Assembly (NCBI RefSeq): GCF_964204865.1
Contig: NC_135255.1
Span: 18,567,135-18,631,134 of the forward strand
From: Styela clava
Taxonomy: Eukaryota > Chordata > Ascidiacea > Stolidobranchia > Styelidae
Direction: 5' to 3'
DNA length: 64,000 nt
Shown: piece by piece, positions 1 through 64,000 of the stretch
How the letters are laid out: each line of letters begins with the position of its first letter
Position numbering within the stretch: the first letter of the stretch is position 1
Made by a program: the position numbers and the translations under genes
The notes under the pieces: generated by a model
Seen by the model: only the letters and a program-made list of their open reading frames with translations
What the model was told of the DNA's origin: nothing
The model's database searches: none

Positions 1-219
1 TTTTAACACCCTGATATAATCTATTAACTTAGTAGTCAAGTGCCGAAATTAAATGTTCCCAATACCTTCAGCAGCCGCATGCATATTTGGACTGCTTGTC
101 CAACGTATGTTTGCCGAGAGTGTGAAACAATTCGAAAGAATTTCAGTCACATATTCATATTTTTTCTGTGCACACACTTTCATGAGTTCATGAAAATTTG
201 TAATGTATTTTACGCTTAC

Positions 220-1242
220 CAGCAACAGTAATAAGGCCCGCTGATTGGTAATTTATGCCGGTCAACCAATATCCCAAATCCAGTTTCACCATTCGTATAA
301 CGAGCGCGTGATATTTTCCATATTTCGAGTGTGGGAGAATCCATTCAGCACAATCATAATATCCATCCGTATGCCTATCAGGTCGTTCAATCAGGTCAGA
401 AATAGCTTCACGCGGATATTTATTTTTGCAGTTGCACAATACTCCGTGGACTAATAAACAACCTGTGAAAAACGAGTTGTTGTGCAATCTTCAATTATAT
501 TTGGCGCAAATTTTTGCTCGAGGAAGTGAATTCGAACGGTTTGTTTCCCGACAAAAAGACCTATTTCAACGCATTGGGGTTGATGGTAACGGCCTATTCT
601 ATTATTTTTCTGTGCGATTGCAAAATTACTACAGCTAATTTTTGATCGAAATTTGATTGTTCTAATTTGTTTTATTACTGGTTTCATTGTATTATAGCTT
701 TTATCTAGAAAATTCGTTACTCCCGAAGTATGTGAACCAAGATGGCGGACACCGGAACGTGGTATGTGTACCAGGTTAGGGTTAGGCCATAATATTATTC
801 TAATTTCAATTATTTCATTTCTTTATAAATATGACCACAAAAAGGATGATAGCAGCCTACATAAAAAAAATGTATTTACTGATCTTCATTAGCCTATAAT
901 AGTTCGTATAAATTACTATGAGTCTACGAATAATAAATTCATTTCAAAGTATACCTTGTGCCAAAAGCACTTTTTTAACATTAAATTAAATATCAATAAA
1001 TACAAGACTCGAATGTTTCAACTCTAATTGCTCGCTAGGTGGGTTGCTTAAACATGATCAATCCTTTTGAATCCAAGCCATTCCGAATATTCAAAATAGC
1101 TCTAAATTATATAATATTTTGTCACTTTACTTGCGTCATAATATATTCATCTGTGAGTGTTTGTGACAATATATTTCATAAGTCCTATAATTTGTACATT
1201 TTACTTACCGAATAGTACTACTAAAATGTAAGTGTAATCCAT
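220..1242 (-). CDS. Receptor R0: 5' part of CUB-like membrane receptor, continues off left edge
   Basis: This is the first part of the leftmost member of the tandem receptor array. Exon 1 (1242-1209, 34 nt) starts with ATG and reads MDYTYILVVLF; it ends on a GTAAGT donor in phase 1. Exon 2 (462-220, 243 nt) follows a TTTTTCACAG acceptor, completes a hydrophobic signal peptide ending near VHGVLC, then gives the N-terminal half of a CUB-like domain with the pattern DCAEWILP followed by the strand ALVIRMVKL. It ends on GTAAGC, again phase 1. The remaining exons expected from R1 and R2 (second CUB half, membrane helix, tail) lie beyond base 1. It is about 90% alike to R1 over these exons by eye. 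The start is chosen because the same 34-nt first exon occurs in R1, R2 and R4. Function is inferred only from the family plan; ligand unknown. Confidence 0.72.
719..835 (+). mobile_element. MITE-like end, GATGGCGGAC family, in R0 intron 1
   Basis: It begins TACTCCCGAAGTATGTGAAC and AAGATGGCGGACACCGG and passes into GGTTAGGGTTAGGCCATAAT. The same unit is found at 7523, so it predates the array duplication. The right end is indistinct. Confidence 0.55.
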
Positions 1243-4200
1243 TCCGTCTCTTTTACTTTTATCTCAGATAGTTAACCTAGTATTCAACTGTGATGAAACA
1301 AGAACTCAAATTATAGGGCTACTATTTGTCATGCAGCATGTAACTCTTACTAATATAACAGTATTGCATTAGCTATTATGAGGAAATTACCATGCGTGCG
1401 TTGTTTCACAAACAGATAGCAGGATTATACACACACTCACCTCCCGCGTTATATTCAGAGGTCAGATGATTAGGTAGGAAGCTCTATTGAGTCTCTTCGT
1501 TTGGAATGCGCTGCCAATCGGCATGTACTGGCATCTATGTTACCTCGTTACAGTTTTGTTTGCGTTAACCAAGCAATTAATGTTTAGTCAAGTACCCAAA
1601 CAATATTAGGCGCTAAGTTATTGAAAAAAAAAATTTAGAAACGAAACTGCCTAATATTTATCCGATTGGCCAAGTTTGTATGAGTGACCGTTAGGTGCAG
1701 ATGGCCTGTTGCACAGTCGTAACACCTCGTCTCAATGATCTTCGTGATAAGAATACAAGATACAATTGGAGCAGATTCAACCTCGCTTTCGTGAGATATC
1801 TAACAGACAAATACCGATCAAGACCGCTAAGTAATGAGAAAAATCGGAATAAAATTATGACCTAACCCAACACGATACACACACTACGGGAGTATCGAGG
1901 AAACAATACCAAACAGGCAATCAACTATGAATAATTATTCGCACAAACGTATGACCCTAGCTTGAATAATACCGAAACGCGCAGTTATATAAGGATCATA
2001 TGCTTCACTCATAGGTTACACGAAAGACGTATTAGTAACATACCTTTCGTTCATTTTAAAGTGATATTATTGAAAATATCATATAATAAAGACTGGTTGG
2101 AAAATCACATGAAATCTTACCCTAGAGATAAAAGTCCCCAGTTTTTCAATTACAGCGACAAAGTACTTGGAGTCAAAAACGTGTTTCCGAAAATGGAAAA
2201 ACTTATCATGATATAATAATTAAACTTATTATTATGTATTTGGTCATTGAAGGTTGATTTGTGATCTGATAACTCACCGAATAGCTTAAAAGTAGCCAGC
2301 AAAGCCAATATTTTCAATTTTTTTTAATGCAATTTTTTGCGGCATTTGCAGTGAGACATAAATTCTTACGCCTTCTCCAACATCATTTTACTCTATTCTT
2401 TAACTATTTACTGAAAACTGACTTTTCCTGTCTGGCTTATCCAGCCGAGATAGATGAAAATGCGCGCTTGTACACCTTGAATAACTTCAAAGGCGAAGAG
2501 TGATCTTATGAGATATTGTAAGATATAAGTGGATGCTTTTATCTAGCCTTGTTCGGAGCAAAATGCACGAAGTAGCGACGTATTACGTCATTATACAAAG
2601 ACGGAAGTTGAATATTCTTTTTGATTTACGATCTTGCTGCAAACTAACTTACAGTATGTGAGCAGTACACTCTGGAATCGAATAAAACGATGTTCAGTTT
2701 ACAAATTCACGACCCAACCTGTCAACAATTTAATGCTAACCTCGTGTGTTTGCTGGCAAGACCATACTTTCTGGAAGAAATAAAGACAAGTAATACACGG
2801 GACATATATTGCTGTGATGTGATAATAACGAACAAAATTAAATACGTTACAGGTATTTTGAACCGTGTTGACAAAAATTTTACATTTTAATTTTGATTCC
2901 AGTTTTAAGCAAATTTGACTGCGGAAGACTGAATTTTTATCCCAATCGCTCACTTTTAAAATCATGAAATTTAGAGTTCTAAACTGTTAGGCATTGGTTA
3001 AACATTCAATTAAAAAATGATTTTATGATAGAAAAAAACACACATTTCATCAATTGATTCAAAAGCAAATTAATATAGATGACATGATATTTAAGTTAAA
3101 AATAATAAATTTGCATATAGAGTTCACAAGCTCAAACATCCAATGCCTTGACACAGGCAAACTACAGCCCGCGGGCCAAATTCGGTCCGTTCGGTAATTC
3201 AATCTGGCCCACCTGATGCTGCCACAACCAAACTAAAACCAAATTACAATGTTTTAGCCAAAAAAGGAATTTGTTGATATCGCGATAAAATTTAGTTTTG
3301 ACACGAGGTTTATTGTTTTCCCCGTTTTGATCTTGTGACACTGTATATAAAATTCTGTTGTAAATTGTTAAACTTTTTACGTCACACTTTCATGGCCCGC
3401 CTGTCTAGGTGGGCAAAATTTTTGGCGTGTAGTCCAATAACCTATCCCACCACTGCTTTAAAAGAACGGAGTAAAGAACAGCTCCTTGATTTGAATCAGT
3501 TATTAATTGTGTTTGACGGATACGAATCGATTATAACTTCCTGTATCGCTCTGGTATTTGTTCAAAAGTCAAAGTGTCAGATTATACTAAGTGTCGGATT
3601 ATACTATCTTGTGCTTTATGGTATATAATGTAATAAATACACGACTCCGTCAAACTTTACATTTTCAGGCAAACTGAGTCTATACTTTCAATCATTTAGA
3701 TTTTTTACTGGAATTTTTGATTTTCTAAATATAGGCAAACCTCACTCGTGGGGTTCCCACGAATAAAAATGGAAAAAACTTTTTTTTATCATTTTAACGG
3801 TTGAGATACGGGGAGTGCTAGGATATTAGTATGATACGAAATTGTTTAGATCACAAAACGTTTATACACATTCTCGTTTGCTCATCTCAAAATGATAAAT
3901 TGAATTATTAATTGGAATAAATACATTACTCCCGTATTGTATGTACCAGGTTAGGGTTAGTGCATAATTCTATTCCGGATTTCCTTATTTAAGTTCTATT
4001 ACGAGTACGGGGACTGTCTGTGTTAGCCAAGTGAATATACTCCTTGCCCATAGACTTCCGTTCTTTTACACAACTTGGCGTAAAGTGGACGAACAAAATT
4101 AGTTATCTTCGTACATACACTTCTGGAGTGCCCAAAATTGTTTGAAGCAAAATAAAAATCACAATAAGTCACACATTCTCGTTTTCTTCCCTCAATATGA

Positions 4201-4282
4201 TAAATTAAACGCTTAATTGTGATATATACTTATGTCGTTGGTGAAAAAGAAGATGGTCTTTGTCTTTTAAATAAATTAAATC
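1243..4282. other. Spacer between R1 3' end and R0 start
   Basis: No exon is visible. It matches 8044-11526, including an open frame at 1962-2216 that differs in many residues between copies. It also holds a hAT-like fragment near 3160 (GCCCGCGGGCC) and the MITE at 3927-4133. Confidence 0.5.
3927..4133 (+). mobile_element. MITE, TACTCCCG/CTCCAGAAGT family
   Basis: One end reads TACTCCCGT-TTGTATGTACC and the other is the reverse of CACTCCAGAAGTGTATGTAC, giving imperfect inverted ends of about 20 bp. The interior carries GGTTAGGGTTAG, ACGGGGACTGTCTGTGTTAG and GAACAAAATTAG like the other copies. It has no coding content. Confidence 0.7.
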
Positions 4283-4465
4283 TCAAGTCATGGTATAAAG
4301 CTCGTTCACAACAATTTCAGGTTGCATTTCTGCACGTGGATGTTCAACAGAGTGGTAAACTGGATCAGGACCCAAATCTCCATCACAATCTCTTGCTTCG
4401 TGTGTGTTGGTTGATGGAGCGACAGTTGCGTTGTTGCCACGGGCGTCAATGTTTCTTCCTTTTTT
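4283..4465 (-). pseudogene. Untranslated remnant of R1 tyrosine tail
   Basis: Past the TAA at 4468-4466 the frame stays open to a TGA at 4285-4283 and still encodes a tail very close to that of R2, including PDPVYHSVEHP and the end VVNELYTMT. Only one base (C to A in the codon after the splice junction) separates a full tail from none. Retention of the frame suggests the stop is recent. A sequencing error at the run of eight A is possible but would need a substitution, not an indel. Confidence 0.7.
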
Positions 4466-7400
4466 TTATCTGTGAATAGTAGCAGTACGTGGTGACATAG
4501 TCTACATGGAATATATCATAGCTACCGTATAAGGCGCGCTTTAAATACTTTTTCCTCAAACATCGACTATGCACCTTATAAGGCAATGCGCCTAATGTAA
4601 ATATCAAATAGTGCTTTATGGACCTAACTAAAAAGGTAGGAATCACGGGTATCAGTGACTAAAAAGGTGGGTATCAGTAGTGAATGACTAAAAAGGTAGG
4701 TATCACATTCACATGTATCCTTGACTAGAAAGTTAGGTATCAGTAGAAGATGACTAAAAATGTAGGGTTAGGGTTACTGATACCATGATCCATGACCCTA
4801 CCTTTTAGTCATCTACTACTGATACCTACCTTTTTAGTCATTCACCTACCGTATTAGTCACTGATACCTGTGATCCTTTGTAGTCGGGTCCGTTTGCCGC
4901 TCTATTTCCTACACTCAAACCCAGTCCTAGTGCTGGGTGCGCTTTATAGTTCCGGTGCGCCGTATGATCCGTGAAATAGTATATTTTTATATTGCCTTAC
5001 AATAACTGTATACCGAAGAATGGGTCTTCATATGAATCAATTCAAGAGATATCGGACATGAAACTTTTAACTATAACAGCAGTATCAGATTTTCAAACGA
5101 CAATGATTTACGACGCTGGCAGTATTATAAATTCCGTTTCTATAGACGTTTTAATATCGTTATTTTAGGAGTCGAACGAAATAAACAGAAAAAATCATAC
5201 AATTTAATACTAATATGTATACAATGACTATGTAGAGAATCGTAAGGTATGAATTTTGGTACTCCCGTTGTGTGTGTACTAGGTTAGGGTCAGGCCATAA
5301 TTTGAATCCGATTTCCTTTATTTAAGTTCTATTACTAGTTAGAGGACTCTGTGTTAGCCAAGTGAATATACCCCATGCTCATAGTTTTCAATCCCTTTAT
5401 GCAAATTGATGTAAATGAAGCGAACAAAATTAGTTACTTCCATATTGGTACACACACTTTTGGAGCGCCTGATTTTTTTATTAAAAAAGAACAAATAGTT
5501 TTTTCACACATGTTGTATTATACTCTTACTGACTTTAGTGCGACAGCAATCAACGCCAATGCTTCCAATCCAGAAATTATTCCAAATGCAATTGCAGCAC
5601 CAACTGCGCCAAAGTTTTCCTTGCTGCTATTATATTGATCCGCTGCTGTAGATTGTGTTTCGTTTAAGTCTTTTCTATGATTCGCATTGGGTTGCATAAA
5701 TATAAAAAATAAATTATTTGAAAATATAAAGCATATATAAAGACTGGGGGACTGCCATTAAAAAGTGGCGTTTGCTCTAGATCAGTAGTTTTTAACCTTT
5801 TTAATTTCGTGACTCAGTTTTGGTGCACAAAAGATTCTGTGGTCCATTAACTTTCTCATGCACAGGGTAAAAATACAAGAAAAACAAGAAAATTGTTCTT
5901 GCAAAGATGGAAGCTTTAAATCAATAAAATGAGAACTACCACCCAAAGCCAAAATGAAGCAGCATGATTTATTTCAATTCATCAATAACTCTTGCAATTT
6001 TTATTAGGTTTGTGGCCCAGAAGTCGGCCAAGCTAGGAGTGTATAATTTTCCATACTGTTACTTGATATATAAAAGACTGCTGTTCACAACAGGTGATGT
6101 CACATGTTAAGTCATCGAAGGCTGATTTAATAAACATTGAAGTTTAAATTTGCACGTGTGAAGAATGCCCGTACCTTGACATTTTATGTATTCATATTTA
6201 ATTCTAAATCCCCATCTCGCGGACTTTCTGCTGTCCTCCCTCGAAGGCTTGTACTCGATTTTGACATTGTCTCCTATATCCCCATAACGATGCCAAATTG
6301 ATTTGCACGGCGTCAATATTTCTCCGGAAACGGAACAGTGACTCGCTTGGGGATGATAAATATGGCAATCACCAGTAGAATTATCTGCCACGTTTCCGCC
6401 TGTGGAATTGTAAATTTATTGATAGCTGTTTTCTAAATTTCAATTACCGTATTGTGCAAACCATAAGTCTATAAATTGCTTGGGATGTTTTTTTTAATTA
6501 TATATAAGGCGCATCGGGCTTTTCGACGCATTGATTTTTAAAGCAATACCGGTATTGGTTTTGAGTGTTGGCACTGCCCAATCCATACATACCATTGGAC
6601 CTATGCCGCACAAAATCGATTTTTGAGAAAACTTAAGTATTTAAAGTGCGCCTGATGGTACGTAAAATACGGCCAGGGTATTAAAAAAGTTACGCAAAAT
6701 TAAGATAAAATTTTTTGTCATGGCAACGTTGAAAATGTAACTGTTAAAAAGCGTCAGTCGTGAAATGTTTTAAGTTTTTTTTCTGTTCATTTTGCGTTAC
6801 TTTTTTAACACCCTGATATAATCTATTAACTTAGTAGTCAAGAGCCGAAATTAAATGTTCTCAATACCTTCAGCAGCCGCATGCATATTTGTGACTGCTT
6901 GTCCAACGTATGTTTGCCGAGAGTTTGAAACAATTCGAAAGAATTTCAGTCACATATCCATATTCTTTCTGTGCACACACTTTCATGAGTTCATGAAAAT
7001 TTGTAATGTATTTTACGCTTACCAGCAACAGTGATAAGGCCCGCTGATTGGTACGTTATGCCACTTGTCCAATATCCCAAATTTAGCTTTACCATTCGTA
7101 TAACGAGCGCGTAATTTTTTCCATATTTCGAGTGTGGGAGAATCCATTCAGCACAATCATAATATCCATCCCTATGCTTATCAGGTCGTTCAATCAGGTC
7201 AGAAATAGCTCCACTTTGATATTTATTTTTGCAGTTGCACAATACTCCGTGGACGAATAAACAACCTGTAAAAAACGACTTGTTGTGCAGTCTTTAATTA
7301 AATTTGGCGCAAATTATTGCTCGAGGAAGTGAATTTGAAGGGTTTTTTTTCCGACAAAAACACTTGTTTCAACGCATTGGGGTTGACGGTAACGGCGTTT

Positions 7401-8043
7401 TCTATTATTTTGTTTTTGTGTGCGATTGTAAAATTACTACAGCTCATTTTTGATCAAAATTTGATTGTTCTAATTTGTTTTAGTACTGGTTTCATTGTAT
7501 AGCTTTTATCTAGAAAATTCAGTACTCCCGAAGTATGTGAACCAAGATGGCGGACATAGGAACGTAGTATGTGTACCGGGTTAGGGTTAGGCCATAATAT
7601 TATTCTAATTTCCATTATTCCAGTTTTATAAAAATATGACCACAAAAAGGATGATTGCAGCCTACATAAAAAAATGTATTTACTGATCTTCATTAGTCTA
7701 TAATAGTTTTTATAAAAATTATTATGAGTCTACGAATAATAATTCATTTTAAAGTATACCTTATGCCAAAAGCATTTTTTTAACATTAAATTAAATATCA
7801 ATAAATAAAAGACTCGAATGTTTCAACTCTAATTGCTTGCTAGGTGGGTTGCTTAAACATGATCAATCCTTTTGAATCCAAGCCATTCCAAATATTCAAA
7901 ATAGCTCTAATTATATCATATTCTGTCACTTTACTTGCGTCATAATATTTTCATCTGTGAGTGTTTGTTACAATATATTTCATAACTATAATTTGTACAT
8001 TTTACTTACCGAATAGTAATACTAAAAGGTAAGTGTAATCCAT
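4466..8043 (-). CDS. Receptor R1: CUB-like membrane protein with prematurely stopped tail
   Basis: Five exons can be joined: 8043-8010 (MDYTYLLVLLF, start of signal peptide), 7265-7023 and 6399-6175 (two halves of a CUB-like ectodomain), 5642-5534 (linker plus membrane helix around GAVGAAIAFGIISGLEAL), and a tail exon opening at 4469. Phases are 1,1,1,2 and the donors are GTAAGT, GTAAGC, GTACGG and GTCAGT. The ectodomain has the DCAEWILP block, an NST glycosylation sequon near the start of exon 3, and the C-terminal GFRIKYEY strand typical of CUB ends. The tail exon reads A-TAA at 4469-4466 where R2 reads A-TAC, so translation stops one residue after the helix and gives about 204 residues with almost no cytoplasmic part. 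The alternative donor GTAAGA at 5530 also leads to a stop soon after. The product may be a tail-less or decoy form; a relic is the other option. Confidence 0.72.
4622..4895. repeat. Palindromic minisatellite block near R1 tail exon
   Basis: GACTAAAAAGGTAGGTATCA repeats at about 25-50 bp on the left, and the reverse TGATACCTACCTTTTTAGTC on the right, meeting near 4765. A shorter piece (about 11873-11955) sits at the matching place in the next array unit. Confidence 0.75.
5260..5469 (+). mobile_element. MITE, TACTCCCG/CTCCAGAAGT family, in R1 last intron side
   Basis: It has the same ends and interior order as 3927-4133. It lies between the R1 membrane exon (5534) and the tail exon (4469). Confidence 0.7.
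6503..6675. mobile_element. MITE, TATAAGGCGCA/GTGCGCC family
   Basis: TATATAAGGCGCATCGGGCT on the left and AAAGTGCGCCTGATGGTA on the right are inverted. Relatives are at about 14180-14345 (array partner), 4528-4600, 11770-11845 and 36885-37060. Confidence 0.55.
7523..7640 (+). mobile_element. MITE-like end, GATGGCGGAC family, in R1 intron 1
   Basis: This is the array partner of the copy at 719, in the same position of intron 1. Head motif is TACTCCCGAAGTATGTGAAC. Confidence 0.55.
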
Positions 8044-8665
8044 TCCGTCTTTTTTACTTTTATCTCAGATAGTTAACCTAGTATTTAACTGTGATGAAAC
8101 GAGAACTCAAATTATAGGGCTAATATTTGCCACGCAGCATGTTTTACTAATATAACAGTATTGCAGCATTAGCTATCATGAGGTAATTACCATACGTGCG
8201 CTGTTTCACAAATAGCGGGATTATACACACCTCACCTCCCACGTTATATTCAGAGGTCAGATGATTGAAGCTCTATTGAGTCTTTTTGTTTCGAAACAAT
8301 GATCTGCCAATCGGCATGTACTGACATCTATGTTACCTCGTCTACAGTTTTGTTTGCGTTCTCCAAGCGTCTAATGTTTAGTCAAGTATCCAAAAAATAT
8401 TCGGAGCTAACATATTGAAAAAAGAATTTGGTAACGAAACTGCCTGATATTTATCCAACTGGCCAAGTTTGTATGAGTGACCGTTAGGTGCAGATGACCT
8501 GTTGCTCAGTCGTAACACCTCGTCTCAATGATCTTTGTGATAAGAATATAAGATTCTGGAAGCATGGTTTTGATTCAGCCGAACAGCGCATAGCCTACTT
8601 CGTATTCTTTAAATTACCATGGTAATTAACTTAGAATGTTTATCACAGCATCATAACGTGGAAAC

Positions 8666-8874
8666 GGCGCTATAGAAGTTTGTGTACCAATATGGGGGTA
8701 ACTAATTTTGTTCGCCTACTTGATATCGAGTCGTGTAAAGGGACCTAAACCTATATTGGGGGGGTGTGGGGGTCTCAGACAGACAGTCCCAGAACTCGAT
8801 ATTAAACTAAAATAAGGAAAATCGGAATAAAATTATGACCTAACCCTAACCTGATACACACACTACGGGAGTAC
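8666..8874 (-). mobile_element. MITE, TACTCCCG/CTCCAGAAGT family
   Basis: This is an inverted copy: it starts GGCGCTATAGAAGTTTGTGT and ends CACTACGGGAGTAC. It is absent from the matching spacer of the left array unit, so it is a newer insertion. Confidence 0.7.
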
Positions 8875-9939
8875 AGAGGAAACAATAACAAACAGGGAAT
8901 GAACTATGAGTCATTAATCGCTCAAACGTATGACCTTTGCTTGAACAATAGCGAAACGCGCACTCAGATAAGGATCATATGCTCCACTCATAGGTTACAC
9001 GAAGGACGTATTCGTAACATACCTCTCGTTAATTTTAAAGTAATATTATTGAAAATATCATATAATAAGGACTGGTTGGAAGGATCCCAAAATCACATGA
9101 AATCTTCCCCTGGAGATAACAATCCCTGGTTTTTCAATTACAGCGACAAAGTACTTGGAATCAAAAACGTGTTTCCAAAAATGGAAAAACTTATTATGAT
9201 ATAATAACTTATTATTATGTATTTGGTTATTGAAGGTTGATTTGCGATCTGATAACCCATTGAATAGCATGGGCGTAGCCAGCAAAACCAATATTTTCAA
9301 TTTTTTTCCCAATGCAATTTTGCGGCATTTGTAGTTGGACATAAATTCTTACGCCTTTTCCAACACCATTTTACTCTATTCTTGAACTATTTACTAAAAA
9401 CTGACTTTTCCTGACTGGCTTATTCAACCGAGATAGATGAAAATGCGCGATGCACACCTCGGGAAACTTCAAAGGCGAATCAGGTCTGTAGAGAGATCTT
9501 TTGATATATTGTAAGATATATGTGGCTCCTTTTATCTAGCCTTGTTCCGAGCAAAATGCATGAAGTAGCGACGTATTACGTCATTATACAAATAAAGAAA
9601 ATGAATATTCTTTTTGATTTACGATCTTTCTGCAGACTAACTTACAGGATGTGTGCAGTAGACTCTGGAATCAATAAAACGATGTTTAGTTTACAATTTC
9701 ACGACACAACTTGTCAACAATTTAACGCTAACCTCTTGTGTTTTCTGACAAGACCATACTCTCTTGGTGAAACAAAGACAAATAATACACGAGACATATA
9801 TTACTATGGTGTGATGATAACAAGCATAAATAAATACGTTACAGGTATTTTAAACATTCTAATGAAGTTTTCTTTCATTAAGGTAAGAGAGCAATTGAAA
9901 TATATGTTGAATTGATAGACGAACCAAAGGTCGAGTAAA

Positions 9940-10310
9940 AATTTGTTCTGTAACGTGTTGACAAACATTTTTGATTTAATTTTAATTCCGGGTTTAAGAA
10001 AATTTGATTACGGAAGACTGAATTCCTACCCAGATTGTTCACTTTTAACAAAAACATGAAATTTAGAGTTCGAAACTGCTTAAACATTCAATAAAAAAAG
10101 ATTTTATGATGAAAAAAACACACATTTCATCAATTGAAAATTTGTTTTGTAACGTGTTGTCAAAAATTTTCGATTTTAATTCCGGGTTTAAGAAAATTTG
10201 GCTGCGGAAGACTGAATTTCTATCCCGATCGTTCATTTTTGTTAAAAGCATGAAATATAGAGTTTGAAACTGTTTAAACATTCAATATAAAAAAAGATTT
10301 TCTGATGAAC
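9940..10310. repeat. Local tandem duplication, two units of about 190 bp
   Basis: Two adjacent units share AATTCCGGGTTTAAGAAAAT, GCGGAAGACTGAATT (first unit with small changes) and AACACACATTTCATCAATTG. The matching place in the other array unit (about 2865-3060) has one copy, so the duplication arose after the array. Confidence 0.75.
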
Positions 10311-11160
10311 AAAAACACATTTTTTCAATTAATCAAAACCAAATTAATCCAGATGACATGAAAATTAAGGATAAAATATAATAAATTTACATTTAGAGTT
10401 CACAAGCTTAAACATTTAACCTTTAAAACAGTGGTTCCCAACCCTTTTATATCGCGACACACTATTGAGCACTTCAAATATTTGCGGCTCACCTATCACA
10501 AAACATGAACAGTCCAAGTTCGCTCCCAACAAAAACGAAAAAAATAATTGAAATTATCCGCCCCTGGCGCACACTTGGCTTACTCTCAAGTTATTTCCAA
10601 GTTTTAAATTGAAATGCGCGTCTGTAATTCGATATGCTAACTTTCAACTGTCTATTGGAAATTGGAATCACTTGAAACAATTTCAAAAATGAAATCTGTT
10701 CGCGACACGGTGGCTGGTAACTTTAAAAGAAAGAATAGCTTCTTGGTTTGAATCAGTTATAAATTGTGTTTGACGGATAATATTCAATTATAACTTCCTG
10801 CATTGCTCTGGGAGTGTCGGATTATTATAACCTTTTTTCCTTATGGTATATTATATAATGTATACACGACTCCGTCAAACTTTAAATTTTTAGGCAAACC
10901 GAGTCTATAATATTTATTCATTTATAATTTTCATTGAATATTTGGTGTCTGAATAAGCAACCTAACCTCACTTGTAGAATTCCCGCAAAAAAAAGGCGTT
11001 TGTATCGTTTCAACGTTTAAAATATAGAATATAGAAAATTCTACGATATTAATATAATGAAGAATTGTTTACAGCAAGATAAAATCACAAAAATTCTGTA
11101 CACATTCTTCTTTTCTTATCTCAGAATGATAAATTGAATTCTTAATTGTAATAAATACGA

Positions 11161-11372
11161 TACTCCCGTAGTGTATCAACCAGGTTAGGGTTAGGAAACA
11201 ATTTCATTCCGATTTTCCTCATTTTAGTTCTATTACGAGTTCGGGACAGTCTGTATTAGCCAAGTGAATATACCCTCTACTCATAGCTTTCAGTCCCTTC
11301 ACACAACCCGATGTAAAGTGGGCGAGCAAAATTAGTCATCTCCATATTAGTACATGCACTTCTGGAGTGCCC
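11161..11372 (+). mobile_element. MITE, TACTCCCG/CTCCAGAAGT family
   Basis: Array partner of 3927-4133; begins TACTCCCGTAGTGTATCAAC and ends at CACTTCTGGAGTGCC. Confidence 0.7.
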
Positions 11373-11526
11373 ACAATTGATTGAAGCAAAATAAAAATCA
11401 CAAAAAGTCACATTCTCGTTTCTTTATCTCAGTATGATAAACTAAATGCTTAATTGGGATATATACTTTTGCCCTTGTCTTTCATGAAAAATAAGATAGT
11501 CGTTGTCTTTTAAAGAAATTAAAATC

Positions 11527-14500
11527 TTAAGTCATGGTATAAATCTCGTTCACAACAGTTTCAGGTTGCATTTCTGCACGTAGATTTTCAACAGTTTGGT
11601 AAACTGGATCAGGGTCCAAATCTCCACCACAATCTCTTGCTTCGTGTGTGTTGGTTGATGGAGCGACAGTTGCATTGTTGCCACGGGCGTCAATGTTTCT
11701 TCCTTTTTTGTATCTGTGAATAGTAGTAATACGTGGTGACACAGTCTACATGGAATATATCATAGCTACCATATTTTAAGGCGCGCTTTGAATACTTTTT
11801 CCTCAAACATCGACTATGCGCCTTATAAGGCAATGCGCCTGAGGTAAATATCAGATAGTGGTTTATGAATCCGACTAAAAAGGTACGAATCACAGGTATC
11901 GGTGACTAAAAAGGTAGGTATCAGTAGTAAATGACTAAAAAGGTAGGGTTAGGGTTACTGATAATAATGACAATGGCAATAATATAGATTCCGTTTCTAT
12001 GGACAAAATCATAAGTTGTTATTTTAAGAGTCGAACAAAATGAACAGAAAAAAATAATTCAATTTAACACTAAAATGTATATTATTACTATGTAGAGAAT
12101 CGTAAGGTATAAATTTCGGTACTCCCGTTGTGTGTGTACCAGGTTAGGGTTGGGCCATAATTTGATTCCGATTGTCCTTATATCAGTTCTATTACGAGTT
12201 CGGGGACTGTCTCTGTTAGCCAAGTGAATATCCCCCTGTCCATAGGTTTCAGTTAGTTATCTACATACTGGTACACACATTTCTTGAGTTTCTCCACATA
12301 TGTTGCGGTGTCTCGAAAATGTCGTGTCCCAATTTTTCCAACTCGCCCCACGTGGGATAAGTGAAACACGACATTTTTGAGACAACTGTTGTATTATAAC
12401 CGACTGACCTCAGAGCAACAGCAATCAGCACCAATGCTTCCAATGCAGAAATCATTCCAAAGGTAATTGCAGCCCCAACTGCGCCAAGGTTTTGTTGATC
12501 CGCTGTTGTAGTTGAGTTGCATAAAAAGGTATGAAAAATAAAATATTTAAAAATATAAAGCATATAGATAAAGACCGGGGGTTACTGGCATTAAAAGTGG
12601 TCTTACCACAAGATCAGTAAGTCTCAACTTTTTTTTTTCGTGGGCCACTTTTGGTGCACAAAAAAAGCCGGGGCCCATTAACTTTTTCATGAGAGGGAAG
12701 ATACAAGAAAATTCTTTTCGCAACGATAGAAACTTTGATACTCCCGAAGTTTGTGAACCACGATGGCGGACGTTTGAACGTAGTATATGTACCAGGTCAG
12801 GGTTTGGCCATAATTTCAGGTATAAATACTACGAGAGTTACTTGGCTAGTCCCCGAACTCGTAATATAACTAAAATAAGGAAATTTGGAATAAAGTTGTG
12901 ACCTAACCTGGTAGACATACTAGGTTCCGGTGTCCACCATCTTGGTTCACATACTTCGGGAGCGCCAAATTGAGTACTAACACCCAAAGCCAAAATGCAG
13001 CAGCATGAATCATTTCAAATCATCAATAACAATAGGCTCATCTGGAAATGTTTATGTGGCCCAAAAATCGGCCACAGTCGAATGGTTGAGAACCGGTTAT
13101 GGGCAGATGGGTGTAGAAAGCAAAGCTAGGAGTATATAACTTTTTCGTACTATAGGGCTGGGTTCTTCGAATCGAATCGTGAATAATTCGAATCAATTCA
13201 AACAAAAATTTCGAATCTTCGTCATCTTGTTTTTTATTTGGACGCTTAAGGTTGAGGAAAAATTGTAGTAAAGCAATATTTTTGAAATACAATTATGACG
13301 TATGACTCGTTTCTTATTAGCCATTTATTGAAATGTGTTTTTTATTGTGTTTAAACACTCAGCGAACTGTCTGAGTGATAGATCCAATGTTTTCAGTAAT
13401 TTGGGCCTTGAGTTATACAATTACATATCTTTTAAGTATTCGACATTCGATTCGAAAAACTCATTCGATTCGATTCTGAAATCATCAAGTATTCGAAAAT
13501 GCAGAGCCCTAAGTGTTACTTGGTATATAACAGACTGCTATTCACAGAAGGATGCTACGTGTTAAGTCATCGAAGGCTGAATTATTAAACATTTAGAATT
13601 AAATTGCCACGTGTGAAGATTGCTCGTACCTTCACATTTAATGTATTCATATTCAATTGAAAAATTCCATTTCCTCGATCGTCTGCTGTTCTTCCTCGAA
13701 GGCTTGTACTCGATTTTGACATCGTCTCCTATATCCCCATAATGATGCCAAACTGATGTACACGGCGTCAATGTTTCTCCGGATACGGAACAGTCACTCC
13801 TTTGGGGATGATAAATATGGCAATCACCGGTCGAATTATCTGCCAAGTTTCCGCCTGCGGGATAATAGGATAGAATTTACATATTTATCCCGGGGGAGAC
13901 GAAAGCCGATAAGACGGCTTAACCATATGGCGAACCACGGCCTCTCGTCCGGTCAGGCAATCTTCTCGCACATACCTACCTCCGCATGGGACTCGAACCT
14001 GCGAACCCACGCAGAGTAATCAGAGGTGGCGTGGCGGGGGTATTCCTGACGCTTAGAGCGATGAGTAACATCGCAGCGCCGCGTAAATTTCTCAGTAGCT
14101 GTTTTCTAAGTTTCAATTATCGTATTTCAAGGACCATAGGGTGCATTGTCAATAAATTGCTTACATTGGGATTTCATTCATATATAAGGCGCATCAGGCT
14201 ACACGACACAACGAGTTTTAAAGCAATACCCGTATTGTTTTTGAGTGCACTGCCCGATCCATACATTGGACCCATACCGCACAAAATCAATTTTTGAGAA
14301 AATTTAACTATTCATTTAAAGAGCGCTTATAGTATGTAAAATACGACCAGATAGTTAAAAGAGTTACCTAAAATTAAGATAAAATTTTTCGTCATGGCAA
14401 CGTTAAAAAAGTAACTGTTAAAAAGCGTCAGCCGTCAAATATTTAAATGGTATTTAACCGCAATTCAATATTGTTAAAAGGTGTCAGTCGTTAAATGTTT

Positions 14501-15533
14501 TAAGTAGCATTTAAATTACTTCTCTTAATTTTGCGTTACTTTTTTAACACCCCGATATAATCTACGAACTTAGTAGTCAAGAGCGGAAATCAAATGTTCC
14601 CAATGCCTTCAACAGCACAGTGGCTGCATATCTATTTATGGCCGCTTGCCTTCTTCGGTGAAAGTGTGAAACAACCCATGAGAATCTCAGTTACATATCC
14701 ATATTTTTCTAGTGCACACACTTTCGTGATTTAAGAAAATTATTAATATACTGTATATAGGGAGTCCATGAAGTCCTTTTTTTTTTTTTAATTGCAAAGG
14801 AAATTTATCGATACCATTTATTGTTTCGGCCCTCGAAGTTGTATTAAATGAAGTAAAAATACTTACAAACAATTACTGATTAAAAAACAGCAAACCTGGT
14901 AAAGATATGTTGAGAACTGACTTTCTAAAAAATTGAAACTGTAAGTGACTTTAAGGACACTTTGTATTTTATACGCTTACCCCCAACAGAGATGAGGCCT
15001 GCTGATTTGTAATTTGTGTCATTCGTCCAATATCCCAAATTTAGTTCCACCATCTGTATAACGAGCGAATGAGTTTTCCCATATTGTGTGTGTGGAAGAA
15101 TCCATTCAGCACAATCATAATCCCCTTCAGCATTCTTATCGGGTCTGTCAATCTGGCCAGAAATTGTTTCACGCTGTTTCTTCATGCAGATGGCACATAC
15201 ACCGTCGCTCAATAAATAGCCTGAAAAAAGTGTATATCCTTTTCAGAACAAATATCAATTTTGCTTGAAGTTACTAGCGACGAGAAACTTTCGTGTGACT
15301 GAGCGTGAGACGTTCGTGTTTTTTTTAAAACATTTTATCATTATCCCAATTCTATCCTATGGAAACCAATAAAAAGTGTTAACGAAACGCACTTCAATAT
15401 TTGCAATGACAATAATTAACTTGACATTGGTAACACCACTGTATTGATATCAGAATGTTTTATGTTGCAAAAATAGGAATTTGGATACTTCTTACTTACC
15501 AACCATGCCAAGCAAAAGGTATGCGTAGTCCAT
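11527..15533 (-). CDS. Receptor R2: CUB-like single-pass receptor with two-tyrosine tail
   Basis: This is the complete member of the tandem array; five exons: 15533-15500 (MDYAYLLLGMV), 15220-14981, 13854-13630, 12502-12409 and 11713-11527, together 780 nt or 259 residues. All junctions are GT-AG and keep phases 1,1,1,2. Residues 1 to about 20 form a signal peptide; about 25-166 form a CUB-like domain split over two exons (DCAEWILP, then GDIGDDVKIEY and FSIEYEY); about 173-197 form the membrane helix; 198-259 form the tail. The tail has Y236 in PDPVYQTVENL and Y256 in NEIYTMT at the end, both plausible SH2 or sorting sites. NST and NFS sequons mark the ectodomain. No CUB calcium-site residues can be confirmed. 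It is a membrane receptor by design; ligand and pathway are unknown. The intron after exon 2 holds a TA-flanked MITE 13 nt from the donor and a SINE. Confidence 0.82.
12120..12290 (+). mobile_element. MITE, TACTCCCG/CTCCAGAAGT family, in R2 intron 4
   Basis: Array partner of 5260-5469, shortened in the middle. It lies between the R2 membrane exon and tail exon. Confidence 0.65.
12618..13098. mobile_element. hAT-type MITE (TCAGTAAGTCTCAAC end) hosting a nested MITE
   Basis: The left end CAGTAAGTCTCAAC and right end GGTTGAGAACCGG are roughly inverted, and TGGGCCACTTTTGGTGCACA lies inside. The array partner at about 5785-6035 lacks the nested insert, which dates the insert after the duplication. 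Confidence 0.5.
12737..12964 (+). mobile_element. MITE, GATGGCGGAC family, complete copy
   Basis: About 35-bp inverted ends: TACTCCCGAAGTTTGTGAAC plus ACGATGGCGGAC on the left; GTCCACCATCTTGGTTCAC and ATACTTCGGGAGCGCC on the right. It is inserted in an older hAT-type MITE (about 12618-13098). Confidence 0.72.
13154..13510. mobile_element. MITE, AGGGCTGGGC/GAATCGAAT family, in R2 intron 3
   Basis: It starts AGGGCTGGGTTCTTCGAATC and ends CGAAAATGCAGAGCCCT. The interior repeats ATTCGAATC-like blocks and GCTGAGTG. Confidence 0.68.
13862..14065 (-). mobile_element. tRNA-derived SINE in R2 intron 2
   Basis: Read on the minus strand it begins with a tRNA-like head: GGTTCGAGTCC (pol III B box) follows TGCGTGGGTTCGCA, then a body CGAGAGGCCGTGGTTCGCCA and a tail ATAAATATGTAAATTCTA. 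The A-box side is TCATCGCTCTAAGCG. It is not a functional tRNA. Confidence 0.7.
14757..14968. mobile_element. MITE, TA-flanked CAGGGTGTCC family, in R2 intron 2
   Basis: It has the family core ATTTATCGATACCAT and AACAAACCTGGTTAAGATAT (here slightly changed) and ends in GGACACTTTGTA. It stops 13 nt from the donor of the first CUB exon and is absent from R0 and R1. Confidence 0.68.
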
Positions 15534-15952
15534 TATGTCTCTCGTCTTTGTTTCTTCTTATTGCTCTCAAAAATCATCTCTATATTGAGCCAAATAATAA
15601 TTGGACAGCCTTGCTATCGACTATACCAAATTGCCAGTCGTTTTATCTAAAAAAAAAAAATTAATGTAACAAAGATGAGGGTTATAAACAAAAGACTACA
15701 TTTCTTTTCATAAGTCAGACGATTTTATTCGAATCTCGTTTCAAAACGCAAATTATCATCGTTTTTGTAGTCTCTAGTTTCTATCAAGTTTTGTCGTACT
15801 CTTGGAGAAACAGATTCATAATCTAACGGCATTGCCCATATTTTTTGTTGTCAGATATTGGCGCTCCAGAACTGTGTGTGAGTAATTCACGAGTCTTTCT
15901 GCACACTAATACGATTATATTTCTCTTTTTTAACTGACTTGTTAAATCTATC

Positions 15953-16164
15953 GGCGCCCAGAAGTGTGTGTACCAATAGTGAGCTACCTAATTTTGTTCG
16001 CCTTCTTTACATCAAGTTGTGTAATTGGATTGAAACCTATGGGCAAGGGGTATATTCACTTGGCTAAAACAGACAGTCTCCGAACTCGTAATAGAACTAA
16101 AATAAGGAAAATCGGAATAAAATTATGGCCCAACCCTAACCTGGTACACGCACTACGGGAGTAC
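15953..16164 (-). mobile_element. MITE, TACTCCCG/CTCCAGAAGT family
   Basis: It starts GGCGCCCAGAAGTGTGTGTA and ends CACTACGGGAGTAC, an almost complete copy upstream of R2. Confidence 0.72.
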
Positions 16165-16840
16165 CCACGTAGTTGTGAATTATTACTTTAACCCCTGTCC
16201 CACATCTTCCCATCGTAATCATGCTAAACAGGTTCACACATTCTTTAGGTTTTTCGACTGTAGAAATACTGAAGCCCGCAATTTTTTTTCAGTCAACACA
16301 AACGTACCTGCTTGCACCAGCAGTAACATTGGCTGAATAACAAGGAAATAAAAACGTAATGGAAATTATGCCCAGCAAAAGATAGACTTTGGTAGAGATG
16401 CGTTCCAGGTATACGGGGTAATTCACATTGTCATTCAAATGACTGAATGGTAAGGGTTACGCATGGTTGTGCCATATGCGGTGAGTATATAATTCTACTA
16501 TTTCCCGATCGAGTATCCCCGGAAGCTCTCTTCTGTGTGGTGTTGATGTTGTGTATACTAACGCTATAATTATGAGGATTTGATAATTAAGGCCTTGCTT
16601 GGGATACCGATGTAGCCCAGATATGATGCTGATCAGACATGACCGTTTTCAAGTTATAAACAATTACTATTTGTAGGGAACGGCAATATTGTTTTTAGTC
16701 CCTTTAGGTACTGTATATATTTTGTATAGTACTTAAATTTTAGTAGTATTTTATGTCAATTCTTCATATTTAAGTCTGTATTTTACCATCTGATTCGAAG
16801 TGTTTCTGTAAATTCATCATCATTCACTGATAATTTAAAT

Positions 16841-17113
16841 CAGGGGTGTGCAACCTGCGGACCAAATGCGGCCCACAAGAAAAATTGAGCGGCCCGCAAA
16901 GAAGAGCAAATTTTGAATGGTGTACGGCCCGCGAAACGAGTTTTAATTTAATCTAGTACGTGCGACAAATTGGAATCTATTTGTATTGCAAAGCCTTCAA
17001 ATTATTGTTAACAGCTAGCTTGTGCGAACAACAAATGTCATATAATCAATAACCAAAATTTTTGTGCCTGCAACTACTACGAAGCTTATGTTAATAAAGG
17101 TTGCACACCCCTG
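16841..17113. mobile_element. hAT-type MITE with perfect 8-bp target duplication
   Basis: It starts CAGGGGTGTGCAACCT and ends AGGTTGCACACCCCTG, an exact 16-bp inverted repeat. ATTTAAAT flanks both sides (16833-16840 and 17114-17121). It is 273 bp and holds GCGGCCCGCAAAG; no coding sequence. Confidence 0.9.
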
Positions 17114-17495
17114 ATTTAAATATTTGTAGGAAACAGATCCATGCTTTATTCAATCAGATAACTATTTGGTAATCTATCATTACAGGTTATGCGCCGTAAA
17201 CAAATTGCAAGTGTCTTCTATGACCAGAACTAGCGGGCCGATGTCTGACGTTTTTATAAGTTGCTAGTCGTGTCTACAAACTGCCCAATGCTGGAATTTG
17301 GAAGTCAAAACTCATGTTCGTATTTATAGGAGTATTTAAGTCGAAATTGTAAACTTCGAATTGGAGCAAAGAGTTGTGTCAGGAGTCAAAAATTTTTAAC
17401 CCTGTCCGGTGCCAATTTTGTAACAGCGCGGAATCGAAGGTAGAATTTCTCTGGCTTCGCAAAATGATACATTCATAACACGCCTCGTCAGGGCC

Positions 17496-17905
17496 AGGGC
17501 TGGGCATTTGGAATCGAATAGTAAATTATTCGAATCGATTCAAAGGAAAATTTCGAATTGCCGCCCGCTTGTTTTTTACGCCTGTGGTCGAGATGAACTC
17601 CCTATTTATTTTATTGCAGCCTTATTTTTTCAACGCAATTTTGACATATGACCATTTTCTTTAGTGAGATTTAGGTGAATTGCGTGTTTTTTATTGTGCG
17701 TGAACGCTCGGCAATCCGCCTGAGTGATGTATTCTATGTTTTCAGTAATGCATTTGTTGACAGGACCATTTACAATAAAAATACAATTTTTATACAATAC
17801 ATACAATTTCTTATGCCCCACTGACTCCCAAATATTCAAAATTCGGTTCGAAAAAATATTCGATTCGATTATGAAATCATCAGGTATTCGAAAATGTCCA
17901 GCCCT
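17496..17905. mobile_element. MITE, AGGGCTGGGC/GAATCGAAT family
   Basis: It starts AGGGCTGGGCATTTGG and ends CGAAAATGTCCAGCCCT. A fragment of its right end is repeated again at about 17950-18010. Confidence 0.72.
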
Positions 17906-18392
17906 AATTGAGGCAGATCATGACGTAATATCTTATATTTGAATTAAAAAAAAAATTCAATTCGATTTTAAAATTATCAGGTATTCCAAAATGCCCAACC
18001 CTAGTCGAGGCAGATCATGACGCAATATTATATATTTATAATACGTGACATATATTGTTCATAGAAAAGCCACTCGATCGAAACTGCAAACTCGAGTACG
18101 CGGAATAACATTTTATACATAGCACTGTACAGGCACGAGTATATCGTTGAGTTAATTGTCAAAATTATAGAGTGTCGCTATTGGTCGTAGGCGTCAGCCT
18201 TGGTTCCTATTCGGCTATTTATATAATGGACGTGGTCTGTGTTCAAATTGATAGTACATATAACTCATAGAAGTATACTATGTAGACCACGTTCCCATAT
18301 ACTTAGTATAAAGTATATTTCAGAACGTGATAAATTGAACCTGGGAACTAGATGAAGTTACATATAATTTGTGACTTCCTGTGCATCTAAAA

Positions 18393-18711
18393 CAGGGGTG
18401 TGCAACATTTTTTGTCGTTGGGCCAAATAACCAACTTCAAACATCTGGCTGGGCCGCACAAAAAATAGTTGTACACCGCGAATTAAAAACTTCTAAGAAT
18501 CAAGAGAATATTACTTAGCCATACAGTAATAAAGGCACCGGGCAAACGGCGAAAGATTTAACGCAGTGGCAATAGCAAAAAAACATTGTGTATTTTACCA
18601 ATGGACTTTTAAAACATAAACTGTCTGGTTAGGATTTTATGCTTTATGGGGAGTGTTGGAATGGGTCACACTAAATGACTTGGCGGGCCGGGCCGCTTGT
18701 TGCACATCTCT
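18393..18711. mobile_element. hAT-type MITE, CAGGGGTGTGCAAC family
   Basis: It starts CAGGGGTGTGCAACAT and ends TTGTTGCACATCTCT. GGGCCGCAC lies inside. No clear target duplication remains. Confidence 0.7.
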
Positions 18712-19094
18712 AATTTGAAGGCTTGAGAGAGTTGGTATTACAACTAATTTTTAAAAACATGACGTTGGAAAGGCAAGACTTAAAATGATAATGGAAAATA
18801 TGAAGCAATAGTATTTCACGAAGACACAAAAAGCTATGATTAACGTACGCCATTTCAGTGTGCTTGCATTATTGTCCAGTTCACTAATTTAATGTAAACG
18901 AAAAGCCGTTTGCCAGTTGATAGTTTCAAATACAACTATTGATAAATTCCAATGACAAATTACTTGTCAAAGTTACAAGCTCTATTTGAAATTAAAAATG
19001 ATGAATGCAAAAAATAAAAAAAACACACATGTGGTGGCGGCGGATCATTCTTTCTTGAAGAAAACCGTACAAGCGGCGATTAGTGGCCATATAT

Positions 19095-19310
19095 GAGCGG
19101 TGTACAACAGGCGGCCCGAGGGCCACAACCCGGCCAGCCAAGCAATTTGGTGTGGCCCTTGTTATGTCAAAAATTGTCTCTAATGTATTTGCTGCGGTAT
19201 TTTGTTATTATATTTTGTTGTGTACTTTAAAAAATCTATTTTTTGTGTGGCCCAGCTAAATGTCTGAAGTTGGTTATATGGCCCACCGACAAAAAATGTT
19301 GCACATCTCT
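19095..19310. mobile_element. hAT-type MITE, GTGTACAAC variant
   Basis: It starts GAGCGGTGTACAACAGG and ends ATGTTGCACATCTCT. GCCATATAT lies directly on both sides (19086-19094 and 19311-19319), supporting a recent insertion. Confidence 0.78.
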
Positions 19311-20698
19311 GCCATATATTCACCATCTGTATCAATGTCTTTATCAATGAACATACACGAATTATCAGTAATTTGACTATTGTTATTTAAATACCGTCCA
19401 ACTTTGTCAGAACTTGAATCAAACAGTAAAATTTATTGATATTATCACTCACTACACGCGACCAAATATGGATAAATAATAGCCCGTGGGCTGGATCCGG
19501 CCCATCGAAAAGTTTTATCCAACCCATTTGTGTCTGCCTTAATTACGACTATATCGATGAAACTCACGCCATAATGACCCGAATGTTACATTGTGCTTCT
19601 TCCTATCATATAAACGTTAACCTAGCTGTTGGGAATGAACTCGTTTTTATAGTTTTTTATTGGGTTGTGAGCCTCCGGCCCAGTAACCAAGTGTAATATC
19701 TGTAACCGGCCCACTCAGAAAAAGTAATTTCCCACCCTAAAAAAAGCCAAAAATATAAAAAATTGTGTAATTTTAATACTCATTTAAATGCCGTTCAACT
19801 TTGTCGAATAGACTTGCTTATATTTACGGAAGTCAACTCCAGACATGACTGTATATAGATAGCGATGATAAATTTTATAAATAGACACACTTTTGCACGT
19901 ACTTATAAGTCAAATGCTTTAATGCGAGTTGTCATGTATTTATGTACTAAATGTGCCAGATGGTTTTAGTTATCAGGCAGTACGCCAGGATTTCGTTATA
20001 TGTCATTATATATTTGCAATAGATTCAGCAATTATTACGTATGGGTAAAACTGTCACTTGTTTCAAGGTTTTGAAGCATGACTTGCAAGTAATTTTGTAG
20101 AACGGCTTTGGTATTTAGTCATGTCATTGCGTTTGTTTTGTTTGTTGACACAGCAAGTGCGGTTATAGTTTGGAAGATTTGTGATTTGGGACAGTTACTG
20201 AAACTGTCATTTGAGACGCAGAAGTTTATGGCTGTTTCAGGGTCACTAGAAAATTGCCAAAGTTATGTGATAGAAAATGGCTTCCAAAACTGGGGGCGCG
20301 CAACGAGTTTTAGGGGTCGCAAAGAGTACACCAATTTCACACAAAGTACTATATATAGTGGTACTTTTTTAGGCTTCTGTGAACGTGAAGCGGAGGTCGC
20401 GGAAAATTTTAACTTATTGGAAGGGGTCGCAAGCTTACAGGTTCGGTAAGCCATGTAAAAGAGCACGTTGCACCGTAATGATTGCGAATAGTTTTGATAG
20501 CTCCTAGGATTTCAATGACGTTCCCGCGAGTGTTCATTGAGTTCTGTTCCTTTCCGAGTGAGAACATATGACCTGGATTCGAGCAAATTCTTATTAGAAT
20601 GAAGGATTTATGAAAACAAGGGTCTGAAAATAATATTGTTTTTTAAGTTTCGTGCACGTGCGCGTAGTGTAATGTTAAACATGAACATGTACAACGTA

Positions 20699-20913
20699 TA
20701 GGGTGTTCAGGAGGTATTAAAAAAATTTCAAATTGCAAAGGGAATTTATCGATACAATATATATATTGTTTTGGCTCTCGCAGATGTGTTAAATAAAGTA
20801 TAAATACTCAAAAATCATTATTACTTATCAAAAACCAACAAACCTGGTTAAGATATATTAAGAACTTTATATTAAAATTGAAATTGTAAAGGGGCTTTAT
20901 GGACAACCTGGTA
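20699..20913. mobile_element. MITE, TA-flanked CAGGGTGTCC family
   Basis: It starts TAGGGTGTTCAGGAGGT, holds GGGAATTTATCGATAC and ends TTTATGGACAACCTGGTA. The ends are inverted and TA-flanked, as in Tc1/mariner-derived MITEs. Confidence 0.7.
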
Positions 20914-22414
20914 TAACCTTTGGTAAATATGAAGCAAAGCTGATTTGGATCATTTCCGTCATCCAACTTTGATTGACAGAATTGAAAAATAACGATAAAT
21001 TTCTTCGGAACTAAAACCCACTTAATACATTACACCAGGATAGTAATAGACGGAATATATTGATCTAAATCAAAATAACCCCGCCCCACCTACTCATTAA
21101 GTTTGCCCATATTGCATTAATTTCACTTGAATAATAGCACATTATTTTAAAGAATAATAGTCGTACAAAATTACTTCTTCTGATTAGAATGAACGTCAAT
21201 TCGTAGGCTAATCAGAATTAATCAAGTTTTATTAGTCCACAATAAAACTCGAGTTTTTTTCAGGCGATTCATAGTCAGTCAGGAAATTTAGGCAGCGAAC
21301 ATTCTCAAACTGGAGTCATAATTGTACCCGATCCGTTGCGTTTTACAACTCGAGTTTATTGTGTTTTTGTAGAATGAGTTCTGACAAATTGAACACAATT
21401 GCTAGGAGTAATAATTCAATTGAATTGTCTTCATAATTGATTTAAAAGACATCATAACATTAAAATGAGATTGTTTATATCGAAAATTAATTATGCGTAA
21501 TGTATTTTCTATTGTGTTAAGGCCATTTTAAACGAACAATAAATCAAGTTATAATGATTCATTAGGACCAACGTTATTAATTGTTTCACTGAGGCGTATT
21601 AGTCAAAAGGAACAAGTTTTATTCACTATCAGTAGTATATAATGAGTTCTGTAATGTACGGTATATTTGACGTCATCAGACGTGTAAAGGATGGGAAACC
21701 CAGGACCGAGAAAGTTAATAAAATCGTTGGTCTTTATTATTACTTCAAATTTCGTCATTCCAATGAGGACAAATGCTATGAATCATATATATTCGGGATG
21801 GCAGTTAGACTAGATTATATTATGCTGTTAACACAGTTATAAATAGTTATTTTCAATCATAGAAATAATAATAGATTATTACAGACACTTGAGAATATCT
21901 TGAGAACGCGACATTTTTCCTTCATCATATGTTATACCCGGATAGAAGTGAGTTCTTTACTGAAGTTATCAATTTATGGAAGGAAGTTGTGAAACTTTGC
22001 TCAACTTTTTGTTAGTTTATTCTGAGTTTTGAATGGACAAAAAAACAATGCTTCAGTGGCAATTAGTAGTAAAAGACTCACTATTCAGTAAATTATACTA
22101 GTTGCTTAGTTTGAGTTGTATGCTACAGTGGTCTCATAAATACCCCGTAATTTTCCATTTCTGTTGCATAAACCTAATCAATCAATCACCTATATTCGTA
22201 ATATTGTTTACGTCAATGATCTCAAAATAGGCGAGGATTTTTTTGATTATTTGTTCCATACTAAGTTGAAACGTGCATTTTCTGTCCGTTGGTACGTTTG
22301 TAATAACATTCAATATTAATTATTGATTGGTTACGTAATAGGCAAAATGCAAATCAAACAGAAATAATGCACATATAATATTGTGACACGAAGTTACCTG
22401 TTAATCGTTTATAC

Positions 22415-22685
22415 CCGCAATTCTTAAACTTTTCAAGCCTTTTTTATAATTTGTCAAGTCTCGTGGCTCGTGCCCATCTCTAAAATAACTAACTAACAAT
22501 AAGCTACAAATAACAGATAGCAAAGCGTAAGTATTTTTCAATCAAAAAATAAATGTTGAAAATACGTGGATGGAACGTATATATACAAAATAATGCGGCA
22601 AGATCAAATCCACGCCCCTTCACGTCCATTCAAAAAATTGCCTGCGCTCTCTTGTGGGGCGCTCCGCATCGTTTGAGAACCGCTG
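22415..22685. mobile_element. hAT-type MITE, TTCTCAAAC-end family
   Basis: The ends CGCAATTCTTAAACTTTT and GTTTGAGAACCGCTG are inverted, and GTTTATAC/GTTTATAT flank it. Confidence 0.62.
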
Positions 22686-22851
22686 GTTTATATGATTGTT
22701 TTTGTTGTTGTTGGTAGGATGAAAAACGCAATCACTGTCCCAATAATTTTGAATTTCCTGTGAGTAAAGATAGATAAAAATAGATTTTCCATGTCCGTCT
22801 AGGCGACCACTAAATTTCGCTGATTTCTGAATACCCCATGACCATGCGACA

Positions 22852-22985
22852 TGATAGAATTTACATATTTATCCCGGGAGAGAGGAAAGGCGATTATGGG
22901 ACAGCTTATTCACGTGGCAAACCACGGCCTCTCGTCCGGTTACCAATTCCATGTCTTGCATGGGATTAGTTAGACAGTTATTTGT
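22852..22985 (-). mobile_element. SINE fragment
   Basis: It shares TAGAATTTACATATTTATCC, GGCGATTATGGGACAGC and CACGGCCTCTCGTCCGG with 13862-14065; the tRNA-like head is missing. Confidence 0.65.
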
Positions 22986-23477
22986 TTCAGATGAATGGAC
23001 TTGACAGTTTTAGCATTAGGCTCATCTGTTCATGAAGCTAGTGGAAGCAGTCCTTAATTTACGTTCGATCAAATATCAAAACACCACGTTCTTATCTTCA
23101 ATACGTAATCTTACATGTAAAATTATTTATAACACGCGTACAAACGAAGGTACTTTTGATGATTAGATCATATTAGTTGGCACATAATGTACATTAGTTT
23201 ATTATAATTAATTGAAACGAAAAGTTATAGCCTTAATTGAACCTAATTTGAATTACGTTTGTAGCATTTAAATCTGCAACACATGTGTTACTGCTAGTTT
23301 ACTGACGTGATGTTCCATTTCAAATCTTTTAGTAATATTAATATTTCCAATCAACCAATATCAAAACGAATAGTCAATTTTTGCATTTCAGTTAAATGTC
23401 ATGTTGTACAGCAAAGTAGCCACGTTGATAATTATTTAGTGAATATCAGTTTAAATAGAGGAAACTCTTTTTAGAAT

Positions 23478-23960
23478 ATGTTCCGGGATTTCCATGTTTA
23501 TATCTGAGTGAAAGGCCAAATTTTGAATGCTTAAAGTATTGTCTGTGGTACTGGACATTAATAGAGATTTTTCTTTTTTGTTCGAATGCCTACATTGAAC
23601 CCATGTATTACAGACAAGCATTTGCTGCAGTTTTATGTCATGAAATGGAAACGTTTCCAGGTTGGCGAAGTTGAGTATGTGAATCGTAATGTGGTATTTT
23701 TGGCAATGCTTGCAGTAATATATGTTCCAGGATTTCCATGTTTATGTCTGAGTTATTGGCCAAATTTTGAATGATTGAAGAGCTACGAGTTGTCTGAGGT
23801 ACTGAATATGAGTTCAAAAATGCGATTTTCATTTTTTGCTATTTTTATTTAGAAAGTTCTGATGCGTACACCAAACCGCATATTCTTTAAACTGTATTTT
23901 CTGTAGTTTAATGTCTCAACATAATTTAGACAATGTACCCGAATGAAAATATTTCAAGGA
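23478..23960. repeat. Imperfect direct repeat, units about 236 bp
   Basis: ATATGTTCC(G/A)GGATTTCCAT, GGCCAAATTTTGAATG and GAGATTTTTC-like blocks occur at 23478 and again at 23712; weaker similarity continues to about 23960. Short open frames here are by-products. Confidence 0.65.
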
Positions 23961-24002
23961 TAGTAAGTTTGAGTCTGTTAATCGTATAGAAAGAATCAAT
24001 AT

Positions 24003-24188
24003 ACAGGGTGTCCATAAATTCTCTTTACAATTTCAATTTTGTTGTGAAGTCAGTTCTCAATATATCTTAACCAGGTTTGTTGATTGTTAATCTGTAATTG
24101 TATAAGTATATTTACTTCATTTAAAATCATCTGTGAGGGCCAAAGTAATATATGGTATCGATAAATTCCATTTGCAATTTTAAAACTT
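24003..24188. mobile_element. MITE, TA-flanked CAGGGTGTCC family
   Basis: Inverted copy relative to 24430-24646: it begins ACAGGGTGTCCATAAATTC and contains ATATCTTAACCAGGTTTGTT. Its far end is worn. Confidence 0.68.
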
Positions 24189-24429
24189 AAACAATCGACA
24201 TTCGAATGGTCGCCTTCGTAAAGGGCATATTGGGACGCCATCTAAACAACTAGCTTCTGTAAAGAGTTATTTCAATCAATTTCCTTATTATAAACGTGCG
24301 TTGACAGCGTTTTCGGAAGTCATGTATTTGCATTGCTTCCTGTAGGACTATAATACTAATTGGATTATAATATTAAAATAACCCTTATTGATGGATTGCA
24401 CTACTTGATGATTACGCCGGGTATATGTA

Positions 24430-24646
24430 TAGGGTGTTCCTAAAGTTTTAAAAAAAAATTAATTGCAAAGGGAATTTATCGATACCATATTTTGTTTTGA
24501 ATTTCACAGATGTATTAAATAAAGGAAAGATACTTGAACAATATTTAACTGATTGAAAAACAACAAACCTGGTTAAGATATATTGAGAACTTACTCTAAT
24601 AAAATAAAACGATGAAATTGTAAAGGGACTTTATGGACACCCTGTA
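24430..24646. mobile_element. MITE, TA-flanked CAGGGTGTCC family, complete
   Basis: It begins TAGGGTGTTCCTAAAGT and ends ACTTTATGGACACCCTGTA, a clear inverted pair with TA on both sides. It is the best preserved copy. Confidence 0.75.
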
Positions 24647-26269
24647 TAATGTATATGTACAGTATATATGTGGGTGTCGGTATATGGAGGTTGAGACGAC
24701 ATCGATAATATCAGCTTAAGTAAAAATAATTATGAGGAAAAAAGTTTGGTGGATGAGAATGCCACTACACAAAAGTTTTAGAATACAGAAAATACTTTTA
24801 GAATAGACATTTTGTTGTTGACCCGAGAGAGCATTTTAAAAATAAGTTGCGATGTATATGTTATTATGGCTGTTCGATCAAAACTTTTCATGGATTGTGT
24901 AGACTTAAGTGTTCTTGTTGATAACACTAATTTAATCTTATTTTACGTTTAAATTTTTTTTTCAATTTTACAATTATTTAGTTTTTAATAGTCACAAAAC
25001 GGTGTTCGAAAGTGCAATCGGGTTTGCATGTAATTTCTATTCTTCATATTGACATTACCCGAAGCAAATATTTTGTTCTGTTACGTCATATCGTCACCAC
25101 AAACATGATTTCTGATGTCAGCTATTTCGAAAATAAAGTTCCATACTTGACATGAAAGCGGTAACCATTGTATACGTGGGAAAATGTTTTAGCATTACAT
25201 TTATAAAAACAGCATTTCCATTGAATTAGTGGCATTTGCGAAAGGACGCCTAAATTTGAGTAGTCAATTTTATTAGGAGGCGTGACGCCAATTATTTGTT
25301 AGATTTGATTTTGCCCGCCTTTTTTTAGATATTTACATTACTTTTCTGTTTAAATAAAAACGTGTTATTTATAAGTAAATGGATATCGGCTTTCATAATT
25401 TGTATATAAATTTGAAAATTTCTTGATTATTTACTCCGTGAATTTGTTTTATATAAATGGGAATAAAACATCCTTGGTATCCCCCAAAATGAGCCCTAGT
25501 ATTATTTTTCGAAAGAAAATTTAAATAAGACCATGTCCACGGTCGGTGATCACATTTAGAAGTTTGCTAATAAATATGTTTATGAATTTTACAACATCAT
25601 TGCCCAGTTTGAAGAGCTGAAATATCATAGTTTCCTTGTAGTTGAGTCGGAGGGGTAACGTGCGAGATTTCTTCCCTGTGCGTCTGCATATCTACGACCA
25701 ACGTGCCAAGTCATTGCGTCAAATAAACAAGCCAATCCTAATTCAAGACTCCAGGAAATGCTCTAAACTGCGGTGGACTTGTATCATTAGAATTTGCTTG
25801 CACGATTGTAACATTAAATTATACAACACTCAAAGTTTGAATTTACATAACTTGAAATTTGAAAAATTTTCGGAATACTGAAATGGCAACACGATGCACG
25901 GATATAGTAACTAGACATCGTTTACTTGAAATTAATAGTACACGTGGTAGAACAGGTTAGTTGTGCCTTTGCTCATCAGCGTTCTCTTGCCCTCATTCGT
26001 TAAGCGAACAAATCGTGTGTATCGTTGAAGGAAATATCTTTGGAATTTTTTTCATTGTTATAGAAATTTGTTAGTAAAAACATATGTGGTGACCCAAGCA
26101 GTTTGTAGTTAGCACTATCTTTATTGGACACGAAATGCATCTATGTATCGTTTTCATATTATGTTTTATTTCTTGGTATTGTTCTTATAATTGTTGTGAA
26201 TAAATAGCTTTTCTCTTTAATTACTTGTACCAACTGCTTTGAAATTTTTAGTGGTTAAAGATTGTTGTT

Positions 26270-26530
26270 GTGTCTAGAAGGTTATTACTTTTATTTATTC
26301 TGAAAATGCCTGTATGTATGTATGTTTTTGACGTCACAAAAATAAGTTTGCGAGAGATAGAGACCGCGATTTGTACTTCCCATGTAACAACGGATAACTA
26401 TGTATATATACTACAGCTATGTTTTTGTGTCTAGAAGGTTATTGCTTTCATTCATTTCATATGTATGTTTTGGACGCCACAGAAATAAGTTTGTGAAAGA
26501 TTGAGACAGCGATTGGTACGTCCCATCTAG
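26270..26530. repeat. Imperfect tandem duplication upstream of R3
   Basis: GTGTCTAGAAGGTTATT, TATGTATGTTTT and CACA(A/G)AAATAAGTTTG recur with a shift of about 155 bp. Confidence 0.65.
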
Positions 26531-26925
26531 TCAGGAGCGTAGCCAGAAATTTTCAAGAAGGGGGGGGGGGTGTCGTAGTTTTAAAATTTTTCATTTCGCC
26601 AAGTCAGATCGAAACAGCTAGCGGGTCCGGCCGAACGCCAGAAAACGCATGTTTTCATGAGTCCAAAGGGTCTAAAAAGCGGACAGAGAGTTGCTTTTTT
26701 TTTCACATTTCAAAGGGGAGGGGGGGGGCTCGACCCCCAAAATCACCCCCTTGCATGTAACACCGGATAACTATGTTCTTTTTATTATTGAAGATATTTC
26801 ATTTCGAACACTTGACGCTGTTTTCATTATGTTTTCTTTTAAACAGTTGGTAAAAAAACACAGATTAGTTATATGTCGAATTCAAAAAACTTCAGAAGTA
26901 CAGAAAATCAACAACTTTAAATAAT

Positions 26926-29900
26926 ATGTTCAAAAACAAAAATGGCCCATTGGATATTATACGGTACTTAATATTTGGTGAGTGATACATAAAATAATGA
27001 GGTTTTTAACAAATGCATTTTAATGGAGTTCATTGAAAAAATTCTGTAGTTTTAGCGCCACCACTTGCATATAGAGTGTTATTTGTTTGAATAATAATGA
27101 TACTTGAAACCTTTCACATACAAGCCATGTTAGTGAATAAGTAAACGCACTATTATTCATTTATCATATTTAGCTTTATGAAACAACGTTGAGATATGAT
27201 TAATTCAAATACCTTCAAATACCATTCAAATTAAAAAAAACTGTTTTCCAGTTAAATTATTTTGGATCTTTTTTATTGTAGGATTATTATCCGCTGTATC
27301 AACAAAAGCAATGAACCATCATGCTTCATCTAACCCTTGTTTAGGTGAGTAATATAGTCTCCAACACTTTAGATTTCTCAAAAATTAAAATGTAGAAGCA
27401 TAAAGAGTACTACAAAGACAAGACTGAGTATAATTGCTACTTTTGAAAAAGAATAATCTTGATACTATGTTCTCTGGGTTAATTTAAAAACTACATTTGT
27501 AATTCAACCCCGAACCGAGGGTTTTCTCCATTTTGGGCTTCGTTGGCCAGACACAGCAATCTCTAAGTATCAGTCGGGTTCACACGAGACTAACTACCTT
27601 TCTTTTCTTTATCCATATAATGCAATAATTGTGTATCAAAAATAAAGACGCCTATTCTATTTGATTGTTTTATATAAAGGTAATTTATCGATACCGTATA
27701 TTGTTTTGGCCATCAGAGATGTAATAAATGAAGAAACATACTTGCTGAGAATAACTGATTAAAAAACAACAAACCTGGTTAAAGTATATTGAAAACTGAT
27801 ATTATAACAAAAGTGAAATTGTAAAGAGATTTTATGGGCATCCTACATTTGTGTTAGCGTGCAGCAAGACTCAATTAGAATAATGCCTTGGATTAGAGGC
27901 CTTGGTTCACCATGTAACTTAGCAGTCTTATCGGCTTTCCATTCCAGGGTAAATATGTAAATACAATTCTTCTTAAGAATACAACATGGCTGAAAACCTG
28001 ATCCTCAGTTCGGGAAGTGGAACAGTTGAGTCCAGCATGATAGCATTCATGGCGCCGGGATGCAGATTACAACTACCTCACAATTACTCACTGAACACTC
28101 ATGCTTTGTTGATTAAAGTCGAAAAAATGCAAATTAAAGGATATTGCGTCGAATGCGAAACAGATTATTGTAGAAGGGACATCACTATATTAGGTGAACT
28201 AAGGTTTTTATTGTTTTTCTCGACTATAGTTTTTAGTATGATTAACCAAGGAAACGATGAATGGTCGGAATGAATTTTTTTAATCGTCGAAAGAAAAGTT
28301 TATCAGTCATTTCCTAATATTCCAAAAGTTAAATCCCCCCAGAATTAAGATTATAAGGTTCTGCGACAATTGAAATCTATTTCATGTTTTGCTTTATCAA
28401 TTTCCTCGCCGTAAGCCATTATGATTCCAGTCAGGCACGTCTATAAACAAATAAAGAAACGAAATCTTCGAGTGAATGTGCATAATACAAATATCCTGGC
28501 AGGTTCTTCCACTTCCAATTGTAATCAGATGCATGATGGTATTTAAATATTATAAATTCCACAGAATATAGTGACCAACTTCAAATATTCACTATTTTGA
28601 ACTACATTAGGCAAATGAGCCATAATTTTATTATAGTAATTTACTTCCATTTTACTCGCCTGTTAATGCAAATTAAATTCGCAAATTTCGGTAATTCCGT
28701 AGTATACCAGGTTAGGTCATAATTTTATTCCGATTCCGAGTCTCTTTATACAACTTGATGTAAAGTAGGCGAACAAAATAAGTTACCTCCATCTTGGTAC
28801 ATACACCTCTGGAGCGCCAAAAATTTCTCATATCATGTGATATCGAAGTTTTAATGTTTTTATGTCGTTCAGGTCAAAATATATGTCACTCAGAACCAGA
28901 CACTTGTTTCATATTTCAATCAAAATCAACAACGGAAAATCGAATTACGAAATCCGAGGAGTTGGACAATTGCGTAACCCAACACCGGATAATTGGAAAT
29001 TTCAAAGAGTTTCCGGAATTCGATTTTGGTCGAGCGCGGGGACGCACAACGAGCACCACTAAATATTTTAAACTTCAATATACCTTCATGGAATTTGAAA
29101 AACCACGAACAAGTAAGTTAGTCAAATATCAACTGGTAGCATTTGGTTTTCCCTGAAATATTATTTTAACATAATGACATATGGAATATGTGCAAATCAA
29201 TAAATATGTCGAAATGTTGAGATTGTGAGTTATGGCAGAAATGTAAACAGTTAGTTGCAGACGATCTGGCAATTCGAACAATTGCTAGTTGACACGAGAC
29301 CTGAAGCAATGCGATTAAATAAACAAACGTGTAATTTATTTTTTCCGCCAATAAGTCGTAAAACGGTTACACAAATTAAAATAAAATCATTCAAACACAA
29401 CTTGAAAGTGGATTAGAAATCGCGGAAAAACCACCATGTTATCTTGTAGCATCCAAAATCGTAGTTTAGTAAATTTACATCTTTTAGGCAGGGTTGTGCA
29501 ACCTGTAATAAAGGAGGGCGCAGATACAAATAACTGGATGAAGCCGCGGACCGCACTTATATTTAACATATAGGCTTTCTAGTGGTGGCAAGCACAACAA
29601 TTTTGGTTATTGATCTTATGATATGCGTTGTTCGTTGGGGCATTGCAACGTCATGGCCATAGATAATAAGTTGGGATCAAGTATAGGCTTTGCAACGCAA
29701 AGGGATTGGAATTACACGCACTAACTAGATTAAACTAAATTGATACTGGTTTTGCAGGCTGCACATTGTTCAAAACTGGCACTTCTCCGCGTGCTGCACA
29801 ATGTTTTTTTGTGGTCCACCTTTGGCCCGCAGGTTGCACGCCCTGTCTTATTAAAGAATTTCGGCATGATTCAAAATTTTTCACGCGCTTATATTTGCAA

Positions 29901-30740
29901 TGTTCACATTTATTTTTGCAGCTATTCAGCCAACAACAGTGCGCTCCAATCAATCATCAACAACTTCATTAACACTACTTGAAATCATACTTACTGCATC
30001 GCTCGGGACAGCGATCATCACACTCGTCATTGTTTTATCAATATGGTGAGCTTGTGTTAATATTACTATAAATTGGGAAATAAAGAATTTGTATTTATAA
30101 ACATAAGACAGAAACCGGTACAAATAACCCAAGAAATAATATAAACAAATTGACAGACTGTAGAACTGACTCTAAGTCAGAAACTCTTCGGTAAGTGGTG
30201 GCAACCCGTTTCAATTCAAATAATATCACAAGTCAGATCTATCCATTTATTTCCATAATGAATGGAACAAAGGTAATTATCGAACACAAACTGATTTGAA
30301 AAGACAGTAAGGCGTGACAATAAATAATAGAAACATCGTAACTATAATCCACAGTAAGAGACGATGGGTCTGAAAAGACACGGAGTCCTCGTGTCAGCGA
30401 CACCTATCAACTTAATTTAAAGATGTGGTTAGATGGCTCCATAAAATATAATAATTCACTTTTGCCGGGTTACATTTCGCTCAGTAAATTTCCCTGACAT
30501 TTCTCTTTCTCAACATTTTTTTCTAACCAGCGATCCATGTTTAACAGGTGTCGTCAAGCTCAAACCGACCGAGAACAGTCACAGCCAGCCAACACTTCAC
30601 AGAACGAAGATCAACTCACTGTAAACACAACTGATACTCGTTTCGTGCAAATTGAAGGAGTCTACTCAACGCCACTGGATGCTTATAGTACATTAGCAAA
30701 GCATGTGGTAAACCCGGCATATGATACGCTGGTCATATAG
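26926..30740 (+). CDS. Receptor R3: CUB-like single-pass receptor with cytoplasmic ITAM
   Basis: Six exons join in frame: 26926-26977, 27282-27344, 27978-28193, 28873-29112, 29922-30045 and 30548-30740 (888 nt, 295 residues). The first two give a signal peptide (IIRYLIFGLLSAVSTKA) and a short spacer; the 63-nt exon 2 has no counterpart in R0-R2 or R4. Exons 3 and 4 are the two CUB-like halves: SGTV, then GCRLQLP and ALLIKVEKM, and later the strand KYFKLQYTF. Exon 5 gives a Thr/Ser stalk and a helix (about 208-231, ASLGTAIITLVIVLSI). The tail has Y271, Y278 and Y290; the last two form YSTL-x8-YDTL, exactly the ITAM spacing. Such motifs recruit Syk-type kinases in known families, so an activating role is inferred. 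A second acceptor at 30530 would remove the ITAM. AATAAA follows the stop by 11 nt (30752). Ligand unknown. Confidence 0.78.
27675..27846. mobile_element. MITE, TA-flanked family, left-truncated, in R3 intron 2
   Basis: It carries AATTTATCGATACCGTATAT and AACAAACCTGGTTAAAGTAT, and ends GATTTTATGGGCATCCTACA. Confidence 0.65.
27895..27966 (+). mobile_element. SINE tail fragment abutting an R3 splice acceptor
   Basis: GTCTTATCGGCTTTCCATTC and GGGTAAATATGTAAATAC match the body and tail of the tRNA-derived SINE. The acceptor of the first CUB exon of R3 lies 11 nt past its end. Confidence 0.65.
28693..28818 (+). mobile_element. Shortened MITE, TACTCCCG family, in R3 intron 3
   Basis: Left end TTCCGTAGTATACCAGGTTA and right end CCTCTGGAGCGCC are both present, with an internal deletion. 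It ends about 55 nt before the acceptor of the second CUB exon. Confidence 0.65.
29489..29845. mobile_element. hAT-type MITE in R3 intron 4
   Basis: It starts CAGGGTTGTGCAACCTG and ends CAGGTTGCACGCCCTG. It sits about 75 nt before the acceptor of the membrane-helix exon. Confidence 0.75.
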
Positions 30741-30751
30741 AACATAATAAT

Positions 30752-30757
30752 AATAAA
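30752..30757 (+). promoter_or_regulatory. Polyadenylation signal of R3
   Basis: AATAAA lies 11 nt past the TAG of the ITAM receptor. If used, the 3' untranslated region is only some tens of bases long. Confidence 0.5.
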
Positions 30758-30799
30758 TTAAAATGTGCTTGTTTCTTATAAATCTAATTTATAAAAAAC

Positions 30800-30876
30800 T
30801 TGTTGGCGTTTCAATGTTGGATTATTGATGTTGCTCAAGACAGCAGCGTACAAATACAACATTGAAACGCCAACAA
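30800..30876. repeat. Perfect 20-bp inverted repeat, 37-nt loop, just past R3
   Basis: TTGTTGGCGTTTCAATGTTG at 30800-30819 is exactly complementary to 30857-30876. Folded as RNA it would give a 20-bp stem. It lies 60 nt past the R3 stop and next to a SINE-like segment (about 30880-30990). Confidence 0.85.
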
Positions 30877-32602
30877 CTCTGTAAATCAAGTCCACGCACC
30901 TGAAAACAAATAACTGGCTAACTAATTCCACACCCGACATGATCTGGTAACCGGATGAGAGACCGCAGTTCGCCATTAGTTAGCACTGACCTATCATACT
31001 TTCACTTGTTGTGTTGATGGAATATTGGTGGTTCAATACGAGTTCGGCATTTGGTTTCATTGCATTGCTATATCTGATTTTGAAATCATCACAGTGAGTT
31101 TGTGTTTCGAACTGTTTTTGTCCCAAGTAAACCGTAGAAGTAAAATATGGCGGGATTTACATGTCTGATTGGATGGCATTTTTTTTTTATCTTTTGGCAA
31201 TTTCGATTTTCTAAGTTATCTCAAGTAACTCTTGCTTTATCGTTTGTTTTCTTACCGATCTACCTAATAAATAATTGTGCCAATAGAAAAGCGCACAAAT
31301 GAAATATGGTTTCTTGTACTATCACTTTAGTACAGCATATTTATATTGAAAAAAGGCGGAGTTCAAGATATTACGTACAAAGCAAACCAAGCCTCATACC
31401 GTTCTCAGAATGTGGAAGGGTTTGTGAGTCAGATCACAGATTGCAATCTGTTATCAGTGGGTATGGCATTTTGATTACTTGAGGATTTCAGAATCGTATC
31501 GAATATTTTTTTCGAGTCGAATCTCGAATACTTGGAAAATATGTAGTTGTATTGACTGTTTCGTTGTTATGGATCCTTCAGACACATGAATTAGTGAAAC
31601 GTAATCTATCACTCAGACAGTTTGCTGAGTGTTCACACACAGTAACAATTGCATTTTGAAAATTTTGTCATGAATAAAAATAAATGAGGAATTCATCTCG
31701 ACCTGCGGGAGGGCAAACAAAAAACAAGATGTCGTGATTCAAAATTTCCGTCTGAACCGATTCGAATAACTTACCATTCGACAAGAATATTCGTTTTGAA
31801 ATGCCCATCCCCAGTTATCGGTCTTTAATAAACTGACTGAATATGTCAACAACAGTTAAGCAAACATCAGTAATTCTATTTCATTGTCATCAGTATAAAG
31901 TAATGGCGCAGAGAATTTGCTTTGCCTTTCCTTTATAAGTTTCTTTATATGTTTTTAATTTCTTAAGTTATTCTGTATTCAAAACTATCTCAACTAAAAC
32001 GTTTATGCCTTACTTTTTCTATAACTTTTTTTTCATTATTGATCTTTCGAATAAATAATTGTGAAAGATATTGCACTATCACTTTTGTATTGTATATTTA
32101 TATTCGAAATGATACTGAATGTTCCATCAAAACAATGTCAAAGATATTATGTATAAAGCAAACTAGGCCGCGCAAGGATCTGTCGGTCAAATTGGAGTTT
32201 CCACAAATGAATCCTTGCCATAATTTATATTCTTTCCTGAAATGGACTTAGTGCGTTGAAAACAGTTCAAGGACCACCACCAGTTCGACAGTAAAAACGT
32301 CAACAATTTCAATGTATTGAAATAACGTTATTACTGGCTCACGTAGATATTGGATAATTATTACGTGTAACACATGACGGCATTTTGGATTGCGGTCATG
32401 CCCTGACACAGATTGTTTTTTTAAGGGGACAATTCGTGGTGAAATAATCATATGAGATTAAAACAACACAAGGTATTGAACGCATTGTAGGTAGCTCGTT
32501 GTATGTATTTTACATAGCAAAATTACTGGTCGACATACAGGCCAGTAGGCAGGAGATTTTGATGCAATATTTTAGCAAAGCACGAGGAGGAACAAAGGAA
32601 TT
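30877..32602. other. Spacer between R3 and R4
   Basis: It holds a SINE-like segment (about 30880-30990), the GAATCGAAT MITE and plain AT-rich sequence. The R4 promoter must lie in its right part; TATTTTAG at about 32568-32575 could be a 5' splice or trans-splice acceptor. Confidence 0.4.
31458..31813. mobile_element. MITE, GAATCGAAT family, 8-bp target duplication
   Basis: It starts TGGGTATGGCATTTTGA and ends TTTGAAATGCCCATCCCCA. GTTATCAG (31450-31457) and GTTATCGG (31814-31821) flank it, so the family inserts like hAT elements. Confidence 0.75.
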
Positions 32603-35600
32603 ATGAAGTTGGTTGCTGTATTCATATTAATTTGTGGTGAGTAAAGCGCAAATATGAGAAAAAAAAATTTTTTGATAGTAACTTAGTACAGGGCAGTGGC
32701 GGCGCGTCAATAGGGCCAACCGGGGCAATGCCCCGGTTGTTTTTTCGGTATTATAAAAAATATTCGAAAAATACCTCAATATCGGTTGCACAGACTGTCT
32801 ACACTAGCCATATTCTCCCGACATGGTTCATTTTTCGCTCGCAACGTCTTCGCCGAACTTCGACGGGGCGACGCCGATTTTGCCCCGGTTGCTCATTGTA
32901 TATCGTATTCTCTCTTTTATCTTCCACTCGCCGCGTTTGTCTCGTTTGTTTTCTGTTTCTTTAACTAAATCATCGGGGCCGATCGGGGCTAGCCCCGAAA
33001 TTACAACGTGTTGACATATTCACGCATTCCTTCTCGTTCGTTGGTTGCTTGAAGAGTTGATAGTTTCCTCGCCTTCGTTTTTGTCGCTTGTTTCGCTATT
33101 TGAATCAGTTAGAGACCTTAAGTCCATTTGCTTTCGATTTTCCACATTCCTTTTGAGCTCCTCACTTCTTTCCGGCTTCGCATTTCTTAGCCTTAGACCT
33201 CATAATGAATAAGGTTGATGCACTACTTCGCACTCCGTTTTCGCAGCTGCCGCTGGAACAAAAATTAGGGCCTTATCAACCAAAAAATTGTTCACTGGAA
33301 CAATCCCATGACGGAGGAAAGCGTCGGCGTACATTCTGCACAGAAACGTGGTATAAAAAACACGAATGGTTGTGTTACAGCGAGGACAAAAATGCACTTT
33401 TTCGTTTTTATTGCCTACTTTTTGCTACCGCCCGTGACTCACGTTGGTGTAAATTTGGTTTTAGAGATCTTAAACATCTTTCCGAGCGTGCCAGGGATCA
33501 TCAATCTTCTATGGAGCATCTGAACAATGCAGTAAAATACCGAACATTAGGAAATGTTAATATTGCAGCACAGTTGGATGAAGGACGCGCGGTTTCTATT
33601 CGTCGGCACAACCAAAACGTCGAGAAAAACCGCCATGTTCTCGGTCGATTGATAGATGTTTTGAAGTGCATTGGTTGTCACGAGCTGTCCCTCCGTGGGC
33701 ACGATGAACGGGCTGGCTCTTCTAATAGAGGGGTATTTTTGGATATGGTGGAATACACCGCATCCCTAGATACAGTATTGAGAGATCATCTTGATGACGC
33801 AACTGTTTCGAAAGGGACATCTAAGGATATCCAAAATGATTTGCTCGACTCGACGAATGTATAAAATTTATTTACAACATTTGGCTCTGGAAATTGAGAA
33901 TTGCCAGTTCCTTTCGATTCAGTCTGACGAGACAACTGACATCACGTGCATTTCCCAACTGGCTGTGATTTTTCGGTTTGTGAAAGATGGTAAACCTACC
34001 GAGAGATTTCACAGCTTTGTACCAATCGTTGATCGCACGGCTTGCGGGATATCGGCTGTAATGAAAGAAGTGTTACAGCCTTACAACGCGAAGTCAAAAT
34101 TGATAGCTCAAACTTATGACGGCGCGGCAGTCATGAGTGGGTCGAAACATGGTGTTCAAGTTTATATAAAAGAAGATTTTCCTCATGCGCATTTTTTACA
34201 TTGTTATGCACACCAATTTAACCTCGTTATTAAAAATATGTGTCTTGATACCCCTCTCGTCCGTATATTTTTTGCAAATGTTTCGGGGTTTTCTTCATTT
34301 TTTTTCCGTTTCGCCGAAGCGCTCTGACCTCCTTCGCCAGATATGTAGCCGCCGTCTCCCAGCTCGTGCACCAACACGTTGGAACTTCCAATCACGCGTG
34401 GTGCAGGGCGTGTCCGAAATTAGGTCTGAGCTCATTGAGTGTTTCAATGGCATTCAGAGCTCTCCGGTTTGGAACGAACGCTCTGTGAGGGAGGCGGCAG
34501 GTCTAAAGCGTCTGCTAGAAGATGGTGAGTTTTCATTTTTTTCTCGCTTTTTTCTCCACAATATTCTATCACGTGGATGTATTATACGGCGCATTGCAGT
34601 CAAGGCTAATGGATGGAGCGTCTGTGCAGTCGTGTATTTCAGACTTCTGCGATGCTGTATCTCGTATCCGGGAAACAATAAAATACGACGACACATGGAG
34701 TGCTTCTTTACGCCGCGGGCAAACAACGCAGCTTTTGATTTTGTCTGCAAAGGAATGCTGTGACATTCTGGTGAATCAAATAGGCGATCGTCTGCGCACT
34801 GAACACCTTGCCGCGTTCTCTTTGATGAACCCCAAAAATTTTTCAAAATTTGCACGTCAATTTCCCTTCCATTTGTTGGCTACTGTCTCCAAATTTTACC
34901 CCATGATAAACGTGGGTAAATTGGAAAATGAATTGCGATGTATATACAATACACCAATCAAACTTTTTTGAACATCACATCAACTTGCGCGCTCTATGGG
35001 TTCCTCATAGATAACACTCTAGTAACTACCTTTGCGGCGTCTGCAAAATTTCTGGACATCATTTTGACGACGCCTATTTCTTCCGCCGACGCAGAGCGAA
35101 CATTCAGCACGCTGAAGCGTATTAAAACGTATCTCAGAAACACAATGAAGCAAGATAGATTAAATTCCTTGGCTGTTTTATCCATTCACAGAGACGTTAT
35201 TTCTGGGATGCATGACTTTAATCAGCGCGTTATTGAGCATTTTGCTTCCAAGAAACCGCGGCGTGTTGCATATATGTTCAAGCAGTAGAAGTCTAGCAGC
35301 ATATATATCTATCAGTGAGCGACGCATGTCCTTATCTTTGCATTACCTTTCCTTTCTTCACAGTAACGTTTTAAACCTTATTTTAGGTTTTGTCTGCTTT
35401 CCCGAAGTTTCTGTTAATATGTCATTGTATTTATCTGGGTAAATATTGCCTTTCCTTTTGAAAGAGGTTTCAAAATAAACTATGTCTATATTTATTAATC
35501 CCTTGACTTGGACCGGTTTTAAAGACACTTTCTTATTGTTAAAAATTGTCGCTTTTGCCGATTGGTTGTTACCGATGGAATGGTTTTTATACTCATAAAA

Positions 35601-38600
35601 TGATGGGAGAACTTACAGCGCTCATCCTGTCCCCGTAGATGGGGGTGACTTGGTCCCGCAGTAGCTTGCCCCGGTTGTCAAAATGACCACGCGCCGCCAC
35701 TGGTACAGGGTGTTGAAATGCTAATATTATATCCAGTTCTTAACGAACCATTGTTTGCTCGATATTATATCAGTGATTTATCCAGTTAAGTCGCGGCCCG
35801 CAAGCTTACTTTTGATAAACAAGAGCCTTGGCTTATGTATGTTCAAATCACGGTTTGTGTGTAGAGAGTTCCTGGCTTATTTTGCCCCCTGAATAGAACA
35901 AATCCGCCAAAATTCCCTTTGAATGATTCTATATGTGTTCGTGGCGTTCAAAGTGAAGTGATGCGAATGTATAAAAACATCGCAAAAGTAGGGATAAACC
36001 TTCAAATTTAACCTTGCTGTGAGATCAATAAGATGTACATTTGACAAAATATGTTGCGCTTTTCCAGAAATAAAACGAAAACGTTTAATGATTTCAACTC
36101 CAACCTTCCAGCTATTTGATATGCATAGTTCAGATCAGGGCAGGACAAACTACACTATACTAGCCAGATGCGCCCCGTCAAATTGTTTTAAGCGGCCCCT
36201 TACTCTTAGAGGAAGTTTTACAGCAACATACAAAATTTTGATTTATTTAAAATATCGAAACTATGAATTGTTGAAATAATGATAATGTTTTTTTTTTCGT
36301 CTTTTGCTCAGCAATGTCAGCCAACAAAAATTCGATACTTTTCTCAATGTGGCTTTTTCAAACAAGACTCTGTGAATTTCGCCTTTGAAAAACCAAACAT
36401 TGCCCGAAGTTTAAACGTTTGCAACAGTCATAATTATGTGTTTTGTGGACTTTGGAGGTGTCAAAATATTGAACTCGCCTGAATACAGTTTTTGAATACA
36501 AATAAAATGCTTGAGACCATAGACAACATTCCGGTTTTCTAATACTGTAAATCAGGAATAGCGAATAACACGAAACTATTATTATTCTTAAAGGGCTTGT
36601 CAGAGCAAACGCCGCATCGTGTGAAGAGATTACCATAGATGAGTTGACAGGTCAATTCGGCTACCAAGAAGATGCGACAAGTGGATTCTGCAAAAGATGG
36701 AAATTACCACAACCTGATGATAGAGTCCTGATACTGCGCCTACAGAGCATCAAAATGATAAAAAGTAACGGGGATCGCACGGCAAAACTCGTTATTGCAG
36801 GTATGGAGTATATTTTATCAAAGGCGTATTATAAAATATTATCTGATTGTGGCCAAAAAAATAAAAATAAAAAATAAACCTAATTACCGAATTATACGGG
36901 CCATGAGGCGTTTTGAATACTTTTTTTTTTCGAAAATCAACCTTGCGCCTTATAAACTCATGCGCATATGTTTGGATCAGGCAGTGTTCTATACTTTATT
37001 GCCTAAACCGAGGACCAGTACCGGTTGCGCTTTATCTATAAATAAAAACCTAATCTAAGCACTTTATGGTCTCTACGAATGGGTCTATGTTTCCTTCACA
37101 TTCAAATATGATTACGAAAATACACTGTCATTTATTTTAATGTCTGCAATACGGTAGTTTTTCCAGAATATTGTTTCAATAGTGCTGGTCTCAGTCACTC
37201 TAGTTTGGATTGTACTTTCTATACCGAATGCCGGGTAGAAAAAAATGCGGAACCTATTGCAATAAATTAGTCGATTTTATGAAATGGTATTGGCTAATAA
37301 CACTCTCTAGGAAATCTGATCCATCATGTTTTAAAAAATAAGTTGCGGAAAGTGAAATGATTTTTGCGTGGAGGAATCATATTCGCGGTATTTGTCTCGT
37401 TAAATCTGAGCCATGCTCGTCCTCACTCTCTCGGGGAGATACGGTAACGGCCTTCTGATCTATTTTTAGCTTTTTATCAGCCAAACGAGCTCAACTAATT
37501 CGACTAGTTTCGCAGACAAATTTATATGTTTATATTTTTAATATTACACGGTAATTATGGAAAAATATATCAATCGAATATTAGTGGATTTTCAAAGGTG
37601 TAAACTACGAAATACGTTATATTGGCACAAGATCCTGCGCACGCAACTCAATGTATCAGTTTAATACAATAGATAGGCTAAACATTTATTTATTTTACCA
37701 CCCATGGTAGCCAAACCCAAAAAGTTTTCTGATTGTACACCAAGATTACTAGTGTCTGTGCACAATGCATCTCGATCTCAAACATCAAGTTCTCATGTTC
37801 TGGAATATCTCCATTTTCAAGCTGAAATAATGTGCACTATGAATAATTTCAACATTATTTGTTTTAACCCGTCTGCCCTGCACACTTGAGGTAATGATTA
37901 CATATTATTGGAATATCGGCGACAACAGTGGTATCGATACATCTCCAATACAAATGTGATAGAAGCTTCGATTAGCAGTTTGCTTAAATAGAAATATCCC
38001 TGAACCTGTTTTGTTTTCCTTATAGGGACCGACTATTGTTTCATGAATTCCGGTTCTTGTTTTGTTATTCATCGTGTCGGATTTAAGGATTTCAATCATG
38101 TTGCACCACTGGTTGCAGACTGTACTCCTACTATATGGATCAATGCTTCAAACAGTGAAGTGGAATTTGAAGTTACAAAGGGATGGCTCGACCCAACTTT
38201 CAAATTTCAGTTGGATGTTAATGGTATTAGATCGACCGCTACCACCACAGGCTGTAAGTTGAGAAATGATTCTACTCGCGTTTAAGCATGGGGTCAGTGT
38301 GTGAAAAAATAATCAGCTAGCGAATACTACTCTCAGATATGAATACAAAAAACAACTTATTATTTTTAGGTTTTGCCATCATGGCATGTAACTTTTGAGC
38401 ATATTTCTTAAGAAAATTAAAGACCTTGTTGAGTGATCTATGTAAAGTTATATTACATTATTGCAGCTAATATTACGACCGCAAACTCATACAGAGACTA
38501 TTCTGAAGATAAGGATTCGAAGAATCTAGCAGCACCGATTGTTCTGGGAATAGCACTATTTCTTGCACTGGTAGCTCTTTCCGCTGCTCTTATCAGGTGA

Positions 38601-39119
38601 CAGTTATAAGTATATATTTAATAAATTATATACAAACAGTACTGCAAGACCAGGTCAAGAGTTTCACGTGATCAGTGGTTACGTTCCAGCAAGTTGCATT
38701 AAAACTGGCGGCATGAGAAATTACTAAATTTTTAAAAATGAACCCACACGAAACTATCATAAAAAATCCTTACACGTAGAGAGTTGGTATGTTTTGAAAA
38801 CGGATATTTCAACAGAACATACTAAGTTTTAACAGTGGGTGAGGTTGAACCTGGTCGTGAATTTTTACTAGGCCCAATCTCCTGACGCTATTTAAGTTTA
38901 ATATTAAAAAAAAGTAATCTATAATTTTTAATTAATTTCAGATTGAAGACATATGCAGCGACCGAGACCAATTTCTGCATTCCTCAAATACAGATAAGCA
39001 GTTCCCAGAACTGCCCTGTACAACCTGAAGACCACATATATCACACCTTGGACAAAGTGGACCAACAAAGTCACCATTGCCTTGCAGAAGTAGTTGTAAA
39101 TGACTTGTATACGATATGA
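32603..39119 (+). CDS. Receptor R4: CUB-like single-pass receptor, two-tyrosine tail, hAT in intron 1
   Basis: Five exons: 32603-32636 (MKLVAVFILIC, again 34 nt), 36594-36800, 38026-38253, 38467-38596 and 38942-39119, total 777 nt or 258 residues. Phases 1,1,1,2 match R1-R3. The mature protein begins near ANAASCEE. The CUB-like ectodomain shows GQFGY, CKRWKLP and VLILRL in the first half and the strand FKFQLDV at the end of the second; NAS and NIT sequons are present. The helix is about 177-199 (APIVLGIALFLALVAL). The tail holds Y233 in EDHIYHTLDKV (YxxL) and Y256 in VVNDLYTI at the very end, closely matching the R2 terminus VVNEIYTMT. Intron 1 (about 4 kb) contains a 3 kb hAT element. Sequence divergence from R1/R2 is high, so the gene is recognised mainly by architecture. 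It is probably a cell-surface receptor; ligand unknown. Confidence 0.78.
32694..35702 (+). mobile_element. hAT transposon (DUF4371/ZMYM1-like type), decayed, in R4 intron 1
   Basis: The element starts and ends with the same 14-bp inverted repeat (CAGTGGCGGCGCGT) and is flanked by a perfect 8-bp target duplication, GTACAGGG (32686-32693 and 35703-35710), the hallmark of hAT transposition. Both ends also carry CAACCGGGGCAA a little further in, and the left end has a near-terminal 10-bp hairpin at 32718-32738. Inside is a broken transposase. The insertion is in the sense orientation of R4. Confidence 0.9.
33205..35288 (+). pseudogene. hAT transposase relic with frameshifts
   Basis: The protein reading moves through at least four frames: 33205 to about 33850 (N-terminal TTF-type zinc finger, RRRTFCTETWYKKHEWL), about 33850-34327 (DUF4371 core with SDETTDIT and HCYAHQFNLV), parts of 34300-34520, 34590-34971, then about 35000-35288 with the hAT dimerisation motif SSADAERTFSTLKRIKTYLR. 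One expected zinc-ligand cysteine is Arg (ALFRFYC, where relatives have FC-x2-C). With several frameshifts it cannot make an active enzyme as it stands. Assignment rests on the DUF4371 and dimerisation motifs plus the element ends. Confidence 0.88.
36885..37060. mobile_element. MITE, GCGCCTTATA family, in R4 intron 2
   Basis: It contains GCCATGAGGCGTTTTGAATAC, split by a T run, then CTTGCGCCTTATAAACTCATG and GGTTGCGCTTTAT. It is related to 6503-6675. Confidence 0.45.
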
Positions 39120-42084
39120 AATTTCGACCAATATATCGTAAAGTTAGTGGCAAAACCAGTGCTTCTGTAGTGTGTGTACCAGGTTCGGGTTGAGCCATAA
39201 TTTATAAGCCGTCCATTGAATACTCGCTAATCGAAATTTATCAGTAGAAAACTTACATAGTTGAACAACTTTTAATATGTAGTTAGAGTTTTAGTAAAAC
39301 GACTGACCCAGGTAAAATCTCCATTAAAATAAATAAAAAGTAAAATATTATATATATTTATTAGTATTAAAACTGCTTGGTATGTACCAGGTCGCCATGA
39401 CGTACCTATTACTTTTTTTTATTTAATAAATAACATATTTAGTTCGACTTTATTGTATTTATCATGTTCTGTTAGACTGTCCCATGGATGCCGCCACTTG
39501 ATAACCAGAATTGGTTTTTGGCATCTCCTTTTACCCTGGAATGCGATTTTTTATATTTCCTTTTATTTGTGTATGTATAGTTCGTATTTTCAGCATGGTG
39601 AAAAAATAAATTACCAATTACTGACGGTTTGCGGGAACATTTTTATTTTAACGACTTTAAATTTATTGACATATATTCGTCTTTCCACTGCCGCCATATT
39701 GACATTCAAACGTAAATTTATTTTGTACATTTTTCGGAGCTCTCGAAATGTGTGCACCAGGATGGCGCACAACCTTAACCATAACCTGGTACAGTGTAGT
39801 GATGTAGTGAATAGTGAAATGTCCCGATTAACATCAAACTAACGAGAAATATTACCGGTAGGTACTAAATGTCTGTTTAGTTGAGCAAATTTGGTTGTGT
39901 TTGGACATTAAATGGCTGGGCCAGAGTTATCATTGAATAATAGGGTCATTTTGTCCAAAGTTGAGCACTTTGATGGTAGGTAGGGCAAAAAATGGTTGAG
40001 TCAGGGTCAGCATTTAAAAATAAGATAATTTCGTCCGAAATTGAGCACTTTGATGGTAGGTCGAACTTTGACTAAGCTGCAAATCACCAACCATGCAGAA
40101 CACTTCAACAAAGAGATGTTTTGAAAACAAACAAGTCAATAATTCTGATAGAAACTAAAATGTATGAAGTTGATTACGGTAAGTATTTCCAACAAAAAAC
40201 ATGGAAACTGGAATAGGCTTGGTCGAAACTGATTTTCTGTGATTTGTGAGCTGGAGTCAAATTTTTCACTAATTAGAAATCAGAGTATTTTTTTTAATTC
40301 CTCGTTAAAGTTCGAGTGGTGCCAAACCTAGGTCTTCAATGACGGAGTGAAATTTCCACTTTTACACAGTTGATTTGACCTACTTTCATTTTTGAATAAT
40401 GTTAAAATAGTAAAACCTGAAGACGAAGTAACTGCAAAATTCTAAAAACAATCTGAAAGAGAATGATAATATACACATTACACAAGCATTGTATATAGGG
40501 GGATCGCAATTACAACCATTACTTTTAAGAAATATGCTTCATAAGAAACTACCGTAAATAAAATCAAAGCTATATGTAATGAATAAGTAAAACATACATG
40601 AAACATGTTTTGAATCATAATAATTCATCATCATCATAATGAGTAGCTTTATAATTAGGCTTCCCGCTGCTTGTCAGCAGGGAACCTATTGTATTCCTGT
40701 GTTTTATTATTATTTATTTATTATTATTATTATTATTTATTTATTATTATTTATTTTTATTATTTTTTTTTCAAATTGGTCCTACAAACTTGAAATTCAC
40801 CTCAAATGTGCAGAAGTTCTCAGCTAGCAATAAAATGCAAATTTCATGCATGACTGACCACGCTTTCACGCTCCAGTGAGCAAAACGCGTCTTCAGTTTT
40901 GCGATTTCTCAAAATTGATACATGGTATTGGGTTGAAATTCATAACAATGATTAATGGACATGTTCCGGATACAATATGTCAAGGATACGCATGAGTGAA
41001 CTCGGCGATACGCTCCAGTGAGCAATATAGGATTTTACATTTTCATATTTAAAATATCTAAATTTGTAATCTGAATTGTAAAAATTAAAAATAACATTGT
41101 TATTGGAGATTGAAAATAGCTACAGCAGAAATAATTAATGTGCTACAATACAACAAAGTCTATAATTTAATTCAACAAAAACAAATGCTTCCAAGTATTA
41201 AAAGCTACAAAACTGTGCTACTGTGAATATATAATAAAATGATAGAGCTTTTGAATGCTACTAGCTCACTATAACATTTTAAATCAAAGATTGGAGTGAG
41301 TGTGATAAACAGTATAATGTATAAACCTAGGTATTACTAAACACATAAAGCAGACAAATATTCAATGTAGCAGTGATTTTCAACCATTTTTGATTCGCAG
41401 AACACTTTTGATATTGCAACAAAGTTCTTGCAGAAAACCCTGAAATAAAACTAAGAGTTATGCCTATTTCTGTCTCAAAACTGAGAAACAACAATTTGAC
41501 ACTAAACACCTTAATTTCATTCATAGAACACCGGTTGAAAATCACGACTATATGGAACATGGTCTCACAATTATAACATTGATAATATAGAATATTAAAT
41601 TATCAGACCCATATCTTCTAGCTTTTATCGAAAATACATTATTTTATATTTTCAACGAAAAATTTATTCGAAATCATATTTCCATTACTGACTGAAAGCA
41701 ACGATAAATTTACATAATAGCATTTACAAAACAAGTTGATAAAAATACAAGCGACATTATGGTTGCACAATTATTAATGCAAAAACTCATTTGAAGAATT
41801 GTGTTAAAATCTTTTGGATAAAGGCAACATAGAATTGTCGAGAAATACAGGATGTAAGGCTGAGGCTATGAAACATTTTGAGTTTCAATCAGCTTCGTTA
41901 TAAAAATGTGAAGTACAATAGAAATAATTGGTTTTGCCCAATTTCCAGTAACAGTAGGAAGTACTAGAGATTTTTTGTTTGAATTAAATGATATAGCATA
42001 TACATATGATAACACTTCAAATATAGAAACTAATTTTAAGTGAAAAGATTCGCCTAAATGAGTTTCACATAAAACTAAACATCG
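39120..42084. other. Spacer between the convergent R4 and KLHL genes
   Basis: It holds AATAAA at 39328 for R4, a partial MITE at 39163-39204, and 39820-40560, which duplicates the KLHL exon 1 neighbourhood (54220-55080) but lacks exon 1 itself. A hAT-type MITE lies at 41373-41548 (GTGATTTTCAACC ends). Confidence 0.55.
40703..40770. repeat. Simple repeat rich in TTA/TTTA
   Basis: A run of TTATTA and TTTATT units; it accounts for the open frame read through it. Confidence 0.9.
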
Positions 42085-45000
42085 TTAAGTTGGTAAACAT
42101 AAAGCAACTGAAGCTTCTGGATCGACATTTTTTCCTGACAGGCTCCCAACAACTTTCCATGTATTTGTAGCATGATCGTACTCCTCGATAGTATCGTTAC
42201 TGCCATTCCTATTAACAAAAGTGATTGTTGAAATGCTGTTTACATGATGTTCAAATTGCGGAAAGTTGCATTCGGCTAGTAAGTAAAATTAGTACCATTA
42301 AACGATGTTAGAAGACTTGCTTTATGTTTTCAAATCAGTGCTCATCAAAACCTTACAATATATTATTATGGGTCTATTCAAAAGAATATGGAAGACATCT
42401 CAAATTGCAATGTGCACCATAATTTTTCAATAACTTATACGGAAATGAAATAAAACTCATTTGAAACTTGAATTTCTATTTGTGTATGACTGTTCCCAAT
42501 AGTATCAGTAATCTAGGACACTTTCCACAGAATTAACCAGGATGCTTGGAACAGAAGTTATATTCTTTCTAAAATGTGTTCCAAATGGATTTGGATTGTG
42601 TTTTTTGGAGTTGAATTCAACCTGTGGTTGAATATTCAATTCATTTTGCGCATCCATGATTCAAATAATCGGAGGAATGAATGTATTTTAGAGTTTATCT
42701 AATTACTGATTAGAACGAAAAAAGCAAAAAATGAAAAGAGAAAGCTATCGATATAAATTTGAGTTCGGTAGGCACATCAGAAAAGAATTTTCCAGGCAAA
42801 GCCATATGACTCTGAGAAAGTTCAACTGCAGTGAATGTGAATAAATTGGATACTGAAATCACGACTTGATCTTACCCGCCAACAACATATATTTTGTCTC
42901 CCAAAATGCATGATTCCAACCTGTATCTTGGATGGTTCATATTGGCAACTGATGTCCAAGTTTCAGACTTGATGTCGAAACAAATAACAGTAGCAAGTGC
43001 ATTTACCCTTGGGTTTCCTCCTGAACAATAATAAATTCCACGTCAATGTGATTTTTCAGAACATTTGATTTAAAAACTTTATAAATAACCTTAAAAAATG
43101 AACTTGAAAAAAACTAGGACAGTTCTACAAATCGAAATTTTTAACCCAAATCATCATTGACGTTAACGACCGGCAAAATATTATGCATTCATTGATAATA
43201 GATATTATTTTGGTTCCAAATTATTTGCATTAATAAATAGCATATCTAATATTAGCAAATATCTCATGTATTTCAAGCAATAACTACATTTTAACTGAAT
43301 AACAATAGAATGAATTTAAATAAAATAATATCATATTTGTGATCATGTATGAAATGATCCTTCTCACTGTTTTATTTCACTACAGGATTTTGTGATGACC
43401 ATAGCACAACTAGGGTTGCTACTTCTAGATACATTTTTTTTTAATCGAATCTCGAATAAAAAATTTTCGAATCGAATCTTTCCGAATCTGATTTCATTAA
43501 GTTTTTTTTTATTGCATGCGTATGTTTGCCCAAAGTCACAGAAAAGCTCAAATCTAGAAGAGAAAAACTTGAAAATGGAATAAGCTATATAGCGAGGACA
43601 ATAAGGGTTTTTCAGTGAATATGACACACACACTTATTTCCATCATGATAAAAAAATATGTAGGTCATAGATATCACCAATAAATGAATTGATGAAAAAC
43701 TTGCTGTTGCAACTCATCTGTGAGTCTTACAATACTGAGTTATTATTGTGTTATACTTGTATCAGGACTGAGGCAATTTGATGAAATTCATATGAGAAAA
43801 TAAGCAGGGAACAATTGTACTGGTATGTCATAAACACAGTAACAACACTGCTTTCCCTAGTCCCACACCAGTATATGTGGGTACTGTGGTATTTCACTTC
43901 TTGTTATATTGAATAAGGCCAGCATTATTACATTATTACCAATTCTTTATCTTCAAAATTCTGGTACAATATTTTATATTTATGCTAGCAGCATAGAGTA
44001 ATACGACAAAAACATTCAAATTACATCTGAATCACTATAAATGGGGAATGCGTGCATGAATATGATTGAAGACGATAAAATTAACCAGGAGTAAATTACG
44101 TTAATTTCGAGAAAAACAATCGTTCACCCGACTACGATTGCGAACAAAAATTTCCATAAATATTAGAGACAATATTATTTGTGGCTAACAGCGTTATTGG
44201 CTAACTCGGGCTTCATTATTATCGGGGACTACGTTTAATTTCGTAATTCAGAAAGTCCAAATGTGCATAATGGACGCCGCGCTGACGAGCGATAATTGGT
44301 CGACGCTTTATCTCGATCAAACACGGTCGCTCGGACTTCAGTGAGACGACATTCGCACAGTATGCTTGGTCTGGTATGAAATCTGGCACGTATTGTAACA
44401 CGTGTTGTAACAGGGCACAAGATGCCATTCCTCAAGTATTATTTACTCCCACCTGTCCGTTATGGTTATGACAATACTCCCACCTGTCCGTTATGGTTAT
44501 GACATTTGCTAGATGGAATCCGAAATGTTTTATTCCCGCTTGTATCGGGCTAACAAAATCTCCCACCTGTCCGTTATGGTTATGACATTTGCTAGATGGA
44601 ATCCGAAATGTTTTATTCCGGCTTGTATCGGGCTAACAAAATCAAATGTGAATACTACTTTTTTTTTGTAACAGCTGAAAAAAGACGTATGTACAACATT
44701 ACGTCCTTCTGATTTCGTTTACCGCCACTCGAGTGGAAGCCTGATAAACGCAAACAAAATAATTATATATTTTAGGATGAGAAACATGATTGTCAAATAA
44801 CATTGCCGGCCGATGATTTAGTAAAAGTTGTACGCGAAATAATTCAATCAGAACAAAGTTTAAATTAAATTTCAATCAAAATTAAATATTATCTAGACGT
44901 CGGTAGCTGATTCTTTATCCAATCATGCCAGGGCGTACAATAACTTAGTCGCAGCGTAGGTGTGCTTTTGAAAATTTTCATCAAAATTGTCACGAATTTT

Positions 45001-48000
45001 TAGGTATACGATCCATTTAAATTCGCGCATAATAGAAACTTAGGCTATTTAGTAGAAAACTGAACTCGCAGTTTGGTGGAAATGACGCCACACATCATCT
45101 CGAGTGAAGCGTAAAAGAGTGTGTTGTGCCGAACTTGAAACAAATGACGGCAGATAAGTAAAAAAGTCAATCACGAAAACTTAATTTTCATTTGTTTCCG
45201 TCCCGTAATTTTGTGTTATTTGGAGTGCCGCATAAACGAATTCGGCAGATTCAAAGTCGCCAAAAACAACGATTTAACAAACGTTCAATGATATTTTTTT
45301 CGGTAAATCGCTCTCTTTTTTCGAATCGCGTAAATCTGATTCGAATCGATTCGGAAAAGATGCGATTCGAATCGATCCGATTCATAAATCCAAAAGTTGC
45401 ATCCCCAGGCACAACTCAGTGGTATTGCCCGGGCACAAATATATAAATTTATGTTAAGTTTAAAATCTTAATATAGATCACAAACCCAAGACAAAAATCT
45501 TTTGATCCAACGCGACAGCTGATGCAAAATATCTCCCAGAAGGCATGCTCGGCAATGTGTGCCACTTTGGAATAGCTGGATCCAGTTTCAAATTATCAGA
45601 ACGAGACTTTCCAACATATCCGCCAATGCAGTAAATGAATTCTGAATACAAAAAAGTTATTTATTTTCCTGACTAAATGTGTAAGTTATAGGCTCAATAC
45701 ACATTAACACACTTTAGTGTTACACGCATTGAAGAGGAATAAAAAAGGCATGTTCGCTATCACAATGATTATTACTAATGAGAATGATTCTTCAATGCTG
45801 TGCAGATCATAACAAGTAAGAAGATTTTTGCCTTTCCATTACTTGCTTATGTAATGACACACAAGTATATGGGATGCAACATTAAATATTTCGACATGAC
45901 AGTGTCATTATTATTTTTTTCATTCTACTTAGTGTATATGTACAACCGATAACGGGATTGCGGTGACGGGAGCTTACTAAAAGGAAGATTAATGACTTGG
46001 GGACCCATTGGAAACTTTTGAAGAGCTGCAAATAATTCATAAGAACAGCGAGTAATGGAAGTACAATGGAAAAATCAATCAAAAGTCACAAATTATGTAA
46101 CATAATTTGTTAAACAACAGCATTTTATTGCTGATAAAAAAAAATTACAAACATTAGTACTGACCTTCAGCAGAAACAATAGCACAATAACCAGTCGGTA
46201 CTGGCTTAGATATCAAATGAACCCATGAATCATTTGAAGGTTGATACTTTTCAACAGATTTGTTCGAATTAGGAGAATCATCAAACGCATATATTGAACC
46301 TGGAGTAAAATGACAATTGTTAAGTGTATTTTATATGTTAAGGACAGAACATTCATTTGCCGACCGGTGGTTTAAACTCTTAATCAATGAAAACAACATT
46401 ATCTGGACGGCACAGAAGATATTTTTCGACATAGCATCGGTAGCAATCTTAACCATTTGATGTTTTTTTTATATAACGATAAGGCCTTTCGATCGGCAAT
46501 TGCATAGGAAAAATCATAATCTATCGCATCGCTTAGTTCTGAAATGATATTTGAGTCCAAGTTTTTACGATACTTTGACTTTGCTTAAATATATATCCAA
46601 TGTCATTATTAGAATTAATATTTGTATGAAATATTAATTCATCAGCCTGTATTATTTGCAAAATATTTGTACATTTTGCAAAGCGAGTTTAATAAAAATA
46701 ATATATCGAATTTGACAGAATACAATCAAAGTTCTTTTATTCCAAAGTGAAAATGACTACTTTATTAAAATGGAAAATCAACATACTTCGATAGCATAGT
46801 CTTAATATTATACAATTATTATTAGGAAGATACATCATAGAAACACCTTACCCAAACTTACCTTTCAATGCTACTGCGCGCAGTCTGCCAGTATTAGCAC
46901 GATCTGCTAATCTTTCCCAAGTTGCTGATGTATCGGCATAGTTTAATAAACGATAATTGCTTTTATCGTACCCGAGAACATAAATATCATTTCCAAGAAC
47001 AACAGCAAGAAAATCTGTTTTTATAATTTCAGCAGTGACGTTCTGAAAAAAAGGATGGCCAGCCAAGATCAATTCGACAACTATTTACCCAATTGTTGAA
47101 TTTGGCAAAATGCCATACATTTTCAGGGAACAAATATTTTGTAGCGAGAATATAAAGCCTTTAAGCTCCTGGTACAACAAACACTATTAAACATTTAAAT
47201 TCAGTTTCAAACCTGCGTTTTTGTCCAGTTGTTCTTCTCAGGACTGAAGCATTGAATTGACTTCGTCGTTCGATCGAACACAGCAATAACTTGAACGACA
47301 AAAAATTGATTGAATGCTTAGCTTTACTTTTCCAACCAAACAAACTACAGAACATATTTAATAAATATAGCTTACCATTGTTATCTTTGTTGCCAGGACC
47401 CACTAAAATGAACAATAGTGCTATTTTATTTCAGAAGAGATTTTTCATAAATCATGTATTCAGAGAAAAGGTTATTAATGAAATGAGCAAATAGCTTATA
47501 TGAAAACAAGAAACCAATTTGGAACAGCAAATATTAATTATTAAAGATAAAATAAAAATTTTAACCAAAATAAAGTAAAAACCCTCAAAACAAAAGCGTG
47601 ATAACAACGCCTATTAATTTCTTTTTTAGCCAAAGTTGATTTACACCTAATAAAATATTGAATATTGACCATCAATATTCCACCCCCACTGATGTAATTT
47701 TTTTAAATCTAAGATGCAAAAATTTTAAACATAATTTTACGTGCTTTACATTTTGTAATGTCTGCTTGGGCAGCACAATTTATTAGGATGCCGGAATATG
47801 ATAAGATTATTTGCTTGCTAAATCTAAATCAATAAATTCTGCTCAGTATGTTAGACCAATAAAGCTGAATAGCATGTATCTCAATGTGATATCGTGGCAT
47901 TTGTCAGGTATAAATTTAATAAATAAAATAGTTGATCTGTTGATTAAACTGCAATTTCACACATGCAGAAATATAATTCCACAAACCACAACTTTCTTCA

Positions 48001-51000
48001 AGCAATGATGAAAAACAAAAATACCTGTCCTGATAGTATGATCCTTAGCTTGTGCAATTACTCCTTTGTGGGAAAATAGCAACTTCACACAGGATAGAGA
48101 GTTGGAAATCAATGGCTAAAAAGCAAAAATTAATTCTTATGGCAAGCTCCTGAGTAGGCTTGCACGTAATTTACGGAATTACGTAATTATTTGGAGTTAC
48201 GGAAGGGAAGTTACGAATTACGTAAAGTCGTAATTACTGCATTGAAACGAGCTTTCTTCAAAGCAGTCAATTTCGTCGATTGCGAAAAATGGAAGCTCAA
48301 CAAGTAGAAGAGAGTTCCGGTATTCGCAGCCGTTTTTCTCTCTCTTGTTACGTAGGTGAAGGAAGGCATGACGCGTTGCCATTTACTAACCTATTATCAA
48401 CTTCTCTGGCATGGCCAATGTAAATTATTAACGTAGTTAAGAGGGAAGAACTGAGTAGGGCCGTTTGACGCCAACACACCTGGTTTTAACTTCTCCCGTA
48501 ACTTAACCGTAGATAAGGGATAGAATTGCGTTGAGACCGATTGATGCCAACACACCTGGTTTCAACTTCTCTCGCTTCTTATCTAGCATGACCATGGCCA
48601 ATGTACATGATAACCGTAGATAGGGGGAAGAATTGTGTTAAGACCGATGGACGCTAACACGCCCGGTTTCAACTTCTTCGGGTGAAATGACCAAGGAACG
48701 CAGGAGATCAATCTTTCAAACATGGTCTATCAAACATTTGTTTTCATTTTACTTTTATTTATTATTTACTTGTTCCAGTTTTCCGATACTTGTGGTATAT
48801 AATATATATGTTCCGTTTCTATTTTATAGTCACGCGTTTAAATAGTGGGAATTCCCCACCAAGTGTGGATTAGCAATGCTTAACCATTCGTTATTGTTAA
48901 TATCAACACTTAATATATGAACATGGAATATCATACTGTTTTTGGCTGTTTTATTTCAGACTTGGGGTATAAACAGGAAAATATCCATAACCTTTCAACA
49001 CGACGATCTTGTGAAATTTAACGAAGAGCTTTCGCGACGAATTGGAACCAAATAAGCGAAAAGAGCGATTGATCACTCGCACCAATACCTCGCCGTGATA
49101 ATTAATGTCGCGTTTATCAAATAGCAATATGACGACAAAAGAGAGATTGCGTAATGAACCAACGCAACTTCGTCTCCTCGGCATCGGTAAAGCGATTGAG
49201 ACGGCAGAGAAACAGCAAAACGACGGATTCCTCGCGGACCGCTAAAAATTTTACTGCTATCATATATAATCAAATATGAGCCAGTGTGTTTATTCTGTGC
49301 GAGATCCATTTTCTATTACAAAATCTTATGTTTTCTGTTAACGGTTTTATCGTTATATATCAGTCCGGACTTGGCCCTGCTCATGGTGTTTTTCACAATT
49401 CCTCTCAATATTTCGGCCGTATATGATTAACTGTCTTACCAAATGCGGCAACTTATTTTGATTTATCGTCGACTTGAATACCACCGGCACTCGACCAAAC
49501 TTGTGTCAATCTTGGCCGATAGGATCGCCGACTTGAGTTGTTTTGCAAAATGCATTGTTTTGCGATATAACTTTGTATTTTCGGAGAAGGCATATCATAT
49601 AAGTTCCATATTTAAATTATACTCAAATAAATAATATTTGATCTAAATTTATCGCAAATAATGTTATAAACATTCAGTCCGCGAAATGATTAAAGGTAAA
49701 ATGAAGCATGGTAATCGGAATATCGTCAATAAGTCGACATCAATAATTATTATTATAAAATGCTAACAAGGCAGTAATGTCGGATAATGCAGAAGACGCT
49801 GCAAAAACAAGTCTTCGTCGCGAGGAAATCGCAAGTATAATCAAACGAGAGAATACGCTCGTCGTTAGTTAATAAATTAGAAACCCGTAATTTTTATTCA
49901 GCACTAAGGTGGTTTTAAAAAACTATCGTTTCCATAAATATCCGTATACCAGTGTCGGTATTGATAAAATAAAATTGATCGCTTAAATGGGACGGTTAAT
50001 TTGCGAAGGTGATAAATGAAAACCAAAGCCAACACAAAATATAAAAATCAGATTAAAATTAATTTGAATTCACTCCTTGATATTTGTCTTTAACATCTGC
50101 CGACGGCGTGTAGTACTGCCAAGAATATGAAAACCCAACTTCAATGTCCCATTCGGAAAAGAAGTGGATTTAATTGGTTGTTATGATAGGTTTAAATGCG
50201 TGGAAAAATATCGCAATTACGGGGTCATTACGTAATTGATTTTGCCGTAATTACGGAATTGATTTTTGTCAATTACGTGCAAGCCTACTCCTCAGGCATT
50301 TTTTGATAAAATTGTCTCGAATACTTGAAAGTTATCAACAAATTTTAATAGGCAATAATTAGTTTACTTTTCTTTATCGGTCTTTTACGAAATAGATTAT
50401 TATTCCAGAAAGTTAAGGGCGAACTAGTTTATAAATTAAAATGTAAAATTGTATTTGCCTCCTTTTCCACAAGATATGTCATGTATTCAAACGAAAGTTT
50501 TGAGAAATCGAATGTTTTGAAAATATCTTCGAAAAATTTGACACGGTTGTCTGGTTCATGCTGAGTCCACATGATCAATGCTTTGCACTTGTCAGCAGTG
50601 GAAGCCTGAAAGAAATATTTCATAAAATGATTAAATAAAAAGAGAACTATTTTAGCAACAAAAATTTTACTTTTCAAAATTTTAAAATGAATTCATAATG
50701 ATAGAAACAAGAAGGTCTCTTATATGAAAATATATTTAAAGTTATGGGAAGCTAATCAAATGCTTCTAATAAATGACTCCAAATACTGGGATGGCAAATG
50801 GACGATAAAGCAACTTCAATTCTGCATATATATTGCTAATTGCTATGATAATGAAGTTTGCTATTATGGAAGATCAAACACTATCCGCACAATATTTTAA
50901 ACTTTATTTGAAAAAATTTGCAAGGCCTATTTTTTTGGAAATAAAAATATGTAAAAAAGATTTATCCCCTATTTTTATAATTATATGTCTTTAGTAGTTG

Positions 51001-54000
51001 AATGAAAAGTAAAATAATCATCAGAAATTTTAACCCACCTTCACATTCTCAGCTTTTATTAGAAAACGAAAGTAATCATTTTCAAGAAACTTGAAATCTT
51101 GAGAGAGCACAACTGAGCAGAAGTTTTCCAGAGCAAATGCATTGCAATGCTCCTTCAAATTTACACAGTTGAACATGCTGGCAATTCTCTGCGTTGAAAC
51201 GAATGATTCGGATGCCAAGTCATTGGCAAGAAAGACAGCAATTCCATCACACAGGCCTGTGAATATAATTGGGATAATGATATTAAGATACATATTTATA
51301 TCTGGGCAGGAGGAGAGCCGATAATACGGCTTAATCTTATGGCAAAACCACGACTACCATCCGGTTACCAATCTGTGTTATTTATGGGATTAGTTAGCCA
51401 ATTATTTGTTTCAATGTATGGACTTGCAGACCAGTGGTTACGTGAACCACCCTGGAGTGGCGAGGAGCCTGACAATTCTCTCGCACATATTTATTGCAGA
51501 GTGCAATGGCGAGTTTATTCCTAAGCATGCTGACTGCCGAGCCTAAATAAAATAATATCTATGAGAAAATTATTCAGAAAATGTCATACTGGAGTGCGCT
51601 CTCTTACGCTTTTACATTTATTCAGTTCCATTTATAATTTTATATCCAGAAGCTATATTTTATGCAAATTATGGATATACTTTGTCACTTTGATGAAAGG
51701 TATAAATTAGAATTGCCTATATCCAGGGTTAGGGATAAATTAGTCATAAACCAAATCTTTGTATCTATTTTATATCAGAGCATTTACCGATTACTCTATC
51801 AGTTTATTGTTTTATATACATAATATGGTTTACCCCCGGGGTGTGTAACCTGTATACAAATGTGTACAAAAAATTGAGTGGCTCGCGCAGAAGTGTCAAT
51901 TTTGAATGGCCCAAAAAAGTTTTTTATTTCAGTTTAATCTGGTATGTGCAAGACATTCCGATGGGTGCTAGATAACTTGTGCAAAGCGCACAACACATGT
52001 TATAAGATCAATAACCAAAAATTTTGTGTCTGCAACTACCAGAAAGTCTATTTTAAATAAAGGTGCGGCGCACGGCTTCACTCAATTATTTGTACCTGGC
52101 CCATATTAAAGGAAACACGTCCCTGGATGACATTTGTGGGTAGATTACGCATTAACAGTATCACATATGACAATTGAAAAAAAGAGTACAAATGTGTGAT
52201 ATGTTGCACTGTAATAATCTGGCTGAAGCTTCACAATCAAAAAATGTTTTCTTACTTTGCAATTGCATCATATGCGCGACGAGCATCAACTCTTGCCGAT
52301 TTTCATCAGCTACAGATCCTGTTCCAGTGTAAATGAAATCAATGCATTTTCTGACACAAACTGGATTTGATTCCTTCATGTCGACGACGCCAGCCTGACT
52401 TTCTTTCGTCTGAGAAGAAGTAAAAATTAACTTTTTTAGCTTTGAAGTTTTTAAGATTTTCCAACCAGGTACAAAGCCGAAGAGGAAACTTAGATAACTT
52501 TTGGAAATGTGGGTTCAAACAATAACCTGATTCTTCTATAATAGAGAGCAGTAGCACTTGCCTCAAACCAGCTCGTCCATGTAGCGCATCATGCTAATCG
52601 TTGGGAATACTTTCACCACTGCCCACCGAACCTCTGATTACCCTGCGTGGGTTCGCAAGTTTGAATCCCGTCTGGGAATAGGTATGTGTGAGGAGATTGC
52701 TGGACTAGTTGTCACTCGAGGGCAACGGTTCCCAAACTTTTTCAGCTTTCGGCACACTAACAACAAGATTGAAAAGTCGCGGCACACTAATTACAAATCA
52801 GTTAATACATGCAGATTTATGAAAATGTGAAAAATATTTTGTTGTATCATATATATTGTATTGCATATGTTGTACTGATATACTGATAGAAAATTTGCAT
52901 GGCGAAATTTGTGGTAAAATTGAGAACTCTAAATATTTCATGTGAAAATTTATGAAAGTAATATCACTCTAGGAGTCTCTTCAATTTCTTTACTGCTGAA
53001 GGTGTGAAAAAGATTGTTTAGTTAAAGACGAGCAAACTTGCATTGTTGGGTTGGGGTCGAAAACCCATAAGCCTTGAATATTCAGATATTAGAGATGTCC
53101 GGTATATTACATCACATATCTGTGGACATACTATACTAAATCTTTATACAGGGTGACCCAAAAAACTGAACCCATACATTATATGTTCCAAATGTAAGCA
53201 GCACGTAAGCAGAAAATATATACAAATTATAGTTTTTTTGTTGCTTAATGAAGATAAGTTACAGAAACATGGTTTAAAATGATATTTCATATTATCTGCG
53301 GTTGGACAAAGTTGAATGAGCCAATATGGGCCTACTGTCATATGCTCAGCATAAAAATATTGTAAATACCTTATAAATATTCAAAGTAATTTTAAAATCC
53401 TGAAATTGCTGCATTGAATTTTATATGGTGCTTATTCACACCCTTTGCCTCAAAACAAGGCCTATACAAGCAGCCACTGATATCTGACAAAATATAAAAA
53501 GGTACTTTTGTACGGAAAAATATTTTCGATTTGGCATTTCCTACTTAATTTATTACCCCAACCCCAAAACTGAGGTGGGGGACTTGAGTCGAGATGTCTA
53601 ATTTTCAATACAAACACAGCTAATTCTAGGCCGCTAGAGTGGTCTAGCGGCTAGACCATCACGCCAGTCAAAATATCTTATTTCAAATGAATTGAAATAT
53701 TCAAATCATTTTCGCCATTTTTATGTGTAGATAACACTAGGCCGATGTACATATACTTACATCATAAGACAGCATTGCCTTGAAATAATCAGATCCAGCT
53801 GAAACTACATTTTTATGAACTGAAATTTCTTCAGATCCAGCTTTTATGAGAAAATCACAAAACATTTTGTTTTCCCTCATTCTGGAAAGACAAACTATTA
53901 TACAGCGTAGAAGATAAATGGGGGTTAGTCAAGTCCTACCAGTCCAATTTCATGAATAAGAAAACTAGTGAAAATTCAGAGAGGACTAATGTCTTATGTG

Positions 54001-54907
54001 GCTTATTCAACATTACGGAAATAATTTTAAAAAATGAGGAAATGGAACCAACTAATCTGAGACATATTTTCATCGACGTGAAAATGCTACGATGTTAATT
54101 GAACATCTAGTATTCACATGCCGGTGTGATTATGGCATGTGTAGTGACGTAAATGGCCGCATGAAGTTAGAGGATTGAGGGATATAGGTTGAATGACAAG
54201 AAAATTGAACTATTGTAATAGTAAAATGTTCCGATGAACATCAAACCAACGAGAAATATTAAGTACTAAATGTCTGATTAGTTGATAAATTTGGTTGTAT
54301 TTGGACAATAAATGGCTTAGCCAGGGTTGTCAATAAAAAATAAGATCATTTTGTCCAAAGTTGAGCACTTCATTGAAAGATTGGACTATAAATGGTTGTG
54401 CCTGAGTTATCATTGAAAAATATGGTCATTTTGTACGAAGTTGAGCATTTTGACGGTAGGACGGCTGCAACTCAATAACCATGAAGAACACTTTCACAAA
54501 GAAAAATTTTGAAAACAAGCAAATCCAAAATTCTGATGGAAACTAAAAGACATGAAGTTGACTAAGTATTTTCAACAGAAAACTATGGAAGACTGAAATA
54601 GGCCAAAATCTTATGGTCAAAATTGATTTTCTGGAAATTGAGTCAATTTTTTTTCTTTTTAGGAATCAAAGTTGTATTTTAAATCACTCATATAAGTTCG
54701 AATTTTAGTTTGAATTTTCCCCGACTCCATATCCCTGGTGCCCACCTAGGTCTCTCCCATGGCAGAGTGAAATTTCCAATTTTTCACAGTTGATTTGACC
54801 TAATTAATATTTGAAACACAATATAAAACTGTAAACCTGTTCAAATTCTCCAATAACTCAGCATCATGAGCATTCTTATCCATTGGGATTGTTTTCTCCA
54901 CTTGCAT
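42085..54907 (-). CDS. KLHL-type BTB-BACK-Kelch protein, 13 exons
   Basis: Exons, in order: 54907-54837, 53881-53761, 52409-52256, 51256-51039, 50605-50459, 48115-48025, 47402-47376, 47289-47213, 47042-46862, 46299-46165, 45641-45486, 43020-42876, 42208-42085. They sum to 1647 nt (548 residues) with consistent phases. Residues about 20-118 are a BTB domain (FCDFLIKAGSEEISVHKNVV, FIYTGTGSV, ELMLVAHMMQLQ); about 120-260 are BACK (NLKEHCNAFALENF, EKEPLISNSLSC); about 268-548 are six Kelch repeats with WTKT, TWERLA, DSWVHL, KWHTLPSMPSGRY, YVVGG and TWKVVG. BTB-BACK-Kelch proteins usually serve as Cullin-3 substrate adaptors; the substrate here is not predictable. One donor is GC (after 50459), one exon is only 27 nt, and two introns hold 2 kb transposon relics. 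The start follows a pyrimidine tract ending TTTTAG, 10 nt upstream. Confidence 0.88.
43411..45407. mobile_element. 2-kb hAT-like non-autonomous element in KLHL intron 11
   Basis: It starts TAGGGTTGCTACTTCTAGAT and ends AAAGTTGCATCCCCA, with GAATCGAAT blocks inside both ends. Flanks AGCACAAC (43403-43410) and GGCACAAC (45408-45415) differ at one base. No long coding frame is visible inside. Confidence 0.75.
44446..44643. repeat. Tandem repeat inside the intron element
   Basis: CTCCCACCTGTCCGTTATGG and TTATGACATTTGCTAGATGG recur in units of about 85-90 bp: one short and two full copies, nearly identical, including TATCGGGCTAACAAAAT. Confidence 0.85.
48155..50287. mobile_element. 2.1-kb hAT-like element in the GC-AG intron of KLHL
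   Basis: It starts TAGGCTTGCACGTAATTTAC and ends AATTACGTGCAAGCCTA. Subterminal GTAATTACGGAATT repeats occur at both ends. Flanks CTCCTGAG (48147-48154) and CTCCTCAG (50288-50295) form an 8-bp duplication with one mismatch. No intact transposase is present. Confidence 0.82.
48400..48690. repeat. Imperfect tandem repeat inside the hAT-like element
   Basis: GCCAACACACCTGGTTT or close variants, GGAAGAA and TTCAACTTCT recur three times about 80-105 bp apart. Confidence 0.65.
51285..51540. mobile_element. SINE copy in KLHL intron 4
   Basis: It starts at ATACATATTTATATCTGG, passes GAGAGCCGATAATACGGC and CCACGACTACCATCCGG, and shares TCTCTCGCACATATTT with the family. It begins about 30 nt from the acceptor of the BACK exon. 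Confidence 0.62.
51836..52075. mobile_element. hAT-type MITE in KLHL intron 3
   Basis: It is closely related to 16841-17113 (GGGGTGTGTAACCTG, AATTTTGTGTCTGCAACTAC) with a worn right end. Confidence 0.65.
52585..52720 (+). mobile_element. SINE head with pol III B-box
   Basis: It carries CTGCGTGGGTTCGCAAG then GTTTGAATCCCG, matching the tRNA-like head of the family, followed by GGTATGTGTGAGGAGATTGC. Confidence 0.6.
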
Positions 54908-57674
54908 TTTTGGATGCTAAAATAGGTAATAAAACCTGAAGGCTAAGTAACTGCAAAACTTTAAAGTATAATCTGAAAAAACAACAAAGAATATGTACAG
55001 TACATTAAACAAGCATATGCATAACCTCAGAATATAAATTACTTTTTAAAATCAATCATTTCATTTCGTCCTCAATCATTTCGCAAAAAATTTTAATACA
55101 TGTTGTTTCCGCCTTACAAAATTATCATTTCCGAAAGGTGCGATAGTCAAGCGCAATTAAACGGTTAATAGTTACCGATATTATAATTTTTTTCTTACAA
55201 TAATGTGGACCAGAGCGCCTTCGGAGCACCTCACATTTTCGTGAAACATGTGCGCCCGCACGGGTAATACTCCGTCTTCAAACGCACCGCCGATAACGCG
55301 CCACGGTTTTGCACAACTAATTCATTTTTGTACAATTTAATATGGTTTTATCATTGTCAAAATCTTTCAATAGTGTTATTGTTGGCACTTGCGAGAGAAG
55401 TGAAAGAGGCAAACTGTGTTTCATTACAACAATTAATTATTATCGCTAAAAAATTAACTAGATCTAAAGTTGTTATGGACAATTTTCACCGCTGGACGTA
55501 TCTTTTCACGTTATGGATTTCGTGCAAGGCCCAGCATAATTTGCGGGCAAAGATCAAAGCATTTACTATGTCGAAACGCCTATTCGACTTTTCAGACCAC
55601 AGAAACTATCTAAAAAAGATACCCCTGACCCCTTCTGAATTTTTTTGAAAACTGAAAAAGTCGCAAATAACGCGTGCAATTGTCCTTTGCTAAAATCGCT
55701 GATTGTTTTCATCATTGTGACCTATTACGTTGGCGTTTATTCTCTCTAAATCACAAATTTTCCACAAATTCTAATAAGTATCCATAGGTTGAAAAGCGAC
55801 AATATAAAATACTAAAAATAAAACTGTAAACAATATAGTTTTTGAGGCCCGCGACAGTCTAAAAACGCTTTTCTAGGCATCAAAAAACGCGAAATTTCGT
55901 GTGCCTACGGCACAAATTATGTTTGCTTGCCCTCCAAAAACATTTCGTCACTAAAATCGAAAAACGGTCAATTGTGAGCGAGATTTGCCTTTTTATCCAT
56001 TACTTTTAAATGAACGTCGAAAATTTACGTGTTAACATTTAAACAAAGCTGAAAACGCGACTTTTTCCCGGTATGTGATGATATATAAGATAATTAAAGT
56101 ATATTCGATCAATTTTTGTATTTATTTATGTATTTTTATTGTACTGAAATAACTTTTACTACGTGAGAATTGACAGAAAATTTACGGATTTTTTGAAAGG
56201 TTTTATCTTTAAAAATAATCGGAGTGACAACATTGCGATTGAGCGGAGCCAGTGTTACAAGTACATCTCAAATTTATCGAATTCGCAAAATAGCAAAATA
56301 CGGATCAAAACAATATATAAACGGGCAGTTTACCACACATTTCTATGTCCGCGGATTGCAGTGGTGTTTCAGAGTGGCTCTTGTTTTGTCGACTCAACCG
56401 CAGTTTAAATTGAAGACAATTAAACTAAAAAATCAAAACAATTTGAATATGCCCGTATCGGTCAAGTATACTTATGTATACAAGTATGCTTTGACCCCCC
56501 CACCTTTTTTTTAAATCATGGCTGCGCGCCTGAACTTGTGTCTGTTTATTTTCGTATTAAATTATAAATAAAAACCCTGCAAAGTCATTGCGTGAATCCT
56601 GAATGTTATTTCGAGTTCAAATGATGATTTAATAAATCGGCAATAATGACAATTCTACTAGTCAAATGATAATTTCTTGGTAAAATTTAGGAAAAAAATT
56701 TGTACAATAGCTTGTTATCTTGTTTTGCATTCCTAATTTCATGAAACGGCGTTAGTGCGCTTTATGCAGAACTAGGCATTGAAACAATAACCTAATACGA
56801 CTCCTCAAAATTGTTATTTCCTGTTTGTTAGCAAGAGCCGTGGGCTAATTCTCGCGGAATTCAAGAAATTGGTTTAGTGACGCGCAGGTTCCGTGTCCAA
56901 GCGAAGCATCCTAGGTACTCGATATATGAGTAGCAAAATGACATTCTAATACTTAGAGAATGACATCGACCGAGTATTGTTACGTGACGATACACGGCGC
57001 GGTATTTTTCGGTAGGCGATCCAAGTTCGCCCCCCCCCCCCCAATTATGGCAAGTGTCCGCCCCTGCCTGCATGGGTTTCGAACCTGCGAAAAGACGGCT
57101 TGCCAATTCAATCACTAAAATTCTAAAAGTTACTGTAACCCTATAGAAGCTACGTGATAGAAAATTGAAAGATCATTAAAGGAGTACTATTCATTTTTAA
57201 TCCCCAATTCAAAATACATAACATGTGACAAACAACTATAGGTCTCTGTCACCTGCGTAGCAAAGCCATAGCAATATTTACCTCAACCATAAATAACCTG
57301 TAACACCACTGTTGTATTTGTATATCTGAGTCCCACGGCTAGCATTATTATTATTTGATATTCTAGATATGTTTTCTTCGTAAATAATCCTGAGCAAACT
57401 AATCCAAACACATGTTGAATAACTATTTGACGAAGACATGAAATTTTTTATTTTCTAAATTTCCTCATATGTAGCCACCAATCTTTCACTCATTGGTGAA
57501 AGACATTTACAATCCAATATGCAGCGAGAGCGCGTGAAGTGTGAAAATTTAAAATGCAACAATGACATTAATATTTGGCTGGAACCGGTTGTTGGGTACC
57601 ATCTGACATTGCTTCTTGTTTCAAATACCTAGGAGAACAAGCTTTCAAATTTGGATATTCGGTAGAATATCAGG

Positions 57675-58124
57675 TACTCCCGTAGTATGTATACCAGGTT
57701 AGGCTATACTTTTTATTCCGATTTTCCTCATTTTAGTTTTATTACGAGTTCGGGGGGTGCTCTCGTAGTATTTGAACCAAGATGGCAGACACCGAAATGT
57801 AGTATGTGTATCAGGTTAGGGTTAGAACATAATTTTATTCCAACTTCACTTATTACAGTTCTATAAGGAGTTCGGGGATTAGCCAAGTGACTCCTGTAGT
57901 ATTTGTACCTGAAATTATGGCCTAACCCTAACATGGTATACATACTAAATTCCGCTGTCCGCCATCTTGGCTTATATACTACATGAATACCATTCGGGGT
58001 ATGTCTGTGTTAGCCAAGTGAGTATACTTCCAACCCATAGGTTTCAGTCCCTTCATACAACTTGATTCAAAATAGGTGAACAAAATTAGTCACCCCATAT
58101 TGGTACACATACTTCTAGAGCGCC
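57675..58124 (+). mobile_element. MITE, TACTCCCG family, interrupted by another MITE
   Basis: The two halves (57675-57755 and from about 57993 to 58124) rejoin in the usual order: ACGAGTTCGGGG, then TGTCTGTGTTAGCCAAGTGA. The insert between them belongs to the GATGGCGGAC family. Confidence 0.72.
57756..57992 (+). mobile_element. Nested MITE, GATGGCGGAC family
   Basis: Its ends are inverted: TCGTAGTATTTGAACCAAGA then TGGCAGAC on the left, and GTCCGCCATCTTGGCTTATA on the right. The flanks GTTCGGGG and ATTCGGGG form an 8-bp target duplication with one mismatch. Confidence 0.72.
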
Positions 58125-58455
58125 GTATATTCTGCCTAATTTCAACACACAATATTGTAAGCCACAATCCTCTTTATTAAAATAGAAAGTAAATTAAAGT
58201 AAACTATTCTGCCTAGTTTTCATGCACTGTAGCCATTGACACACAATATTATGAGCCACATTGTACAAGAGTCTCTATAAACATTGGAACCTTACACTCT
58301 TGAGCAAACAAACTGACTATTTACACTACGAGTCACGCACGTTACAGTTAGAGTTCAAGGACATATACCGTAAATAACAGTAAAAGTTTTTTGAATCATG
58401 AATACCCATAGTATTTCCAATATTTTCATGGTGTTAAAATTTTAAACTCATAACC

Positions 58456-59790
58456 CAGGGGTCACCAACCTTTCAAAGCCAAGGGCTACTTTCTGGGTAC
58501 AGATCAAGCCGAGGGCTAACAGTCCAATGTACACCTATAAAAAAGTCAATTTGCTCGATTAAGCTTCAATTATTGATAATTACTGGTGTTTCGTCAAATA
58601 GAGACACTGATAAACATTAGGATTTTTCGAGAAATCAAACGATTATCACAACGTAGCAAATACATTACTATAAATGACACTTACATTTTCAAACTGTGTG
58701 TTTTTCAAAATAATTTTAAGTGACCCCTATAATAACCTAGGACCTAGGAAACCGCAATATACCAGCTTTTTTACAAACGCCCTGCATATGCCTAGGATGA
58801 AATGAGCTTAACAGTTGTACTATCAAATGTAACATTTACAAACTCATTTAACAAATGATGAATTCCATCTCATTTCCAACTATAGGAGCAAACCAAAATC
58901 AAAAAAATCTGGTCTAATGCTCTCGCGTTGTACTCGACGTGTAACTTTACACTGCAACTTTGAGCGAGTCTTGCAGATTTTCATCAACGAGTCGTGTTCC
59001 GTGTTTGTTCTTGGTGAAGTTCATGCCAAAACTGTTGATTCACAAAGATAGGTTGAACCAAACACTGGTCCCGTAAAATAGGATGCTGTTTGATTTAAGG
59101 CGCGAGCTTTTTCTGCACGTACTGCGCTGGCCAGTAGACAGAGTGGTAGATTGTGTAACCAGATGTGAAATATCTCCCCGCTTCGCCATCGCTACAATCG
59201 CCTCACAAATGAGACATAGGCTGTTTTAACGATGGTAAAAATGAATCCACCGCTGATTTATAGTGAAAACAGTAGGTCATCTTTTGTTTTTCTTTGAAAT
59301 CAATAATTACATTATTGTTGGTCCACAGACCAACAGACAAGAAAAAGCATGTGTTTGTAGAGGTTCCGTTACATTTGAACCCACGTACATTTGAACCCAT
59401 GACAATTGCACCTGCATGCTATTGCACATGTGGAATTTTTCTTTTTTTACGGATAGTTGAACCCATACCAACCCTAACCCATGGGATTTAGCACCCGCAT
59501 ATAGATTGAACCCGCATATATACACATGGGTTCAAATGTACGTGGGTTCAAATGTACGGTCACCGTTTGTAGAAGGTGACATCTGTGTGATGTCATAATT
59601 GGAATAGTATCAAATGCCCCGTCACTTTACTGATGTCAAATACAAATCAGGTTGATTGTTACAATAATATAGTTATGTAGCTTACTCATAAGTGCCGCTA
59701 TTTTGCCTATTTTGGAACAGACCTGCGGGCTACCTATGTGGTATTCACGGGCGACTCAGTGCCCGCCGGCAAGGGGTTGTGACCCCTGCT
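58456..59790. mobile_element. hAT-like element, CAGGGGTCAC ends
   Basis: The left end CAGGGGTCACCAACC and right end GGGGTTGTGACCCCTG are inverted. The interior (GCGGGCTACC, AAGCCAAGGGCTAC) lacks a coherent protein. Another small element is nested at 59362-59564. Confidence 0.65.
59362..59564. mobile_element. Small nested MITE with long inverted ends
   Basis: Its ends carry CATTTGAACCCACGTACATT and its inverse over about 38 bp (59362-59400 and 59525-59564). GTTTGTAGA flanks both sides (59353-59361 and 59565-59573), a 9-bp match. Confidence 0.82.
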
Positions 59791-60492
59791 CTAATAAAAT
59801 TTCACGGCTAAAACTCTAAAGCCACAATAAGAGAAATGTCATAAAAACGCATGCTAATTTAATGCACTTTATCTAAGATCTCAAATAGCAAGAAATAGAA
59901 GTTTTGCACAAAGAGCACAGACATTTCGCTTTAAATATTGACAAGTTGGGACATCAATCAAGCTGGGGTAGTATCATAAAGCAACAAGCTTAGTTATTCC
60001 TGTAACTGATACAGGACATACAACAAGGGACATAGCCAGGAATTTTCAAAAAGACGGGGTCTTAATTTTCTGATTGTCGAGCGGTGGCAAAAAAAAGGTT
60101 TTTAAGAGTATTCAAGCTGCGGAAAATTGATATGCATGATACGAAAAAATGCTTTCGATTTTTTTTTACATTTCCTGGCGTTTTCCCCCAAGGGGTCCAA
60201 CTCTACATACAACGGAAATATAGCTATTTAAATAAGCCAATGAAGGACTCATCCAAAATCAAGCTTGCATTGTTAGGTATCAGAATGTAGGTTTAGCAAA
60301 ATACACAGCAGCTATACAGATATTTAAAAACTGTTAACGTAGGCGTCATTAAATATCAAGCTTGTTTCGTGTCAGAATCAGCTATATCTGGGCTAGGTAC
60401 TAAGGTACACAACAGCAATACGGAACTGAAAAAGTGTAATAGATGCCTCATTGAAAACACACTCAATACTTTTCATCACCAATTTCAAATAT

Positions 60493-60710
60493 AGAGTGTC
60501 CATGGAGTGTTAAAATTTTTTAAAATTGCAAAAGGGATTTGTCAATATCATATATCGTTTTTGCCCTCAGTCCTCACAATTGTAATAAATGAAGTAAAAA
60601 TACTTGAACAAAGAGTAATACTGATTAAAAAACAACAAACCTGGTTAAGATATATTCAGAACTTCATGACAAAATTGAAATTGTAAAGGGACTTTATGAA
60701 CACCCTGTCT
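60493..60710. mobile_element. MITE, TA-flanked CAGGGTGTCC family
   Basis: It begins AGAGTGTCCATGGAGTGT and ends GACTTTATGAACACCCTGTC, with the usual core. It lies between the KLHL gene and its relic exon. Confidence 0.7.
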
Positions 60711-61153
60711 AACTTCATTTCGTTCATCTAAATATAAGTAATGCTGGCAGAAATCACAACGAAGAACTACATGCTCCTGCATGACTGACTTTGGCAGCAC
60801 TGTGTAACAAAATATTTGTTTCTGGCTTCTAAATAATATGTTCTATTTAGTGACGCCTCAAAACTAAAGAAAAATACCATTCATTTTTTTTACATTTTGA
60901 TACTGTGAAAATGAGAAGATTTCCCAAGATCTGGTTTTTGAAGAAAATTGCAATATATTTTCTTCAACCTTGAGTCAAAACTGTTAATTCTTGTTTTCTG
61001 AATGACTCGAAGTATTCAGAGTCTCGAAAATAATATTTTCTTCAACTACCCTGTGGCAACTGTAGCTTCGCTATGTTCGGGTCAACTTTTCATAGTAGAC
61101 TTGGCCTCAAATGGCTTGATTAAAACTTTGAAACACAATATAACACTATAAAC

Positions 61154-61224
61154 CTGTTCAAGTTCTCTAATAACTAGGCATCATGAGCATTCTTATCCAT
61201 CGGGATTGTTCATTCCACTTCCAT
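61154..61224 (-). pseudogene. Relic of a KLHL first exon
   Basis: This 71-nt stretch aligns along its full length with exon 1 of the KLHL gene at 54907-54837: same ATG, PMDKNAHDA and LLENLN, same donor position (GTTTAT instead of GTTTAC). Codon 5 is TGA and the codon after NAHDA is TAG, so it is dead. Flanking sequence also matches the intron and upstream region of that gene. It marks a past tandem copy. Confidence 0.82.
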
Positions 61225-62206
61225 GTTTGAATAATGTTGAAATAGTGAAATCTAAAGGCTAAGTAACTGTAAAATTTTGAAAACAATTTGAAAAAAAAAT
61301 AGTATACACATTACACAAACATTGGTATATAGGGGGATTGAAATATAAAAAGCACTTCATTACGTTGAATGGTAAAATAGAAAACGAAAAATTATATGTA
61401 AGAAGACTACTAGACTCATCGTTGCCGTGGGTGGCTCCCATGAACATTGGTCAAGTAACCAAGCATCTGCTGCCATATACAACGGAATCAAATTTATTTA
61501 GCTTAGCTAAGCTTGCTTAATAATATGGTTTGGACTGATCTTCATTACCGTAAATTATAAATTCAGATTGCTAATAAATTGATGAGTTTGAAAGCATAAT
61601 ATGGTGTGTTACTTGTCAATTTAAGAGCACCGATCAGCACATACAAAGTCCTTCATAAAAGGAATGAGTCTACATTACTTTTATTCAAAACTGAAACAAG
61701 CATAAGTGTGTGATAAATTCGGCAAAGCTATATAAATAACAATTTGGTCAAATTAGTAAGTCGGCTACAAAACTTGGAAATTGAAAGGTAACATGGGAAT
61801 TGAAAGCCATAAAAAATGAGATACGGTAATATTCAAACTACAATTTTTATACAAAGTCGGAGTAAGAACAATATTGGAAATGAATAATATGTTAAATAAT
61901 ATACAGTATTAGAGACTGCGCTCAAATATAGTTAAATAAAACTTGATGATTATTTTGCAGATCAGGATTATTGGTTTACAATATGGCTGGTTAGTTATGT
62001 CTAGCACCCCTATTAAAACAAACTGAACAAATCAACTAGTCTCATACAGAGAAGCAGCTAAGTTAGTAAAAGGTGATGGGGTTGGATTTTTAATACCAAT
62101 ATTCGTGTCTGCTTTTCCTTCTTCGAGATAAATACTACAAGATTAATACAAAGGTTTATGCAACAATGAACATGGTTTGCTTTCCAGGTAAAGAATGTGT
62201 AATAAA

Positions 62207-62321
62207 CTAAGTTGACAAACACAATGGTAATATCAGTTCTTGAAACAGTGTTATCCCGTCATCAGTGGTGTTCCATTCATTTTGTTCGCTATCATATTCT
62301 TTGATGGTTTTAGAATCATAC
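62207..62321 (-). CDS. Isolated last exon of a second KLHL-type gene
   Basis: After a TTTCAAACAG acceptor, an open frame reads GYDSKTIKEYDSEQNEW and ends FQELILPLCLST-stop at 62207. It matches the last exon of the intact KLHL gene in acceptor phase (one base before the first codon), the TI-x-EYD core, the Trp seven residues later and the ending LCLPT. No preceding Kelch exon is visible between 62321 and 64000, so it may be a leftover exon or belong to a gene with a long last intron. Confidence 0.6.
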
Positions 62322-62879
62322 CTGTTTGAAATTATGCAGGTTAAACTATATGAAACAGTTATAAAATATGCTGGACTTTTGTGGACTTGTGGGTCACTAG
62401 AGTGAAAGTACGATATCTTGCATGACGCTAGCACAAATATTTCACTTTCTTGTAACGGTTTGGAACGATGGAACGGTTTCTATGATGAGTTAAACTAATA
62501 ATTTCAGAACAAAACAAATATATTCAATAAATGAGCTAATAGTATTAGGTAAATGTGGTATATAAAAGGCATATTTGGTTGTGACTTATGGCCGCATGAA
62601 AAAATTTTCAGCACACACCTGAACAAGTTAGGTAAAATTTTTTGCTTATATTTCAGTTTCTTCCTATTTAAAAGGCTCAATTAAAATAAATCTCTGATAG
62701 ATATGAACATTTACAAAACTTATCAAAAGATATTAGAAAGGAATTCTAAAAACGAAACAAACATACCTATATAAATTTTGTAGCATCTCAAATGAATGAG
62801 CACTTTTATCTAAAATATTTTTCGTTCCATAATATCCCAGTTATCGCTTGTTAATTTAACGACAAGATTGATAACTTCC

Positions 62880-64000
62880 TTTAATCATGTTTGATTTAAT
62901 TATAAATATATAAATTTATAACCTGAATTGTAAAAATTAAGAAAACATTTAATAATTTAATATTTGAAATGGCCACAGCTGAAATAATTAATGCAACTGC
63001 AGATACTGTGGATATATAATAATATGAGAGAGCTTTAGTGTGATACACATTTATATCACATTTCAGTGACTTTCAACTTTTTTTTATTACACCTAAAACT
63101 TTTGACAGTATAAATAGATTGCGGAGAAACCAAATCAAAATTGCAATTTTTCTGAAAAAAGAGAGTAATAAATAAGTATCTTGATTCCTGTCTAGAGAAT
63201 GAGAAACGACAATTTAACACAGAACACCAAAAGTAGTTTAGGAAACACCGGTTGAAAATCACCGTTTTATGGAACATGATCAAATAATTACATTGATAAT
63301 ATAGAATATAAAATTATCTAAACCAGTCATCCCATTCTACCTTTAATCATGAAATACAGAATTATTTAAAATAAAATATCAATAATTGAAAAGCAACAAT
63401 AATCTGACATAATAATAAAAAAAATAGCAAATTAACTGAACTGAAATAATACGTTGTCGTCACAATTATTCATGTATAAACCAATTTGAATAAGTATGTT
63501 ACAGTCTTAGGGAAATAGAATTAGAGAAATACAAGATTCGATATCATCAAATATTTTAAGTTTCAAGAAGTTATCAGTTGGTTATACCAATGTGAAGTAC
63601 AAAGGAACAATTGGTTATACCAATGCTTCCTAACTAGGGAGAATTTTTTTCGTTTTGTGAGAAGAATTTTGTTTTGTATTTGCTGTAGTATTACAAATAT
63701 CCTTTTTAATAATTCATGAACACACAATACACTACCTTCTTCAACTGTACAACGGAAGTGCGACTTGCACATCGCACTAGCAAAAAATCCATTGCAGATT
63801 GAACAAATAAAGTAGTTTTTAGGTAGACTTAGGAAGGAATGAAGAGTCCAAAGTAGGCAGAGGGGGGACATGAAAAGATGGAAACCATTAGTAATAGTAA
63901 AAGAAGTATTAGAGATATTTTATTTAGATTAAATATTCAAATGATATATGTGTGAAAACACTACAAATACAGAAAATGATTCCAAGTGAAAAGATTGGCT
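62880..64000. repeat. Duplicate of the KLHL 3' flank; next KLHL gene expected past the edge
   Basis: This stretch aligns with 41040-42060: shared blocks include CTGAATTGTAAAAATTAA, GAAATAATTAATG, a MITE (63064-63263 against 41373-41548) and the end GTGAAAAGATT at both. In the intact gene the stop codon lies about 40 bases beyond the last shared block, so an equivalent last exon would start to appear just outside the window. Confidence 0.65.

Follow-up and report, generated by a model that had tools for sequence, protein, structure and literature searches.

The window analysed here, 64,000 nt of the Styela clava genome (NC_135255.1, positions 18,567,135 to 18,631,134), contains five predicted receptor genes, three on the minus strand (R1 to R3) and two on the plus strand (R4 and R5). 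All internal junctions have an AG acceptor and a GT donor, and these sites and the phases bear out the original prediction of five genes on both strands with splice-consistent exons. The first exon of exactly 34 nt proposed for four genes was recovered in the splice-site models of R1, R2, R3 and R5. Junction phases of 1,1,1,2, expected in every complete member, were found in R2, R3 and R5, but R4 reads 1,1,1,1,2.

Each gene has two ectodomain exons (ecto-A and ecto-B). The splice sites and phases of R1 (1 to 1242, minus strand) place its exon 1 at 1209 to 1242 (34 nt) and ecto-A at 220 to 462; the gene runs past the left window edge, and a search of the flanking DNA located ecto-B and the helix and tail exons just left of it. 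R2 (4283 to 8043, minus strand) comprises exon 1 (8010 to 8043), ecto-A (7023 to 7265), ecto-B (6175 to 6399), a helix exon (5534 to 5645), and a tail exon (4283 to 4469) that starts on an in-frame stop, so R2 as assembled ends at the junction residue with its tail cut off. The search match over 4283 to 4469 is also interrupted by stops. R3 (11527 to 15533, minus strand) has exon 1 at 15500 to 15533, ecto-A at 14981 to 15220, ecto-B at 13630 to 13854, the helix exon at 12409 to 12502, and a tail exon at 11527 to 11713 carrying YQTV and VVNEIYTMT.

On the plus strand, R4 (26926 to 30740) starts with a 52-nt exon 1 (26926 to 26977), followed by an extra exon (27282 to 27344), ecto-A (27978 to 28193), ecto-B (28873 to 29112), the helix exon (29922 to 30045), and the tail exon (30548 to 30740), which encodes YSTL-x8-YDTL, fitting the ITAM consensus, plus NPAY. 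The extra exon is 63 nt long and symmetric (1-1) in the present model, and could for that reason be skipped. R5 (32603 to 39119, plus strand) consists of exon 1 (32603 to 32636), ecto-A (36594 to 36800), ecto-B (38026 to 38253), the helix exon (38467 to 38596), and the tail exon (38942 to 39119), with YHTL and VVNDLYTI. The predicted proteins of R3, R4 and R5 are 258-295 aa long.

Intron 1 of R5 holds a broken hAT-type transposase (33157 to 35288, plus strand), a passenger that is no part of the receptor. Its four pieces, with frames overlapping in different registers, were searched separately; they matched Dimer_Tnp_hAT (8.6e-11) and DUF4371 (3.1e-6 and 7.2e-6, both below that family's cut-off), and one piece had no match. 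Rfam gave no match at the gathering score, no tRNA was found, and COX1 was not found in the assembly. In the same genome, a cellulose-synthase frame adjoins a GH6 exon, which identifies it as a tunicate genome.

The genes had been taken for a family of five, which proved far too few, as many more ectodomain pairs lie on C6 and C19, and further candidates on C1. A profile seeded from blastp and iterated over 243.6 kb of C6 and C19 recovered 21 ecto-A frames, among them two fragments of a single gene, all at E <= 5.1e-4 before a gap to 0.41, and 20 ecto-B frames at E <= 4.7e-17, the next candidate having 0.022. Since the profile was itself made from those frames, these E-values are too favourable. 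In the stretches read, the pairs number 14 on C6 and 6 on C19; with about 27 candidate members on C1, the total is about 57 by count. Profiles of the subfamilies match one another at 96-98% (scores 59-87). The exon plan recurs as well: a phase-1 donor sits at the aligned ecto-A end in 18 of 20 pairs (it is placed otherwise in C19a and C19c), and a phase-2 donor, the only phase looked for, at the helix end in 14 of 15 genes outside R2-R5 (C19d is broken, and C19c was left out). Beyond the window, the first-exon pattern has a match upstream of R0 and another upstream of C6h. Scanned across 20 genes, it gave 5 fits on the gene strand versus 2 on the opposite strand, within a search that reached 3.5 kb; the first exon of R5 sits farther off.

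The closest relative of R4 is a gene on C10, with which it clusters (99/97), and that of R5 is C6:18776234 (88/82; long branches make this unsure), so that three distant lineages stand side by side in the window. Expansion by tandem duplication fits R0-R3, but R4 and R5 each represent a lineage of their own, far from the others. These loci are members of a large family of small cell-surface receptors that has apparently gone undescribed so far; in line with the original prediction, the literature gave no match by titles and abstract openings, with subscription papers and preprints mostly outside that scope.

The tails of the family share two tyrosine motifs. Phi-Y-x-x-Phi was found in 17 of 21 tails (shuffle mean 2.1) and a C-terminal Phi-x-[NDSEK]-x(1,2)-Y in 16 (shuffle mean 0.9), both numbers reached in 0 of 500 shuffles; the looser Y-x-x-Phi occurs in 20 of 21 (shuffle mean 10.0). 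Some tails were themselves found by tail patterns, which makes these counts partly circular. Among the 10 tails not picked in this way, the two motifs were present in 7 (shuffle mean 0.8) and 9 (shuffle mean 0.3), respectively, again in 0 of 500 shuffles. The ITAM pattern (Y-x-x-L/I-x(6-8)-Y-x-x-L/I) fits one of the 21 tails, that of R4, and at least one such fit arose in 46 of 500 shuffles. Reading the tails as ITIMs was rejected, since [S/I/V/L]-x-Y-x-x-[I/V/L] was matched by only one of 21 (C6b), rarer than the shuffle mean of 3.2. Of the 20 helices listed, 5 (R0-R3 and C6h) carry a single Glu halfway along, which suggests pairing with a partner that has a basic helix residue.

Clathrin and PTB adaptors use Y-x-x-Phi and Phi-x-N-x-x-Y as sorting signals, so the same tails could instead drive uptake by endocytic or scavenger receptors rather than immune signalling. 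In favour, the two motifs belong to the sorting class, an exact NPxY occurs in R4, and the tails are short with little else common between subfamilies. However, recognition is the better fit for arrays that expanded while their ectodomains diverged, and for the mid-helix Glu of five members; C6d-g are without the C-terminal motif, and the tail of the C1 gene is of another type, with many tyrosines. We consider uptake receptors an unlikely explanation, though one with real weight.

The CUB-like character proposed for the ectodomain was recovered only through relatives outside the window. Compared with CUB, the profile of 22 members matched at 88.7% (score 38.8; 60 shuffles <= 16.3) and that of the C19 group at 92.1% (score 42.4; shuffles <= 19.0), but R0-R5 alone reached 1.25%, with a score of 16.9 hardly above the shuffle maximum of 15.9. 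A 20-member profile matched at 72.3% (score 33.0; 60 shuffles <= 14.2, another shuffle set <= 19.05), and omitting C6d and C6h gave 75.3% (score 33.8; shuffles <= 16.5). The group of C6a-c, e-g and C1 alone scored 19.0, below its own shuffle maximum of 20.7. None of the rows scanned, single exons or proteins, reached the Pfam cut-off for CUB (PF00431): there was no CUB match in five proteins, one in 14 rows (E 0.029), and one in 6 single exons (E 0.013, 16.3 bits versus the 21.4 cut-off). Likewise, none of the 150 genome CUB matches scored (of 350 candidates) falls in these receptor arrays. The Pfam results of the 5 and 14 rows included no Ig or sushi family. A PDB sequence search with two profiles gave nothing significant (best E 0.38 and 2.3), its weak, non-significant matches including antibody fragments (E 0.69 and 0.73), and AlphaFold2 models of single ectodomain exons, which are halves and not spliced, were of low confidence (pLDDT 44 and 42).

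At the motif level, C-x2-(W/Q)-x-L-P had been predicted throughout; the alignment has it in R1-R3 and R5, but the R4 version is shorter by one residue. The predicted closing strand F-x-(I/L)-x-(Y/L) fails in R5, which reads F-x-L-x-V. The likeness to PF00431 lies in a hydrophobic strand, a closing F-x-I-x-Y and, for some members, an opening G-x-I-x-S-P-x-Y together with C..W; the receptors differ in their scores below the Pfam cut-off, in an extra cysteine-bearing stretch opening the second half, and in the junction phase. An intron common with canonical CUB exons found no support: where the genome splits a canonical CUB domain between exons, the junction follows D-[YF]-[VIL]-x and is best read as phase 0 in all 7 fetched of the 20 initially chosen, whereas the receptor junction is in phase 1, by eye about two codons past the canonical one.

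A different beta fold, likewise small and disulphide-bearing and merely imitating the C-x2-W start, would explain why Pfam CUB is never over its cut-off, why R0-R5 alone hardly beat shuffles, and why the 22-member match spans 44 columns in the first half only. But C6d and C6h have G-x-I-x-S-P-x-Y-P and then C..W, the C19 group matches at 92%, and the 20-member match covers 100 columns, so we judge this fold rather unlikely. These comparisons are best read as placing the ectodomain among the remote relatives of CUB.

The family was also predicted to be fast-evolving. Identity to R3 is low, 14-21% for members other than R2 (save C6d, 28%, and C6h, 34%), but the recent copies are under constraint: ectodomain exon pairs of close copies gave dN/dS point estimates of 0.13-0.64, all < 1, and the copies compared gave no hint of positive selection. 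The R0-R3 tails had dN/dS of 1.1-1.9, values resting on 2 to 2.5 silent changes. The tail exons of R0, R1 and R3 have a dS of 0.05-0.065, versus 0.2-0.6 for the ectodomain exons of R3 against R0-R2 (Fisher 5.7e-5, 6.3e-4 and 0.014 for tail versus ectodomain silent divergence, with counts rounded by hand). CUB-bearing and highly variable proteins are at work in tunicate fertilisation, and the receptors might accordingly recognise gametes or egg coats (self-sterility) instead of serving immunity; that the close copies compared show no hint of positive selection in their ectodomains speaks against this, and we hold it improbable. It is very improbable that the array holds mostly decaying copies and few working genes: the R2 tail stop, the broken helix and ecto-A of C19d, the interrupted ecto-B of C6f, three ecto-B loci in pieces on C1, and degraded second ecto-B copies point that way, but most exons of the 20 genes read are open with usable splice sites, and dN/dS is < 0.65 in the ectodomain pairs compared.

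The exon plan, the common family, the tail motifs and the coding constraint are all legible in the DNA itself. As a whole, we lean slightly towards a tunicate family of small CUB-derived type I recognition receptors that signal through phosphotyrosine in their tails. The signal peptide would be encoded across exon 1 and the next exon, and the predicted type I protein would combine one CUB-derived ectodomain of ~140 aa, divided between two exons, with a single membrane helix and a ~60-aa tail in which two tyrosine motifs are set apart. The divergent CUB-type beta sandwich may bind protein or sugar ligands on cells or microbes, upon which the receptors would cluster and a Src-type kinase would phosphorylate the tail. 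SH2 proteins could then dock on the membrane-proximal Phi-Y-x-x-Phi, and an adaptor of PTB or SH2 type on the C-terminal Phi-x-N-x-x-Y; R4 could signal directly as an ITAM. Probably, the receptors serve the sensing of other cells or microbes; an immune function is inferred by analogy, an immune or self/non-self role being plausible, and the most likely role seems to be innate recognition, either of microbes or of self/non-self, on the surface of blood or epithelial cells. Gene birth and death would maintain the family, with tail exons exchanged between genes.

More tentatively, the loci could form a CUB-based, multi-chromosome complex of NK-type receptors that evolved in a tunicate independently of the Ig and lectin systems, with an ITAM member (R4), two-tyrosine tails, acidic helices like those of adaptors (R0-R3 and C6h), tail-less copies (R2), and exchange of tail exons while ectodomains diverge. 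Vertebrate paired NK-type receptors are likewise clustered and small with tyrosine tails, but they have Ig or C-type lectin ectodomains and canonical ITIM/ITAM spacing, met here only by C6b (ITIM) and R4 (ITAM). ITAM adaptors carry an acidic mid-helix residue, as do R0-R3 and C6h.

The family would be a second large group of tyrosine-tailed receptors, built on another ectodomain, beside the Ig-based fester/FcoR of Botryllus, and clustered tyrosine-motif receptor complexes would have arisen more than once in chordates; the outcome is a list of loci for expression, polymorphism and ligand work. The FcoR family of Botryllus schlosseri comprises tens of clustered loci on several chromosomes. They encode type I proteins, 520-610 aa long, whose ectodomain consists of IgV, sushi and two C2 Ig domains; the tails have Y-x-x-I/L/V core motifs and may carry a canonical ITIM or hemITAM (PMC12065747). 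The two share a tunicate host, clustered loci on several chromosomes, type I topology and the Y-x-x-I/L/V tail core, but the present receptors are 258-295 aa with one CUB-like domain, had no Ig or sushi match in the rows scanned, and hold one ITIM in 21 tails. The best reading is that the Styela clava receptors resemble the FcoR kind without belonging to it.

The models of the five receptor genes (R1-R3 on the minus strand, R4 and R5 on the plus strand) were rebuilt from the sequence of the window (C6:18567135-18631134 in an assembly of 376.6 Mb), and a script check of splice sites and phases then found AG and GT at all internal junctions. The single exon plan of the original prediction stood in these splice-consistent junctions and in the phases 1,1,1,2 of R2, R3 and R5, but not in R4, which has one additional, symmetric exon; R1 is truncated where the window begins, and the rest of its exons are in stretch L009. 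The R2 tail exon has an in-frame stop at its opening, and the same frame is open in R1, R3 and R0, a relative outside the window. As a coding plan for receptors with a single membrane pass, this arrangement is plausible, and many copies keep it.

Several other elements were detected in the window. A broken hAT-type transposase (Dimer_Tnp_hAT, DUF4371; 33157-35288) sits in R5 intron 1, which is ~4 kb long, and a BTB/POZ exon (52161-52514, minus strand, 3e-6) is unrelated to the receptors. The stretch at 13950-14020 with a GGTTCGAGTCC box, in an R3 intron just upstream of the second ectodomain exon (ecto-B), resembles a tRNA-derived SINE. A dispersed repeat with the core TAACCTGGTACACAC (≤2 mismatches) has 11 occurrences in the window (mostly at 764-16151) versus 0.17 expected, eight of them within the first 16.2 kb, and in both orientations; it may have aided tandem duplications.

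Genome searches with R3, R5 and R4 as queries reached further exons. An iterated profile, seeded by blastp with the window's exons and containing the members it scores, was run on stretches of C6 (163.6 kb) and C19 (80 kb). It detected the two ectodomain exons in 20 genes, of which 14 (including R1-R5) are on C6 and 6 on C19. More queries led to other C6 stretches (18.26-18.46 Mb, 18.776 Mb and 1.33 Mb), to C19:8.50 Mb, C10:15.6 Mb and C17:11.8 Mb, and to an array at C1:27.585-27.950 Mb. The family, first described as a five-gene cluster, has about 57 ecto-B loci across C6, C19, C1, C10 and C17, counted by eye as loci with E < 0.05 in at least one search, a lower bound (the best candidates were scored) in which weak single matches may be false. 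These comprise 20 in the stretches read by profile, 27 roughly full-length loci on C1 (another 3 are in pieces, and degraded second copies were left out), 6 in further C6 stretches, and one each at C19:8.50, C10, C17 and C6:1.33. Loci beyond the 20 genes are candidates by exon-wise match, with sequence examined for C6:18776, C10 and one C1 gene; the last has the order ecto-A, ecto-B, helix, tail, as in other members. Several C1 genes (C1:27.76-27.93 Mb, e.g., in stretch L061) have a second ecto-B-like match, shorter or degraded, ~300 bp past the first. Two orphan tails, at C6:18505410-18505628 (minus strand, L025) and C6:18524518-18524664 (plus strand, L027), have no recognised ectodomain nearby, which makes them remnants or else members of greater divergence.

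A tree of 22 ectodomains, rooted at its midpoint, grouped R0-R3 with C6h and C6d (98/95), R4 with C10 (99/97), R5 with C6:18776 (88/82; both on long branches, flagged by the tree tool), the C19 genes with one another (84/92), and C1 with C6a-c and C6e-g (96/96). The window's five genes are therefore a single recent tandem set (R1-R3, to which R0 belongs from beyond the window) beside two distant lineages. Tandem duplication, proposed for the whole cluster, fits this set, whereas R4 and R5 group elsewhere. In profile comparison, the subfamilies matched each other at 96-98%.

The predicted CUB likeness was retained for the family profile and not for its members: those scanned individually stayed below the Pfam CUB cut-off, and among the CUB matches scored genome-wide (150 of 350 candidates) none was in the receptor arrays. 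C6d and C6h have G-x-I-x-S-P-x-Y-P ahead of the C..W stretch. Compared with 12 canonical CUB domains from seven of eight loci of the same genome, the 20-member profile matched at 72.3% (score 33.0, 100 columns end to end) and the 22-member profile at 88.7% (38.8, 44 columns, first half), the latter reaching 65.3% and 91.3% with two CUB groups separately; a first comparison, with 7 CUBs, gave 47.7%. The C19 group reached 92.1% (42.4), the profile without C6d and C6h 75.3%, R0-R3 with C6d and C6h 16.1% (24.5), C6a-c, C6e-g and C1 2.8% (19.0), and R0-R5 alone 1.25% (16.9); two groups taken alone gave no CUB signal in this comparison. Maximum scores after column shuffling were 19.05 (60 shuffles) and 14.2 (60 more) for 20 members, 16.3 (60) for 22, 16.5 (60) without C6d and C6h, 19.0 (30) for the C19 group, 21.0 (30) for R0-R3 with C6d and C6h, 20.7 (30) for C6a-c, C6e-g and C1, and 15.9 (30) for R0-R5; the reversed alignment scored 11.7. 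The two canonical CUB groups matched each other at 98.3% (score 80), so the receptor family is remote from CUB. In 7 split CUB exons the best-fitting donor was chosen from its position together with a simple consensus score (other-phase donors are nearby and some sites are weak). It follows D-[YF]-[VIL]-x and is in phase 0, whereas the receptor junction is in phase 1 and, by eye, about two codons further. This mismatch disfavours descent from those split CUB exons, not descent from a CUB domain.

Among 21 tails (both orphans included, R2 left out), some chosen from reading frames by tail patterns and some close copies, Y-x-x-Phi was present in 20 (shuffles 10.0), Phi-Y-x-x-Phi in 17 (2.1), and C-terminal Phi-x-[NDSEK]-x(1,2)-Y in 16 (0.9). 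Ten tails were obtained without tail-pattern choice (R3-R5 by hand; R0, R1, C6a, C6c, C6h and one orphan by blastp, thus alike to the R3 tail by selection; the C1 gene from all frames), and had these motifs in 9, 7 and 9 cases (shuffles 4.4, 0.8 and 0.3). The C-terminal motif was absent from C6d-g and the C1 tail, and across the 21 tails the ITAM pattern occurred in R4 alone and the ITIM pattern in C6b alone. A mid-helix glutamate was found in 5 of the 20 helices listed (R0-R3 and C6h), and the R4 helix has one near its edge.

Ectodomain exon pairs among R0-R3 and four C19 genes had dN/dS of 0.13-0.64; the tail values of 1.1-1.9 say little, as each pair has 2 to 2.5 silent differences. Tail exon dS was 0.065 for R3 versus R0 and R1 and 0.052 for R0 versus R1; for R3 versus R0-R2 it was 0.50-0.60 in ecto-A and 0.21-0.30 in ecto-B (Fisher, counts rounded by hand: ecto-A versus tail 5.7e-5 and 6.3e-4, ecto-B versus tail 0.014). 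In the 599 bp that surround the tail, R2 and R3 DNA is 89.5% identical; outside this stretch the identity is 71-85%, except for a 64-bp piece at 89%. A tail region exchanged or converted between genes would fit these sequence differences.

Elsewhere in the genome, at C9:16172400-16181664 (stretches L044 and L053), a GT2 frame of cellulose-synthase type (Glyco_trans_2_3 1.9e-16, Cellulose_synt 8.6e-7) is followed ~1.8 kb downstream by a GH6 exon on the same strand, and we infer that they form one gene. This order is the tunicate-type arrangement; CesA fused to GH6 is not known outside tunicates, and the genome is accordingly assigned to a tunicate.

Judged by title and opening of the abstract, the open-access papers searched describe no tunicate family of tyrosine-tailed, CUB-like receptors, weak evidence of absence given that preprints and most subscription papers are outside this literature. 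The strongest rival to a signalling role is endocytosis, as both tail motif types can act as sorting signals. For signalling, the ectodomain would bind a ligand, the tail would be phosphorylated and adaptors would be recruited. A review on Botryllus reports that almost all proteins of the ITAM/ITIM pathways, LAT and SLP-76 being the exceptions, have homologues expressed in that animal (PMC12065747).
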